A stretch of DNA of 64,000 nt from Melampsora larici-populina 98AG31 (Eukaryota > Basidiomycota > Pucciniomycetes > Pucciniales > Melampsoraceae). The stretch lies in contig NW_006768777.1 of the NCBI RefSeq assembly GCF_000204055.1, forward strand, positions 1,395,877-1,459,876, in the 5' to 3' direction. Numbering within the stretch: position 1 is the first letter of the stretch; each line of letters starts with the position of its first letter. Under the pieces are notes generated by a model. It searched no databases and was not told the DNA's origin. It saw nothing but the letters and a program-made list of their open reading frames with translations. The position numbers were made by a program, and so were the translations under genes. Below, one piece after another: positions 1-64,000 of this stretch.

Positions 1-36
1 ATCCGGGTCCGTTCCCGGATTCAACTTTGTATCCCA

Positions 37-1107
37 TATAGTGGGTAGTGTCTAAAAGCGTGAAATGTCGGACCGGGGAAAAAATTACATATGTTCAAAT
101 TTCCCCGTACATGTAGGATTGAGATCACATCCTTCAAGTGGATCAGTTCCTTTCCGACCTTCAAATCCTATTGCGAACTCGAGCCAATTGGTTCCAATTG
201 ACTTTCTTTGGTGTCACATGTAAGTTATTTATCTTGATCGCTTTGTTGTCTTATATATCCAATACTGACAGGATCAATACATACAACAATTTTGTTTTAG
301 GCTATCTCGAACACCGTACGAGCGTTCCAATCTCCAGGAAGAGAAGGATTTGGTTGAAACAAATAGGCAAACCGGTCCTCTCGTAACCATCCGAGAGTTT
401 CATCTTCATCCCAAGACCAACAAGATAATGTTCAATCTCTTGTAAGTCGACCTTTTGCTTGATCTCATTCATGAATTTTTCTTGATTTATCAATTGTTTG
501 ATGCATTTGATAGCTTGTAGGCAGGCCATGAAAGTCAAATGTGGTTCTAATGCTGTCACTAAGACATATACATCTCATCAAACCATTTCTGGCAACTATG
601 CAACTGATGCTGGCCTCGATGTATGTTTTCGCCCTTTTTTCTCACATTTTCATCGAAGATTGTTTTGTCTTATTGATTTCTGCTCTCACTGATACACCAG
701 GTCACAATGCACCCATACGACTCTTTCCGAACCGCTGCTCATGGCTCTGTGACCAATGCTGACTTCAATCGATGACATTTTGTTTGTTTTTCCTTATAAC
801 TTTTTCAAATATTGACTTCTTGCTGTAATTCATGTCCTCACTGATGGAGAAGGTCGCAAAGCACTAGGAATTGTATTGTTTAATTTTCTGTATTGCAAAT
901 TACATTCTATGATGAAAATCTACTTTGTTGTAAAAAAGATGAAAAATTTAAAGCCCTTGAAACAACTCAGAGATAACAATTTCTGATAGCGGCCGATGCA
1001 AGGACTCCAAATCTGTGCTCGGATTCCAATTTGGATCAAATTTGTGGCACTGATAAACTTTTTGCTCCAAATACCCGATTTCACGCTTTTAGACACTACC
1101 CACTATA
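37..1107. mobile_element. Non-autonomous DNA element with 30-bp terminal inverted repeats
   Basis: The ends at 37-66 and 1078-1107 are perfect inverted repeats of about 30 bp (core TAGTGGGTAGTGTC). Both sit in a TATA context, so a TA-type target duplication is possible but cannot be separated from the repeat itself. The interior of about 1 kb holds only short unrecognised ORFs on both strands and no transposase. I infer a Tc1/mariner-like or other non-autonomous element; the superfamily is not established. Confidence 0.65.
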
Positions 1108-1919
1108 TATGTATAACAAGTTGTTTTGCGTTATAATGGGTCAAGTTTGACTGATCACTATGGGTTGAGATATTTGAGTGCGCGCATTGTCCCAAATCCC
1201 CTTCTGGATGCAAATCAATTTCACATGATGTTCTGGGGGAAATTCACTTTCACTGCTGATACGCTTTAATCGCAAGATCATTCAGCTTAAAAACATTGGA
1301 ACCAAGCTCTCTAAAGGTTCTCCAAGCCTAGCGCATCGGTCTGTTTGTGCAATTGTCCCAATGTCTTGTTTAACTTTGACTCCACAAAAATGTGGCAGGA
1401 AGCATAGAATCCAAGCTCAAACTTATCACACGACATAAGCCATCTTGTACACATCGGTGACCACAATTGAACTTTCACGGCAAGTGATGCTCATCATATT
1501 TGAAGAATTGTAGAATTCTGTTCAAAAGATAGATTTAACCGATACGTGCTCGTTTTGAGCATGATTGCAGTCCGCATGACTGATTAGGCACTAAACTTCC
1601 CAAACAAAAAGTTAGACAAGAGACCGGTGGTGTCGATGATCTTTACTTGGAAGAAGGAATGGAGAAGGTAAAGAAAAGTCAAAACTATCGAAAGCTTGAG
1701 GGGGCAGGAAATAAATCGGAAAATGCCAAAGAGAACAACAGTTTCGTAATGCAGTTTTACGAACACAGTTTAGGTAAAGCAGAACAACGTGTCAAGACGA
1801 TCAGCAACCACCTTCAAGACAACTTCCTCAGCAACCAAGAACTACCAAGAGGGAAACAACCATCACATTGAAGTCATCCAGATCATCATTCAAATCAATC
1901 GCAAAGAAACTCAACTTCA
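1108..1919. other. Intergenic stretch upstream of the kinase gene
   Basis: No conserved reading frame or RNA gene is visible. The stretch should contain the promoter and 5' leader of the kinase gene starting at 1920. Short ORFs at 1584-1871 on both strands look random. Confidence 0.4.
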
Positions 1920-3658
1920 ATGGTTCAGCTTTCGATCGAAACTCTTTCTCATGTCATTCAAGATTCAATTTCAACTTTAAAAGGTTGTTTCTGTCAACCA
2001 GGTAAACAAACCAGATCAAGACCATCTCGATTTCCGATATTAATAATCTACAATGATACTGATATATACTTCTATTCAATGTTTCAAAAGATGCGACCCT
2101 AAAGCTCAATGGACGTACATTCAAAATCAGTGAAGTCATTCTACTTTTCCATCATTGACTCATCAAATGCTAACTGTTTTTTTGTTCTCCAATCGAACAG
2201 TCAAATTACTTGGAGAAGGAGGGTTCTCCTATGTTTATCTTGCTGAAGATTTATCTTCTAGAAGATTATTTGCTTTGAAAAAAATTAGATGCACACTTGG
2301 AAGTGATAGTGTTAAAGAAGCATTAAAAGAAGTTGAAGCTTATAGGTTTAGTTTCATCTTCATCACTTTTTTCAAAATCAGATCAAACTCAGAAATTGAC
2401 TTGAGGTATTTGTTTGTTTGTAGACGGTTTCGACATGCGAATATCATCAGGTGTCTGGACTCTTGTGTGATACAGGATAAAGATGGAGACGGGAAAATAG
2501 TGTAGTAAGATACATTTCAACTCGCAATCATAATCTTCTAAAGTCCCAGATAATGAGATCAAAGAATTTTGGATTTCAATATTGATTTCTATTTGAAAAA
2601 TTCGTTTATTTTGTTTCCAATTGATTTTCAAAACCGAATAGTTTATTCTTACCATATTACTCTCGAGGGAATTTACAAGATTTGGTCACTACTCACTCTG
2701 ATAATTCAACAACAATACCCGAACGCGACATTTTAGGTTATTTTATTGGTACTCTGAAAGCAGTCAGAGCAATGCATCGATATACACCTAACAAGAAACC
2801 CACAACAAATCACACCACAGAAACAACCTCTGATTCATCTTCTTATCCTCCTAGTGGATCGCCCAAGAACTTAGGGAACGTAGTATCTTCACCTTCGATA
2901 GTTATCAGTCCTTCAACTAGTTCATCCCCTATTCATGATGACGAAGATGATGACGAAGAAGAACAAATGGGGAAAACAGAAGAAGAACAACAGGAAGCTC
3001 CCTTGATGGGGAATCTTTCGTCTCATGGTGCTCATGAAGATCACCAAGAATCAACAGGACCCGAATCAACCAAAACTTCAACTAAAGCGAATGTGGTCGA
3101 ACCATGGGCTCATCGTGATTTGAAACCGGCTAATGTGATGATCAGTGATGAAGGTCAACCTATCTTGATGGACTTTGGATCTGCTGTGAAAGCTAGAGTT
3201 GAGATCCCTAATCGATCAGTTGCTCTACAACAGCAAGATTTGGCAGCTGAGTTGAGTAACTTCAAAGGTATATCACTTTGAATCACCAACTTAAAAGTTA
3301 ACAATGTTTTTAATGTTTTTATTGCAGACACTCCTCAATGCCTTATCGAGCCCCTGAGTTGTTTGATGTCAAAACAGGTGAACCATTAACTGAAGCTGTA
3401 GATATTTGGTCATTAGGTTGTGTTCTATACTGTTTAGCATATGGACATTCACCGTTTGAAACAAATGATACGATTGAACAAGGTGGTAGTATGGCTTTAG
3501 CTGTGATGAATGGTTCATGGAAGTTTCCTTCGAAGGATCAAACAGGTTATAGTGACGGATTGAAAACTTTGATCAAAGAAATGTTGGTTTTGGATCCTAA
3601 ACTTAGACCGACGGTTGATCAAGTCTTGAAGAAATCTCAAAGTTTACTTCAAGATTAA
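1920..3658 (+). CDS. ENV7: Env7/STK16-family serine/threonine protein kinase
   Basis: Six exons are read: 1920-2001, 2091-2129, 2201-2345, 2424-2504, 2642-3250 and 3328-3658, giving 428 aa with all phases closing. The N-terminus has a CFC pair (Cys23, Cys25) followed by the family signature LKLNGRTFKI. The glycine loop GEGGFSYV starts near residue 45, the ATP-binding Lys is K67, HRD is 273-275 and DFG starts at D293. The APE region reads MPYRAPELF and the C-lobe WSLGCVLY. A low-complexity acidic, Ser-rich insert of roughly 115 aa precedes HRD, as in other basidiomycete members. Yeast Env7 is a palmitoylated vacuolar-membrane kinase that restrains vacuole fusion, and the CFC pair could serve the same anchoring. 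The donor at 3251 (GTTGAG) is unusual but gives the family sequence AAEHSSMPYR. The start is the first in-frame ATG of exon 1 and could lie slightly further downstream. Confidence 0.9.
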
Positions 3659-4318
3659 TCGTCTTGATAAAACATATTTTTTTCTTTCAAAAAGATGATA
3701 TTGTGTGTCATTTAAAAGATCATCGCACTATTCTTGTGAAACAAATTAAAGACTTGTGGGTTTATGTTGATCATGATATCTTTTATGTGATTATAGATCA
3801 GATGCAGATGATATCCCCGAATTTTTATCAGGAAATCGTTTCTGTTTTGTATTTCACTGAAAAAGAAACTCACGTTTTTTATATTTTAGTTGTATTTATA
3901 CTATCTACTTACTCTATCAACTTTTCTGGGGCTTTATTCGTGATACTCAGTAAGAGGACAATCGAAGCTTAACGTTGAACACCATTGGGTGATCATGGAT
4001 TGTCTCATGCTTTTAGGTTAGATTTAAGTTTATACTTAGCAACCGAGTATCAATACGAGAAATAACTGAGCAGAATGTCCCTCGGGTGGTAAGGTAACCT
4101 ACTTCGTCAATGTAACACTACTTGGTAACTCTCTTCTCCTTATCTTGGAAAAATACGAGTTTGACGGAGGTTGAGACATGACGGAATGAGCAGAAGCAGT
4201 CAAATAAATCCCTTTGGTTGGATTTGTTGATGTCTTTCTCTTTCGAATGTTAAGGTTGATTGATTGAAGACAAATCATTGTGTTTATAAGGGTCTTCAAT
4301 TCCGATTTATATGTCATC
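3659..4318. other. Intergenic stretch, 3' end of kinase gene
   Basis: AT-rich sequence with no supported gene. The open frame at 3664-3972 begins just after the kinase stop, has no recognisable domain and looks like 3' untranslated sequence. Confidence 0.35.
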
Positions 4319-4889
4319 ATGAAATTCAATTTGATAGACTTTATCAAACTTCATCTTTTGTTAATATTCCTACAATTCTCCTTTATATTGTCTATTGAAG
4401 ATACTCAAGAATTAAAATTAGGTAGACCAGTTGAGTTGCAAGTAATTTTATACGTAAAAAGAAGTTGATGGGGAAAAAAACTGATAGTTTTGTTTTTCTT
4501 CTTTTTTTCAAAAAAGATAAATCAGATCAATTCAAGAACAAATCGTTTTTGTAAACCTATTGAAGGATTAAAGTTGATTTCAATTCAAGATCCTACATTA
4601 GATTTAATTTATCAATTAGATGCTTCACAAAATGATGATGATGATGATGATCTTGGAGAAAATAAAGCTTTTAAACATATTCTTAGGTCTAAAAACAAAG
4701 CGTTTTCATCTTCTGCTTCTTCTGTAAGTTTTTCGTTGTTTTTTACTGTTTTGGTGGTATTTGAGAATTGTAGATTGAGTATTGATTTTGATTTTCTAAC
4801 AAATAGCGTGTTGATAAGCTCTTGTTTAGATTTTCTTTGAAAATCTCTATTATTATTATGATGATCACATTCTACTTTCTTTGACTTGA
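4319..4889 (+). CDS. Putative small secreted protein, unrecognised
   Basis: Proposed exons are 4319-4441, 4517-4723 and 4830-4889, giving 129 aa. Introns use GTAATT and GTAAGT donors; the second has a CTAAC branch point about 25 nt before its acceptor. The first 25 residues are a convincing signal peptide (MKFNLIDF followed by a Leu/Ile/Phe-rich core ending FILS). The mature part contains the segment FCKPIEGLKLISIQDPTLDL and an Asp run (about residues 69-74). I do not recognise the family. A signal peptide followed by a soluble domain fits a secreted or ER-lumen protein. The last exon is the weakest part of the model. Alternatives are a pseudogene or a longer gene with undetected exons downstream. 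Confidence 0.4.
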
Positions 4890-7069
4890 ATTGGTTTTTT
4901 CATTCGATTGACACTTTTTCCTCTCTCTGCATCTGCAAATCATATTTATTTAACAATGGACTTTCATGGATGTTTCTTTCGTATATGAATGTGAATGTAT
5001 AGCTTATATTTTGGGTCTTGGATTCACTTCAAGTTTGTGACATTTTGATTCTTTTGTGGATTTGGTCTTTGGAAATTGGAAGAGCGAGAGGTGGACTGAA
5101 TTGGCTTGTCTGCTCTACAGAATGATATTTGTACCCACGGAAACGCTGACAGCAACACAATGTCTGGGGTTGAACACTTGCAACTGAATGCAGTATCTAG
5201 CTCATTTTGATTGACTACGTCTCAAGGCACCCATAAAGTCAATGCCAGTCTTCGCTTTGGTGTCAACCGTCCTGAGAAAAGGCTCAAAGTTTCGCGTCGG
5301 TATATTGTAGATTTCTGTTGAGTTACTTGAGAGGCGAGCCTGAGGCTTGGTAGTGGAACATCGGGGGCATCAATCGGAGAGGTGGCGAGGTTCTCAGACA
5401 TATGCCTTTGTGAGATTTTTCCTTCGCTGATGTTTATCGGGGGTGAACTTGGTCATGTGCGGTTCTTTTGTTGACCAAGAGCACCATCACCCAGCTCCTC
5501 TCTCTGAGAAATTTTCTGAGAAAGGAGGCCATCATACTTTGACGGCGAGCTTTCTCTTCCCCGTGTTTGAGGACCTGGAACTCTTTCAAAGCACTGATCG
5601 TTTGGCCTGCCCCATGGATGATCTTACTGGCGTCTTACCTCATAAGCTAGCGGCGGATTAGTCTGTTCTCCGTATCAATCCGCCTAGTTGTAGTGGTTGT
5701 ATTTCAGACATGCATTTAACCCGAGTATTTCTTCCAAGTTCAGACACTGGAATCATCTTTGAAAGCTCCGGTGTCTGGCGAGCTTGCGAGCGTTTGTACT
5801 TGTGTCGAGTCAGTTATGTATTACCTCTTGAGTTTGAGGGTGGAGTCGATGTTCACATGAGATATGTGTGAGGGTCTCCCTGAAAGTACCCGAACGCTCC
5901 GAAGAGCTGATCAGGTTCTCATATATGTATGTGGTAATCAACATGTTAGATCAGATTAGTTGGGTTATCACGAAAGCTAGGCAGTGATACATACCAGATC
6001 AATGAGGTTGAGACAAGGTTAAAAAGTACCGTGAAATTGATCTTATTCCTGTTGCATTCAGACGAGGAACACACGAGGTTGGCCGGCCAAACTAGACGCG
6101 ACGTGTTGATCATATATTTTCGCGCACGCGCGCCGTTCTATCCATTCAGGCACAAGCCACTAGTCATCGGTTAGGTAGGGGTGCTGCAGCTCATAGGTAG
6201 GCGACTTGAGTCGAAAAATATCTTCTATAGCACCACGTAGACATTAAGTTGAGAGGAATCTCAGCGCTCGAATCTGATATCGATATCATCTTGCCAAGTA
6301 GTGGACAGGATCGAAAGAAAGAGACCTCCAAAGCTTCGTTTGGCTACTCTCAATAGAATCATCGAAAGACTGATTCCGTGTTTTTGTTGAACTTGAACAT
6401 CATCATTGTGGCGGGGTTTTTTTTCCTTCAAGGCACAACCGTCAGAAGTAGATCATGAATTAAGCTTAACCTTTGAATAAAACTTTTGGACTGACGCTGA
6501 CCTCAAACCTGATTATTTTGATATCCATCGAAGACCTCAATCTCTACTCAAGCTTTCTATAATATCATCTCTATCACTTTGTTACTTTTCGTCTGCGGTC
6601 TGTTTGGTGCTTATTCTGTGTCTTCCTAACTCTTTTCTATACAAAAACGGCCAATACTCGGCGTCTCTCAAATATCTGGACGTAGGTCTCAATCAATTAA
6701 CCTCGACCCGTGTTCGTCTTTGGATTCCTTAGAATCCTCACCCACTTTCACTTAGTTCACGCCTCTCCACAAGGCTAGATTTAGTTTTCTGTCCTTGCGT
6801 ACTTGTGTTTTGTACTTGATTAATATTTTAATCATACCAACTTTACATCCCTACTGGTCAGTTGCAATAAAGTCTTCTCAGCTGATGATGCCTCATGATA
6901 GCTGATAATGACGCTCTGCTTCACATATCCAGTCTTTTCACCAATACCATTGTTCAAGGACGCGCCGTCGACTCACCTCACACTTATCAAAGTTGACGCA
7001 CTTGCGAACATCAATTTATATGATATACGCTACTTCGACCTAGACACAACACTCTTTCCCATCATCAAT
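4890..7069. other. Long intergenic stretch upstream of the Axl2-like gene
   Basis: No gene is supported. The frame at 5443-5661 (72 aa) has no recognisable domain. The segment around 6115-6135 is rich in alternating CG/CA steps. From about 6400 to 7069 the sequence is pyrimidine-rich, like a fungal promoter and leader. Confidence 0.4.
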
Positions 7070-10000
7070 ATGATGTTTTTTCTGCTTTCAATCATATTCC
7101 TTTCGAACCTCGCGCAGGCCATTCCGTCTCCTCGCCTTTCTGTGGTCTATCCTCTTTCGGATCAAAGACCTCCTGTTGCACGCGTTGGAGTCCCATTTTC
7201 ATGGTCTATCCTTCCTGGTACATTCAACAGCTCAACTGGAAATGCTGGAGTCACCTACTCCGCTACTAATCTCCCTTCATGGGCCAGCTTCAAATCAGAT
7301 GTAGCTTCCATTCAAGGGACCCCTGATACATCCCACCTCGGCAGTATTAGCGTCATAATAACAGCTCACGCGCCTGATAACTCAAGTTCGCTATCCGATA
7401 AATTCAGTATGCTAGTTGTGGATAGTCCTCCTCCTCGCGTCAAGCTTCCCTTGGATACTCAGCTCGGTAATGGTGCTGTTATAGGCTCCGCCAAGTACAA
7501 CCATGCTACTAAGGGTATCACCGTCCCACCGAACTGGTCATGGTCTATTGGGCTTTTACCGGATACCTTTGTGACCTCCTCTGGCGCTGGAATCTATTAT
7601 TCGGCATACGAAGCCGGTACCACTACGCTACCCAGCTGGATCAAGTTCAACACTAACACCGCGACTTTTGACGGAGTGAGTCCCAACGAGCAAAACGATG
7701 TGACAATTGTGGTGTATGGAAGTGATCATTTGGGGTATGGGGATTTAAGTCAAACCTTCACCTTCACCGTCACTCAACACACCCTCGACTTAGTTCAATC
7801 TTTGCCACCTATCAATGCCACAGCTCAAAGCATCATCAACTACGTCATTCCCATGGCCAATTTCAACGTTGATGGGTCTCCCCGCAATTCGACAACCCCC
7901 GTCTCGGAAACTGTCGATCTATCAGCCACACCCTATCTGACCCATGATAAAGAGCATCATTCAATCAGTGGCACCCTTCCAGAGTCCCTTTTAGCTCAAA
8001 CTAATGTTACTATACCTGTGATCTTCAATACCCCAAGCTGCCACAACAATATCACCACACACGTTGTCTTGAGAGTTCTCCCTGGCCTGTTCACTGCACC
8101 TGTCTTACCAGCCTTACGTGTGCAGCCCGGTCAAGCTTTCAGTCTCGATTTGAGCCAATACACCTCAAATCTCAACGCTACTTATTCTCTTGCTCAAATA
8201 TCTCCTCCTGAAGCTCAAAATTGGATTCATTTCACCACTTACCCACTTACACTCTCCGGTACTCCTCCAGAAAGCTATGACAGCCAAGGCGCGCCTGTAA
8301 CGGTGACCCTGCAAGCCACGGGGTTGAACGGTCTGAGGTCTTCTGCAGAATTACCATTTCAGTTTGATGATCAACCAGCTTCGTCCTCTTCCTCAGGATC
8401 AAGTTTGTCCGATGGTGGTAAGATGGCTATCGCTGTGGTATTTGGAACACTAGGTGGCATTATGCTCTTGATCTTGATCATGCGGAGCTGTCGAAAATAT
8501 TGCTCAGCGGATGGGTTGCGCGAGCTTGAAGAAGAGGATGTCTATCAGTCGCATTACGCTTATCCTGGAGAAAAATCAGACATCGGTAAAGCTGTCAGTA
8601 TCAAGGAAACCCCACTTAGCCTCGGAGACACCTTTGTTGGGGTCCACTCACCTAAATGGCAGAAGGAGGCAGAAGCAGGTGGGCCAATGATGGTGGTGAC
8701 TCCGAACGAGTTAGCAGTCGCTGGTGTTGCCCAGCCTCCACCAAAAGCACTCAAACGCCTTGACATCTTCAACGTCTTCACAAAACCTTCGCAGCGTCAA
8801 CGGTTAGATTCCAACTCTCATCCTTCCCTTCGTGGACTCGGTATAGTATCACCAGATCACCGAGTTATCAATGTTCTAGCAAGCTCAGACCCTAGTGCCG
8901 AGGACGACGAAGCCATCGAGGAGGAAGAGGACGATTATGATTCAGAAGACATTCTGCCTCCGGCCAATTACATGCGACATCCCGCGACATCCACTGATGA
9001 TCAACGGTCGAGTTGGAATACAACTGGAAGTTCAAGTCTATTTTATTCTGATACACAAGCCGAGGATAGCGAAGCAGCGTCATCCAGAAGTCCCAAAGGC
9101 AAGTGGTTGGTCAAACCTTCGGCGTCTGTTCCTCGACGACGAAAAGATTTCAAACCGGCGGCCTCAAGACCTGAGCGTCAATCTGATGGCGTGGACGTTG
9201 GAACGATTCGAATGGTAGTTGATCTTGGATCGAGTTCTGATGCAAACACCAGTGATGATGACGGGATTGGCTTATCTGAGTCTTTCGGTGCAATCAAGAC
9301 GGCTGCTTATCGAACGATAAGTCCTCAATCTCTTCAATCAGTTCCAGCTGGGGTTCAAGAGGAGAGTTCGAGCACTTCCTTCAGACCAAGATTAATTGCA
9401 TTCAAGTCTCAACATGTTCCCAATCGTAGCCAAAGCCCTCAAATTCGTAGCGCTTCATCATCGGTCATCCATGATTCAATAACCGAAGATGCTGATGGGG
9501 ATGGGCAGTCACATATCCCACCTGGACAAGAGTCTGATCTCGGTGATATTCAAAGATTGAGTGCTCATTCGGTTTACACTCCCCCAGCACCAATCAATGG
9601 ATCTCCTGCTACTTCCGCCATCTTTTTCTCTCCCCCCCGCGATCAGAACTGGCATATCTCATCTCCCAAGATTCCATCACCCCTGTGCATAGGTTATCCT
9701 GAAACCGATCGCAGGGATCCCGATCAATCATCACACCCTCAAGTTGCGTCCGATCAACCTTCCCACCATGATTCAACAAGTGGGAGTAGCTACACAGCTT
9801 CCAGTCCATCTCCAGATTTGTATCGATCGAACTCCAGCAACGAAAGATTAAACAATCTCAGCGGACCTATCGTCGTCAATGTCGGGGTAGGACAGCCTTT
9901 TCATATGACACCGAAAATCAATCCCCCGTCAGGCGCTTTGATGAGTAGCGAAGGCTCACCTGGTCGAAGTCGGAATCATGTCTCGTCAAGCAATACAACC

Positions 10001-10379
10001 TACTTTGCTTTGACCTACTACCCGGGTCAAGTTGATAAAGATAGAAAGCAGCTTCCTGAGTGGCTACATTTCGATCCTAGGGAATACGAGGTAAGCCGTC
10101 GTTTATTTTTTGATGTCCACCCGCTGGCTTCAAACGCTTTGAATCTTGTCAATCTGACTCTTTGTTTTATATTGGATTCAGGTGTGGGGGATCCCGGGTA
10201 AAGATGACGTTGGTGTACTTCCGATCCAAATTGTCGCACGTAGGACAATCACTCTTCCAGGCTCAAGTGCTCGGCAAGAGCAAGTAGAAGAGATCGTTGC
10301 CCGAGTAGTTTTAGATGTGATGGATCAAAAACCTACCAGTGGCCCTGCTCACGGGGATGTAAGCGTAGTAACGTTTTGA
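7070..10379 (+). CDS. AXL2: Axl2/Bud10-like membrane protein with dystroglycan-type cadherin-like domains
   Basis: Two exons, 7070-10090 and 10182-10379, give 1072 aa. Translation is set at the double ATG at 7070/7073 because it opens a signal peptide (MMFFLLSIIFLSNLAQA). The frame stays open upstream to 6908, so a longer start is possible but would hide the signal peptide. The ectodomain has successive cadherin-like (CADG) repeats with motifs such as GVPFSWSI, LPSWASF and IQGTPD, then LPSWIKF. One transmembrane segment lies at about 451-473, followed by RSCRKYC. A long Ser-rich, acidic cytoplasmic tail follows and ends in another CADG-like segment (QLPEWLHFD, then EYEVWGIPGKDDVGV across the intron). 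Yeast Axl2 is an axial-budding landmark and septin/polarity regulator at the plasma membrane; the same role is inferred here. Confidence 0.82.
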
Positions 10380-11500
10380 ATGGCATGAACCTCATTTTCA
10401 ATTGATTCCTCAGTTCTTTATACTCTTATAATCTCAAGTTGTCGTTTTCATTCGGCTTGTAATATTTGCTGCATTCGTTCGTTTACATCAATCCTTACTC
10501 TCGTTTTTCATGTCTTGTAAACTTTTCTTCTTTTATCCTGATTAAGAGTATCTTTAAACCCATCGATTGACTGTATTTATATACAGGCTTGTATGTTTCT
10601 CCCTTCGATTATCATTGGTTATCATTACTTTCTTTAAATTTCGTCTTTCATGTTTCGCTTTGTTCGGTTTTCTGTTTTAATCAATTTGGTTTGCATGTGT
10701 GGTCATTCACCTTTGTTCTTCTCACGAAAGAAACACTTGCAGAAATAATAGATCCATACGGTGATTCAGTCTTCCTAATGTAATTCTATTACAATCTTGG
10801 TACAGTAAGTGTGACAGAGAAGTTATTTGAGGATTCATTCCAAGGGAGGACAGGGAGGCTTTATATAGTCTTCCATCTCCTACAAAGGACAAAGAAGGCA
10901 ATAGCTGTGGGAAAAATTGCTTGAGAATAATATTACCTTGCATGAGAATGATATTCTCCAACAACAGTGACCTTCAACTTACCTTTTGAGGAGGATATTA
11001 AAGACCCAGGGGATCTCCTTGAAGTGGAAAGAGCCGTGGCCCCAAAAGAGGCTATGACATTCTGAAAACTCAGTGTTTCAATTTGATCTTGGACCCCTCA
11101 ATTCACAGCCCCCAATCCCTGGTGACTGGAAGGCGAGGGTATCCCATGACTTCAAGTTTTTGTCAATAGGTTTTCCAACTGAGGTTAATCAGTTTCAAAC
11201 CAGTCATCATCCATATCTTAAACATCTATGGCACAGGTCTTGTACAGGCATAAGATTAATCTTAAGCAGTTTTTAAAATGACCTTGCAAGTCATCAAGAA
11301 GACCTTGGCCAGTTACAAAAAATCTTGCCAAGTCATTAAAACTCACTCAATTTGTTATTTAAATGATCTTGACCAATGACTACCCAGGTGCAGACTGATG
11401 CAAGACAGAGATCACTTAAGCACTAGCTTTGTGTTGCTGAGATACCATGATGCTGCTATTCTCTGAAGAAAAAAACATGGTTTTATGCAATCTCTCTCAT
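10380..11500. other. Intergenic stretch downstream of AXL2
   Basis: The first 200 bases are T-rich 3' sequence. The remainder has only short frames with no recognisable product and grades into the repeat block that starts near 11.5 kb. Confidence 0.35.
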
Positions 11501-11559
11501 GAAACTTTGTTTATTGATCAATATCAAATGTTGCTACTCCATTGCTGAAGAAAATGATT

Positions 11560-12640
11560 GTCAAGAGAGGTGCTCCCTGTAAACCTTGTTCATCCTTGTA
11601 GAAAGATGTGCAACATGTGGCAATGTCTGGTGGTCTGCTGTACAGGTCTATATGTAATGCTTTGTCACTAAAAAATGTGATTTTTATCTTCTGCACAAGA
11701 AGCATACACTTATCTGAGCCAAGTTTGTTTATCATTCAATTTTTGAGGTCACTATTCTCACACTGTCAGAAAACAAAGTCCCTAAAAACATTCCTCCAGC
11801 AAACCTTGTCCATACCCAGAAAAAGCTACACAACCCCTGGCAAATTCTGGTGGTATTTTGTACCGGTCTATATGTACCTGGGTGCTGAGATATTGTGAAT
11901 TGTATATCCATAGAAGGTGAATATAGCTGTGAGCCCAGGTGGTACTGACTAAAACCTAGGCACAGGGCCATGTTTGCTCTTGCTAGATAGGGCCTGCACC
12001 CAGTCTGTAGTCAAGACCACTAAGGCTCAAGTCTATCTTCATTTTCCGGCCAAAGGATACAAAAATCACAATATCTCAGCAAACCCGTTACACACGGACC
12101 AGTACACAATACCACCAGAATCAGCTGCAGGTTGCGTAGCTGTGTACAGGGATGAACAAGGTTTGCAGGAAAGTTGTTTCTTCAGGATTCTGTTTTCCAT
12201 CATTTTTAGAATGGTGACCCCAAAAATTGAATGATAAAAAAACTTTCCACAGGAAATCTGTGTAATTGACTTGGATAAATCATAAGTATATTCTTCTTTG
12301 GAAGAGTAGCAATAAAGAATTGTACAGACCTGTACAGCAGACCACCAAACTTTGCTACATGTTGCATATCTCCTACAGAGATAAACAAGGTTTACAAGGC
12401 AAATTGGTTCCAAGTTTTTTATAAGAATTGGAATAGTGACACTGAATATTGATCAATAAACAGAGTTTCAGTAGATTAAATTCAATGTAATCATCAGTTT
12501 TTGTTGGAATGACAACCCACAAAATCTCATCAACAAACCTACAAACCCACCTGTGCAGAAGAGCACTGACCTTTGCCATATGTTGTACATCTGTCTATGG
12601 GTATAAAGAAGGCTTATGGGAAAAAGTCTCTGAGAAGGTT
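11560..12640. repeat. Cluster of five diverged copies of an approximately 80-bp motif in both orientations
   Basis: A related block occurs on the plus strand near 11571-11655 and 11800-11880, and inverted near 12085-12165, 12315-12400 and 12550-12625. Each copy has the order aaccttgt, then a cAACatgtgGCAAa-type core, then a CTGGTGGTcTGcTGTACaGGTC-type core, with variations. A second shared piece (ATTCAATTTTTGGGGTCACC and variants) lies near 11737 on plus and 12205-12232 on minus. No ORF runs through the copies. I infer an old, rearranged non-coding repeat or transposon remnant. Confidence 0.55.
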
Positions 12641-12649
12641 TTTTCTTCA

Positions 12650-15120
12650 GCATCTATGCAGTGCCACTGCATAATGCTTCATAAACATGGTTACACAGGA
12701 ACATCTACACAAATGTCTAAGTAGATGAATTCGACTGGATTTCTTCTGAAATTGAAGTCATAGAGGGTGAGGGCCTCTTCAAGGGACCTGGAGATTGAAG
12801 ATATCCTGAACCAGGCTAGGTTCAAGTAAACATTTTCAGGCTCAAGGGTACCACATATGTCTGTGGCTTTAATCAGGCTCAAGGCTTTTACTTTAAAGCA
12901 TTGGTATAGACGTATCTGACCCATCTTCCAGTGTCACAGGATCATCAGACATCTTGATGTAATCATAAATGCAGTAAGAACATTTGATAATGGTTGCCCT
13001 GGGAAGTTTGAAATTTCAAGGAATTGGTTTATTTTTCTGGTGATTTACTTACAAGTTCTGTGTAGAAGTTTGTGCAAGACCCAAAAAAAGGATGGTATGG
13101 GTGGTGCCAAATTTACATTTTATCTTGTAGAAGGTTATGTAACAAATCATTATACATGTTTCATAATTTACGTTTTTTGGATCCTGAGTAATAAGAGGTA
13201 CAGTAGCTAAAGGCTACTTGGTACTACAATCTCCCCTGCCAAAACTAGATTTGTTTTTGAGCTCAAGAATAGAAACTTCAATAGCAAGATTTCAAGGAGA
13301 TAATTACATGGGTAGAATCAGATGAGGGAGCTTAATCTTTCTATATCTTCTCAAGGTCATCTGAAGCATTTTTGATTTTTTTTCTATCTTGATGGTTAAC
13401 ATTTGGCAGAAATTTGGGACCAGACATAGGCTAGGAACCTGAAATCCCTGCTCAGGCACCTCAGTAGCTTCTGTTTTGAGTTCCTATGACCCTAGATAAG
13501 CTACCCTAGTGCCTTAGGTACACAGCCTGAAGGCCTCAAGTACCTACTCTATGGTGCTATTTGCCCATATGTAGTTAGTTTTTTTTCCTGAAAAAAGTCT
13601 CAACATTTGGGACCAGTCCCAGATCTGGTGGTGAGGGGTAGCACAGAATAGCCTTTAGCTACTAGATGATTTGAGGAAGGAACTGGAGATACACATTGGA
13701 ATTGATTATGCTTGTACTGACCAGGCATACAATTCACAAATCAGACCCACAATGTCAGACTTCCTGTCCTGCTAATATTAATAACCATTGAATCACTGGT
13801 TGAAATATGTTCAATAAGTAGTAAGATCTTCTTGAAGTAAAGTCCAGATGCTTTAGAATACTGGTCAAGATCTTGTTACCAAATGGAGGGGTTTTGATTA
13901 ATGAGCAATGGAGATCTGTCTGATGACTTCTTAAAAAGTGCCTGGGGTCAGTTGAACTACCAATGGAAAACATTCTGAAAACATTGGGATGCACTGGCCT
14001 GCCAGTGACCAGTGATTGGGGGCTGTGATATTCAGGGGGAACATGTGATGTAATGAGATTACTGTTGTATTTATAAAAAACCAAGCCGTCACTGCATCTT
14101 GATAATGTGATGCACAGGCTATTGAGCCATTGAATACCAACCCAAACCTCTCTTGGACCAGTTGCCTTTTTTCCTACTGAGCAACCAAATTTTGTCAATG
14201 TTTTTGGCGGAAAAACACTTACTGAAGGCCTGCATCATTCACAGGCCGTGCTGGGCAGCCCCTGGCAGCAAGATAAGGTAAACAAAGCCACACCCCTGAT
14301 GAACCCCCATTTGCCTGCTTTTTGGACCAGAATTGTTGCCACACTGACCAACAAAAGACAACCAGTCCCCCTGCTTACAGAAGGTCCAATGTGGGGCCGC
14401 CATTTATGACCGGCGCACACCAGTCAGGACCCATGCTTGGTGTAGATGATTGGTAAGGATCTGGATATAATGATCTCTCCAATAAGAAAAGCAGTCTGGC
14501 AGAAACAACACAAATAGAAAGCAGAAAAGCACATGCAACGAGAACAAAGGAAAGATACCAATTAGGCACAGTCAATGCAGAAAAGTTTACCACAAAGTGT
14601 GATTCCCTATTCTGGTTATACCTTTGTTCTCGACTTACGCACTTTTAGCGCTTTTCTATTTTCACATTGCTTTTCATTTCCCTTATCCTATTATATTCTT
14701 TTTCTCTATCTTACTTGTAAAACGGATCTTGCCAGATCCGTACCGACCATGTACCGCGCCTCCACATTATTAGGTTGTAAACCGAATCCTGTAATACCGG
14801 ATTCGGTCCTTTCTTTTCTTCCATCTAACTTGTATTATGGTGATCCCCGATCACCTTCTTGTTGTATCATCTCTCTTATATTTCCTTATTCATCTCTCTC
14901 GATATGATGCTCGACTATATAAACAGCTCGCATCATCATGGCAATACAAACCCCAAGTTACTTCCTGCTTACAATTCACACCCTATCATTGTGAGTAGAA
15001 TCACAAAAGCTCAAGCTTTTGTAGAATTGACTGTTATATACTCCAGCACTGTTTCACAGCTGGTTCAACACTCAAGGTCTTGTCGCGTGGTCAGCAAGCC
15101 CCTCCCCCTCATCAAAAAGC
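12650..15120. other. Gene-poor repeat-like stretch
   Basis: No supported gene. A 147-aa frame at 13755-14198 (minus) and a neighbouring overlapping minus frame could be remnants of a degraded element but match nothing I recognise. The interval 14575-15000 is pyrimidine-rich. Confidence 0.3.
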
Positions 15121-15127
15121 GACAACC

Positions 15128-15164
<37 letters not shown>

Positions 15165-15194
15165 GATTGATCTGTGTGATCCTAGAGGGAGAAA

Positions 15195-15225
<31 letters not shown>

Positions 15226-15232
15226 GGTTGTC
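15121..15232 (-). tRNA. tRNA-Ser(AGA) with intron
   Basis: Read on the minus strand, the gene has a 7-bp acceptor stem GACAACC/GGTTGTC. The D arm is TGGCCGAGCGGTTAAGGC. The anticodon stem is ATTGA/TCAAT and the loop begins CTAGAA, giving anticodon AGA. A class II variable arm (GGAG-TTT-CTCC) and a T arm with GGTTCAAATCC follow. An intron of about 24 nt (15172-15195) lies one base 3' of the anticodon, the canonical place for splicing-endonuclease introns. The type II variable arm and the anticodon agree on serine, so this should decode UCU/UCC. Confidence 0.93.
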
Positions 15233-16147
15233 CGTGCGTTTTCTCACGGTTCAAGGTATATGACTCTTCCCGTGTGCAAATGAGGATGCAACTGCTTTAT
15301 AGCCCTCCCTCTCTAGCCCACATGGGAAGTGCTGCAACATTAAGGATCTTCAAACCAACAGATGTCAATCGAAGTTGTACAAACAGCCAGAAAATCCTTC
15401 ACAAGGAGCTCAAAATTGGCCTGCATTTTCATCTCAAAAAAACTAGTGAAGGAGATCAGGCTTCATCGTGTAAAGAGTCTCAGAAGTAAGTTGTTCTTCT
15501 TCTGCTGTCAAATTTGGAGCATTGGGCATCTGGGGGCTTGGATTACACTGTGAGAGATACCTTAAAACAGGATCAGAAGTGTCGAGTGGTAGTACGATTG
15601 AGGGAAGAAGTGGTTTGTCGATCAAGATGTGTGTACGGATATAGCTCTCATTCCGTCAACCTATATTGCGTTAAGATGAGATCCTCGAGAAAATGGTGTC
15701 TGTTCCTTACATAGATATTGGATTTGATGGTGGAGCATTCATCCTTGATTCTCAATGAATTTGAAGGAGAATGAGGTAGGGTCCAGGAACATTTGACGTG
15801 TTGCGATTTGATGTCCGGTCACAGAGCTGGCTTGATGGACGATTTGAAGTCGCATCACGACCGTCGCTCGAGGCCGCAGCTCACCCGACCGACCAGAAAT
15901 GACCAAAATTTGACAGGCCGATCAAATTTACAGCATCCAGATTCCAAATCACATTCCACGATCGATCCATTCTTGCCAAAATTGAAAGAGGGCCGAGTAT
16001 GCTCTATGAAAGATAGTTTGAAACAGGCAAGTCTTTTCTTTCCAGCTTCACTGTGATATCATCAACTTCTTACCAAAGGCTATTTTTTCCAGCGGTTAAC
16101 TTCAACAATCCCCACAACGCGTGGAGACTTCTGACTCTGGTGTCAGC
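15233..16147. other. Intergenic stretch between tRNA-Ser and GPI2
   Basis: No coding region is supported; short frames here have no recognisable features. The last 100 bases before 16148 are presumably the GPI2 leader. Confidence 0.35.
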
Positions 16148-17638
16148 ATGGGTATGGCTGAGGAAGGTGTCCTTGAAAGCAACGCGGAGGGTCCTATAGC
16201 TGACTTGACCGCCCACCAGTGTACGTTTTCCTTCTCTTATTCAATGTTATAATCATCTCCCCCTCCTTACACGCGGCCTTGCTAAAGCTGTAAACTTGCG
16301 ATTACAGATGACAAAATCCGGGCTCAGCGATTCGATTTATCGGTTGACAATGCTAATCATGATGATAACGCTACATCGGCTTCGCCGCCACCTTTTAGAC
16401 GAGTGCTTTGGTTGAAACAACCCTATCGAGATAACTACCAATCACGATCCCTCATCAATCACTTACATTCGAACAAATCATCAATTAGATCTCATCATCA
16501 ATACTCGACTTTAGTATTATCATCTTTACCGCTTTCGTCTCATTTATCATCTATCACCATTTTTATTGGTCTCTTCTTGCACCTTCAAAACCACCAGATT
16601 GATCCTCAGGTTAGATTCATCATTGCTGTCAACGTGCTCTAAAAGGTCGTACTAATCAGTACCTGAGCACATGCCATATCTTTACACCCTAGCTTCTCAT
16701 TTGGGTCAATCTATCTATAGGATTCTTTGGCTACATTGTTTACGAAAGAGCTAAACCAGGTCGAGAGCTTAACCGTACGCTAACTTACTCTGGCATTACA
16801 CGTTTCCTGAACTCATACAGTATTATACCCTACCTCGGGTGATTTTTTCGATAGGTATACACACTCTGCGATCAACCGTAATTCTCATAATTCTCATATT
16901 GCTACTTTCTCCTGTTCTCAAAACCTTGACTCTTTCCACTTCTTCAGATTCAATTTATGCTTTAACCACCCTTCTGATATCGATCAATATCCTATTAGCT
17001 GATTATCCTTATCAGATTACAAATCCTAATGTAGACATCAGGTGAGTCCCCCTGTAGTCTTATTCAACCTCATATCCTATCGTACTTAACAAGTTATTAT
17101 CCATTTTAGCTTTGTTTCCGCTTTATCACTCAATGCGGCCATCTTTGCATCTGTCTTATTAGGATCAAGATTAGATTCTAATGCAGGCGTTTTCAGTCTG
17201 ACGATCTTTGCTTTACAATGGTTTGCTCTCTTTCCTATCATGCGTCGTGATATGATCGTCAGTAATTTTCTTCAAACTGGAGGACCAGCAGTCAACGGAA
17301 TAGCATCCTGATTCTGATAAATGAATTCCATTTCCAATAGCGAAAGCATCCGAACTCAGACCTTAGACCAATCGTGTTAAACGTATCGCTTGGGTTCATT
17401 GCTGCTTCAGTCATCGCTCCCATTTCTGGCCTTGCTCTAGCTCTTTACACTTTGATTGTTCCGATAGGTACTTGCTTAGTTTTACCTGCAATATACTCTT
17501 TTGTACAACGATATAAGAAGTATGTCCTCTCAGTCTCTTTCAAGATATTCAAAAATGGTTTTGCTGATGTGATTTTCATGTTTCATTCTTAGGGACTTGA
17601 GGGGGCCTTGGGATTGCGCTATTCCTAGAATCTCTTGA
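16148..17638 (+). CDS. GPI2: GPI-GlcNAc transferase subunit Gpi2/PIG-C
   Basis: Seven exons are read: 16148-16220, 16308-16609, 16693-16774, 16855-17041, 17110-17257, 17341-17519 and 17593-17638, giving 338 aa with all phases closing. The first membrane-proximal motif is VLWLKQPYRDNY, the family hallmark. A conserved helix contains LSPVLKTLT, and further motifs are LSLNAAIFASVLLGSRL and ALQWFALFP. The C-terminus is LRGPWD followed by a short tail. A TACTAAT branch point lies in intron 2. Gpi2 is a multi-span ER-membrane subunit of the complex that transfers GlcNAc to phosphatidylinositol, the first step of GPI-anchor synthesis. The least certain junctions are the third intron (acceptor 16854) and the donor at 17258; both were chosen to keep frame and family alignment. 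Confidence 0.9.
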
Positions 17639-18488
17639 GAACTTTTTTGAGTCTCTTAGGGTACTCAAATTATGATGTACATTTTCACGATCATGCCTGC
17701 GCCTGCTCTGTACCACCTGGCTCACTGAACTAGACCAGGTAGTAGTACTTTCAACAAGGTGGAGCCACCAGATTTGTAGGACCTCCATAAATCATACAAG
17801 CAAAAGGAGACTTATTTGATCACTTTCCGCAACTGTCTCTTCTGTATTAAAAACATGTCTTTAGCATATATCAAAATGGAATCATCATGAGCGGATTAAA
17901 CTATCATTAGAACATCTTGTAAGAATTATTGAAATGATGATGAAACTTCAGTCAAGGAATCCATATGTTCAAACAAAATTTATTTCTCAACGGGCTGTGA
18001 CATTCTGAAAATCTTATGCTCTGCATATCAAAGTCATAACACAGACACTTTTCAATTATAAAATCCGAAAAAAGCATGGAACAAAACAAAAATCTTAAAT
18101 TCAAGCAACTTCAACTTGCCAAGCAAGTTACATCCAATTCCATTTTCTCAAACACCCTCGAGAAAGTATCATCATATAGAAATAATTATGCTGATACAAG
18201 TTGTTTCAAGTCATCAGATGTTTTAAAATGGGCATGTGTTGAAATCAAAGTGGCAAGAGTGACTTGGTATGTATTTGATGCGTGAGATTAGGTAGTAGGA
18301 TATTAAGATTGTGTATGCTTATACATAGAGTCAAGTGACATTAAGCTTGATGATCGATCGAAGTCAACAACACCAACCAACCAACTAGCCAACCAATACC
18401 ACCAAATGAAATCAACTTACTAAAACTACTTCAACATCCTCAACACTATTCAAGAAACCATCATCAGTATCATCATCAACACAACACT
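17639..18488. other. Intergenic stretch between GPI2 and SEC27
   Basis: AT-rich, no supported gene. The final 120 bases, with ACCAACCAACCAA-type and CATCAT stretches, look like the SEC27 promoter and leader. Confidence 0.4.
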
Positions 18489-21400
18489 ATGCTCTTAGAA
18501 GTTCATCGAAAACTATTGGCTCGATCAGGTAACAATCAAATTAATGCCTTTTGAGTCTCATCTTACCACTAACTTTCATCGTCATCGAACAACAGAACGT
18601 GTAAAGACTGTCGACTTTCATCCAACCGAACCATGGCTTTTATCTGGGCTTTACTCTGGGAAAGTTTTGGTTTGGCATACTGAAACTGGTGTAAGCCCAA
18701 GATGATCGAGAGAAGATGCATACATGAGCTTTTCTGACAACTTGCTGAACTCATCCAACTCTCTTACAAATAGGCATTACTCAAATCTTTCACTCCTACT
18801 GAAGTGCCAGTTCGTTGCGCCAAATTTATTGCTCGCAAAAATTGGTTTGTGTGTGGTTCAGGTCCGTATCTTGGTTCTCATCGAGCTTCGTTCTGTGTGG
18901 GTATAGATGATTTCCTGAAGAACAAAACTAAGCAATAAACTGGTTTGTACAGATGATTTCCATCTCCGAGTCTTTAACTACAATACCTCAGAGCGTGTTT
19001 CTGGATTCGAAGCACATCCTGATTACATTCGGTACGGTGGAACAAATCAAAATGCTTGACCAGGACTCAGACTGATTATCGATTTTCATAGATGTCTGGC
19101 AGTACATCCCACTCAACCTTTTGTACTCACGGGGAGTGATGATATGACCATCAAACTTTGGGATTGGGAGAAATCATGGAAATGTATTCAGGTTAGCAAG
19201 CAACTCAACTTGAATGTCGATCACCTTCTCTTTTGAGATTGATATTGATGTATATATTGTCTCCAAAAGGTCTTCGAAGGTCACGCACATTATATCATGA
19301 ACTTGGCGTTTAACCCTAAAGACTCCAATACATTTGCTTCTTCGTGTCTTGATCGAACGGTCAAGGTTTGGTCTCTCGGATCCCAAACTGCAAACTTCAC
19401 TCTTGATGCACACGAGAAGGGTGTGAATTATGTGGAGTATTATCATGGCGGTGATAAGCCTTATATGGTCACCACTGGTGATGATCGGTGGGTGATCTTG
19501 TTTACCAATATCACCTAATCGACCTTCGCTGCTTGTCTTCAAACCTAAGAATTCGAACTAACTCACTTGCTTGTCTCCTTTGCAACAGTCTAATCAAGAT
19601 CTGGGATTATCACTCCAAGTCATGTATCCAGACACTCGAAGGTCATCAATCTAACGTATCCTACGCAATCTTTCATCCCTCATTGCCCATCATCATCTCC
19701 GGCTCAGAGGATGGAACAGTCAAGATATGGCACGCCTCGACTTATCGACTTGAGAACACACTTAATTATGGACTCGAACGAGCTTGGTGTGTGACTTATC
19801 ATTCTAAGAAAGGTAATGACCTTGGTCTTGGTTTCGATGAAGGTTCAGTAGTGATCAAACTGGGTCGAGAGGAACCTAGTGTCAGTATGGATGTGGCTGG
19901 TAAAGTAGTCTTTACGAGGAATGCAGAGGTTCTTACGGCTAACGTTGCAGCGAACCAAGGTCAGTTTGATTCTAACATTCCCCAATCTATCACATCTTTT
20001 GAACCAGTTGTCTCATGTCTGCCCTTAAACTCACACATGCACTCACATTCACTGTCTAATCATAGACAACGAAATTCCTGATGGACAGAAGTTGAACATC
20101 GCCGTCCGTGAACTTGGGAACACCGAAGTATTCGCACAAAGTCTTCAACATTCACCCAATGGCCGATTCGTGACCGTCTGTGGCGATGGCGAGTTTATTA
20201 TCTATACAGCGCTAGCATGGCGAAACAAAGCCTTTGGAACTGGAGTAGGATTTGCTTGGGCAGCCGACTCAAATACATACGCGGTTCGAGAATCGAGTTT
20301 TAAGATCAAAATTTTCAAAAACTTCAAAGAGAGACCAGGACACGTGAAGATCAATTATTCAACTGAATTAATTTTTGGTGGTGCATTATTCTGTACTAAA
20401 GGATCAGGATTTGTTTGCTTTTATGATTGGGAAACTGGAATGTTAGTAAGAAGGATGGAAGTTGAAGCTAGAGATGTTTATTGGTCGAATTCCGGAAACT
20501 TTGTAGCGATCGCTGGAGAAGAATCGGTTTATATTTTGAGATTCAACAGAGATGCTTATAGTACATTTTTAGAAGAAGGAGGTGAAGTAGGAGATGAAGG
20601 GGTTGAAGAAGCTTTTGAATTATTACACGAGTTGACGGAAGTGGTCAGGACGGGTAAATGGGTTGGAGATTGTTTGGTTTATACTAATGGGTCGAATCGA
20701 TTGAATTACGTAGTAGGAGGACAAACTCATACGATTAGTCACTTCGATCAACCTATGTTTCTATTAGGTTACCTTCCAAGTCACAATCGAGTCTATCTTT
20801 GTGATAAAGAGTGCGCAATTTATTCATTCGGATTAGCAGTATCGGTGATTGAATATCAAATTGCGATTTTACATGGAGATTTGGAATCAGCTTCGAACTT
20901 GTTAGAGTCAGTACCTATGGATCAAAGGAATCGGATTGGAAGATTCTTAGAATCTCAAGATTTGAAACAATTAGCTATGGAAGTTTCAAATGACCCAGAT
21001 CATAAATTTGAATTGGCCATTCAATTAGGTAATTTAGAGTATGCATTAGAATTAGTTAAAGATTCAAAAGATTCGGGTGCTCAACCTAAATGGAGGACGA
21101 TTGGTGAAAAGGCTTTGAATGATTGGAACGTGACACTTGCAGAAGAATGTTTTGATCATGGAGATGATCTTAGTGGGCTTTTATTGATTTATTGTTCAAG
21201 TGGTGATAGGAATGGATTGAAAAAATTAGCCGAACGAGCAGGTTGAGTACTTTTTCTATTGATTTAATGGATATGAGATATTAAATGATTGACTGATTGA
21301 TTAATTTTCTTATGGATTGAAACAGAAAAAAGTGGAGCGAACAATATAAGTTTTGCATGTCAATTTCAATTAGGAGAAACCGAAAAATGTATAGAAACAT

Positions 21401-21807
21401 TATTAAAAACAGGTAGAGAATCAGAAGCAGGATTGTTTGCAAGAACATATTGTCCTAAATTGATACCTAAGGTGATTAAAGAATGGAAAAAATCATTAGA
21501 GATTAAAGGGAAAAATAAATTAGCTGAAAGTTTGGGTGATCCTGAAATTAACCCAGAAGGGTTTGAAGAAGGTTGGCCAGTTGATGAGATTGAATTGGTT
21601 GATGGTAAGTTTTATGACTTGTGTTTTTTAACGATTAGGATGGGGGCTGATTGTGTGTTTGGATTTGGATTTGTGTAAGGGATGGAAAAGGTGAAGTTAG
21701 ATGAACCAAACAAAGAAGAAGAAGAGGCGGAGGAGGAAGAAAAGGAAGAGGTGATTGAAACGACAGGAGTCGCAATAGCTGATGATGATGATGATGATGA
21801 AGAATAA
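18489..21807 (+). CDS. SEC27: Coatomer beta' subunit (COPI, Sec27/COPB2)
   Basis: Ten exons are read: 18489-18528, 18596-18690, 18774-18861, 18953-19031, 19092-19191, 19270-19487, 19589-19959, 20066-21241, 21326-21604 and 21680-21807, giving 857 aa, close to the roughly 890 aa of yeast Sec27. The start [17 protein letters not shown] matches the family opening. The first 300 residues are a WD40 propeller (for example [32 protein letters not shown] and [13 protein letters not shown]). A second propeller (coatomer WD-associated region) follows, then an alpha-solenoid with motifs such as [11 protein letters not shown] and [14 protein letters not shown]. The tail is acidic (Glu-rich, ending in an Asp run). 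The protein is part of the COPI coat for Golgi-to-ER transport and binds dilysine signals through its propeller. All introns are small and in phase. Confidence 0.96.
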
Positions 21808-22448
21808 AGGAATCTAATGTCTTTGTTTTCTTTCTCCTAGTTTCTTTTTCTTTCTTTTCCATTTGCGATTTGTTTTTTATGTTTAAGAATTGAGGTGAAC
21901 TAGCATCAGGATGATTTTTTAGTAAACAAAAAAAAAGAAACTTGATCAATTTGATTGACAAACTAGATTTGAACTCTTTAGTACATAAATATGGTACTCA
22001 TAATGCCATGGCCTCTTGTCAAGGCTGAAAAGTTCTACATTATTGACTGTTTATACATTGGATGGTGGATCCCGCTGTTTATCGCCGTATTAACAAAAAC
22101 CACATGCATGGCTTTTTTAAGGGTATGACCTGAGGTACTCGACCGTACACAACATGATTAATGTGTTATTGTTCATCAAGAGTTTTATGTCTTTCTTTCT
22201 TGGATTCATTTGCTTGAATATGAGTTTGCAGCTGTTTGCAGCTCACAGTCTTGATGGGGATCAGGACCCGTGCTATGTCGGGTCGGATCAATTTAATACA
22301 CTCGGGTGATCTTATCTTGTGGTACACCAGGGTACACCCCCTTCATCAAGCGTATCGAGTCCATATATTCACATCGAACCCTTGGATAGATTTCTAAAAA
22401 TTCATTGGACTCTTCTCTTAACTTTCATCCTGAGATAATCAAAGTCTG
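21808..22448. other. Intergenic stretch between SEC27 and PNC1
   Basis: No supported gene. The His-rich minus frame at 21635-21961 is the shadow of the SEC27 acidic tail. Confidence 0.4.
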
Positions 22449-23593
22449 ATGAAGAAGATGCAGAAACTCAATCCGGAGATAACAGCTTTAGTCTTAGTTG
22501 ATATTCAGAATGATTTTTTACCCCCTTCAGGTTCATTGGCCATACCAAACGGAGATGCGATCTTACCGGTTGTTCATCAAGTTTTGGAACTCGACTGGGC
22601 TTTGATCATCGCCAGTCAGGTTGGCCATTTTTCTTTCTCAGAGAGACAAATTGAATCGAGCGCCTTCCAAGCTTTTGCAAATCTTGATTCAAAAGTTCAG
22701 ATGTATCATATTATATATTTTTTGTTAACCTAATTGGTGTTGCTTATCGTCGCTGAAACAAAAAAACTGATCGAATATATTGCGTTTTGAAAAATCTTGA
22801 TTTGTTCATCAGGATTACCATCCACCTGATCATATTTCATTTGCGTCAAATCATCAACAAGAAGCAGAATGTCCACCAAAAATTGATCCTAACTCTGGAA
22901 TTGCTCTATGGCCAGATCATTGTGTTGGTTGATATTACAATTTCTCAATCGTACCTTTTTTGATTCCTTGATATTCTACTTTTGAAATCAAAACAAAAGG
23001 TTCAAGGTACTATAGGTTGTGAAATTGAAAATGGAATTAAGAAATTGCTTTCTCAACGTGATCAATTGGTTCAGTTTGTGAAAAAGGTTAGCTTAATAAT
23101 ATTTTGCTCTTCAACTATTTCTACTTTATGTACAGCTTTTTTCCTCTCTCCTCTTATCTTGAAATGATTTCTCTGATTAAATTTGAAATACGTATCTATA
23201 GGGTCAAGATCCTCAAAAAGAAGAATATTCAGCCTTTGACTCATCAGGAACGATGGATAAGCTCCTCAAGTCTCGAAACATATCCACACTGGTTTGCATG
23301 GGTTAGTTTTCACAACTCACATGCCTAAATATGATCTTGTACTATTTTTTTTGCTATCTCTTATGGATTCTAACAATTTACAAATAAAAATAGGTTTAGC
23401 AGCAGATTATTGTCTTGTCGCCACCGCTCGCTCTGCACTTACTTCTGGCTACGAAGTTTATTGGCTCAGCTCAGGTACACAAGCAGTTGGAGGCCAAGAA
23501 GTTCAATGCAAGATAGAAGCCGAATTAATCAACGAATTCCCAGAAAGTTATAAAGTGATCAACCTTGAAGAACTTCAGTCATACTTCCAATAA
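22449..23593 (+). CDS. PNC1: Nicotinamidase
   Basis: Five exons are read: 22449-22619, 22813-22923, 23000-23086, 23202-23301 and 23394-23593, giving 222 aa, near yeast Pnc1 (216 aa). Isochorismatase-fold motifs are intact: LVDIQNDFLPPSGSL carries the catalytic Asp, SQDYHPPDHISF the Asp-His-His metal ligands, FVKKG the catalytic Lys, and GLAADYCLVATA the nucleophilic Cys. The enzyme deamidates nicotinamide to nicotinate in NAD salvage and thereby relieves nicotinamide inhibition of sirtuins. A transposon begins only about 190 bp after the stop codon, so the 3' flank may carry transposon-derived sequence. The donor at 22924 (GTTGGT) is atypical but preserves the DHCVQGT motif. Confidence 0.94.
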
Positions 23594-23858
23594 ACAATAT
23601 TTCTCATGACTCAATGGCTCCTCTATTCAACCGTAACTCTAATATGTAGAGAAGATGCTGAGTAGTGCTGAGTCTATTCCTGTCTAGTCTACCCGTCGGC
23701 ATCTTTTTTATATAACGCAATCGATTCATACTATTCAAATGATTTGTTTCAATGAAAATCAATTTAAAATGGGAGTCGGCTAAAGGCTTGGAGACCCCCG
23801 AGAGTCGGGTAATCCGGCCGGTTCGGGGGTCGGATGAGGATCAGGATTACGCGATGGT

Positions 23859-23865
23859 ACACCGG
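23859..23865. repeat. Left target-site copy (ACACCGG) of nested hAT
   Basis: ACACCGG directly precedes the terminal CAACCCCTGAC of the nested element and recurs at 28158-28164 directly after its other end. Seven bases match exactly. hAT elements normally duplicate 8 bp, so one base may have mutated. Confidence 0.8.
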
Positions 23866-26800
23866 CAACCCCTGACGCGCAGCGCAGTTTACTGCGCGAA
23901 AATTGCGCCTGCGCTGGTGTCCGCGCACCGCACTTTTGCACATTTCCCACTGCGCTGTCACGCACCCCAGGGGCCTTTGCGTTTTTATACCACTGCGCAT
24001 TGGCGCAGTGCAGCCCGGTGCATTCTGCGCAGTGTGCGCAGTTTGCGCACTTTTCAAGGCCCGTTTTTGGTCGGAGCTTCCGCCACTGTGAGCCACCATC
24101 AAAAGTACTGAAGAGCCCCTTGCGTAACAATCTAGACTCGATTGATCTTCGATCCTCACGTCATTGGAACTTCTCGACCAACTTATCAATGGATTTCCGA
24201 ATATGGATGCCTAATGGCGCGTGGCAGGACCCACCTGAGCTGGATCTTTCAGTTTCACAGTCACCCTCATTCCTGGACTTACTTGCACTAGCCATCGGTT
24301 CGACAACTCCTGATTCTCGATCTGATCTATATGATTCATATATCTCAGACTCTAGATTATTATTCACACCGGTCGATTCATCCTATACTTCCGCTTGTCT
24401 ATCAATTATTTTGATCCCACTTCAAGTCTCGTTTACATCGATCACATTCAGAATCACGTTATACACTTTTTCTTATCATTGTCACTCCTCATACTTCTCT
24501 TACAACTCGTACAAGCTACATTTCACTATGGCGAAATCATCTTCTAAGAAATCTCAATCTAGTAGTATCAAGTCCACTCGCAAGTCATCAATGTTGTCGT
24601 CAACCACCAAGGTGAAATCCAAGCCTCATCAACCTACAACTGTGATCATTGATGACGAGGATGAAGATGATGACGCCGACAAAAACAATCCTACTTATGA
24701 GACGGAAGATGAAGATGACGAAAACAAAAACGAAATTGACAAAGAAAACCATGATAACTCGTTCAATAGCACTAAATCTCTGGTTGATGGAAAGCGCAAC
24801 AGGAAAGCTGAAGAGAAGTCTACCGCCAGTAAGAAAAAGAAATCGGTGGCACCAACAAAGAGCAAGAAAGGGGTAAATTGTTTCCATCTATCCCTTCTCA
24901 CCTTTATGTTTGATTGTTGACTTTTAATTCCTCGCACAGAATTACAAACTTCCAAAGAATGTCGACCCAGATCAAGATTCAGATATCGAGGAGATGCCTG
25001 GACCTGATTCAACTGGGTCTCCTGTCGAGGTTTATGATCATATAAGCCTCTACTTCGAGTCCGAGCTTTTTTGGCGAGAAGATAAACAGGTATGCTTTCT
25101 ATTTTTGTTTCATTAGAAACAAAACTGATTCCATTCCTACCTACCCACAGCAACCCGGCGAGAAACCGATGTACAGAAGATGCTTGTTCTGTCCCAAGTC
25201 GTACAGGATTGGCGAACGGAGCAATTGGAACCTAACAGGCCATCGCGACGGTGACGCTGGTCGGGCACAATGCGCTGGACGAGACAATGCCATTGCTGCT
25301 GGTGCTAACTTGCCTTTGCCTTGGAAGGCTCGGCAAGCTGCAAAGGTGGCTGCACAAGAAGCTGAAAAGCATAAGCACGAGAAATCCTCACTTCAAGATT
25401 TCTTAAACTTACCCAAGTTCTCAGTTGGTCTTTTGAATATGATACTCGTCCTGTGGCTCCTTCAAAACTGCATCCCGTGGCTTCGTATGGAAGACCCATA
25501 CCTTCAAGCAGCATTTGCCCTTTGCAACCCCAACGCGACTCTCTGGTCGGCATCATGGTCTGCTCGGTGAGCAATGGAATACTTTGAGGAATTCCGTGGG
25601 AACCTCGTTCAAACTCTCAAGGTTTTGTTTCTTTTCTTTTTCTTTCAAAATTTATTTAGATCCCTCTTGCTAACACACCGATCTCTTCTGCCATAGGGTC
25701 TTGACTCCAAAATTTGTGTCATACACGATGTATGGACTACAAAAGGAGGCAAGCGGGCTTTCATCGGTGTAGCCGTTTCTTACATCGATGAAAACTGGGA
25801 GTTTCACGTCACACACCTGACGTTGAAGCTCATAGCATGGAATCATTATGGATCATTGCTGGCTCGACCAGTTGGCAAGTTTCTTATTCGACACGGTCTT
25901 CATAAAAAGATAAGTCTTCTGTCTTTTTATTTCATCTCTTCTATTATTCCTTTTATGTTTTGAATTCGGTTTTGTTTCTCTCTTTTTATCCATAGAGCTG
26001 ACATGAGTTTTTCCTGATGACACATGCTTGCTCAGACAACCGACTCAGGATCCAGCAACCCAGTCTTGGCGAAGGAGCTGGAATCAATGTTCATGGACTG
26101 CGACGATCCGATATTTTGGAACTCGTCTCGCAATCAGATCCGATGTTATTGTCACAAGTTGGCATTGACAGTCAAGGCCGGACTTGAGACGATTGGACTC
26201 GGTGATCAAGGCCGAACCAAACCTACAATCCCCTCTGGCAAACGACTTAGGTTACTCCTTCCTGACGACCATATCCCTTCACCCAAAATTGTCATGGCCG
26301 ACGGTAATGTAGTTGATGAGGATGGTGAGTTAGCTGATTGCAATAGTGATCGGGAACAGGAATCAACCCTAGAAGCAGGTGAAGACGTCAAGGCAAGCAA
26401 TGCCTCAGGGGATGAAGAGCAAGCATCCGACTACAAGGAACAGAATCCTGATGCTTCTCTCTTACCTCGAGCTGTAACCAAGGTAATGTCTCCTCTTCCT
26501 TTCATGATTCTAAAACAAGTGACTGATCAATTCTCTTTAAAGGTACGACGCATCAACAAATTGATAACTTCGAGTGCACCACGCCTCAATCACTTCAAAG
26601 CTTGTGCGACTCAGCTGGGATTCTCGGGTGGTGGGCTAATTGCTGCCCATGGTCAGAGGTGGAATATATGGTTTGATGCTCAAACTCGCTTGTGCAAAGC
26701 TAAATCAGTAAGTAGTCACATATATCATTGTATTATCGTTTCTTGGTTCTTGTTTCTAATAATTTTTCTTTTGTTTTGTGTGTAGGTAATTAATCACATG

Positions 26801-28157
26801 ATCAACGAAGATTCGGAAGGTTTCTACGAAGGCATTACCATTAGTCCTGAAGAATGGAAGGCTATTGAAGCGTTGAATGATGTGTTGGGGGTAAGTGCCT
26901 TCGATTTTGATGTTTCCAATAATTACCAACTTTACTAACTTCTCCTTACAGTTTTTTCTGCGATCCACCAAGAAGATGGAAGGCGATGGGCCAACTGGTG
27001 CCTCGGTTCTTTTTCAGTACTCTGGATTAATCTCGGTCCTTGTCAATACCAAAAACGCCACACCACATCAAGGGTTATCCAAGATGATCGATGGTATGAT
27101 CAATCAGCTCCGTGGATACCAGACAGAGGCACTTTACTGTGATCCACTTGTCATGGCAACCATTCTCAATCCCCGACTTCGACTAGAGTTCATCAAGAAT
27201 AAATATCCTGATTATGCCGGACGCGCCGACGAGCTATTTCGCCAACACTTCTCGGAGTATGAGAAAACTCATGTTAATCCTGCATCACAATCGACTAGCG
27301 AGGCCGAAACTCAAGCCAATCGACCATTCGATCCATTTGACGAAACAAATGTGTTCAGCACCTCAGCTAAACATGTTCTGACCATCGACGAAGAACTTGA
27401 ACAGTACTTCTCCGGAATGCATCCATGCGAAGGCAATACTGATATATTAGTATGGTGGAGAGTAAGTCTCATTATCTTTTATTTAGCATGACCTTGGCTG
27501 ACTTCCTTATTGTTGCAGCGCAATCAAAATTGATTTCCGAAGATGGCTAAGATGGCTCGGGACTTCTTGGCTTGTGTGGGGTCTTCTTGTGCAGTTGAAA
27601 GAACCTTTTCAACTGCAGCAATTGTGTGCGCAAATCGACGAGGTGGCCTATCATCAAGATCCATTGAAAGAGCTGTTGGAATCTGTCAATGGCTCAAACA
27701 AAAGTTTGTGCCTTCAGGTGATCTTGGGAAGGCGGTTTCAGCTGTGGAACAGCTTGTTGCAGGTTTGGCAAAGAAGAAGAAAAGTGCAAAGGTGTAGTTA
27801 TTGAGATGGTTCCTTCTTGATCCTTGTTTTTCTCTCTATCTTATTTTCTCAGATTTTTTTTGTTCTTCCTTATATGTCTGTCTTTACTGCTGGCTCTGTG
27901 TGCTCTGTCTCATGTGTCTTGTGTCCCATCCTCTTTATTTACAAGCTTGTGCGAAAAAAAAAAAAAATTGTGCCGAAAAATAGCGCAGTTTTTCGCCACT
28001 GCGCTGCGCTAAACTGCGCTAATCTCAGCGCATGGCCCCCCCTCAATATTTAGCCACTGCGCTGTTTCGCAGTGCAGCGCAGTGTTAACTGGGCCGACAA
28101 ACGGCACAGCGCAATTTGTGCCAAAATTGCGCTGCACTGCACTGTGGTCAAGGGTTG
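23866..28157 (+). mobile_element. Nested hAT element with GCGCA-rich subterminal regions
   Basis: The ends are CAACCCCTGAC (left) and CAACCCTTGAC (right, minus strand), flanked by ACACCGG on both sides. Both subterminal regions of 150-250 bp (23870-24070 and 27970-28150) are packed with GCGCA/TGCGC and GCAGTGC motifs in both orientations, unlike the AT-rich surroundings. Such arrays are typical transposase-binding regions of hAT elements. The element is 4292 bp and carries one multi-exon transposase gene on the plus strand. Confidence 0.85.
24528..27797 (+). pseudogene. hAT transposase (nested element), broken by two TGA stops
   Basis: The reading frame starts at ATG 24528 with a Ser/Lys-rich and then acidic N-terminus. 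Introns follow at about 24871-24940 and 25090-25150. A BED-like finger (CLFCPKSYR, then SNWNLTGH) precedes the catalytic core: VIHDVWTTKGG with the first Asp, AQTTDSGSSN with the second, and QRWNIW. The C-terminal hAT dimerisation domain reads MAKMARDFLACVGSSCAVERTF and ends near 27797. In-frame TGA codons at 25568-25570 (after ASWSAR) and 27531-27533 (before FPKMAKMARD) interrupt an otherwise continuous protein. The exon junction near 25910-26040 could not be placed cleanly. The element is probably unable to mobilise itself unless a stop is removed by an unmodelled intron. Confidence 0.8.
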
Positions 28158-28164
28158 ACACCGG
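28158..28164. repeat. Right target-site copy (ACACCGG) of nested hAT
   Basis: Matches 23859-23865. Together the two copies date the nested element as inserted after the outer hAT. Confidence 0.8.
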
Positions 28165-28278
28165 ATATCCGACGGATCCAGTGGTGTATTTAGCTTGCAA
28201 AAAGGTGTATGTGGTTTGCATTTCACATCAAAGAAAGAAAAAAACAAAGAAGGAAGTAAAAAGTAAAAAAAAAAGAAA

Positions 28279-30782
28279 CTAGTCAATTATGACTGCAGCA
28301 GGAGCAGGGGTCTCAACACGCTCTTCCATGTACAAAGGACCAAAGACTCGGTACCAGTCTTTAACACATAAGGCTCCCTCTACATGTCGAGGTGCAAGAC
28401 TAACTCGCTGGGGTGCCAAGATTTGTTTAGCCTTGGTAAACACCCCCTCCGAAGGACAGCTAGTTGCTGGAATCGCCAAAAAACTCATGGCCATGTTGGC
28501 CAAACTGGGATAGATGTTGATGCGCTCTTTCCAAAAATCTAACACAACCTTGTCGCGCCTTTCAAGCTTTTTGCCAAGGTATTGGTGGAGTTCGGAGTCA
28601 ATTGAGTGTTCGGCAATAGAGTCTCGGTTGCCAAATATAGCATCTTCAAAGTATTGTGAAGTAGAAGTTGTCGATTTTTGTTTTCTGGTGATAGTTGCGG
28701 TGGGGGTTGGGCATTCAACCTCGTACTTCCTGGCCTCTTGTTCAAACATGAACCAAACATTTGAAGGGTAGATATTGTAGTCGGACAACATCATCACATT
28801 TTGCTAATTGGTAAAATAGAAACAACTGATCAGTATATTAGATTAGCAAGATAGGAAGTGAAATAAACAAACTCACTTCAAAATAAGCCAGCTTGTGGCG
28901 CGGATCAAGAATCGTGGCACAGATTGGTGCGGGTTTTGCAAGTACTTTCTTGAAGTAATCTTCAAGTTTCTTGATCATGAGCTTCGAAGCAGGAATAAGT
29001 TGATTATGATCGTATCGCTGAGCCACCTAAGATTGAAATCATGTCAGTCAAGAGTGACAAGAATATGTAAGATAGAAATTTTCTTACCGATTTCAGGCCT
29101 TGTATCACTACAACGTAGATCGGAACCACTTGGTGCATGGTTGGGTATTTTGATTTGCAAAGGATTTCAGTAGCCTCGCTGAGTGGTTCAAGAAATTCAC
29201 ACATCTGTTTAACATATTCCCACTCGAGAGGCAAAAGGGCGTATTTCTTGAAGTCTTGAGCACCACAAAAATCATCGCATGCCTTCTGTAGAAGAAGGAG
29301 TCTTCGGAACATATGATAAGATGAGTTCCATCTTGTTGGAACATCAGCTACAAGTCAATTGGCAGTGCTAGCATGTGACTTGGGCGTTGGCATGTCTTCA
29401 TCAATAGTTTGGTCTCGCATTAGGTAATTGACAGCAGATGAAGTGGCCGGATCGAGATCATCAGATTCATTCAAATTCTCTGGACTGGAGGCAGTGGCTG
29501 GGTTTAAAGAGTTTGCAAGTTGTCGCCTTGCTTTGACGATGGCGGCAAAGGATTGGCCACGCTGAGGGCTGGAGCGGGTACATTTGACTAGACCATGGCA
29601 TCGGTGGTAGATTGTTTTAAGATTGATTTGAGTCGAATCGGGTGGGTCGATAAGGTTATGGATATTTGAAGTGAGTTGAGCATCCTCATCTTCGTCGAGC
29701 ACTTCACCAAACACCTTGAGGCCATCTTTGGCAGCTAGGTTGATCACATGGGCCACACACCCATGAACTTGAGTGTTAAAATCGAAAGGGATATCTTCTG
29801 ACATAGAAATTACTCGACCGATTGCCGCATTGGTACTGACGTTATCAGCCGTCATGGCACACAATTTACGAGTGAGATCAAACTTCTTTAAGTAATCAAT
29901 GATGATCGCGCCTAGATTGGTTGCATCGTGTGAACCTAGACAATCAGGTTCATTTAAGAAATCCATCAAAAGTTATGAAGCAAATCGAAAAAGAAGACTG
30001 ACCTTGAATTTCGGCAATGCCAAGGGTAACATCAACAAGCTCCCAGTCCTTAGTGATGAAATGACCGGTAAGAGACATGAACGCGGCGTTGTTTGGAGAC
30101 GTCCATGCGTCTTGAGTTATCGCGATTGCTTTGCAAGGACCTAGATAGAACTTCTTCACATAATCTTCGTAGTGATAGTAGGTTTGGCGCATGTGTTGAG
30201 CGATGGCGTGTCGTTTGACTAGCATGCCGTCGACTTTTGGGTTTGCCAATTGAAGCAAGTCTCGAAATGACCGTCGTTCCATGATTGAGAACGGAAGGTC
30301 ACATTCCGCAATAAAGTGTGTGAGTGCACTCTTCAGGGTGTGAGAGTTGAGACCGTTCTGACCATAGTTGTTAAGATAAAACAATGAATTCATGTCTTTG
30401 AAAGTAGAGAAAAGATTAATAATACCAAGACTCTTACCGGGTGAATTGTCTTGATCTTCTTGAAAGATTGAGCAATATCATATTGATTCAACAGATTGCC
30501 TTTGCGAACGCCATGCTGAGTTTCGAGGTGGTTGCTCATGGATTTAGTACTCGACCTCTTATCTCGATACAACTCTTTACCACAAGCTTGTCCATTCTTC
30601 ATAATGAAGTGACACTTATTGATTTGCTTGTTTGGTACCTTCTTGAAATAGGTCCACACGTGGCTTGGTTGGCGAATGGTCGTAGTGGAAGTATCAGTAA
30701 AATCGGAATCCTGCGCTGACTCTTTATCAGTCGATACCGTTGATCCCGAGGCGGAAACACTGTTGTTGGCTTCAGACATCAT
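28279..30782 (-). pseudogene. hAT transposase (outer element), one TGA stop
   Basis: Read on the minus strand from 30782, the protein starts MMSEANNSVSASG. It has a BED finger (HVWTYFKKVP, Cys pair, then SNHLETQHG) and catalytic-core segments AITQDAWTSPNNA and AMTADNVSTNAAIG with HGCVAHVINLAAKDGL. Then come DVPTRWNSSYHMF, ICATILDPRHKLAYFE and the dimerisation domain (SELHQYLG, then MAMSFLAIPATSCPSEGVF), with the stop at 28279. Several short introns separate these blocks. A TGA at 29355-29357 falls inside the exon just before DVPTRWNS. Everything else looks intact, so this is a recently inactivated copy, unless that stop lies in an unrecognised intron. Confidence 0.8.
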
Positions 30783-31105
30783 GTGAGATCGATGTTGAGT
30801 TGATTGAACGGTGTCGATAAGGTTTTAATCTGATTCTGGGTATTGAGCGGTGATCATCAACTTTCGATGATATGCATTGACTCTCGAGGTTGGTTGAGGA
30901 ATCTTGCGAGGAGATACAAAGGAAAAAGAACATTCTGGAACGTTTGAGCCAAACTTCCAGAATTTTCAGAAATTTACCGGATGTCCGGCTATCCGCCGGA
31001 TCGGATGTCGGGCGCTAGGATTTTTTAAAAAAATCCGACCGGTCATTCCTCCGAGGTCCGGATTACACTTTTTATCCGTCGGATCGGGGGTCGGGCAAGC
31101 CATAA

Positions 31106-31627
31106 GGGCCCGGATCGTGACCGGATCACGGGTTGAGCTGCATAACCAACGGAGATTGGCTACATCCCATTCCAATGTCGCAAAAAATGGTATTGGTGAA
31201 TAATCATGATTGAAGCCTAGTCTAGCCTAGTGAAGAGTGTAGCTCTCGTGAGTCGTGACATGAGAGACATGACTTATGATGAACCCGAGATTTACAGATA
31301 TCACAGAGGTTTCTGTTGTGGACTGCTCTCACGCCGCGGCACGACCGCGGTGCAGTCCCAATTGGACACCACAAGAGCCGGCTGCTCGGCATCAGCTCCG
31401 GTTCCACATCTTTCTCTTGTGAAAATCGAAGCTATAGACTTACAGCTGAGCGTGTCTTATATAGGTACACAATTATATATCTTATTCCTGTGGAACTCGT
31501 AGTCGTAGACTTGCAGCTGAGCGTGTCTCTTGTGGTTTCTTCAATCCCGGTAATTCCCTGTCTCTTTCTTCTGGCTTGTCCAGAATCTAAGACTTGACCT
31601 TCAGTAACACTTGTCCAGTACATCCTA
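31106..31627. other. Intergenic stretch with a short direct repeat
   Basis: No gene. A 20-bp motif with core AGACTTrCAGCTGAGCGTGTC occurs twice, near 31435-31456 and 31507-31528, about 70 bp apart. The segment lies directly upstream of the small cysteine-rich ORF and could be part of its promoter. Confidence 0.35.
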
Positions 31628-31810
31628 ATGAAGAACGTTGTGACTTTGATCTTAGTCATCAGCCTCACTCCCGTGTTTTCAAGACAGCCAATATGCAGGG
31701 CTTGGGAATATGGAAATTGCGCGAAGCCAGTTGATCCAAAAGCTCCAGCACATCGACCATGCGCCTGTTACAACTCTTGCAGGAGGACAAAATGTGTAAA
31801 GGTTCTCTGA
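31628..31810 (+). CDS. Small secreted cysteine-rich protein (candidate effector-like)
   Basis: A single exon encodes 60 aa. The first 18 residues (MKNVVTLILVISLTPVFS) have the charge and hydrophobic core of a signal peptide. The mature 42 residues hold six cysteines (positions 23, 31, 45, 47, 51 and 56) and are basic at the end (CRRTKCVKVL). Six Cys in about 40 residues could form three disulphides. Small secreted Cys-rich proteins next to transposons are common effector candidates in plant-pathogenic fungi. No homology is claimed and no role is proven. The ORF is short, so chance cannot be excluded, but signal peptide plus Cys spacing is unlikely by chance. Confidence 0.5.
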   Translation: MKNVVTLILVISLTPVFSRQPICRAWEYGNCAKPVDPKAPAHRPCACYNSCRRTKCVKVL

Positions 31811-33690
31811 GATTTCGCCAATATGCTCCTCCCATTGTGAGTGTCTCTGATATGAATCTTGTATCTTGAGAGAATCATGATCAGATTGACGCTGACGCTA
31901 AATTTTTTTGAGCCAGGCTTCGTTTTCCGGACAGGGCCATTGACCGCAATGATGTCACACATTATTCTTATATGTATCACCACACATCACATTCATTCAT
32001 TCAGTCATTGAGTCGGCTTCCTGTCATCGGAAGATTTTGTTTGTTTCTTGCTACATCTGCACAATGCTTTATATTTGTAGATCCCTTTGCATTTTGTGGT
32101 TTTGATCCTGGTGGTAAGCCGCACATGCTTCTTTGAAAAAGTTTTTGTTATCCTAATCAAGTTAATTTGGTAATGAACCATTGGAAAATATGGACAATAA
32201 TATGGGTGTTGTTTCTTCATAAGCACTCGAGGTCCTAGCCTATGATAGATGCATATTGGACATTCACACTGGATTTGAGCCCAGACGGCAATAAGCTCAA
32301 AGAGATCAATTCTCATTTGAAATGTCAGGATGTTTTCACTTGTATGTATATACTTTAACAAGGATTTATGAATACACAAAAAGGAAACAGCTCTTGCATC
32401 CATTTTTGCAACACAGGCAAGAAGCAACACCTGAACCGCTCTGCTGAGTGTGATCCACTTTTTTGGCAAATCTATGTAACAGTACATCAACACGCCACAG
32501 GTACAATCTGATCTCTCTCCGCTTGATTCCACCATTGAAGAAATTTTGTGAGTTCAAGCTTTCAGCCTATATTGGTATGAAGTCACTTGAGGAAACATTA
32601 TTTCATTGTGCCTCATAGTGGCAAGTAACTAGGTGTACATCAACCATCAACATGGAGTGAGTTTCTACAAAGCGACTTGGCTAAGGCAATATTCAAAGCT
32701 GGCAAGTAGTCTTACTCTTCTACCTCCTGACCATCTCATTTATGTACTTGACTCTCTTCTACTCCCAAAAATAGCTAGTGGTATTGGTAGTGGTGAGGCT
32801 ATGGGATATTGAGCAATAAATTGGCCAATATCCCTGTTGAAGAGAGAAAATCATACAAGAAAGTCTCACAGGACACAAACATTTTTGAATCCACCAAGGA
32901 AGAACTGGCCAAGATGGGTATTGGGGAGCAGGCTTGAGACAACATCCTTCAACCCCAGACCAATGTGCTGACCAACCATTGATGCCTTAAGCAGTACAAA
33001 GATACAGCTGAACACTTTTTGGATCAAACATTAGCCAAGGTAAAGTATCCCTTACCTTCTATCATCTCAGAACATGATACTTATCTTTCAAAGGAGCCAC
33101 AGTGCATCCCAATAGCCAGAGCCAACCACTTCCAGATGGTCCTCATTGCAGTATTGACTCACATTGGTAATCACACCTTTCAAGCAACACAGAACACTGT
33201 TGATGTCAATAACTATATAATATGATATATAAATCTGAGGGCATTGATAGGTTACCAACCAAGCTGCAAGCTTATCAGGTTGGCGAAGCACCTGTCACAG
33301 GGGCAAAAATTGATGCTCACAACTATGTGAGCGTTGAAATTTTCCTGTTTTGTTCCCATTTGTTTCCCATTTGTTTCCCTTTTCTTTCTGTTTGTCAGCT
33401 GATTACGTGATCATCAGGAACTGAGCAGACAAACTAAGCCTTCCTCAGCATTTATTCCTGAGCAAAGAAGTCTGAGGAAGGGCTGATCCATCTGCTCAGC
33501 TGATCCTGAGTGGCATATCCTGGTTCAGTAAGCTCCAAGGGATGCCACCAATGTATAGCTTAGGGGCTGAGCTGAACTGAGTATTCCCTTAGCTAAGTCT
33601 CTGAAGCATCCCCCAGATGGATCACAGAGCGCCAAGCTTGCCTCAAGCTTCATGGCTCCGGAATGAAGCCTGAGGCCCGTCTGCTCGTTC
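31811..33690. other. Gene-free stretch
   Basis: Short frames (for example 32005-32535 minus and 33019-33225 plus) show no recognisable domain and may be remnants of degraded elements. From about 33400 the sequence becomes rich in CTCAG/CTGAG words and leads into the satellite array. Confidence 0.3.
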
Positions 33691-33696
33691 AACTGA

Positions 33697-34083
33697 GCTG
33701 CTCAGTTATTCCTCAGGGGCATCCCTGAGATCAGGAGGATCCGGAGGATTTCACTGCTCATTGGATGAGGGGCTGCTCAGTTATTCCGGAGGGGCATCCC
33801 TGAGATCAGGAGGATCCGGATGATTTCACTGCTCATTGGATGAGGGGCTGCTCAGTTATTCCTCAGGGGCATCCCTGAGATCAGGAGGATCCGGAGGATT
33901 TAACTGCTCATTGGATGAGGGGCTGCTCAGTTATTCCTCAGGGGCATCCCTGAGATCAGGAGGATCCGGAGGATTTCACTGCTCATTGGATGAGGGGCTG
34001 CTCAGTTATTCCTCAGGGGCATCCCTGAGATCAGGAGGATCCGGAGGATTTCACTGCTCATTGGATGAGGGCCTGCTCAGCTA
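33697..34083. repeat. Tandem array, five copies of a 75-bp unit
   Basis: The segment ATCCCTGAGA recurs at 33721, 33796, 33871, 33946 and 34021, an exact 75-bp period, with one to few substitutions per copy. A decayed sixth unit follows at 34081. Each unit contains the hairpin CTCAGGGGCATCCCTGAG (7-bp stem, imperfect in the second copy) and a palindromic TCCGGA. Because 75 is a multiple of three, one frame is open through the array, but this looks incidental. The surrounding kilobase (33400-34500) is also rich in CTCAG/CTGAG words. Confidence 0.9.
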
Positions 34084-36352
34084 GTCCTCAGGGGAATTCC
34101 TGGCCGGATCAGAAGGATCCAAAGGATGTCACTGAGTATTGGCTGAGGGGCTGCTCAGTTGATCTCAGCCCCTCAGTGTGAAAAACTTTATCCGGGGATA
34201 TCACTGAGGATTAGCTGAGCAATGAGCATATGGGATGATGCTTTTATCAGGCTTCATTCCTTAGCAAGGAAGTCTGAGAAAAGTCCGGCCCATCAGTGAT
34301 CCAGTCAGGGGATGCTACTGAGTATTTGCTGAGCAGCTCAAATGGGACGCCCCTGGGCAGGCTTCTTCACTGAAAAATGAAGCCTCAGGAAGGTATAGTT
34401 CATGTGCTCATCTTCATTTTGAACAAATTGCTGAGTATTCAGTGCCTCATGAGCTGATCCTGAGTACTCATCGGGAATCAGTTATTGCTCATCCAAGATG
34501 GAAATGAGCCTTCTCAATAAATGTCAAGTAAAATATGAGAACCACAGGATGATCACCTGAACACAAACAAGATTGTGAATTGAATCAATCTGAAAGAAAA
34601 TGAATCTTTTTTGGATAATTCCAAAAAGTCTACAACACTCACATGTATGTGAGTATCTATTTTGGCCCCTGTGTGTTGAGCTGGAGACCAATCTGGGTAG
34701 TTAGTTGAAAGACACCGCAAACGTAACAATCACTCATCTTTCTCTCTTTTTTAGGTTAAGGTCAAAGCCTTCAGTCTCAAGTGGTCAATGCGCTTTCAAA
34801 ATTCTTATTTAAGGTTCAGTTTTCAATATGATCAAAATGGAATGTCACACCTTCTGACATGTTGTGATTTAGACAACACCACAGAGTTGAAGAAATGGTC
34901 ACAGAGCAAGTGTGATGCTACACTTCCCCAAGCTGGACACAAATTGAAATTATTACCTGGTTCTTGTTCAGTCCAAGAGACATTCAAGATGCCAAGCAGC
35001 AACCTCAACTTGGCTAAAATTGTTGCTAACAAAGCAGACCTCAAGGAAGACTTGATTCAGTTGGTCATGTTACAACTTACAGCTCAACCTATTATCTACT
35101 TGACCAATCTCAAGATATCAGCCGCAACCAACCACCATGTTAGTATCCTTGTAGCACGTCAATGTGCACACGCAAAAGACTTTCCTTACACCCTGTAAAG
35201 ACCCATCAAAGAGATGTTACAACAGGTACGTGGATCTTCCCCTTATCAACTGGGATGTTGAAAGTCAGTTGACACCAGCTGTTGACAAAGGATTCTGCAA
35301 ATCCTATGAATGACCCACTTTTCACAAAGGGTGCTCAACAACAATCTCACTTCAAATCTAACCAAAAGACTTTGAGATTTGTTTTATAACTCTCTGTGTG
35401 TGCACATCAACATGCTACACAAATATTGACATGGTGAACTCCACCAAACTCAAATCACCAATAGCTGCAACCCACCTCCAAACAATCAATTAGATACCTC
35501 AATTCAAACTCAAACTCAAACTCATCTGCATAATCAAATTCAGAACATATTCAATTGTGCTAATACTAACATCATGGAGCCTTGCAGTAATGTAGACCCC
35601 ATGTTGTCTGGAACCGTGTAAACATCAAAGTCATTGTTATTGATTGGTTGTATATTTCTCTATCTTCCAAAATGATGTTATGTTTTGTTACTTGGAGAAT
35701 TTTTTTTTTGCTTTGAAATACATTTTATTTCATTAGTTGATCATCATATTGATGATGTATTGGTGTGCAAAAGCTTGTGAGTTGTATTTTATCAAAAAAC
35801 CAAATACCAAATTAATTTGATATCAGTATCATTTTATTATTAATATTGTCAACTTCGAGATTGTGAGCTCAGCTGGGTTGCATTGCACGCCCTGCATAAT
35901 GAAGGAGCAGAGTTCAATCATTCAAATCATTCATCCATCTCACATTCATGTGTTGGTCCTTCCGCTACTGCCTTGCACCCGGTATCACATCCAAATTGGC
36001 TGGCAACAATGAGCTGTTGTGAGACATAATCAACAAAAAGATATTCATTCAATTTTTTCAGTATATAAGTTATTTAATCCTGATGAACTTGTCCTCCCAT
36101 CAACTCCCTTCATTATTATGTCTTGAAAACAGCTCTTTCACTTTTATCAGATTGTCTGTATTAAGATTGATTGTATCAAGTATCAAGATTTATCCAATCA
36201 TGTCCTTTGCCTGTTCTTATTGTAAATATTTGATCCAATAATGGTGACTGTTTATCCTTTTCCTTCATCATTGCCATCACCACCATTATCTCAACCACCA
36301 CCATCATCATCATCATCATCATCATCTCCACTGTCACCACCATCACCACCGT
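34084..36352. other. Repeat-flanked stretch without a recognised gene
   Basis: A 136-aa frame at 34788-35198 matches no family I know. The segment 35160-35450 resembles 47045-47310 in the same orientation (GTGCACAC near the start, a CAACAA/CACTT region, then GTGTGTGCAC and GACATGGTG), so it is a dispersed repeat. A CAT/CAC microsatellite occupies 36265-36350 and is the insertion site of the LTR element. Confidence 0.4.
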
Positions 36353-37883
36353 TGTAGAACATATAACCCAACAAGGGTTATACAGAGCTGGAAGAGGATA
36401 ATCCACTAATATAATGACTAGTAGAAGTTGTCTAAGGACTGCTCTTCTAAAACAAGTCAATCAGAAAGAGAAACTGTTGACTTGAGTACTGATAAGGCAC
36501 CAGAGAAATATAACTGATTTGATAAAAGAAAAGCACCTGATTTAATTAATCTCAACACAATTTTAGTGTTATTCCAGTCGAGTCAAAATGTAGAAAAATA
36601 ATCTCAATATCTTTTTGATATTATTCCAGAATGACAGTGTCATATAAAGCACATAAAACAAATTTCTCCTCTGATGAAGGGCTGGTTTGAGTGACCTAGT
36701 ACTGATATAATAAATTTATAATGATAAATAAAATTAAAGCTCTGTAAGAGATGAAGAAGAAAGGAAACATAATTTCGCACAAAAGACACAAGTTTATAAA
36801 CACATCAATACAAATTGTTAAAGTGGTAAACAGCTCTTAAAAAATCCTCTTTACCATCTAAAAAACCAAAAGATGACTAAAATGTTGGTAAACAGCTTTG
36901 ATCTAATGATTCAACCACTCTCTACATTCCTAAATTTCGCCATCAGTAGCTCATCAACCCATTATGATCATTACTATGATGTAATGTGATCTTCTATTCA
37001 TCATCTGATAAGATTTATTACTAATTTGACCAGTAAAACATGACTAATCTCTATTCTTATGATCAAATGCTGTGTATATGCTGTGTTCTGAATGGTCTAG
37101 AATGAATATTGATTTGATCTTATGATGATTCAGCATTCCAATGATGTAATTGCTAGTTATTAATGATTTGTGATCTTGTTGATGTGTAATCAAATCCTTT
37201 GATTCCTTATAACTTTTGCCATAAACCTCTGTTACTAATGATTTAAAGATTGTACATTATGAATTTGATGACTCTGCGTCGAATGAACTATTACCCAGCA
37301 TTTTCTGACATCATTTGACACATGTAATTATCTGAAAACCTTCATTTTCGACGATTTTCACCTATTTTCTTCACTTTTCACACCTTTTACTAAGCCTTTC
37401 TTTCCTTCTGTAACATTACACAGCAATATCTAACCGTGGAAGTCCCTAAAAACACTCTTGGCAACCTCATTCATTACTAATACCACTGTTACATATGTGA
37501 AACTACCTGTAAACCCTTGTTTACCAATTTCGACTTTTTCCCATTTCCTCAATAACTTCTATCTTATCTTATAAACCATCATGATTAAAGTTGTTACTGA
37601 ATAACATAATGCTCCTCTTTCATATTCTAACCCTACTAAACCCATAAACCTAATATTAATACCCTAAAAACCATTTCCAACCTGTATACCTCTATTTTCG
37701 AGTTTTTCTTATGTTTTTTCTCTTTCTTTTCTTTTTGTAATCTGTTTGTTAATATTTTATTCTGATCTTGATAAGTTTGTTTAAATGACAAAATGATGTA
37801 AATATTGAACTATATGTAATATAATTTATGTAATTTAAAATTCGATTTTTTTTTTTGATTGGTCTCATAGATTGATTACCACA
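36353..37883 (-). repeat. LTR 1 (3' LTR of the gag-only element)
   Basis: On the plus strand it begins TGTAGAACATATAACCC and ends ATTACCACA. It is 1531 bp long, related to the LTRs at 44944, 52878 and 60609 but clearly the most diverged from 44944 and 52878 in its centre. A 7-bp-stem hairpin lies at 36363-36381. Confidence 0.8.
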
Positions 37884-37898
37884 TCCTCCCCTTCTTCC
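37884..37898 (-). promoter_or_regulatory. Polypurine tract of the gag-only element
   Basis: TCCTCCCCTTCTTCC on the plus strand, i.e. an uninterrupted purine run on the element strand, directly abuts the 3' LTR. This is where plus-strand synthesis is primed in LTR elements. Confidence 0.75.
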
Positions 37899-38175
37899 TA
37901 AACTGCCCCCAGTTCACCAATCAAAAAATAAATAGCTTTCATCCAACTAGTCTGTTTATCCTCATTTGTTAAAATCCAATCTTGAATATTATTTTAATTT
38001 GATTGATGTGACTTTTTAAATTGATAAGAATTTGTTTATTTTGCTAACACTATAAGATTGTTTGAATTTGAGAAAGAGAAACATATCAATAACACACAAA
38101 TATCTCCTCAACTAACTACACTGCCCACCTCCCCTTCTTCTGCTTTAAAATCTCACACCACGAAGATAATTCATT

Positions 38176-40037
38176 CTATACCAATTTTAATCTTACTTTC
38201 CTAGACCATTTCTCAACTTCTTTAGACACTTCAGGCGAAATTGAAAATAACTCTTTAATGAAAAACTGATAAAATTTGTGCTTAACTCTGTTCACTACTT
38301 TTGATAACATTGATTTAGAATTCTCTTTGAAAACAGATGTATTTGATTTTTTTATGAATTTATGTGTATTTGAATTGATAGAAAATAAATTGTTTGAATG
38401 TTCATTTATCTCTTGCTTCTTCTTGATACCATATCCTTTCTCAATTCGCATAAAATCTTCTCCAATAGCATTATCATTATCTTCTAACACTTCATCCATG
38501 TCCACAACATCAATCACTTCTATAACATCATCAAATGCTACTTGCTTCTTTATTTTAAGATCTTCTTGAATTTGATTTTTAACATCCTCTTTCTTAATTT
38601 GAGACTCATTATTTTGTGCTAAATCTTCTTCCTCAATTTTTACTTCTTTATTGACAGAATACATTTGAAAATCATTAGTAATAATTGGTGTTAAATTTGG
38701 TAATGAAACTACTGGCTGAATTAAATTAAAATCTTCTGGTTCCATTAAAAAACTCGAATTTTCATTATGATCAAAAGTACTCTCAGTATCAGAATAGTAA
38801 TCCATTTGATTGTAATTTGTGTCAGAGTTGATATATTGATCATTTAAATCAGCTTCTCGTACTTGTAGTTCATTAAATTCAATTGGTTCTTGATATTGAT
38901 TATAGATATAGTTCTGTTCTTGATTATGATCATGATATTGATGAATATTTGAATCATTTGGCGCGAGTTGATTGGTCTGATAATGTTGATAAGGAGCAGG
39001 TTGTTGTTCAATATAAGTTTGGAAATGATTAGGAACATAAATTTGATATGTAAAAGAATCAGGATGTGGAATTAAGCTAGAGTTCTGAATGATATTTGTT
39101 TGAAGATTATTATGATCACTACTCAAATAATCAATCTGATGAGTAGCTTTTGCTTGTTCTCCAGTAATCTTAGCAATTTTCTTATTTATATTGTTTTGAA
39201 TAACTTCATTCTTAACTCCAGGAAGGTCATCTATGATCCTAATTTTGCTTTCTTCAACATCTTCAAAATCCAACAGTACTTCTCCTTCCAAAACATATTC
39301 TACAGCCTTTTTCAATTTGTTTAAGCTAGGTAACTTATAACTACCACCATCAACTTGTTGAATAAACTTTTTCTTAATTAATCTCTTTTTAATTTCCTTT
39401 TGTAACTCGTCTGAAAAAGCCTCATAAAAACATCTCACAACTTCCTCTTCTGAATTGATATAATCATGCTTGGTAAGATAATTGTAAATCTTGTCAAAAT
39501 TTATTTTAAAAGATTCAAATTCAGCTTCATTTGTAATTCCACCACGCCTAGAAGACCTTTCTGATAAAACTCTGATATGATCAATAGAGTACTTTAATTC
39601 TTTTGATGTAAAATGATATCTAGCAATGAGTTGTTTCTTTAATTTCGTCCAACTCCATTTGCCACTACCCCAGCCATCCATTTCTCTAATTTCCTCTTTC
39701 AAACTTTCTTCTTCAACAAATCTAGTAATTTGCATAACCATATCAAGTTGAGAAGCACCATCAGCTTCTGCTTGACTCTGATAATTCGTGAGAAACCTAT
39801 TAATACTTTCTCCTTCTCTGAATCTAATTGAAGCATCTGAATTATTGATTTTTCTAGGTCTTTCTTCATCTGAACTACTATCACTATCACTTTCAATGTA
39901 CATCCTACTAATTTTCTTCTTTTTATTCTTTTCTTCTCTTTAAGTCTTGATTTTTCAATTAAATCCATCATTTCTTTTTCTGTTTGATTGAATAAATTTT
40001 GTTGTTGTTCATATAATTTCTGCCATGTAGAAGCCAT
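38176..40037 (-). pseudogene. Gag polyprotein, frameshifted
   Basis: The main frame (39903-38176) encodes a gag capsid-like domain with blocks such as NRFLTNYQSQAEADGASQLD and GWGSGKWSWTKLKKQLIARY, which align with the gag at 62724-64000 (NYHSQAEANGASELD and GWGTGEWSWKKVKEQLIARY). The N-terminal part (MASTWQKLYEQQQNLFNQ, from 40037) lies in another frame, so a frameshift sits near 39930-39950. It lacks about 100 N-terminal residues present in the copy at 62724. After the capsid the sequence is Gln/Asn/Tyr-rich and then acidic. No CCHC knuckle or protease follows before the stop at 38176. Confidence 0.8.
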
Positions 40038-40567
40038 CTGATTACTATTTGATTTAATTTATCAGAACATCATTACAAGTTAAAGGTCAACTATGAATTT
40101 GTTTATCCATACTTCACACTACCGCAAATACTTTGATTTTCCATTACCACCACATCCTATTACTGTAGTTCCTTGATCCCTCCTTCGGTGTATAATTTAT
40201 TTGCCAGTTATCCTTATTCACAAAGTTTGTTCTGAGTGTCAAATAAACGATTGCCACAGATTATCATATTCTCACCTCGCTTAACTCTTAGTGCTATCAC
40301 ACTTTCTCCTTCTACGTCACACTTGCTGGGCTTCACACTCCAGATTTGCTTCAATCGTATGTTCTATCATTCCCTCACCCTTCCACCCGAGGTTTCCCTT
40401 CCAAATTACTCCATTACCACTCCGTCATATCACACTAATTGCTCCCTACATCATACTCTATTGCTCACTACTGTTGCAATGTCCAAATTACTCATCTACC
40501 ATTGCCAATCCAATTGATATGTAAGTTCTTTTAATTTATCATTTCATCAGCGGAAACCCCGATTATT

Positions 40568-40731
40568 AGTGGTACACAAATATCAAAACCGTAAGGGAAA
40601 ACCGTATGGAAAACCGCATGAAAACCCGCATGGTTTTTTTGGTTTTTGCGGGCAAACCTAAAAAAACCATGCGGTTTCATGCGGATTTTTCATGCGGGTT
40701 TTTCATACGGTTTTCATATTTGTGTACCGCT
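40568..40731. mobile_element. Fold-back MITE, 164 bp
   Basis: The ends AGTGGTACACAAATAT and (minus strand) AGCGGTACACAAATAT are inverted repeats. They continue into near-palindromic AAAACCGTA and AAACCGCATG motifs repeated several times. ATT flanks both sides (40565-40567 and 40732-40734), a possible 3-bp target duplication. The whole unit can fold into one long hairpin. It sits inside the foreign block of the gag-only LTR element. Confidence 0.75.
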
Positions 40732-41229
40732 ATTCCTCAATTCCAACAAACTTTGAACGCAGTTCCAGCTGTCCTCCAAGTCAACTTGATTATCATCATC
40801 ATTCATCCATGTTATTCCATGTTTCCATGTTAGAGGCAAACATGGGATTCAGACAAAACCTCCCAAAAGCTTGAACATACACTCTCCCAGTTATGAAAAC
40901 AGCCAATCTTATCCCTCAATACCTGTAGTTCTTTTGGCTAGCCAACCTTCACATAACACCGCACAAACTCCCTCCCAACATAGTCGTTGCATCCTGGCAA
41001 GCGGTTACCCGACGTTACTCTTAAGCAAGCGGGTTTGTAATTCAAATGGTCTCACTAATTTCTAAAAATTGGAATCAACTTCTCATTCAAACTCATCTCC
41101 AGGAAAATCTTCTCAAGTAAAGCAAGTAAATCCAATCAATAGCAAATCTTGGAAGATTCTCAATTAGTTTTACTGATTCCCTCTATTGTGTTTCTAGAAT
41201 TTTGAACTTTAGACTTTGAAACAATGAAA

Positions 41230-42565
41230 AACAATCAAATCACTGAAGAATTCAATTAACTTCACGATTAAAATCTATCAAAGACAATCCAACTGATTCA
41301 AAAGATACAAAAGAAATTATTCATGATTTACTCTTATCAGTAACTTCATCAACTACATCAATCAAATTTCCATCAATCAATGCATCAGCAATCTTATGCT
41401 CAGATCAATCTACCTCTTTTTAATCAGACTTGTTTTTTGATTCATTGATCTTTGACTTACATGCTTCAAGTCTTTCCTAACTTGGGACTCGAATGTGATC
41501 AATCGACTAGATCGATTTATTTGACATCTCTTCTTTGAAGTCAAAGTTGAAACTTTCACAATCGACTGAATTCAATGTTGATTTTGAAATTCCTGGGCTT
41601 TTGGCTTTTGTGACTAATCATCAATTGATTAGAGAGTTTGTCAGTACTGAATTAAACAGTCGGCTAATTTGAGCTATCGCTCTCGGAACTCCGAGTTGAA
41701 CTGTTCAGAATCGACAATCAAACCTTGAGGTATAATTCTACGTGGACATTCACTTTTTCACTTACATAAATTCAAACTCCTTGCTCCTGTGCCATCTAGG
41801 TGAGTTTTCTTTTGATCTCGGTCCAATTCCGATCGTATTTGAATCGATCTCAGCCTCTTAAAAGCTTTAGTCATCCCAACTAATTAATCTTCATCTTATT
41901 TGCTTTAATTTCACTTAACAGGCTACAGTCATCATCATCATCAAGCTTTTGATTTTGATGTCGGACAACCTTTTCCATGCACTTATCAAGAATAGGTCAG
42001 TTCCCTTTCTGTTTGTGAGTAATTCTGACTTGATTTAAATTACCTTCTTCCCTCCTTGACGCCATTCATCTTTACTAATGTGATCTCCTTTTTGTGCCAG
42101 CTTGTCAAAATATCTGTTTTAGTTACTATGTTGTGATTGAATTTCAAATGTGTTATAATTGTAGTTCTTGAGCTATTCAGTTCAAGCAACTTTTGCTTCT
42201 TTTTCAACTTAGTTTGCACCAATGACTGATTTGAACTTCCTTGACTTTGATCTCAATGCATTTGAAAAGGTAAGTGATTGATTCATGTTCTGGTTTTCTT
42301 TAATCTTGATACTGATTTGTTTTTTTGATTGATTGATGAAAGGGATGGGAAAGATTAATCAATATAGAAATTTTAATACCAATTAAAACTTGAACAATAA
42401 TTGAATGTTGAAACTAATAATGATGGATCATATGGAAAGCAAAACCATAATGTTGGATTGGTTTTTTTAACTGAAATTGATAAAATCATTGAAAGTAGAT
42501 TAGATTTAGCTTTAGATTGGAAAAGCACCGGTGTGGAAAAGATGGTGCAAGATTTGGTCTGATTG
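41230..42565 (+). pseudogene. Degraded gene-like exons, origin unknown
   Basis: Three pieces have coding-like composition. One is 41265-41420, with the motif IIHDLLLSVTSSTTSIKFPS. A second is about 41540-41670, with FNVDFEIPGLLAFVTNHQLI. The third includes a putative exon at 42222-42269 (MTDLNFLDFDLNAFEK followed by GTAAGT) and 42420-42560, with VGLVFLTEIDKIIESRLDLA and GVEKMVQDLV. The last resembles the Walker B neighbourhood of ClpX-type AAA+ proteins, but this is only an impression. Frames are interrupted by stops. I infer a captured or invaded host gene fragment; it could also be unrelated transposon sequence. Confidence 0.3.
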
Positions 42566-43543
42566 GACTTTTTTGGGGGTGGTTCAGGATTTGGGTTTAG
42601 AGGCCATTTATGTATTTAGTTGGGTTCATCGTTGGGTTCATATTGTTCGTATCATTATTTCAAATTCAGCATTCAAAACTTCAAGTCAAGAATAAGTTGT
42701 TGTAAATCAATGGTAATGAAATGTAAACTATTTTTCTTCATTTTCCTCAAATACACAAAAACTTCAAGGTATGTAGATTATTACCTCTTGGCAAAAAAAC
42801 AAATTAAGAGGTTAATTAGAATCTCTTGATCTGACATTTTTTTTCAAAAATGTTTTCTTTATAATCCAACTCAAATTTTTGAAAATCTCACTTTTTTACT
42901 TATTGTACTTAGATCCTGTATATTAACCAAATGAGTGATATGATTCTTCAATTCAAGAACAAAACAAAACAGATGATAAAGTCAAATTGTGAGCAGCAGA
43001 ATCCATTTTGAAACCTGAAGTAGTCAAATGTGCAACCCTGACACCAAATGAACCAAGCCACAGTAAAAAAATTAAAGAAAATGTGGTTGTAACTCAACCC
43101 AACCCCCCCCCAAGAGACCATAGGTGAATACCAATTGATTTATGGATCAGCCAATGTAACAATGTGAAACACTCTAGATGGACCAGCTTTTTGTGAACCA
43201 ATTCCATCTAAAAAATAGAGTGAATATCATGTGACAAAACATTACTTGAGGTACTCTGATATTCAAACCGTTAGGTGGTTGGAGATTAGGCTTAGGGGTC
43301 AGGCTTAGGATAAGGATATCATCACTCTGTCCCTAGGGTATGCAACATTCATTTTGTTCCCAATGACCATCATTCCTCCTGACCCTTGATCCCACCACAT
43401 TGAGAAATCCTGAGCAGCATGACCTCCATACCCCTCCTGCCTCATTTCCATCCTGTTCTTTGCTGCCAGCAGCAAATATCTAACAGCCCTCTCTAGGATC
43501 ACCTTCATTTGTGTTTAGTAGCCTTAAGTGTGTAATATACTTA

Positions 43544-44002
43544 GGGTGTGTTCACTTAAGCAATTTCTGTCCAGAAATCACATTCTGGAAATTTAAAAAT
43601 GTAAAAATTGACCATGTTCCACCAAACCAGCACTTTAAAAGTTTGCAGAATGTGATTTTCAGCCTGGAACCAATGCCCCAAGTGCTCCAAGCCCCAAACC
43701 CTTGGGTTGCAGTTTCAGTCAGGCTTCTTGGGACCCCGTAGGATTTGGGGGCGGGGGGGCATAGTCCTCAAACCCGTGATTGTATCCGTGGGGACCCCCG
43801 GCTTCCCACGGGTTTTAGGCATTCAGGATAGGGGTTGGGGGGCTTCTGAGAGCTGGGTTTTGATTGGTTTGGGGTAGTGTTTGGGCACAGGGGGCTTATT
43901 AGGTATTGGTTTGGGGTGCGGGTAGGCCATTACATGCGTTGTTTGGGCTGGGGCCCAGGCTGATGTGATTTCTGATCAGAAATTGCTTAAGCAAACATGC
44001 CC
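43544..44002. mobile_element. PIF/Harbinger-type non-autonomous element, 459 bp
   Basis: The ends GGGTGTGTTCACTTAAGCAA and (minus strand) GGGCATGTTTGCTTAAGCAA are inverted repeats of about 40 bp that continue through CAGAAATCACAT. TTA flanks both sides (43541-43543 and 44003-44005). GGG-x-x-TGTT ends plus a TTA duplication are diagnostic of PIF/Harbinger elements. The centre is unusually G-rich and has no transposase. Confidence 0.88.
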
Positions 44003-44922
44003 TTAGGCTAGCACTATGTTGCTCATTCTGTATCCAGTGATCAACATGGTATTATGATATAGATTTTGCTGAATTGTCATCCAATTAATTGGCCCTAACC
44101 TTGAAGCTTGCCGTCTTAGGAAATATTTGAGCCAGCATAGCCTCCAGAAGGCTTTGCAAATCAATCTGAGATGAGCCCTTCTTACAATTGCGGCGCCCGC
44201 CGCTCAATTCGGCTAGTATAATTAAAAAGTCAAAAATATATAAATCAATGATAGATAAGGATCAATAATTTCGTGTAGATTTCAAAGCTTCAAATGAAAT
44301 GAAGAGAATGAAATTATTAATGTGAGAAAGTTCTTTGATTTAAAGTATTGTAACCAAAGTGTTTTGAATTAGTGATTAATTTTTAAAGGAGAAACTCGAA
44401 ATTGTTGATGACGGAATCTTGTTTTAATGAATGAAGTAATCTTTGAAATGAATGTTGATCTAATTCTTGAATTGATTTTCGGGTAAAACCTCCAATAAAC
44501 TGAAAAGGATTGGTTTTGTTGTTAAAAAGGATAGTATTCCTGATTTTTTGAAATTTTAAGTCAATTGTTGTTAATTACTATTCTGATTGTTTATAATGGA
44601 ATTAAGTTATAAGTTGATGTAGTATTGATCATTAGGTTAATCTCCTAAATTTCGGATATTGAATATATCTAAATTATTTAACAATGATAATGATTATTTT
44701 GATGAATAGTATTGATTGTGAATTTTCGGATTTTTCAGTGGATTTATATAATTTAATTATCTGATTTGTTTTAATGTTATATTATAAATTTGAATCTGAT
44801 ATTGAATAATTTAATTGGATCAAGTTGTTTTGTTAATTTGAGAATGAACTGTTGAATTTTATTATAATATAAAGTAATTGAAGTAATTTAAATAAATTTG
44901 ACCAGTAGCAAAGTTAAGTAAA

Positions 44923-44940
44923 GCCCGGGCAGAGTCACCA
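44923..44940 (-). promoter_or_regulatory. Primer-binding site of the gag-only element
   Basis: On the minus strand TGGTGACTCTGCCCGGGC starts three bases after the LTR edge. TGG is the complement of a tRNA CCA end. I cannot assign the tRNA with confidence. Confidence 0.7.
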
Positions 44941-44943
44941 ATA

Positions 44944-46571
44944 TGTAGAACTTATAACCCAACAAGGGTTATACAGAGCTGGAAGAGGATAATCTGCTAA
45001 TAAAAATGACTAGTAGAAGTTGTCTAAGGACTGCTCTTCTAAAACAAGTCAATCAGAAAGAGAAACTGTCGACTTGAGTACTGATAAGGCACCAGAGAAA
45101 TGTATTCTCACACGTATTTTAACTTCAAAAGCACACTTTGTATTACTATCAACACTGCTATAGTGTTATTCCCAATTGATAACTAAAGAGAATAAGCAAT
45201 ATCTGTTTGATATTATTCCCAATAAGTCTTTATGACTATAAAACTAAAGTAAATTTCTCTTTATAGCTGTAATAAAGGGCGTATTTAAGTGACCAGGTAC
45301 TATTAAAATAAGTTTATGATGATAAACAAAATGATAATGGCGTAAATGATAAAGAAAAAAGGGGAACAACAGTGCCAAAATCCTCTCAAAGTATATATAA
45401 CAATGTACTAGAATTTTTACCATGGTCAACAACCTCAAAACCAATCAAATCCGCCCAAAATTCCCTAAAAACCCTATGATGACGCAATGTAATGATTTTG
45501 TTACTAATAAATGATGTAATTTTCACAGCTAAAAGTGATCAATGACGCAATAATATGATGTACAGCACTTCTTATGATGAATACAGGTGATTTTTTCCTT
45601 GTAAACTAGCTGAAAACCAATTTTTGAGATTACGAATTTTTTCAGATGTGCTCCAATTTTTGATTACTAAAGTGCATCTTGTAGCCCTCGTGTTACTGAT
45701 CATTTCTGACACCTACATAACCTACTTCTGATGAGTGATGAGTAAGATATTGAGTTGTGAAGTTAAGGTTTTGAGCATTACATGTTGACTTGTGACTGTA
45801 AATTCGAGATTCACACCAATTCTTTATTTGCCTTATAACTTTTTACACACACCTCCGTTACTAATGATTTGAAGTTTGTACATTATGTAATCCACTCCTC
45901 TGCGTTGAATGAGCCATCTACCAACCTATTCTGACGTCATTTGACATATGTAATTAGCTGAAAACCTCCATTTTCCACGAATTTCACCCATTTTCTCCAC
46001 TTTTCACAGCTGCTACTTTCTTTTTCTTGCTCATGTAATATGGCATCATCATCTATAACCTTAAAAATCCCGGAAAATCCTCTTGGCAACCTTACATTCC
46101 ATCACTACCACTATTACACAACCAAACTACATGTGTACCTCTTGTTTACCAACTTCGAAAAAGTACCTTTTCCCTAATAACTTTTGTTTCTCCTTATCAA
46201 CCTTGAAGATTAAAATTGTCATAGTATAATATAATGTTTTTCTTTCATATTCTAACCTCATAATACCCATAACTTTATTTTTACTAACCTAAAAACCATT
46301 TTCCAACCTATGTACCTATATTTTCGAATTTTTCTTATGTTTTTCTTTCTTTCTTTTTGTAATAAGTTTGTAAGTAAACTATAATGATCTTAATGTATAA
46401 TGTGAAATAAAATGATGTAATGTTGACCTAATGACCAATACATAAGCCTACAAGAGCTTCAATTGATCAAAAACCTCCATTTCGAATTTTCTTTCCTGCT
46501 GAATCCTGCTAATAAACTGGTAAACTGGTAATTGTGAATTTTTTAATTGATCCCATAAATTTATCACTACA
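44944..46571 (-). repeat. LTR 2 (5' LTR of the gag-only element)
   Basis: 1628 bp, TGTAGAAC at the plus-strand left edge and CACTACA at the right edge. It is much closer in sequence to LTR 3 (52878) than to LTR 1, its presumed partner. A hairpin lies at 44954-44972. Confidence 0.8.
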
Positions 46572-46575
46572 CCGT

Positions 46576-48640
46576 CTCAACCACCATCGCCACTGTCTCA
46601 ACCACCACCAACACCGTCTCAACCACCACCACCACCATCTCAATTGTCATCATCACATAACATTACTGAGGAACTATTGAATTGAAAGTCCCCTTCATTG
46701 ACTCAAGACTCCACTTTGGCCGGTGTCACACCATCAGCTCCTGCCCCCTCCAAAATCATCTACTATCCATTCTTATCACCAGGACCCAATGCAAAGCCAA
46801 GATATACTCACCACCATTTAAGGGTGGAAGTTTCGTTGTTACTGTATTACGGGATATGTAGTAGATTATGGGTTTAGATACTGGGAATTTATCTGGCATT
46901 CAAGACTCCCACCCTTACTTCTTCTTTTCTTCATAGCTTTCTCTTATCTCACTATTTCTATTGTTTCTTTTGATATTACTGATTTCTGATATCTTCAAGT
47001 GCTGGATTAGTAATTGATACCAACACCATGTCTGTATCCCTGTAGGAAGTCGACGTGCACACACGGAGAGTTTCCAAAAGAACATGGAAGAACTTTTCTG
47101 AAGTTCAGACTGGTGGATCACCTTGATGCACACACCCTTTGTTGGAACTCAATTACCCAAGTTTCAACAACCCACTTAATAAAGGCAAAGCCTCAAGACC
47201 TCTTTTGAGGCTCTTGCAAGTTTCTATCAAAAGTCTTTTGTGTGTGCACGTCGAGGTGTCACATGAATACAGACATGGTGCAAGGGGTTTAGATAAACCC
47301 AGCTCTCTTGAGAGATTGCGCCAGGAATATGATCCAGTGAAGGTGGAGATCTACAGTCCACCTTACACACCACCATGATCTATCTTGGAAAACTTGCTTC
47401 TGTTTAAGAAAGAGATTGCTCTACCCAAAGTCAGAAACTGAGATACCCAATGCAATCATTGCTGCCAATTTGGACAAACAACAATAATGTACTGCCCAAA
47501 AAAAGAGTTACCTGGCCAAGCTGAACTATACTACGACTGGCGGGTTGTTCATTTGGACAAAAGGCTTAGGCCTAACAATAACCATAGTGTCTTGGCTCTT
47601 TACCCAAGTTTAGCAGAAGCCAAACATCTGTAAGTCCTTTTGATTCAATCATTCACTACAACAAGTCCTTGAAATTGACCTATATGGTATAAGTAGAGAC
47701 CATGCGCGCATGCGCGCAACAGGGAAATTGTGTCCAATTACAGGCTTTAGTTACTACTATTACAAAATACCACTTTACACTCCCCTGAGGAAAGCATCCT
47801 CACTACCTGCTTGACTAATATTGACTTAGCCTGAGGTCGTGGTTTTAATCTATTTCCCTTTTGTTTTCAATACCATACACCACTTTTGACTCAGGAAATC
47901 AGTTGATGTCCTCATTATGTCACTGAAACAATGAATTAAAACCCAAGGCATACATTTTTTATTAACAGTATAAAAGAGGTACAAAACATTTCAAGGAGAC
48001 ATTCTACTCTATCTTTGCTCTCCTTTAACCAAGCGGATTAACCCTGGAAAACATTGGTATCCTGCTTCTTGATCCACAAAGAAACAAACCACTTAACAAA
48101 ATATGTCCTCATCCACCCTCTTTAGAATCAAATGTTTCAATCCTTGAAAAGTGTGTGGCGCATGTGAAGCTGAACGCACAAAGCATACAAACGTTTCTAA
48201 CCCACACACTGACAGTCTACAAAAAAAGGCTTTGTCAAAATTACTTACACCTTCAGTATAAATTAGTATTAGACACTTATTTTCTGGTTATACCACCTCC
48301 ACCACAATCCTCTTTGTTATCCACCTTGTATACCCCATTCAAGTTGCAGGGCATGTAATGTTTTTGGGTCTTTCAATCTAATGTGGAGATAGTGGCTCTC
48401 TGATTTCCTAACGCTTCAATATGCAGCTTGACTATACCACTCAAGTCATGTTCCTGAGTTCTGGAGAAACATCTGTTAGAATACAACCTATGTAGTCAAA
48501 CCCGCCAAACTACTTACAACTTATTTAAGATCACATACTGAATTCAAAACTTAAATCTCAAACTTAAACTTAAACTCAAACCTAACCAATCCCTGTATCA
48601 CATTTAAATAGTCCCATTCATCCACGATCACCACTTTCTC
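46576..48640. other. Gene-free stretch right of the LTR element
   Basis: Starts with the other half of the CAACCACC microsatellite (to about 46650). The part 47045-47310 is a second copy of the dispersed repeat at 35160-35450. An alternating GCGCATGCGCGC tract lies at about 47703-47715. Remaining frames are short and unrecognised. Confidence 0.35.
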
Positions 48641-48643
48641 CTC

Positions 48644-49080
48644 ATCAGTTCACTGAGGAACAAAGTGGCGTGTAAGTGGATTCATACTGATTTCTTCTTC
48701 AAATCCGAATGAACAGTTGTTGATCTATTTTTATATCTATCTCTCTCTTTTCTCTTCAGACCTTTGTTGTTTTCTTTCACCTCTGTTAGGTGTGATTATT
48801 TTTCGTCTTTGGTGTTCAGAACCGTTAAGACTAACTCCCGATTACTGGCATTCTAAGGTTAGAACATCATTATATGAAATAATATCTTATCAGTTCACTG
48901 AGGAACAAAGTGGCGTACCTTTGTTGTTTTCTTTCACCTCTGTTAGGTGTGATTATTTTTCGTCTTCGGTGTTCAGAACCGTTAAGACTAACGCCCGATT
49001 ACTGGCATTCTAAGGTGTGATTATTTTTCGTCTTCGGTGTTCAGAACCGTTAAGACTAACGCCCGATTACTGGCATTCTA
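48644..49080 (+). repeat. Tandem duplicated block, one copy lacking a GT-AG intron
   Basis: Segment A (core TCAGTTCACTGAGGAACAAA, ending GTGGCGT) occurs at 48644-48671 and 48889-48916. Segment B (from ACCTTTGTTG to GGCATTCTAAGG) occurs at 48760-48859 and 48917-49015, with a partial third copy at 49013-49080. In the first unit A and B are separated by 88 bp (48672-48759) that begins GTAAGT and ends TTCTCTTCAG. In the second unit A and B are fused exactly at those borders. Confidence 0.85.
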
Positions 49081-49398
49081 AGAATCACCATTTGGTGACT
49101 CGAGTTTCTTTAGTTCTTCGCAACATCATTTTATAAGGATAGCACAAATGTGGTAAATCTCATAAGTTCATAGGGGTGGGGATCTTGGTTGTTAGATGGG
49201 CAATAAGTTCAGATGATGCTCTGTTCATCATGGTGTGGGGGTTTTTGCTCACAAGCAGAACAGCTTTGAGCTGGGGTTAGGCTAGTATTTCTCAGCTCTG
49301 AGCAAGAACTTTCCTTTTTTTGTGTTTCATGGAGAATTGTGTTACAAACAACTCATATTTTTGACATAAACTACACAATAGATGTGACCTCAATGTCG

Positions 49399-50385
49399 AG
49401 GTCGCGTCCAACAGGCACTGTGATATGGGTGCATGTTGATGATGGGGTGGTGACTGGGAGCAGTGTGGAGTTATTGAGAGAGGTGGCAAAGGTGTTAGTT
49501 GTGGAGTTGAAAATCAGATGGTCAGAGACTTTAGATTGTATTGTGGGGATGGATGTGAAGAGATTGGAAGACAGGAGTTTTGGACTTTCACAAGCAGGTC
49601 TCACAAACAAAATTGTACGGGATTTCTCGGAAACACCGGGGAAAGCAACTACACCTTCATATGCTGCAAATTTTCCAGCTTCACCAACCAACAAAGAAGA
49701 AGAAATTGACAAGACCAGATATCTATCAGTGATAGGCTGATTAAATTACTTAGCCGTAGCGACTAGACCCAATCTCACGTATGCAACAAATTTTCTTGCA
49801 CAATTCTCAGCAAGACCCACCAATCAACATTGGGCAGCAGTTCAACACATGATGAGATCTCTCAAGACAACCGGGGTAGTGAAATTAAGTTTGAAACCGT
49901 TGAAAGGTGAAGTGAAGACAGGTCTACACACTTATGTAGATGCGAACTGGGGAGGTGAATACTCAAGATCAGTGCATGGTTACACCACTTTCTTTTTGGG
50001 TTGCCCACTAGCGTGGACATCAAAAAGGAAAGGGTGTGTAGCAACATCTACTTGCCACCCTGAGTATATGGTGTTGGGAACGGCAGCTCAGGAGGCAGTA
50101 TGGTTGAGGAACTTAGTTGGTGATGTTATTGGAGCAATGGGTCCGGTGAAGCGTTTTTGTGATAATACTTGATCAGCCATCCACGTGTCGAAGGACAATT
50201 CATCAAATAAGAGAACAAGGAACACAGATTGAGAATTTTACTATGTGAATGAGCAACTTTTCAAAGGAACAGTTACGTTACACTGGGTTGAAATTGAATC
50301 AAAAAATCAAAAGGCAGATATATTCACTGAGGCGCTGGGCCCATATTTGTTCAAATCTGGGAAGTGGAATTTAGGGTTGACATGA
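49399..50385 (+). pseudogene. Ty1/copia polyprotein fragment (reverse transcriptase end and RNase H)
   Basis: The fragment opens in the reverse transcriptase at IWVHVDDGVVTGSS and runs through SQAGLTNKIVRDF, LNYLAVATRPNLTYATNFLA, RPTNQHWAAVQHMMRSLKTT, YVDANWGGEYSRSVHGYTTF and LAWTSKRKGCVATSTCHPEY, the classical copia RNase H motifs. It ends IESKNQKADIFTEALGPYLF and KWNLGLT at 50385. TGA stops interrupt the single frame at 49738-49740, 50170-50172 and 50230-50232. The 5' part (gag, protease, integrase) is missing. A purine-rich GAAGTGGAATTTAGGG at the end may be the polypurine tract. Confidence 0.85.
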
Positions 50386-50943
50386 TTTTTTTCTTTCTCA
50401 ATTTCCTGTTTTTTTTTTCAATTCTCTTCTTTTCAATGATGTTGAACTCAATTTTTTGATGTGTGCGAGTTTCTTACTTTATTTTTTTTCTTTCTTCTTT
50501 CTTTATATCTTTCAAGTTTTTCTGAAGACGAGTGCTGTGGCTTGTTGTGGGGGGGTGTTGTAAAGCTATGGGGTTACACGGCTGCACCACAGAGTGTCAT
50601 GTGCGTGATATGTTGTACAGCTTCTTGTAGTCAAGTCTCTCCTCCTTGGCGGAAGCCTTCCACATCACTTACCATTGTGGATAGGGCTGATCCCCAAGCC
50701 CCGGAAAATCGGGGATCTCCACGGTCTCCCACAACGGAGTCGGGGGTGTTCTGACCCCCAGATGATACCAAGCCCCCGGGGGATGGTTGGTCCCGGTTGT
50801 TGTTCCAGTAGGCAGAAAAAAACCAGTTCTCCGTGGGGAATTGTGAATTTTTGGGGGCAAGATCAAGGTATGCATGGCGACAAAGGGGCTGAAGAAATTC
50901 ATACTTATTACTAGTATGTACAAGTGATTAAACCACAATCTGA
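50386..50943. other. Flank of copia fragment and probable 3' end of a hAT element
   Basis: T/C-rich to 50520, then GC-rich with several CCCCC/GGGGG runs (50690-50790), which resemble hAT terminal regions. No gene. Confidence 0.3.
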
Positions 50944-51108
50944 TCAATCAATTTGAATAGCAGTGTTCTTACAACGGTACAAGTGTCCAAAGACAAAATA
51001 CCAGTCTTTCAGACACACAAGAGCCTTGACTGTTTGGCAGGAGAGACAGCTTCTTGAGGGGCATAAGACAGTCCTTGCTTTACTGAACACTTGTTCAGAA
51101 GGAGTACT

Positions 51109-51770
51109 CAATTGAACGTTGCAGAGCAACGTCATGCTGACACTGCAAATATAATGTGTTTTTCCAAGGTGAAAAATGATTGCATTTGTTTTACAAAATG
51201 ATTAAAAATGCATTAAATCTGCATTAAATCTGCATTAAATCTGCATTCTTCTGCATTAATTCTGCATTATTAATCATTTTGTGCATTAAACTCAATCATT
51301 TTTTGACTTGGAAAAATACATTATTTTTGCAGTGTGAAGAGAGCAGGACATGTATTATCAACTGTGCATTTTAGAAGAATGGTTTCTTTCTAACATCATG
51401 ACGTGATCAAATGTGTTTGATTCATTTGTATATTAGAACAGTGTTGTACACTTATTATTGTTCTTTTCTTTCATCGAACTCATTACTAGAATTCCTTACA
51501 ATCTCCATTTCTTAAATTGTGGATTTCTTTTCAATCACACATCGGTCTTGTATAAGACTGATATCTGATCTTGATTTTTCTCAGGTGTTAGTGATTGTTG
51601 TTTCTGAATAGTTCTCTCTTCTGCAAACCATCAAACTCATTACTAGAATTCCTTACAATCTCCTTGTCTTAGATTGTGGATTTCTTTTTGATCACACATC
51701 AGTCTTGTATAAGACTGATATCTGATCTACGTTCTTCTCAGACAAAAGAACCGTCCACGCCTGAATCTCT
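51109..51770. mobile_element. 662-bp insertion in the hAT dimerisation domain, probably LTR-derived
   Basis: TACT flanks the insert at 51105-51108 and 51771-51774. The interior has a duplicated block of about 110 bp (51477-51584 and 51629-51741) beginning AACTCATTACTAGAATTCC and ending in TCTCAG. It also carries a MITE at 51141-51334. There is no ORF. A 4-bp duplication and lack of inverted ends favour a solo LTR, but the TG/CA termini expected of an LTR are not seen. Confidence 0.5.
51141..51334. mobile_element. CACTA-type MITE, 194 bp
   Basis: Ends are CACTGCAAATATAATG and (minus strand) CACTGCAAAAATAATG, inverted repeats of about 40 bp with a few mismatches, flanked by TGA on both sides. 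CACTG ends with a 3-bp duplication indicate the CACTA/EnSpm type. The centre has five tandem TGCATT-based repeats (about 51210-51270). Confidence 0.82.
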
Positions 51771-52877
51771 TACTTGTGGCTGGCATTGCAAGATAGCACC
51801 TTGCCATACGAGCTAAGAGTGGAAAGGCTGGGGCTTGGCCTTGCCAATGGATGAGGACCTCAGCATCATAGTCCTTGGTGATCTCTCCAAGATAGCGGTT
51901 CAGCTCGCTAGTAGTGGACCATGAGTGCCCCTGTCTACATTACCAAAGATCTCTTCATGTAGGCAAGATTGTTTTTTTGGTCGATTGGTTAGGTTGGGAG
52001 TGTTGGACTCGTTCCCCGCAGATGATCCAAACTTTTGACTTTCATGTATAAAGATTTCCTTGAGCAATGAGGGTGTGGTACCGTAATTAGACAGAAAATT
52101 GGCTGTAGCCTCTTTCTGTTTATCAAAGTTGTATTGAAAAGCCTCAGCAATGTACTGAGATTGTCAAAGGCTGAATTTGATTACTAACCTCAAAGTAGTT
52201 CATGTTGATGCGTGGATCAAGGATAGTGGCACAAATTGCCGCTGTCTTTTTAATAAGCAATTTAAAATATTTGTCCAGATTGCTAATCATATCTTGGGCA
52301 GCAGGAATGAGCTGTTTGTGGTGGTACATTTGTTGAACCTATTAGATGAACAGTGAATACAAAATTAGAATGATGATATAGGATCAAGATTTGATGAAAA
52401 CTTACCCGCTTCAATCCTTTCATTACACTGATGTATGTTGGTATCATGCTGTGCATTGTTGGAAATCTGGACTTACACATCGTGTCTGTGGCATCACAAA
52501 GTGGCTTGAGGCAGTTACACATTTGCTGGGGTTGATCCCATTCAATCTTAGACATAGCAAACCGTTTACAATCGGGTCTCTGACAGAACTTCTCAACAGC
52601 ATCTTGGAGACTGAGGACACAAAGGAACATCATGAATGTTGAATTCCAGAGAGTTTTGACATCTTGTACCAAATTTACAGTGGTCTGGTTAGATTTTGAT
52701 TGAACAGATTCAGATCGAGGTTGAGGTTGTGGCAGATCTTGAATGTTGGCGGTGTCTTCAAGGATTTCTTGAAGTGAAGAATCTTGAAGGCTAGTGTCAA
52801 CATTGGAATTGAGAATGCCACCTGCTCTTTTGACTGAGCAAATAGATTTAACTATGTCTGCAAAAGCCTCTGATCGT

Positions 52878-54502
52878 TGTAGAACTTATAACCCAACAAG
52901 GGTTATACAGAGCTGGAAGAGGATAAGCTACTAATAAAATGACTAGTAGAAGTTGTCTGAGACTGCTCTTCTAAAACAACACAATCAGGAAAAGACACTG
53001 TTGTATTGAGTACAGATAAGGCACCAGAGAAATATATCTTCACACATATTTTAACTTCAAAAGCACAATTTTTATTACTATCAACACTGCTATAGTGTTA
53101 TTCCCAAATGATAACTGAAGAAATAAGCAATATCTTATTGATATTATTCCCAATGAGTTTTTTTGACTATAAAACTAAAGTAAATTTCTCTTTATAGCTG
53201 TAATAAAGGGTGTATTTAAGTGACCAGGTACTATTAAAATAAGTTTATAATGATAAACAAAATAATCACTCCGTAAATGATAAAGAAAAAAGGGGAACAA
53301 CAGTCCCAGAATCCTCTCAAAGTTTATATAAAAATGTACTCCAACTTTTACAATGGTCAACAGCCTCAAAACCAATCAAATCCGCCCAGAAATCCCCAAA
53401 AACCCTATGATGACGCAATGTAACAATTTTTTTACCAATAAATGATGTAATTTTCACAGCCAAAAGTGATCAATGACGCAATAATATGATGTACAGCACT
53501 TCTTATGATGAATACAGGTGATTTTTTCCTTGTAAACTAGCTGAAAGCCAAATTTTGAGATTACGAATTTTTTCAGATGTGCTCCAATTTTTGATTACTA
53601 AAGTGCATCTTGTAGCCCTCGTGTTACTGATCATTTATGACACCCATATGACCTATTTCTGATGAGTGATGAGTAAGATATTGAGTTGTGAAGTTAAGGT
53701 TTTGAGCATTCCATGTTGACTTGTGACTGTAAATTCGAGATTCACACCAATTTCTTATTTGCCTTATAACTTTTTACATACACCTCCACAACTATTGATT
53801 TAAAGCTTGTACATTATGTAATCCCCTCTTCTGCGTTGAATGAGCTATCTAGCAACCTAATCTGACGTCATTTGACATATGTAATAAGGTGAAAACCTTC
53901 ATTTTTGACGAAATTCACCCATTTTCTTCACTTTTCACAGGTGCTACTCTCTTTTTCTTGCTCATGTAATATGAAATCATCCTCTATAACCTTGAAAATC
54001 CCGGAACATCCTCTTGGCAACCTTAAATTTCACTATTACCACCATTACATATGCAAACTACTTGTATACCTCTTGTTTACCAACTTTGAAAAAGTACCTT
54101 TTCTCTAATAACTCCTGTTTCCTCTTATCAACCTTCAGGATTAAAATTGTTATGGTATAATATAATGTTGTTCTTTCATATCCTCACCTCATAATACCCA
54201 TAACTTTATTATTACTACCCTAAAAACCATTTTTCAACCTGTATACCTATATTTTTGACTTTTTCTTATGTTTTTCTTTCTTTCTTTTTGTAATAACTTT
54301 GTGAATGAACTCTAATGATCTTAATAAGTAATGTGAAATAAAATGATGTAATGTTAACTCAATGACCAATACATAAGCCTATAAGAGCTTCAATTGATCC
54401 AAAAACCTCCATTTCACATTTTCTGACCTGCTAAACTTTTCTAATAAACTGGTAAACTACTAAATATGAGTTTTTGATTGATCCCTTAAATTGATCACCA
54501 CT
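52878..54502 (-). repeat. Solo LTR 3
   Basis: About 1625 bp, starting TGTAGAACTTATAACCC and ending GATCACCACT where the other LTRs end in CA. It is closely similar to LTR 2 along its whole length. The left neighbour is hAT coding sequence, the right neighbour a different hAT's coding sequence. Neither a primer site, nor a polypurine tract, nor matching flanking bases are present (ATCGT on the left, TAATA on the right). The hairpin is at 52888-52906. Confidence 0.8.
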
Positions 54503-57500
54503 TAATAATGGCTGTTCCACCTTGTTTTACAGGGCCGTTTAAGCATGCGGCCCTTGTATCCCAAGCGAGTGGAACATGCCTCGAAGTCACTGCGACGTGA
54601 GGCACTACTCGCGATTTGACCCGAGAGGGTATCAACCTGTATGAAAAAAGATAACAATAAGTATCAGTTTGACATCAAAATTGAAGGCAGACAAGAAGAT
54701 GATGATGAGTAATCACCTTGGCAAGGGCCAAAGCTACCACATCTTCTGGTAGGTTGCCTTCAAGGCTATCATCAATAGCCTTGTCCTCATCATCAACACC
54801 ATCAGGCTGGTCAGGAAGACCAGCCTCGTCTTCCTCCGAGTCCGACTTGGGGTCATCAATGTGAATGTTGCCCTTGCCATCGTTCACCTCGAGCGCGGGA
54901 ATTGGGAGAGCCACTCCACTTGGAGTAGTTGATTTCAATTTACTAACCTTCACACTGAGTGCTCTCAAACCATGGCCAACTGTCAAGTTGAGCTTATGTG
55001 CATAGCATTTGATATGATGTCTGGATTGATCCCAGTGGACTGATTTGTCGGCTTTTGAAAACATTGACTTAACCTTGGTAGCCATCGGACCGTTGTTGCC
55101 TCCGCTGTCAGTGGTCTGAGCGAGCATGTGAGTAAATTTTGAAAGATTGAATTAGCAAAACATCAAGGATCCCACTATTTAGCGCCCTCGGAACAGTATC
55201 CGGCGCCCCCTCTCGGGTCGGACACCAGGCTACAAACATTTCAGGCGCCCCTTCTTAAAAAAAGGGGCTCCACATTGGGGCTCCCACATTATTTACCTCA
55301 ACTCAAAACTTGCCTTCTTCTTTGTTGATTGTACAACAGTTTTTTTGTACATATACACAATTTATCTGAAGTAAGCAAAGTAAAAAATGAGCAATTGTCC
55401 CATTTCTTTGATGTTTGCAAGCGGAGCTCACTGAGCACCTAAGACCATACTTGGCATGAACATATCAGAGATTGACAGCATACATAGAAGTTTTATACAA
55501 GGATATCGGCCATTCATACAACATACAGTAGGGGTTACTCCAACAAGAACAACAAGAAAGAGACAAAAAAACAAGTGAGCTAGGTATTGTCAAGTCAAAC
55601 AGAGCACTTGAGATAAGGATGCGAGAGGCGGGAGGATTAGAATGGGGTTTACTCTGGAGGAAGCATGTTAGTATTTGGGTCATAGAAGAGCGTCTAGATT
55701 ATACATAAAGGTGTGAGTAGATTTGAGACAAAGCGTAAGGATCAACGTGAGGATCAATGTCGAGTCAATGTGGGAATTGATTTCGGAATCAATCTCGGAA
55801 TCAATCTTGGAATCGATGCATGACCTGGTTACACGCGTGACTGAACCAAGAGAGTGTTTGAGAGATAGGCCCTGGAGTCAAAGAAGGTGACTAGATTGAC
55901 CAAGGGTGGGTATGAGGATCACAGAATGGCTTGTTGAAAAGCATTAGGGGATAGACAAAATCAAAAGATAAAAATACCAAGAGTTGGTGAAGATGGATGA
56001 TAAATCGGATTGCAAAAGGTACCAAAGTGAAGTGGAAGGTTGAGAATCAAGTCGATGTTGTGTTGGTTGAAGTCTCGAACACAAAAGCCAAGGATTCCTT
56101 GGATAAGGAAAGGTTTTTACTGTTGTTAAGCAAAGGAAAGGTTGATAGTGATAGCTGAGTTTGTGTTGTTTGGGTAGGTTGACCGTTGGTTTGGGTGAGT
56201 TTAGGCAGAGAATTGGACAAGGGAAGAAAGTTCGAGAGAGTCCACATATTGTAAGTGGATGCCTTACCTCGCTTGAGGGCAGGGCCGTCCGTGTATGCAA
56301 GGGGCCGGTCCGGGCACTTAATAAATTAGGTGCCCTTTTGTCTAATTTGATGATGTTTGTTGCACCATCAAGGATGAGAGGGCATAAAATAGGTCAATTA
56401 AGAATTCAAAGGAGGCTCATTTGCAATATTGTGCCCTGTTTTGGAGCCCTCAAGGAGCCCTCGAGGTCCGAGTGTGCGAATTATAGGCTGAAAATCGTCG
56501 GCTGGCAACGGGCCACGCGGGTTTTTGGAGAAACCCGAGGGGCGCCGGATATCACCCAGGGGGGCGCTAAATAGTGGGATCCAACATCAATAGAGACATC
56601 AAAAAGAATAAGAAATTGTAAGAGATTGCTTATCTTTTTGTGAAGCCCGTGTTGGATTGAAAACCGTCCAATGGGTCTTGCAAGAAGGGCTCCAAAGTGT
56701 TGCCAACCGACCATCTTCAGTGTAAGGTGTGTCAATTAGTATTCCCAATTACTATCATTGTAATTGGCTGATGCCCCCACAAAGGCATAACGGTTCCCCT
56801 TAGTAGTCCAGACATCATGTATCAAGCAAAATTTACCTTTGTTTTGCTTGATACACAGAAAGAAATTCATATTATATACTGACAAAGTTTTGAAAATCAA
56901 AAACTCACATACCTTAAGAGTATTCTGACATTATTGTGCAAGCCAGCAAACAGATGAAGAGATTGCTGAGCTGCCCACGTTTTTGACCTGACTACTGCAC
57001 CTCAATTGACGCAGTTGAAAGAGGTACATAGGAGGGGATCTTCAAATCAATACCAAGGTGAGGCATGCCAAACCACCCACATGAGCAAGATCATGTTCAA
57101 AAGGTCGGCTGAAAATGCTGGTCCAGATAAGTATGAGTCCAGTTTTCCCGACTTTGCTAGTTTCTTCTCAGCCTGTTCCTTTTCAGTGTATGACGGTGGA
57201 AGAATGACACCTGCAGCTATTGCTTTGTGACGGTTCACACATTGAGGTCAACCATCCCCACCATCTTGATGGCTCCATAGGCCCCAATATGATCTATCAC
57301 CACCAGTATACAACTTAGGACACCAGCGACATTTGTATTTTTGATCCTACAGAAGAATGACTATGGTCAGTAATGCAATAGACATACAATATGGTATATA
57401 ACTCAGTCTCAAGGCAGGAAAAAGTAAGGAAGGTACATACTTTAGGTGGGTAAAAGTACTTAAGAAGGTCCTCAACACAATTTGATTGAACCGTGTTATA

Positions 57501-58150
57501 TCCAGGTTCACTGTTCTCCCCAACAAATTCCACATCAGAGTCTTGATTGAGGTCCACGCCTTTTGGCACCTCAAAGGCCTAACATATTTGTTATTGAAAG
57601 AACATCATCAGTTTAACATCTCAATGTGGTATATGTGAGTTTAGATGTTAAACTTACATCCAACCTGTCCGATCTAGCTTCCGTTGATGATCAAGGTGTG
57701 CCACTTGATGAGGCTGCAGTTACACTTCCAGACAGTGATCTGGCTCGTTTACTAATTGAAGAACAAGACTAGCAAAGTAAACAAAAACATATGAATTGGT
57801 GAGTTTGTGTCAACTTTGTTATCAATTTCTGTGCAGATAAATGAACTCACCTTTCCTTGCGTGGTTTTCTTGGCCTTTGGTTGACCTGATGCTGAGGTTG
57901 TAGTCTTCTTATTCTTGTTGATGGGAGGTCAAGGTGACGCGGAACAATTAGGAAGAGGGCCTGGTGTATCTTCTGATGATCCATCCTCAGAGTCATCCTC
58001 AGGAACTGCAAGAGCTGTTCGGGAGTCTTTTGGAGGTATGATGAAACCTGGATTGGTTCTACATGAGCTAGGTGGACGGAGTTGTCTAGTAGAGAGTTGA
58101 CTGGGAACTTTGAGCGAGCTTTGGTTTGAACTGGTTTGGGAGGGAGCCAT
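54503..58150 (-). pseudogene. hAT transposase N-terminal and core part, broken by stops, insertion and LTR
   Basis: It belongs with the nested hAT at 23866-28157. From 58150 on the minus strand: MAPSQTSSNQ Ser-rich N-terminus, VDLNQDSDVEFVGENSEP, finger KYKCRWCPKLYTGGDRSYW, KAIAAGVILPPSYTEKEQ with LLNMILLMWVVW, IHDVWTTKGNRYAF, LARPIGRFSIQHGLHKK, MLAQTTDSGGNNGPM, CYAHKLNLTVGHGL, an acidic segment, and finally RRSDFEACSTRLGYKGRMLK with TRWNSHY next to the solo LTR. TGA stops are at 57929-57931, 57248-57250, 57047-57049 and 57002-57004, and TAA at 56736-56738. The region 55167-56582 is an inserted element lying in an intron. The C-terminal half is missing. Confidence 0.8.
55167..56582. mobile_element. 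Non-autonomous hAT element, 1416 bp, with 8-bp target duplication
   Basis: Both ends read GGATCCCACTATTTAGCGCC inward, 20 identical bases, with imperfect similarity continuing to about 50 bp (ATCCGGCGCCCC in both). AACATCAA flanks the element at 55159-55166 and 56583-56590, a perfect 8-bp duplication as made by hAT transposases. No transposase is encoded; internal frames are short and unrecognised. It interrupts the intron of another hAT's transposase gene. Confidence 0.93.
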
Positions 58151-59190
58151 TGGAGTTGATATTCGGGAAGGAGATCAAAATAAATGTAAGCAAATGGACT
58201 TATGTTGATGGTAAGGCTATTATCAAGGGTTTTTTGGTTAGATACACTGACCGGATGAGAAATTTGATCCAGGGTATCAAAGCATGGGAACCACAGGTCA
58301 GCTGTATTCAAAGACCTTGCCAGGGGTCACCGTCCATTGTTTTGAAGACGGTCAGACCAGATTGATTGAGATGTGGTTGTCGTGGTATGATTGACTTGAT
58401 GAACGAGGAGGTGGTGGCGGCAGCTAAAGTGTCCAGCCTGTACATCGGCCCCTGGGCCTGGGTACAGGGTTGTGGCTCTGCTAAATGAGCGCTGAGTCAC
58501 ACCCGGGCCGGATTGCGGAGCGGCTGCCCCGCTCTGGGAATTTCCAGCCCGGGTAAGCAGAGCAAAGGCCCCGCTCTATATTTGGGCGCACAGAGCGCCC
58601 AGAAAGGGGCTGTGGTAATTAAAAGTATTCAAGAGACAAATACACAATTCATTTTTAGTTTTATTTTATTTTTTTATTTTATTTTATTCATTTCATTTTA
58701 TCATTTTATCATTTTATTTCATCATATTTCAGTTTATTTCATTTTATTTTTATATGTTACATGTTGATTTTTGAGTGTAATGGTTATGTGTAGGGGGTGT
58801 AGTGTAAAATGAAGCCAAAAGTCGAAATTATGGGTTTAGAACTTATGTGTAGTTGGGTGGTTCATGGGTTATGTAGAGTATACAGGTCTGAAGTTGGAAT
58901 TTTGAAAATTATGGGTTTTAATAGTTATGGTTACAGATGTGTATGGTTTTAACAAGTTATGTGAGGGAATCATGGTTTTGAAGTATGGGTTTAAATAAGG
59001 TCAAATTTCAAAAATCCAACAACTCAGACAGATAGTGGTAAACTGGGGTGGTGGTAAACTGGGGTGGTAAACTGAAAAAGCAAGCAGGGATCACTTTGAA
59101 AGATAGATTTATGGGATTATCAAACAACAGCATTGGCAAATTAAACATTACATATGAAAAGGGTGGATTTGAAACTCGGAAATCACTTTC
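58151..59190. other. End of hAT element, ATTTTATTTT tract and unassigned sequence
   Basis: 58420-58620 is GC-rich with GGGCC/GGCCC and GAGCG/CGCTC words, probably the subterminal region of the hAT whose transposase starts at 58150. 58655-58755 is a degenerate TTTTATTTCA-type simple repeat. 59040-59075 has a short GGTGGTAAACTG tandem repeat. No gene is seen. Confidence 0.4.
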
Positions 59191-59199
59191 AAAATCATA

Positions 59200-59739
59200 A
59201 AAAGTGCAGGATCAAAGGGCTTATACGGTTGCCCTAGTTGCCTTTTGGGGAATGTCCCAACTTGGAGAGGTGTGAAAGGCGCAAATTCAGTCGATCAGGT
59301 CCGTGTGAAGGATTTAGTCTGGGATCCTAATGGGGAGTATGTGAATATACGGATAACGGCTGCAAAAACGGCAGCGTTTGGCGAGATACAAGAGATTCAT
59401 CTTAGGAAGCAGCCATCCTTGCTTGATCCGGTGGATGCTGTTTGTAGGCTAATTCAATGCACCAATTTGACTGAAGACAATTTCTTGTACCCGGTCAAAA
59501 ATCAGCGCCGTGTTCTCACTAAATCTTGGTGTCTGACCATCCTTGGGAAGGTCTGGACGTCTTCCACAAAATTGAAACTCACAGGTCACTCATTTCGTGT
59601 TGGAGGTGCTTCCTTACGATGTAATCTAGGATGTGACTTGAGGGATATAGTGGCGATTGGTTGCTGGAATTCCAAGGCGTATCAGTTATACATTAGGGAT
59701 TACAAAATGGAAGACTTGAGGATACTTGCTATTTATTGA
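59200..59739 (+). pseudogene. Tyrosine recombinase (Crypton/DIRS-like) C-terminal fragment
   Basis: The start of the catalytic domain (ALVAFWGMSQLGEV, 59224-59268) is in one frame; the rest (VRVKDLVWDPNGEYVNIRI to 59739) is in another, so a frameshift lies near 59270. Box II is LTGHSFRVGGASLRCNLG (HxxR intact). The GCWNSKAYQLYIRDY segment carries the Trp and the tyrosine region. The box I arginine expected in the LARLGE-type motif is replaced by Gln (codon CAA at about 59251). Such recombinase genes are spread widely in basidiomycetes, often annotated as DNA breaking-rejoining enzymes. The N-terminal part is missing. Confidence 0.75.
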
Positions 59740-60358
59740 GGCAGCTTCAATTGGATTGGAATGATTGAAATGAAATAATAGAGACGTTGTAGATTGGATA
59801 TACAACATTTGGTGCCTCCCTATTGGGAGATGACAATGTGATCGCCCGGTGCCTTGTTAGTTTGCCCGGTTGTGCTGGTCTTGGGGGCCTTGACGACACA
59901 GTCCATAGTAGACGGGGGTTCTCAGGCTCAGGACTATGTCCCAAGTCGTAAGGGAAGAGCTCTATGGGGCCCGGTAGTCCTACCCCCTTAGCTTAGGCTA
60001 GGGGCCCCCCCAAGAAACCTAAAGACTTCTCAAATGGAGGTTTTGGTAGGGCTATGACCCGGCCCTGGCCCTGCCCGGCTGAGTCTGCCTGAGGCTTCCC
60101 ACGACTAGGTCGTGGCCAAGCCCAGGGCCAAAGCCCTAACCTAGTTATATTGACAAAAGCCCCGTCCCCGGGCTTCCCGGGGCCGGGGCGCCGGTAAAAT
60201 TCCAGTCTGGAAAAGGGTAAAGGGCTTGCTGAGTAACCCTCAAGCCTTTCCCAAAGTCCATACCCTTGCACCCTTGTACCTGAAGACTCCCAATACCCCA
60301 TCCTGTCTTGATGTCCCGGCGAAATCTTCACCGCAAAGTCACTGACCTGAATGCCACA
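59740..60358. other. GC-rich stretch upstream of a hAT fragment
   Basis: 59990-60240 has many CCCGG/GGGCC words, similar in style to the hAT subterminal regions seen elsewhere here. No gene is supported. Confidence 0.35.
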
Positions 60359-60608
60359 ATGTCAACAACCTCAAGCCGAACTGCCTCTATCGCACCTTCT
60401 GATTTGGTCTCTGCTGTGGCTAGTGCAGTCAAATTGGACAATACTGCCACCAACCAAACGTCTTGGGTGTGGCAGTATTTTTCAACAGTCACCTTATCCG
60501 ACAAATTGGTCAAGAATATCTGTTGTGCCAACAGGGGCTTTGCTGATCAGGTCAATCAAGATGGTCCTACTGTAGTTTTTAACGAAGAAATTGCCATCGA
60601 TAAGACGT
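60359..60608 (+). pseudogene. hAT transposase N-terminal fragment cut by an LTR element
   Basis: From ATG 60359 the frame reads MSTTSSRTASIAPSD, then TSWVWQYFSTVTLSDKLVKN, which resembles the HVWTYFKKVPNKQINK start of the BED domain in the outer hAT at 28279-30782. The frame runs straight into the LTR at 60609, so the gene is truncated by that insertion. Identification rests on a short similarity. Confidence 0.5.
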
Positions 60609-62355
60609 TGTGGTGAGCAAGATCTCTACTTAAGCAAAAAAATTAAAAATTATGTGAAAATCCGAGCTTTTGGTCAAAGGCAATATTATTATTGAATTTA
60701 TTAGTCATCAAGGCTATCAAAGTTGATTCATTATCTTCATTTTGTTATCTTTCAAATCATATATTTACATAAGCAATTGATAAGGACATTTAAGAGTAAA
60801 GAAAAATTCGAAAAGATCAATAAAAATAGTATAAGAGTGAAAATTAAATTAAGAGAATTAGTAAGAAGAGATTGGAGGAAGAAGAACATTTAGTTTGGAT
60901 CTTTGGGAATGGAAACTGTTATGAAAAGAATGAAAGAAGAAGAAGGATATTAAGAAAGTTGGAGAAAAATTCGAAAATATGGGTATGAAAGCTTGGAAAG
61001 TGGTTTTTAGCTTATTATTAGAAGAGACATTGGTTCAGGAAGGTTTTATTGTGAAAGAGAAACATTGTTTTAGTCAGCAACAACTTTGATCATGAGGATT
61101 GATAAGGGAGGTGTGAAGTTATTCAAGAAAAAGGAAATTTTGAAGAAGGGTACTATGGTATTAATTCCTGTGTAGTGATGTCATTGATGGATTGATTGCG
61201 CCAAGAGTTTTTCAGAATGATTCCAATGCTGTGTGATTGATTGGAGTGCTGTGGAATGATCTTTTGATAGAAGGAAAATCATTATTAGACGTGAAAATAG
61301 TCAAAATTCATCAGAAATGGGAGTTTTCAGTTAATTACATATGGTAAAACTTGTCAGAATTGGGTGTGTGATGGTTCATTCGACGCAGAATCATTGGTTT
61401 CATAATGTACAACCTTTAAATCATTAGTAGCGGAGGAGTAGTAAAAAAGTTATAAGGCAACAAAGAAACTGGAGTGAATTTCGAATTTGGAGGTTACATG
61501 TGACATTTACATGACAAAACTTTATTTTTGCAATCTTTACAACTCAATAACTTATTCATCACACATCAGAAATAGGTGATATAGGGGTGATAAATGATCA
61601 GAATCACGAGGGCTATCAAATGAGCTATAGTAATCCAAAATTGAACAACTTTACAAAAAATTCGTAATTCCAAAAATTGATTTCAGCTATGAATATTAGG
61701 AAAAAATCACCTGTATTCATCATTTATTCACATCAATTGATTAAATTCACGCCTTAAATCATTACAAATAATACTATTCATGACATCATATGATTACATT
61801 GGAGGAAATTCTGTTGATTTTGACGGTTTTTGAGGTTTTTTGGAGGTTGTTGACCATTGTTGAAGGGTGTTGGAAGGTTATATACTATTGTTAAGGATTT
61901 TACGGGCTTTTTTTCCCCTTTTTACTCATCTTATACTTTTGTTAGAGTGTTTTTAATCATCATTAAATTACTTTAGCAGTACTAAGTTCACTAAATTGCC
62001 CCTTTACATCAAAGGAGAGATTTCTTTACGTGTGATAAGACTACAAGTCTTCATTGGAATAACAATCAAACTGATTGTTGCTTTTGCTAGTAATTAAAGT
62101 TGTGTTTTTGTTGTGTTCAGATTGGAATAACACTACAACAGTGTTGAGATTTCTCTATTTCTAAAAATCACGGGAATAATACTTGAATTGAGTATTGAGA
62201 CATATTTCTCTGGTGCCTTATCCCAAAGAATTCAGCAAAACCCCGTGTTGATTCTTTCAAAGAGGCAGTCTTAGGCAACTTCTACTAGTTAGTTATATTA
62301 GTAGATTATCCCTCTTTAAGCTCTGTAAAGCTCTTGTTGAGCTTTAAGTTCTACA
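60609..62355 (+). repeat. LTR 4 (5' LTR of a second gag-bearing element)
   Basis: Starts TGTGGTGAGCAAGATC and ends AAGTTCTACA. It is 1747 bp and related in reverse complement to LTRs 1-3. A hairpin lies at 62327-62345, 10 nt from the edge. The element continues past the window. Confidence 0.78.
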
Positions 62356-62358
62356 TAT

Positions 62359-62376
62359 TGGTGACTCCACTGGGGC
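62359..62376 (+). promoter_or_regulatory. Primer-binding site of the second gag-bearing element
   Basis: TGGTGACTCCACTGGGGC begins three bases after LTR 4. It shares TGGTGACTC with the site at 44923-44940 but differs in the second half. Confidence 0.7.
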
Positions 62377-62723
62377 TTTTACTTTCAACGGCTACATATG
62401 TCATTTAAAACTTAATAATTTCCCTAGTTATTATCTATAACATCAACAAATTTATTATTAAAATTAACTATTACATTAATAATAAAATTCAAGACTCAAT
62501 TTTGAAGAAAAATTATTATCATCAAGTATCAAGAATTAATCAATTCATTCAACTTAAACAATTATCATCTTTAAATCATCAAAGAGTTCAAGCTTTCTTT
62601 ATCAGATTTAATTAAATTAACACGCATATATTTACATTTAATTCAAGAAGAATATTCAATATTAAGATTATTTCGAGTTTTTCTTTAATCAAATCATTTT
62701 AAATAAATTTACCAGAAGAAAGA

Positions 62724-64000
62724 ATGTCTTCAGTAATTCAAATTCATGATCAAAATGTGGCGGATGATGGAGATGAAGAATTGGAATTACCACCTACTTT
62801 GCATTATAAGAGAACACCACGAGTTTCTGGTAGCAGGATTTATGTCCAGGAGAATCCTGTAAATTATAATGTATTACCACCACCACCACCACCTGCTTCT
62901 GGATCAACTATCCGTGGAAAAAAATGTGAAGCAACTGCTTCTGAAGATCCTATTCCACCTACAGCTTTCACGGGATTTAGAGAACAAGAAGCCTTGGTAC
63001 CCTCTGACCACGAGGAAGAAATGGATTGGCAACAACAATTCTTTACTCAACAACAATATTATCTGCAAAGGGAGAAGGAAATGGCGGATATGATTGATTC
63101 AATGAGAAGGATTAAAGAAGAAAATGAGAAGAAGAAGAAGGATAAGGAGGTTATTAAGGTAGTTAAGAAAGAGAAAGGAAAGAAGGTTGTAAAGAAGATT
63201 ATTAAGGAGGAGGATGGTGATGGTGATTCAAGCGTGTCTAGTAGCTCAAGTGAGGAGGAAAGTTCAGTTTCAGAGGATAGTAGTGAGGAGGAGAGAAATG
63301 AGGAAATTAGAAGTCATGTAAAACCACGTAAAATTGATAATTCTGACACTAGTGTAAGATTTGAAGTTGGTGGTAATGTAAAGAAGTTTATTATTAATTA
63401 TCATAGTCAGGCTGAAGCAAATGGCGCCTCAGAATTGGACATGGTGAGGCAGATTACCAGTTTTGTGGTTGGAGAAGAGCTTAAGGAAGAAATACGTGAT
63501 ATGGAAGGATGGGGAACTGGAGAATGGAGCTGGAAGAAGGTGAAGGAACAATTGATTGCAAGGTATCAGACTACCACGGAGCAGCCAAGATACTCAATTG
63601 ATCATTTAAGAACTCTGTCTGAAAGAACTATGAGAGGAGGTGGAGTTACGTGTAAAAGTGAATATCAGACCTTTAGAATTAATTTTGATAAGATTCATCA
63701 ATATTTAGCTAGACATGATTACGTGGATACAAATGATGAAGAGGTGGCACGGTATTTTTATGAAGCTTTCTCTGATGAACTTCAAAAGAAATTTAAGAAG
63801 AGGATGATTAAAAAGAAGATGATGAAGAAGGTGTCAAGTGGTAGGTATAAGCTGCCTAATTTAGAGAAATTAAAGAAAGTGGTGGATCATTATATTGAGG
63901 AGGAGGCGCTTTTGGTCTTTGAGGATATTGGAGAAGAAAGATATACAATTAGGAATGAGATTGCTGGAGTTAAAAGTGAGGTTATTCAGAAGGATACAAG
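62724..64000 (+). CDS. Gag polyprotein of LTR element, runs off the window
   Basis: An open frame of 425 codons starts at ATG 62724, 365 bases after the primer site, and continues past the window end without a stop. The N-terminus (MSSVIQIHDQNVADDGDEEL) is followed by a proline run, a coiled-coil-like Glu/Lys stretch and a Ser/Glu-rich acidic segment. The capsid-like domain has NYHSQAEANGASELDMVRQI, GWGTGEWSWKKVKEQLIARY and EEVARYFYEAFSDELQKKFK. It aligns with the frameshifted gag at 38176-40037 through the capsid and beyond, and supplies the N-terminal region that copy lacks. Gag would form the particle that packages element RNA in the cytoplasm. Whether pol follows cannot be seen. Confidence 0.85.
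   Translation, partial: MSSVIQIHDQNVADDGDEELELPPTLHYKRTPRVSGSRIYVQENPVNYNVLPPPPPPASGSTIRGKKCEATASEDPIPPTAFTGFREQEALVPSDHEEEMDWQQQFFTQQQYYLQREKEMADMIDSMRRIKEENEKKKKDKEVIKVVKKEKGKKVVKKIIKEEDGDGDSSVSSSSSEEESSVSEDSSEEERNEEIRSHVKPRKIDNSDTSVRFEVGGNVKKFIINYHSQAEANGASELDMVRQITSFVVGEELKEEIRDMEGWGTGEWSWKKVKEQLIARYQTTTEQPRYSIDHLRTLSERTMRGGGVTCKSEYQTFRINFDKIHQYLARHDYVDTNDEEVARYFYEAFSDELQKKFKKRMIKKKMMKKVSSGRYKLPNLEKLKKVVDHYIEEEALLVFEDIGEERYTIRNEIAGVKSEVIQKDT

Follow-up and report, generated by a model that had tools for sequence, protein, structure and literature searches.

TGA stops and C-to-T changes at TpCpG in transposon copies of Melampsora larici-populina

Several transposons in a 64,000-nucleotide stretch of Melampsora larici-populina 98AG31 (contig NW_006768777.1, hereafter the window) are broken by in-frame stops that are nearly all TGA, raising the question of what produced them. 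The original prediction listed ten TGA and one TAA and proposed that the TGA arose from CGA through C-to-T change at TpCpG. Reading the sequence at each of the 11 positions returned the stop predicted there (Table 1), with T before eight of the ten TGA; the one at 25568 is preceded by G and the one at 49738 by C. T precedes codons in these frames at a frequency of 0.313, against which 8/10 gives a binomial p of 0.002.

Table 1. Elements of the window, with the stops that interrupt them
Feature	Coordinates	Strand	Remarks
hAT-type transposon 1, broken	24528..27797	+	TGA at 25568 (after G) and 27531 (after T)
hAT-type transposon 2, broken	28279..30782	-	T-TGA at 29355
LTR-like repeat, 523 bp, non-coding, adjoining the Copia piece	48600..49122	+	copies 98-80% alike
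Copia-like reverse-transcriptase fragment	49339..50300 (3' limit approximate)	+	TGA at 49738, 50170 and 50230
Transposon 3, broken	54400..58300	-	T-TGA at 57929, 57248, 57047 and 57002; TAA at 56736
Insertion nested in transposon 3	55163..56604		terminal inverted repeats
Recombinase-like frame of the original prediction	59245..59739	+	164 residues

Chance or codon usage would suffice if CGA codons simply tended to follow T, and 152 of the 372 remaining CGA codons do so. The stops exceed this share of 0.41 (8/10, p = 0.019), as does T-TGA set against remaining T-CGA with the window included (Fisher p = 0.010). Other copies, with the window excluded, held 50 in-frame stops, comprising 32 TGA (21 of them T-TGA), 10 TAA and 8 TAG; some query frames in these counts may be antisense or non-transposase, which would dilute the signal. 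Codon usage has next to no likelihood and is refuted because per-site rates, which are independent of it, show the TCG effect, as does the non-coding LTR.

The proposed origin from CGA stood for seven of the ten TGA, which align with TCGA (six) or GCGA (one) in at least one relative each, and was not supported for the three in the Copia fragment. The six TCGA sites are among the eight T-TGA; at these positions, the remaining relatives often carry other codons. Transposons 1 and 2 were confirmed as hAT-type by Dimer_Tnp_hAT matches (3e-8 in 27534-27794, and 6e-18, respectively), while the same identity predicted for transposon 3 was not confirmed by Pfam. In transposon 1, with relatives 83% and 81% alike, both stops coincide with CpG sites in relatives, and 25568 reads GCGA in the two nearest. 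Copies of transposon 2 (relatives at 93%, 92%, 82% and 78%) carry TCGA, TTGA and TCAA at 29355, and a 91% relative of transposon 3 carries TCGA at all four T-TGA sites. The TAA at 56736 aligns with CAA in both relatives. Judging from these alignments, TpCpG hypermutation probably accounts for most TGA stops in hAT-type copies. In practice, a T-TGA stop in a transposon of this kind is better taken for a product of hypermutation than for a recoded codon.

The Copia fragment had an RVT_2 score of 20.6 bits, under the curated cut-off of 31.6, and was compared with two relatives about 73% alike; no relative above 77% was found for the pol region among the 50 matches listed, which include a 77% piece spanning two of the Copia stops. 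Its two T-TGA align with AGG in both 73% relatives, or with a gap. Opposite the C-TGA at 49738, the aligned codons are TGT and TGC. The three Copia TGA are not supported as examples of CGA-to-TGA, as they are not traceable to CGA in the aligned relatives.

Comparison of copies by trinucleotide context strongly upheld TpCpG as the target. C-to-T rates were not equal outside CpG: over 59 trios, changes were found at 133/761 TCG, 99/1638 other CpG and 205/16648 non-CpG cytosines, with a TCG to other-CpG rate ratio of 2.9 (2.3-3.8 by bootstrap over copies). From the transposon 3, Copia-region and recombinase searches, a minority of the matches was compared, nine loci for the first two together and one for the third. 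Before counting, L001-L008 were removed as parts of later loci, L009 and L039 because they are the window itself, and the trio and stop counts also omit eight partner loci that overlap others. In ten recent pairs, differing sites numbered 92/740 at TCG, 33/1295 at other CpG (CCG 11/406, GCG 14/476, ACG 8/413) and 25/9157 at other C/G, and TCG/TTG made up 92 of 179 unambiguous differences; this pool leaves out L031/L033 and three older pairs, with 12 ambiguous differences set aside. The 98% copy of the LTR-like repeat differs from it by five TCG/TTG, one other CpG and two transversions, so that the pattern is the same in non-coding DNA.

Polarised recent branches gave 39/443 at TCG, 12/947 at other CpG and 6/9152 at non-CpG cytosines, counted with the window branch left out and with a low-identity stretch of L017 kept in the denominator and its events dropped. 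A CpG cytosine after T was thus changed at about 7 times the rate of the remaining CpG cytosines. Outside CpG there was no TpC effect on these branches (TCH 0/3148 against VCH 6/6004), and the C-to-T excess is confined to CpG. An A or T at -2 (two bases upstream) also matters (p = 1e-4), and the transposase strands are affected about alike (sense 40/299, antisense 47/413).

These rates bear on several alternatives. Classical RID-type RIP, as described for Neurospora and other Ascomycota (PMC4352252), likewise breaks repeats by C-to-T change and leaves stop codons; its target is CpA and not CpG, and RID and DIM-2 are reported absent in rusts. With NCA contexts at 0.8-1.3% and NCG at 5-17% in the trio counts, it is refuted for these copies and its probability is negligible. 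Ultraviolet mutagenesis of methylated TpCpG by sunlight in airborne spores would suit the context, TpCpG being described as the leading UV-linked deamination site (PMC6648339), but it predicts raised TCH and CCG, which the TCH and CCG counts above do not show. CC/TT tandem differences numbered none in the ten recent pairs and two in all 16 pairs, and we regard the UV account as highly improbable.

Within a single CpG pair, the two strands are not treated alike, and the choice falls on one of their cytosines. Where T preceded the C of only one strand, the T-side C had changed in 61 of 68 CpG pairs, and the T side was the majority in all 14 pairs of copies having such sites, out of 16 compared. 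This dyad test is relevant to where the T preference arises, in methylation or in a subsequent step. No strong preference for the 5' base or the strand is expected of passive 5mC deamination, and the human 5mC signature is not known to have such a T preference. Deamination at CpG alone, with no special TCG process, has been proposed for Austropuccinia psidii, where transposon CpG depletion is ascribed to it (PMC8063080, PMC12774611). It agrees with the rate at other CpG, which lies about 19-fold above non-CpG on the recent branches, and CpG loss in rust transposons is tied to methylation in both cases; it gives neither the roughly 7-fold effect of a 5' T nor the strand choice, which need a further step, and is very unlikely as the whole explanation.

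Taken together, these results are best explained by C-to-T hypermutation of the transposons at TpCpG, with CpG methylation underneath and the T preference in a later step, a reading we consider probable. CpG cytosines in these repeats would be methylated by a DNMT1/Masc2-like enzyme and DNMT5, giving the general CpG effect, and the later step could lie in how T-5mC-G is deaminated or in inefficient repair of the ensuing T:G mismatch. An in-frame TCGA changed on the coding strand becomes a TGA stop, and a change on the other strand gives a missense codon. A Masc2-like DNMT1 is reported for 98AG31 with a CpG-only signature (PMC4352252), and DNMT1 and DNMT5 are reported for Pucciniomycotina, with RID and DIM-2 reported absent (absence also in PMC4352252). 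Our own search for DNMTs returned one weak DNA_methylase exon just above the cut-off, a TET search gave two Tet_JBP matches, both under the cut-off, and a PF12047 search gave no match, nor did its control; none of the conclusions draws on these searches.

If CpG methylation is symmetric here, the T preference lies after methylation. Basidiomycete enzymes are reported to maintain CpG methylation from hemimethylated sites (PMC13297926), which should make it symmetric and argues against a preference set by the methyltransferase itself, through one-strand TCG methylation followed by context-free deamination. Such an enzyme would likewise give a per-strand effect, and the A/T effect at -2 might be its footprint; we consider this origin unlikely. 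A separate strand-selective step on T-5mC-G after symmetric CpG methylation, in rusts reported to be without RID and DIM-2, is a tentative possibility. It could be a dedicated deaminase or a failure of T:G repair, favouring T on the 5' side and A/T at -2. If real, it would defend the genome by a chemistry that is neither RIP nor passive decay.

Whether the bias is aimed at repeats was approached through host DNA and composition. A TCG bias acting genome-wide in the germ line would also mark single-copy DNA; a 7-kb host stretch, sought as a second-haplotype single-copy control, matched only itself and gave no single-copy pair for comparison. Two host genes had TCG/TTG ratios of 0.68 and 0.66, transposon 3 and the Copia region had 0.21-0.22, and transposons 1 and 2 lay between them at 0.60 and 0.47; in one host gene 0/30 lineage-specific residues were explainable by TCG and two by other CpG; selection and composition confound ratios and residue counts alike. 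Composition and the host protein are thus suggestive of a limitation to repeats, and a germ-line bias not aimed at them appears unlikely. In the whole window, TCG was not depleted (Markov ratio 0.97). Of 13 stretches, five had a positive normalised TCG index; in the other eight, which include young copies and the LTR, it did not rise above zero. The classical RIP index was negative in all 13, host and transposon, among them copies whose TCG index is high. Composition alone was rejected as a test.

The wider question is whether, in fungi that lack RID, a RIP-like process operates or CpG decays only passively. The evidence here is for a RIP-like pattern; RIP in the strict sense is repeat-triggered and premeiotic. 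RIP-like TpCpG hypermutation of Pucciniomycotina was reportedly described by Horns et al. in 2012. A later study (Horns et al. 2017, PMC5381629) reports it in Microbotryum, and the kind of pattern is already known because of such descriptions. Both cases share C-to-T change of transposons at TpCpG on both strands; the present work concerns another species than the Microbotryum study and adds 5'-base rates, the dyad test and the -2 effect, so that the copy comparison contributes strength and strand choice. Amselem et al. 2015 (PMC4352252) studied the same isolate, with CpG-only C-to-T change and a Masc2-like enzyme, and describe a very weak CpG signature in 10% of copies, apparently without 5'-base resolution, whereas the signal is strong in our recent pairs. 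A recent survey of rusts took composition indices to mean that RIP is absent. Comparing close copies within a single assembly reveals both target and strength.

Some observations count against TpCpG hypermutation with a later T preference. Pair L060/L066 has four differences, none at CpG, and the CpG share differs, if little, between pairs (heterogeneity p = 0.025, with pair L075/L076, which has one difference, outside the test). A stem rust paper reports that the trinucleotide enriched in methylation is CCG and not TCG. The Copia TGA count in the same direction, as does composition, in which the effect is visible only in some copies.

For the recombinase-like frame, to which the original prediction attributed the same change at its box I Arg (to Gln), a Pfam search at E 0.001 gave no match. 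One of its 42 matches overlaps it (the window itself aside); this relative is 71% alike over 586 bases, starts at residue 82 of 164 and stops short of box I. The insertion nested in transposon 3 has inverted repeats at about 55167-55218 and 56533-56582 that are 81% alike, and it is missing from the related copy on C8.

Cytosine change among the related elements of this genome is concentrated at TCG. Changes were assigned by trio parsimony, in which a difference is given to a copy if a close and a more distant copy agree against it and both neighbouring bases are identical in all three; 59 trios gave 1349 changes over 44736 sites. C-to-T change affected 133/761 TCG sites, against 30/440 at ACG, 38/599 at CCG, 31/599 at GCG and 0.8-2.5% in the twelve non-CpG contexts. 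The TCG rate was 2.9 times that of other CpG (bootstrap over copies, 2.3-3.8), and outside CpG the ratio of TpC to other contexts was 1.04 (0.77-1.30). T-to-C counts at TTG in the trios (84/2373) are most simply parallel hits read in reverse. On recent branches, with a sister at least 97.4% identical, TCG changed at 39/443 sites, other CpG at 12/947 and non-CpG at 6/9152, so that TCG exceeded other CpG about 7-fold and non-CpG about 134-fold. Ten recent pairs compared without polarisation differed as TCG/TTG at 92/740 sites, at other CpG at 33/1295 (8/413 after A, 11/406 after C and 14/476 after G) and by other C/G transitions at 25/9157, TCG/TTG making up 92 of the 179 unambiguous differences and 19 of 27 in the pair L017/L018. 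The base at -2 of TCG had an effect (T 40/200, A 29/219, C 15/170, G 7/148; p=1e-4), and the base 3' of it had none (p=0.21). The CpG-to-other ratio differed mildly across nine pairs (p=0.025), which does not single out one pulse. Five loci of a hAT-related group (L060, L063, L064, L065 and L066) are 99.7-100% identical on five contigs; the pair L060/L066 has 4 differences, none at CpG, and represents recent copies not hit yet.

The two cytosines of a CpG dyad allow the strands to be separated. Where T precedes just one of them, the cytosine on the T side was the one changed in 61 of 68 dyads (p=7e-12), and this side was the majority in all 14 of the 16 compared pairs that contain such dyads. 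The opposite cytosine changed in 7/483 cases versus 26/896 in dyads without T, leaving out four dyads whose two copies lost different strands; because it is not raised, the effect of T is a property of the strand and not of the dyad. Within the transposase, hits were about as frequent on the sense strand (40/299) as on the antisense strand (47/413). Maintenance methylation by DNMT1-RFD and DNMT5 is described as working on hemimethylated CpG (PMC13297926), and both cytosines should therefore be methylated. If they are methylated here, the preference for T would, by inference, lie in deamination or repair. The dyad result, for which a literature searched only indirectly gave no earlier report, and the effect size in recent pairs are the additions of this study.

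UV mutagenesis was considered, as TpCpG is described as the foremost site of UV-linked deamination (PMC6648339), but UV should also raise TCH and CCG, neither of which is raised here; all 16 pairs together contain 2 tandem CC/TT differences, and the ten recent ones none. Classical RIP was rejected, as its expected target is CpA and the trio counts hold no CpA excess.

The TpCpG hypermutation seen here is of a known kind. One of the two Pucciniales that Horns et al. reportedly studied is likely M. larici-populina. Papers citing Horns et al. 2012 state that the process is conserved across Pucciniomycotina (PMC5381629; PMC12730594), and another mentions its two Pucciniales unnamed (PMC8063080). 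For this isolate, 98AG31, the account of Amselem et al. 2015 gives a CpG signature only, very weak, and a Masc2-like DNMT1, with RID and DIM-2 absent (PMC4352252). A 2025 survey lists no RIP by composite index (PMC12210899); that index was negative in 13 of 13 stretches here, copies with a high TCG index among them. Microbotryum papers rely on a TCG index, and those on A. psidii propose 5mC deamination (PMC8063080, PMC12774611). The methylation-enriched trinucleotide described for stem rust is CCG (PMC8444563); the contexts of methylation and mutation may differ, or methylation calling may be biased. Transposon-borne TET/JBP genes are reported in Pucciniomycotina (PMC12730594), and two Tet_JBP matches in this genome are tabulated.

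A host stretch of 7 kb was single copy, matching only itself. Two host genes have a TCG/TTG ratio of 0.66-0.68, whereas it is 0.21-0.22 in the Copia region and transposon 3; this contrast agrees with a sparing of genes, but transposons 1 (0.60) and 2 (0.47) take intermediate values. Selection and composition confound both these ratios and the residue count of one host gene, where TCG changes explained 0 of 30 lineage-specific residues and other CpG changes 2.

Features in the window and Tet_JBP matches elsewhere in the genome
Feature	Position	Strand	Remarks
Transposon 1	24528..27797	+	hAT dimerisation domain (Pfam); TGA 25568, 27531
Transposon 2	28279..30782	-	hAT dimerisation domain (Pfam); TGA 29355
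Open frame	38176-39903	-	575 residues, AT-rich stretch; no Pfam match at E 0.001
Copia piece	49339..50300	+	Reverse transcriptase under curated cut-off (Pfam); TGA 49738, 50170, 50230
Transposon 3	54400..58300	-	hAT identity not confirmed by Pfam search; TGA 57929, 57248, 57047, 57002; TAA 56736
Insertion in transposon 3	55163-56604		~1.44 kb; missing from related copy on contig C8; inverted repeats near both ends (~54 columns, 81%); probably a non-autonomous TIR element
Repeat	58700-59207		508 bp; 36 of the 42 matches of one genome search (window excluded) fall here, many at 83-95% identity
Recombinase-like frame	59245..59739	+	
Tet_JBP match	G000:C4:2506454-2506693		Weak, under cut-off
Tet_JBP match	G000:C6:742570-742803		Weak, under cut-off

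All eleven stops of the original prediction (ten TGA, eight of them after T, and one TAA) are present in the window, which belongs to an assembly of 98.3 Mb in 243 contigs. One host protein encoded in it matches MELLADRAFT_85293 of Melampsora larici-populina 98AG31, the poplar leaf rust, at 100% identity across 92% of the query. Their proposed origin, CGA to TGA at TCGA, held for the TGA stops of transposons 1-3, one of them at GCG instead of TCG, and is unproven for the Copia piece and the recombinase-like frame. Alignment with relatives placed TCGA at six of the eight T-TGA sites in at least one relative, including all four of transposon 3 in a 91% relative, and the single TGA after G faces GCGA in both nearest relatives; codons other than CGA are frequent in further relatives. 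The palindromic site 29355 occurs as TCGA, TTGA and TCAA among copies, as would be expected if it can be hit on either strand. At the three Copia stops, two relatives about 73% alike carry TGT/TGC, a gap or AGG, and no CGA was traced. The TAA aligned with CAA in both relatives compared.

The remaining fetched copies hold 50 in-frame stops, comprising 32 TGA (21 after T), 10 TAA and 8 TAG. With the window added, T precedes 22 of 34 TGA, compared with 152 of the 372 CGA codons still intact (Fisher p=0.010), and 18 of the 22 lie opposite Arg in the best-matching frame.
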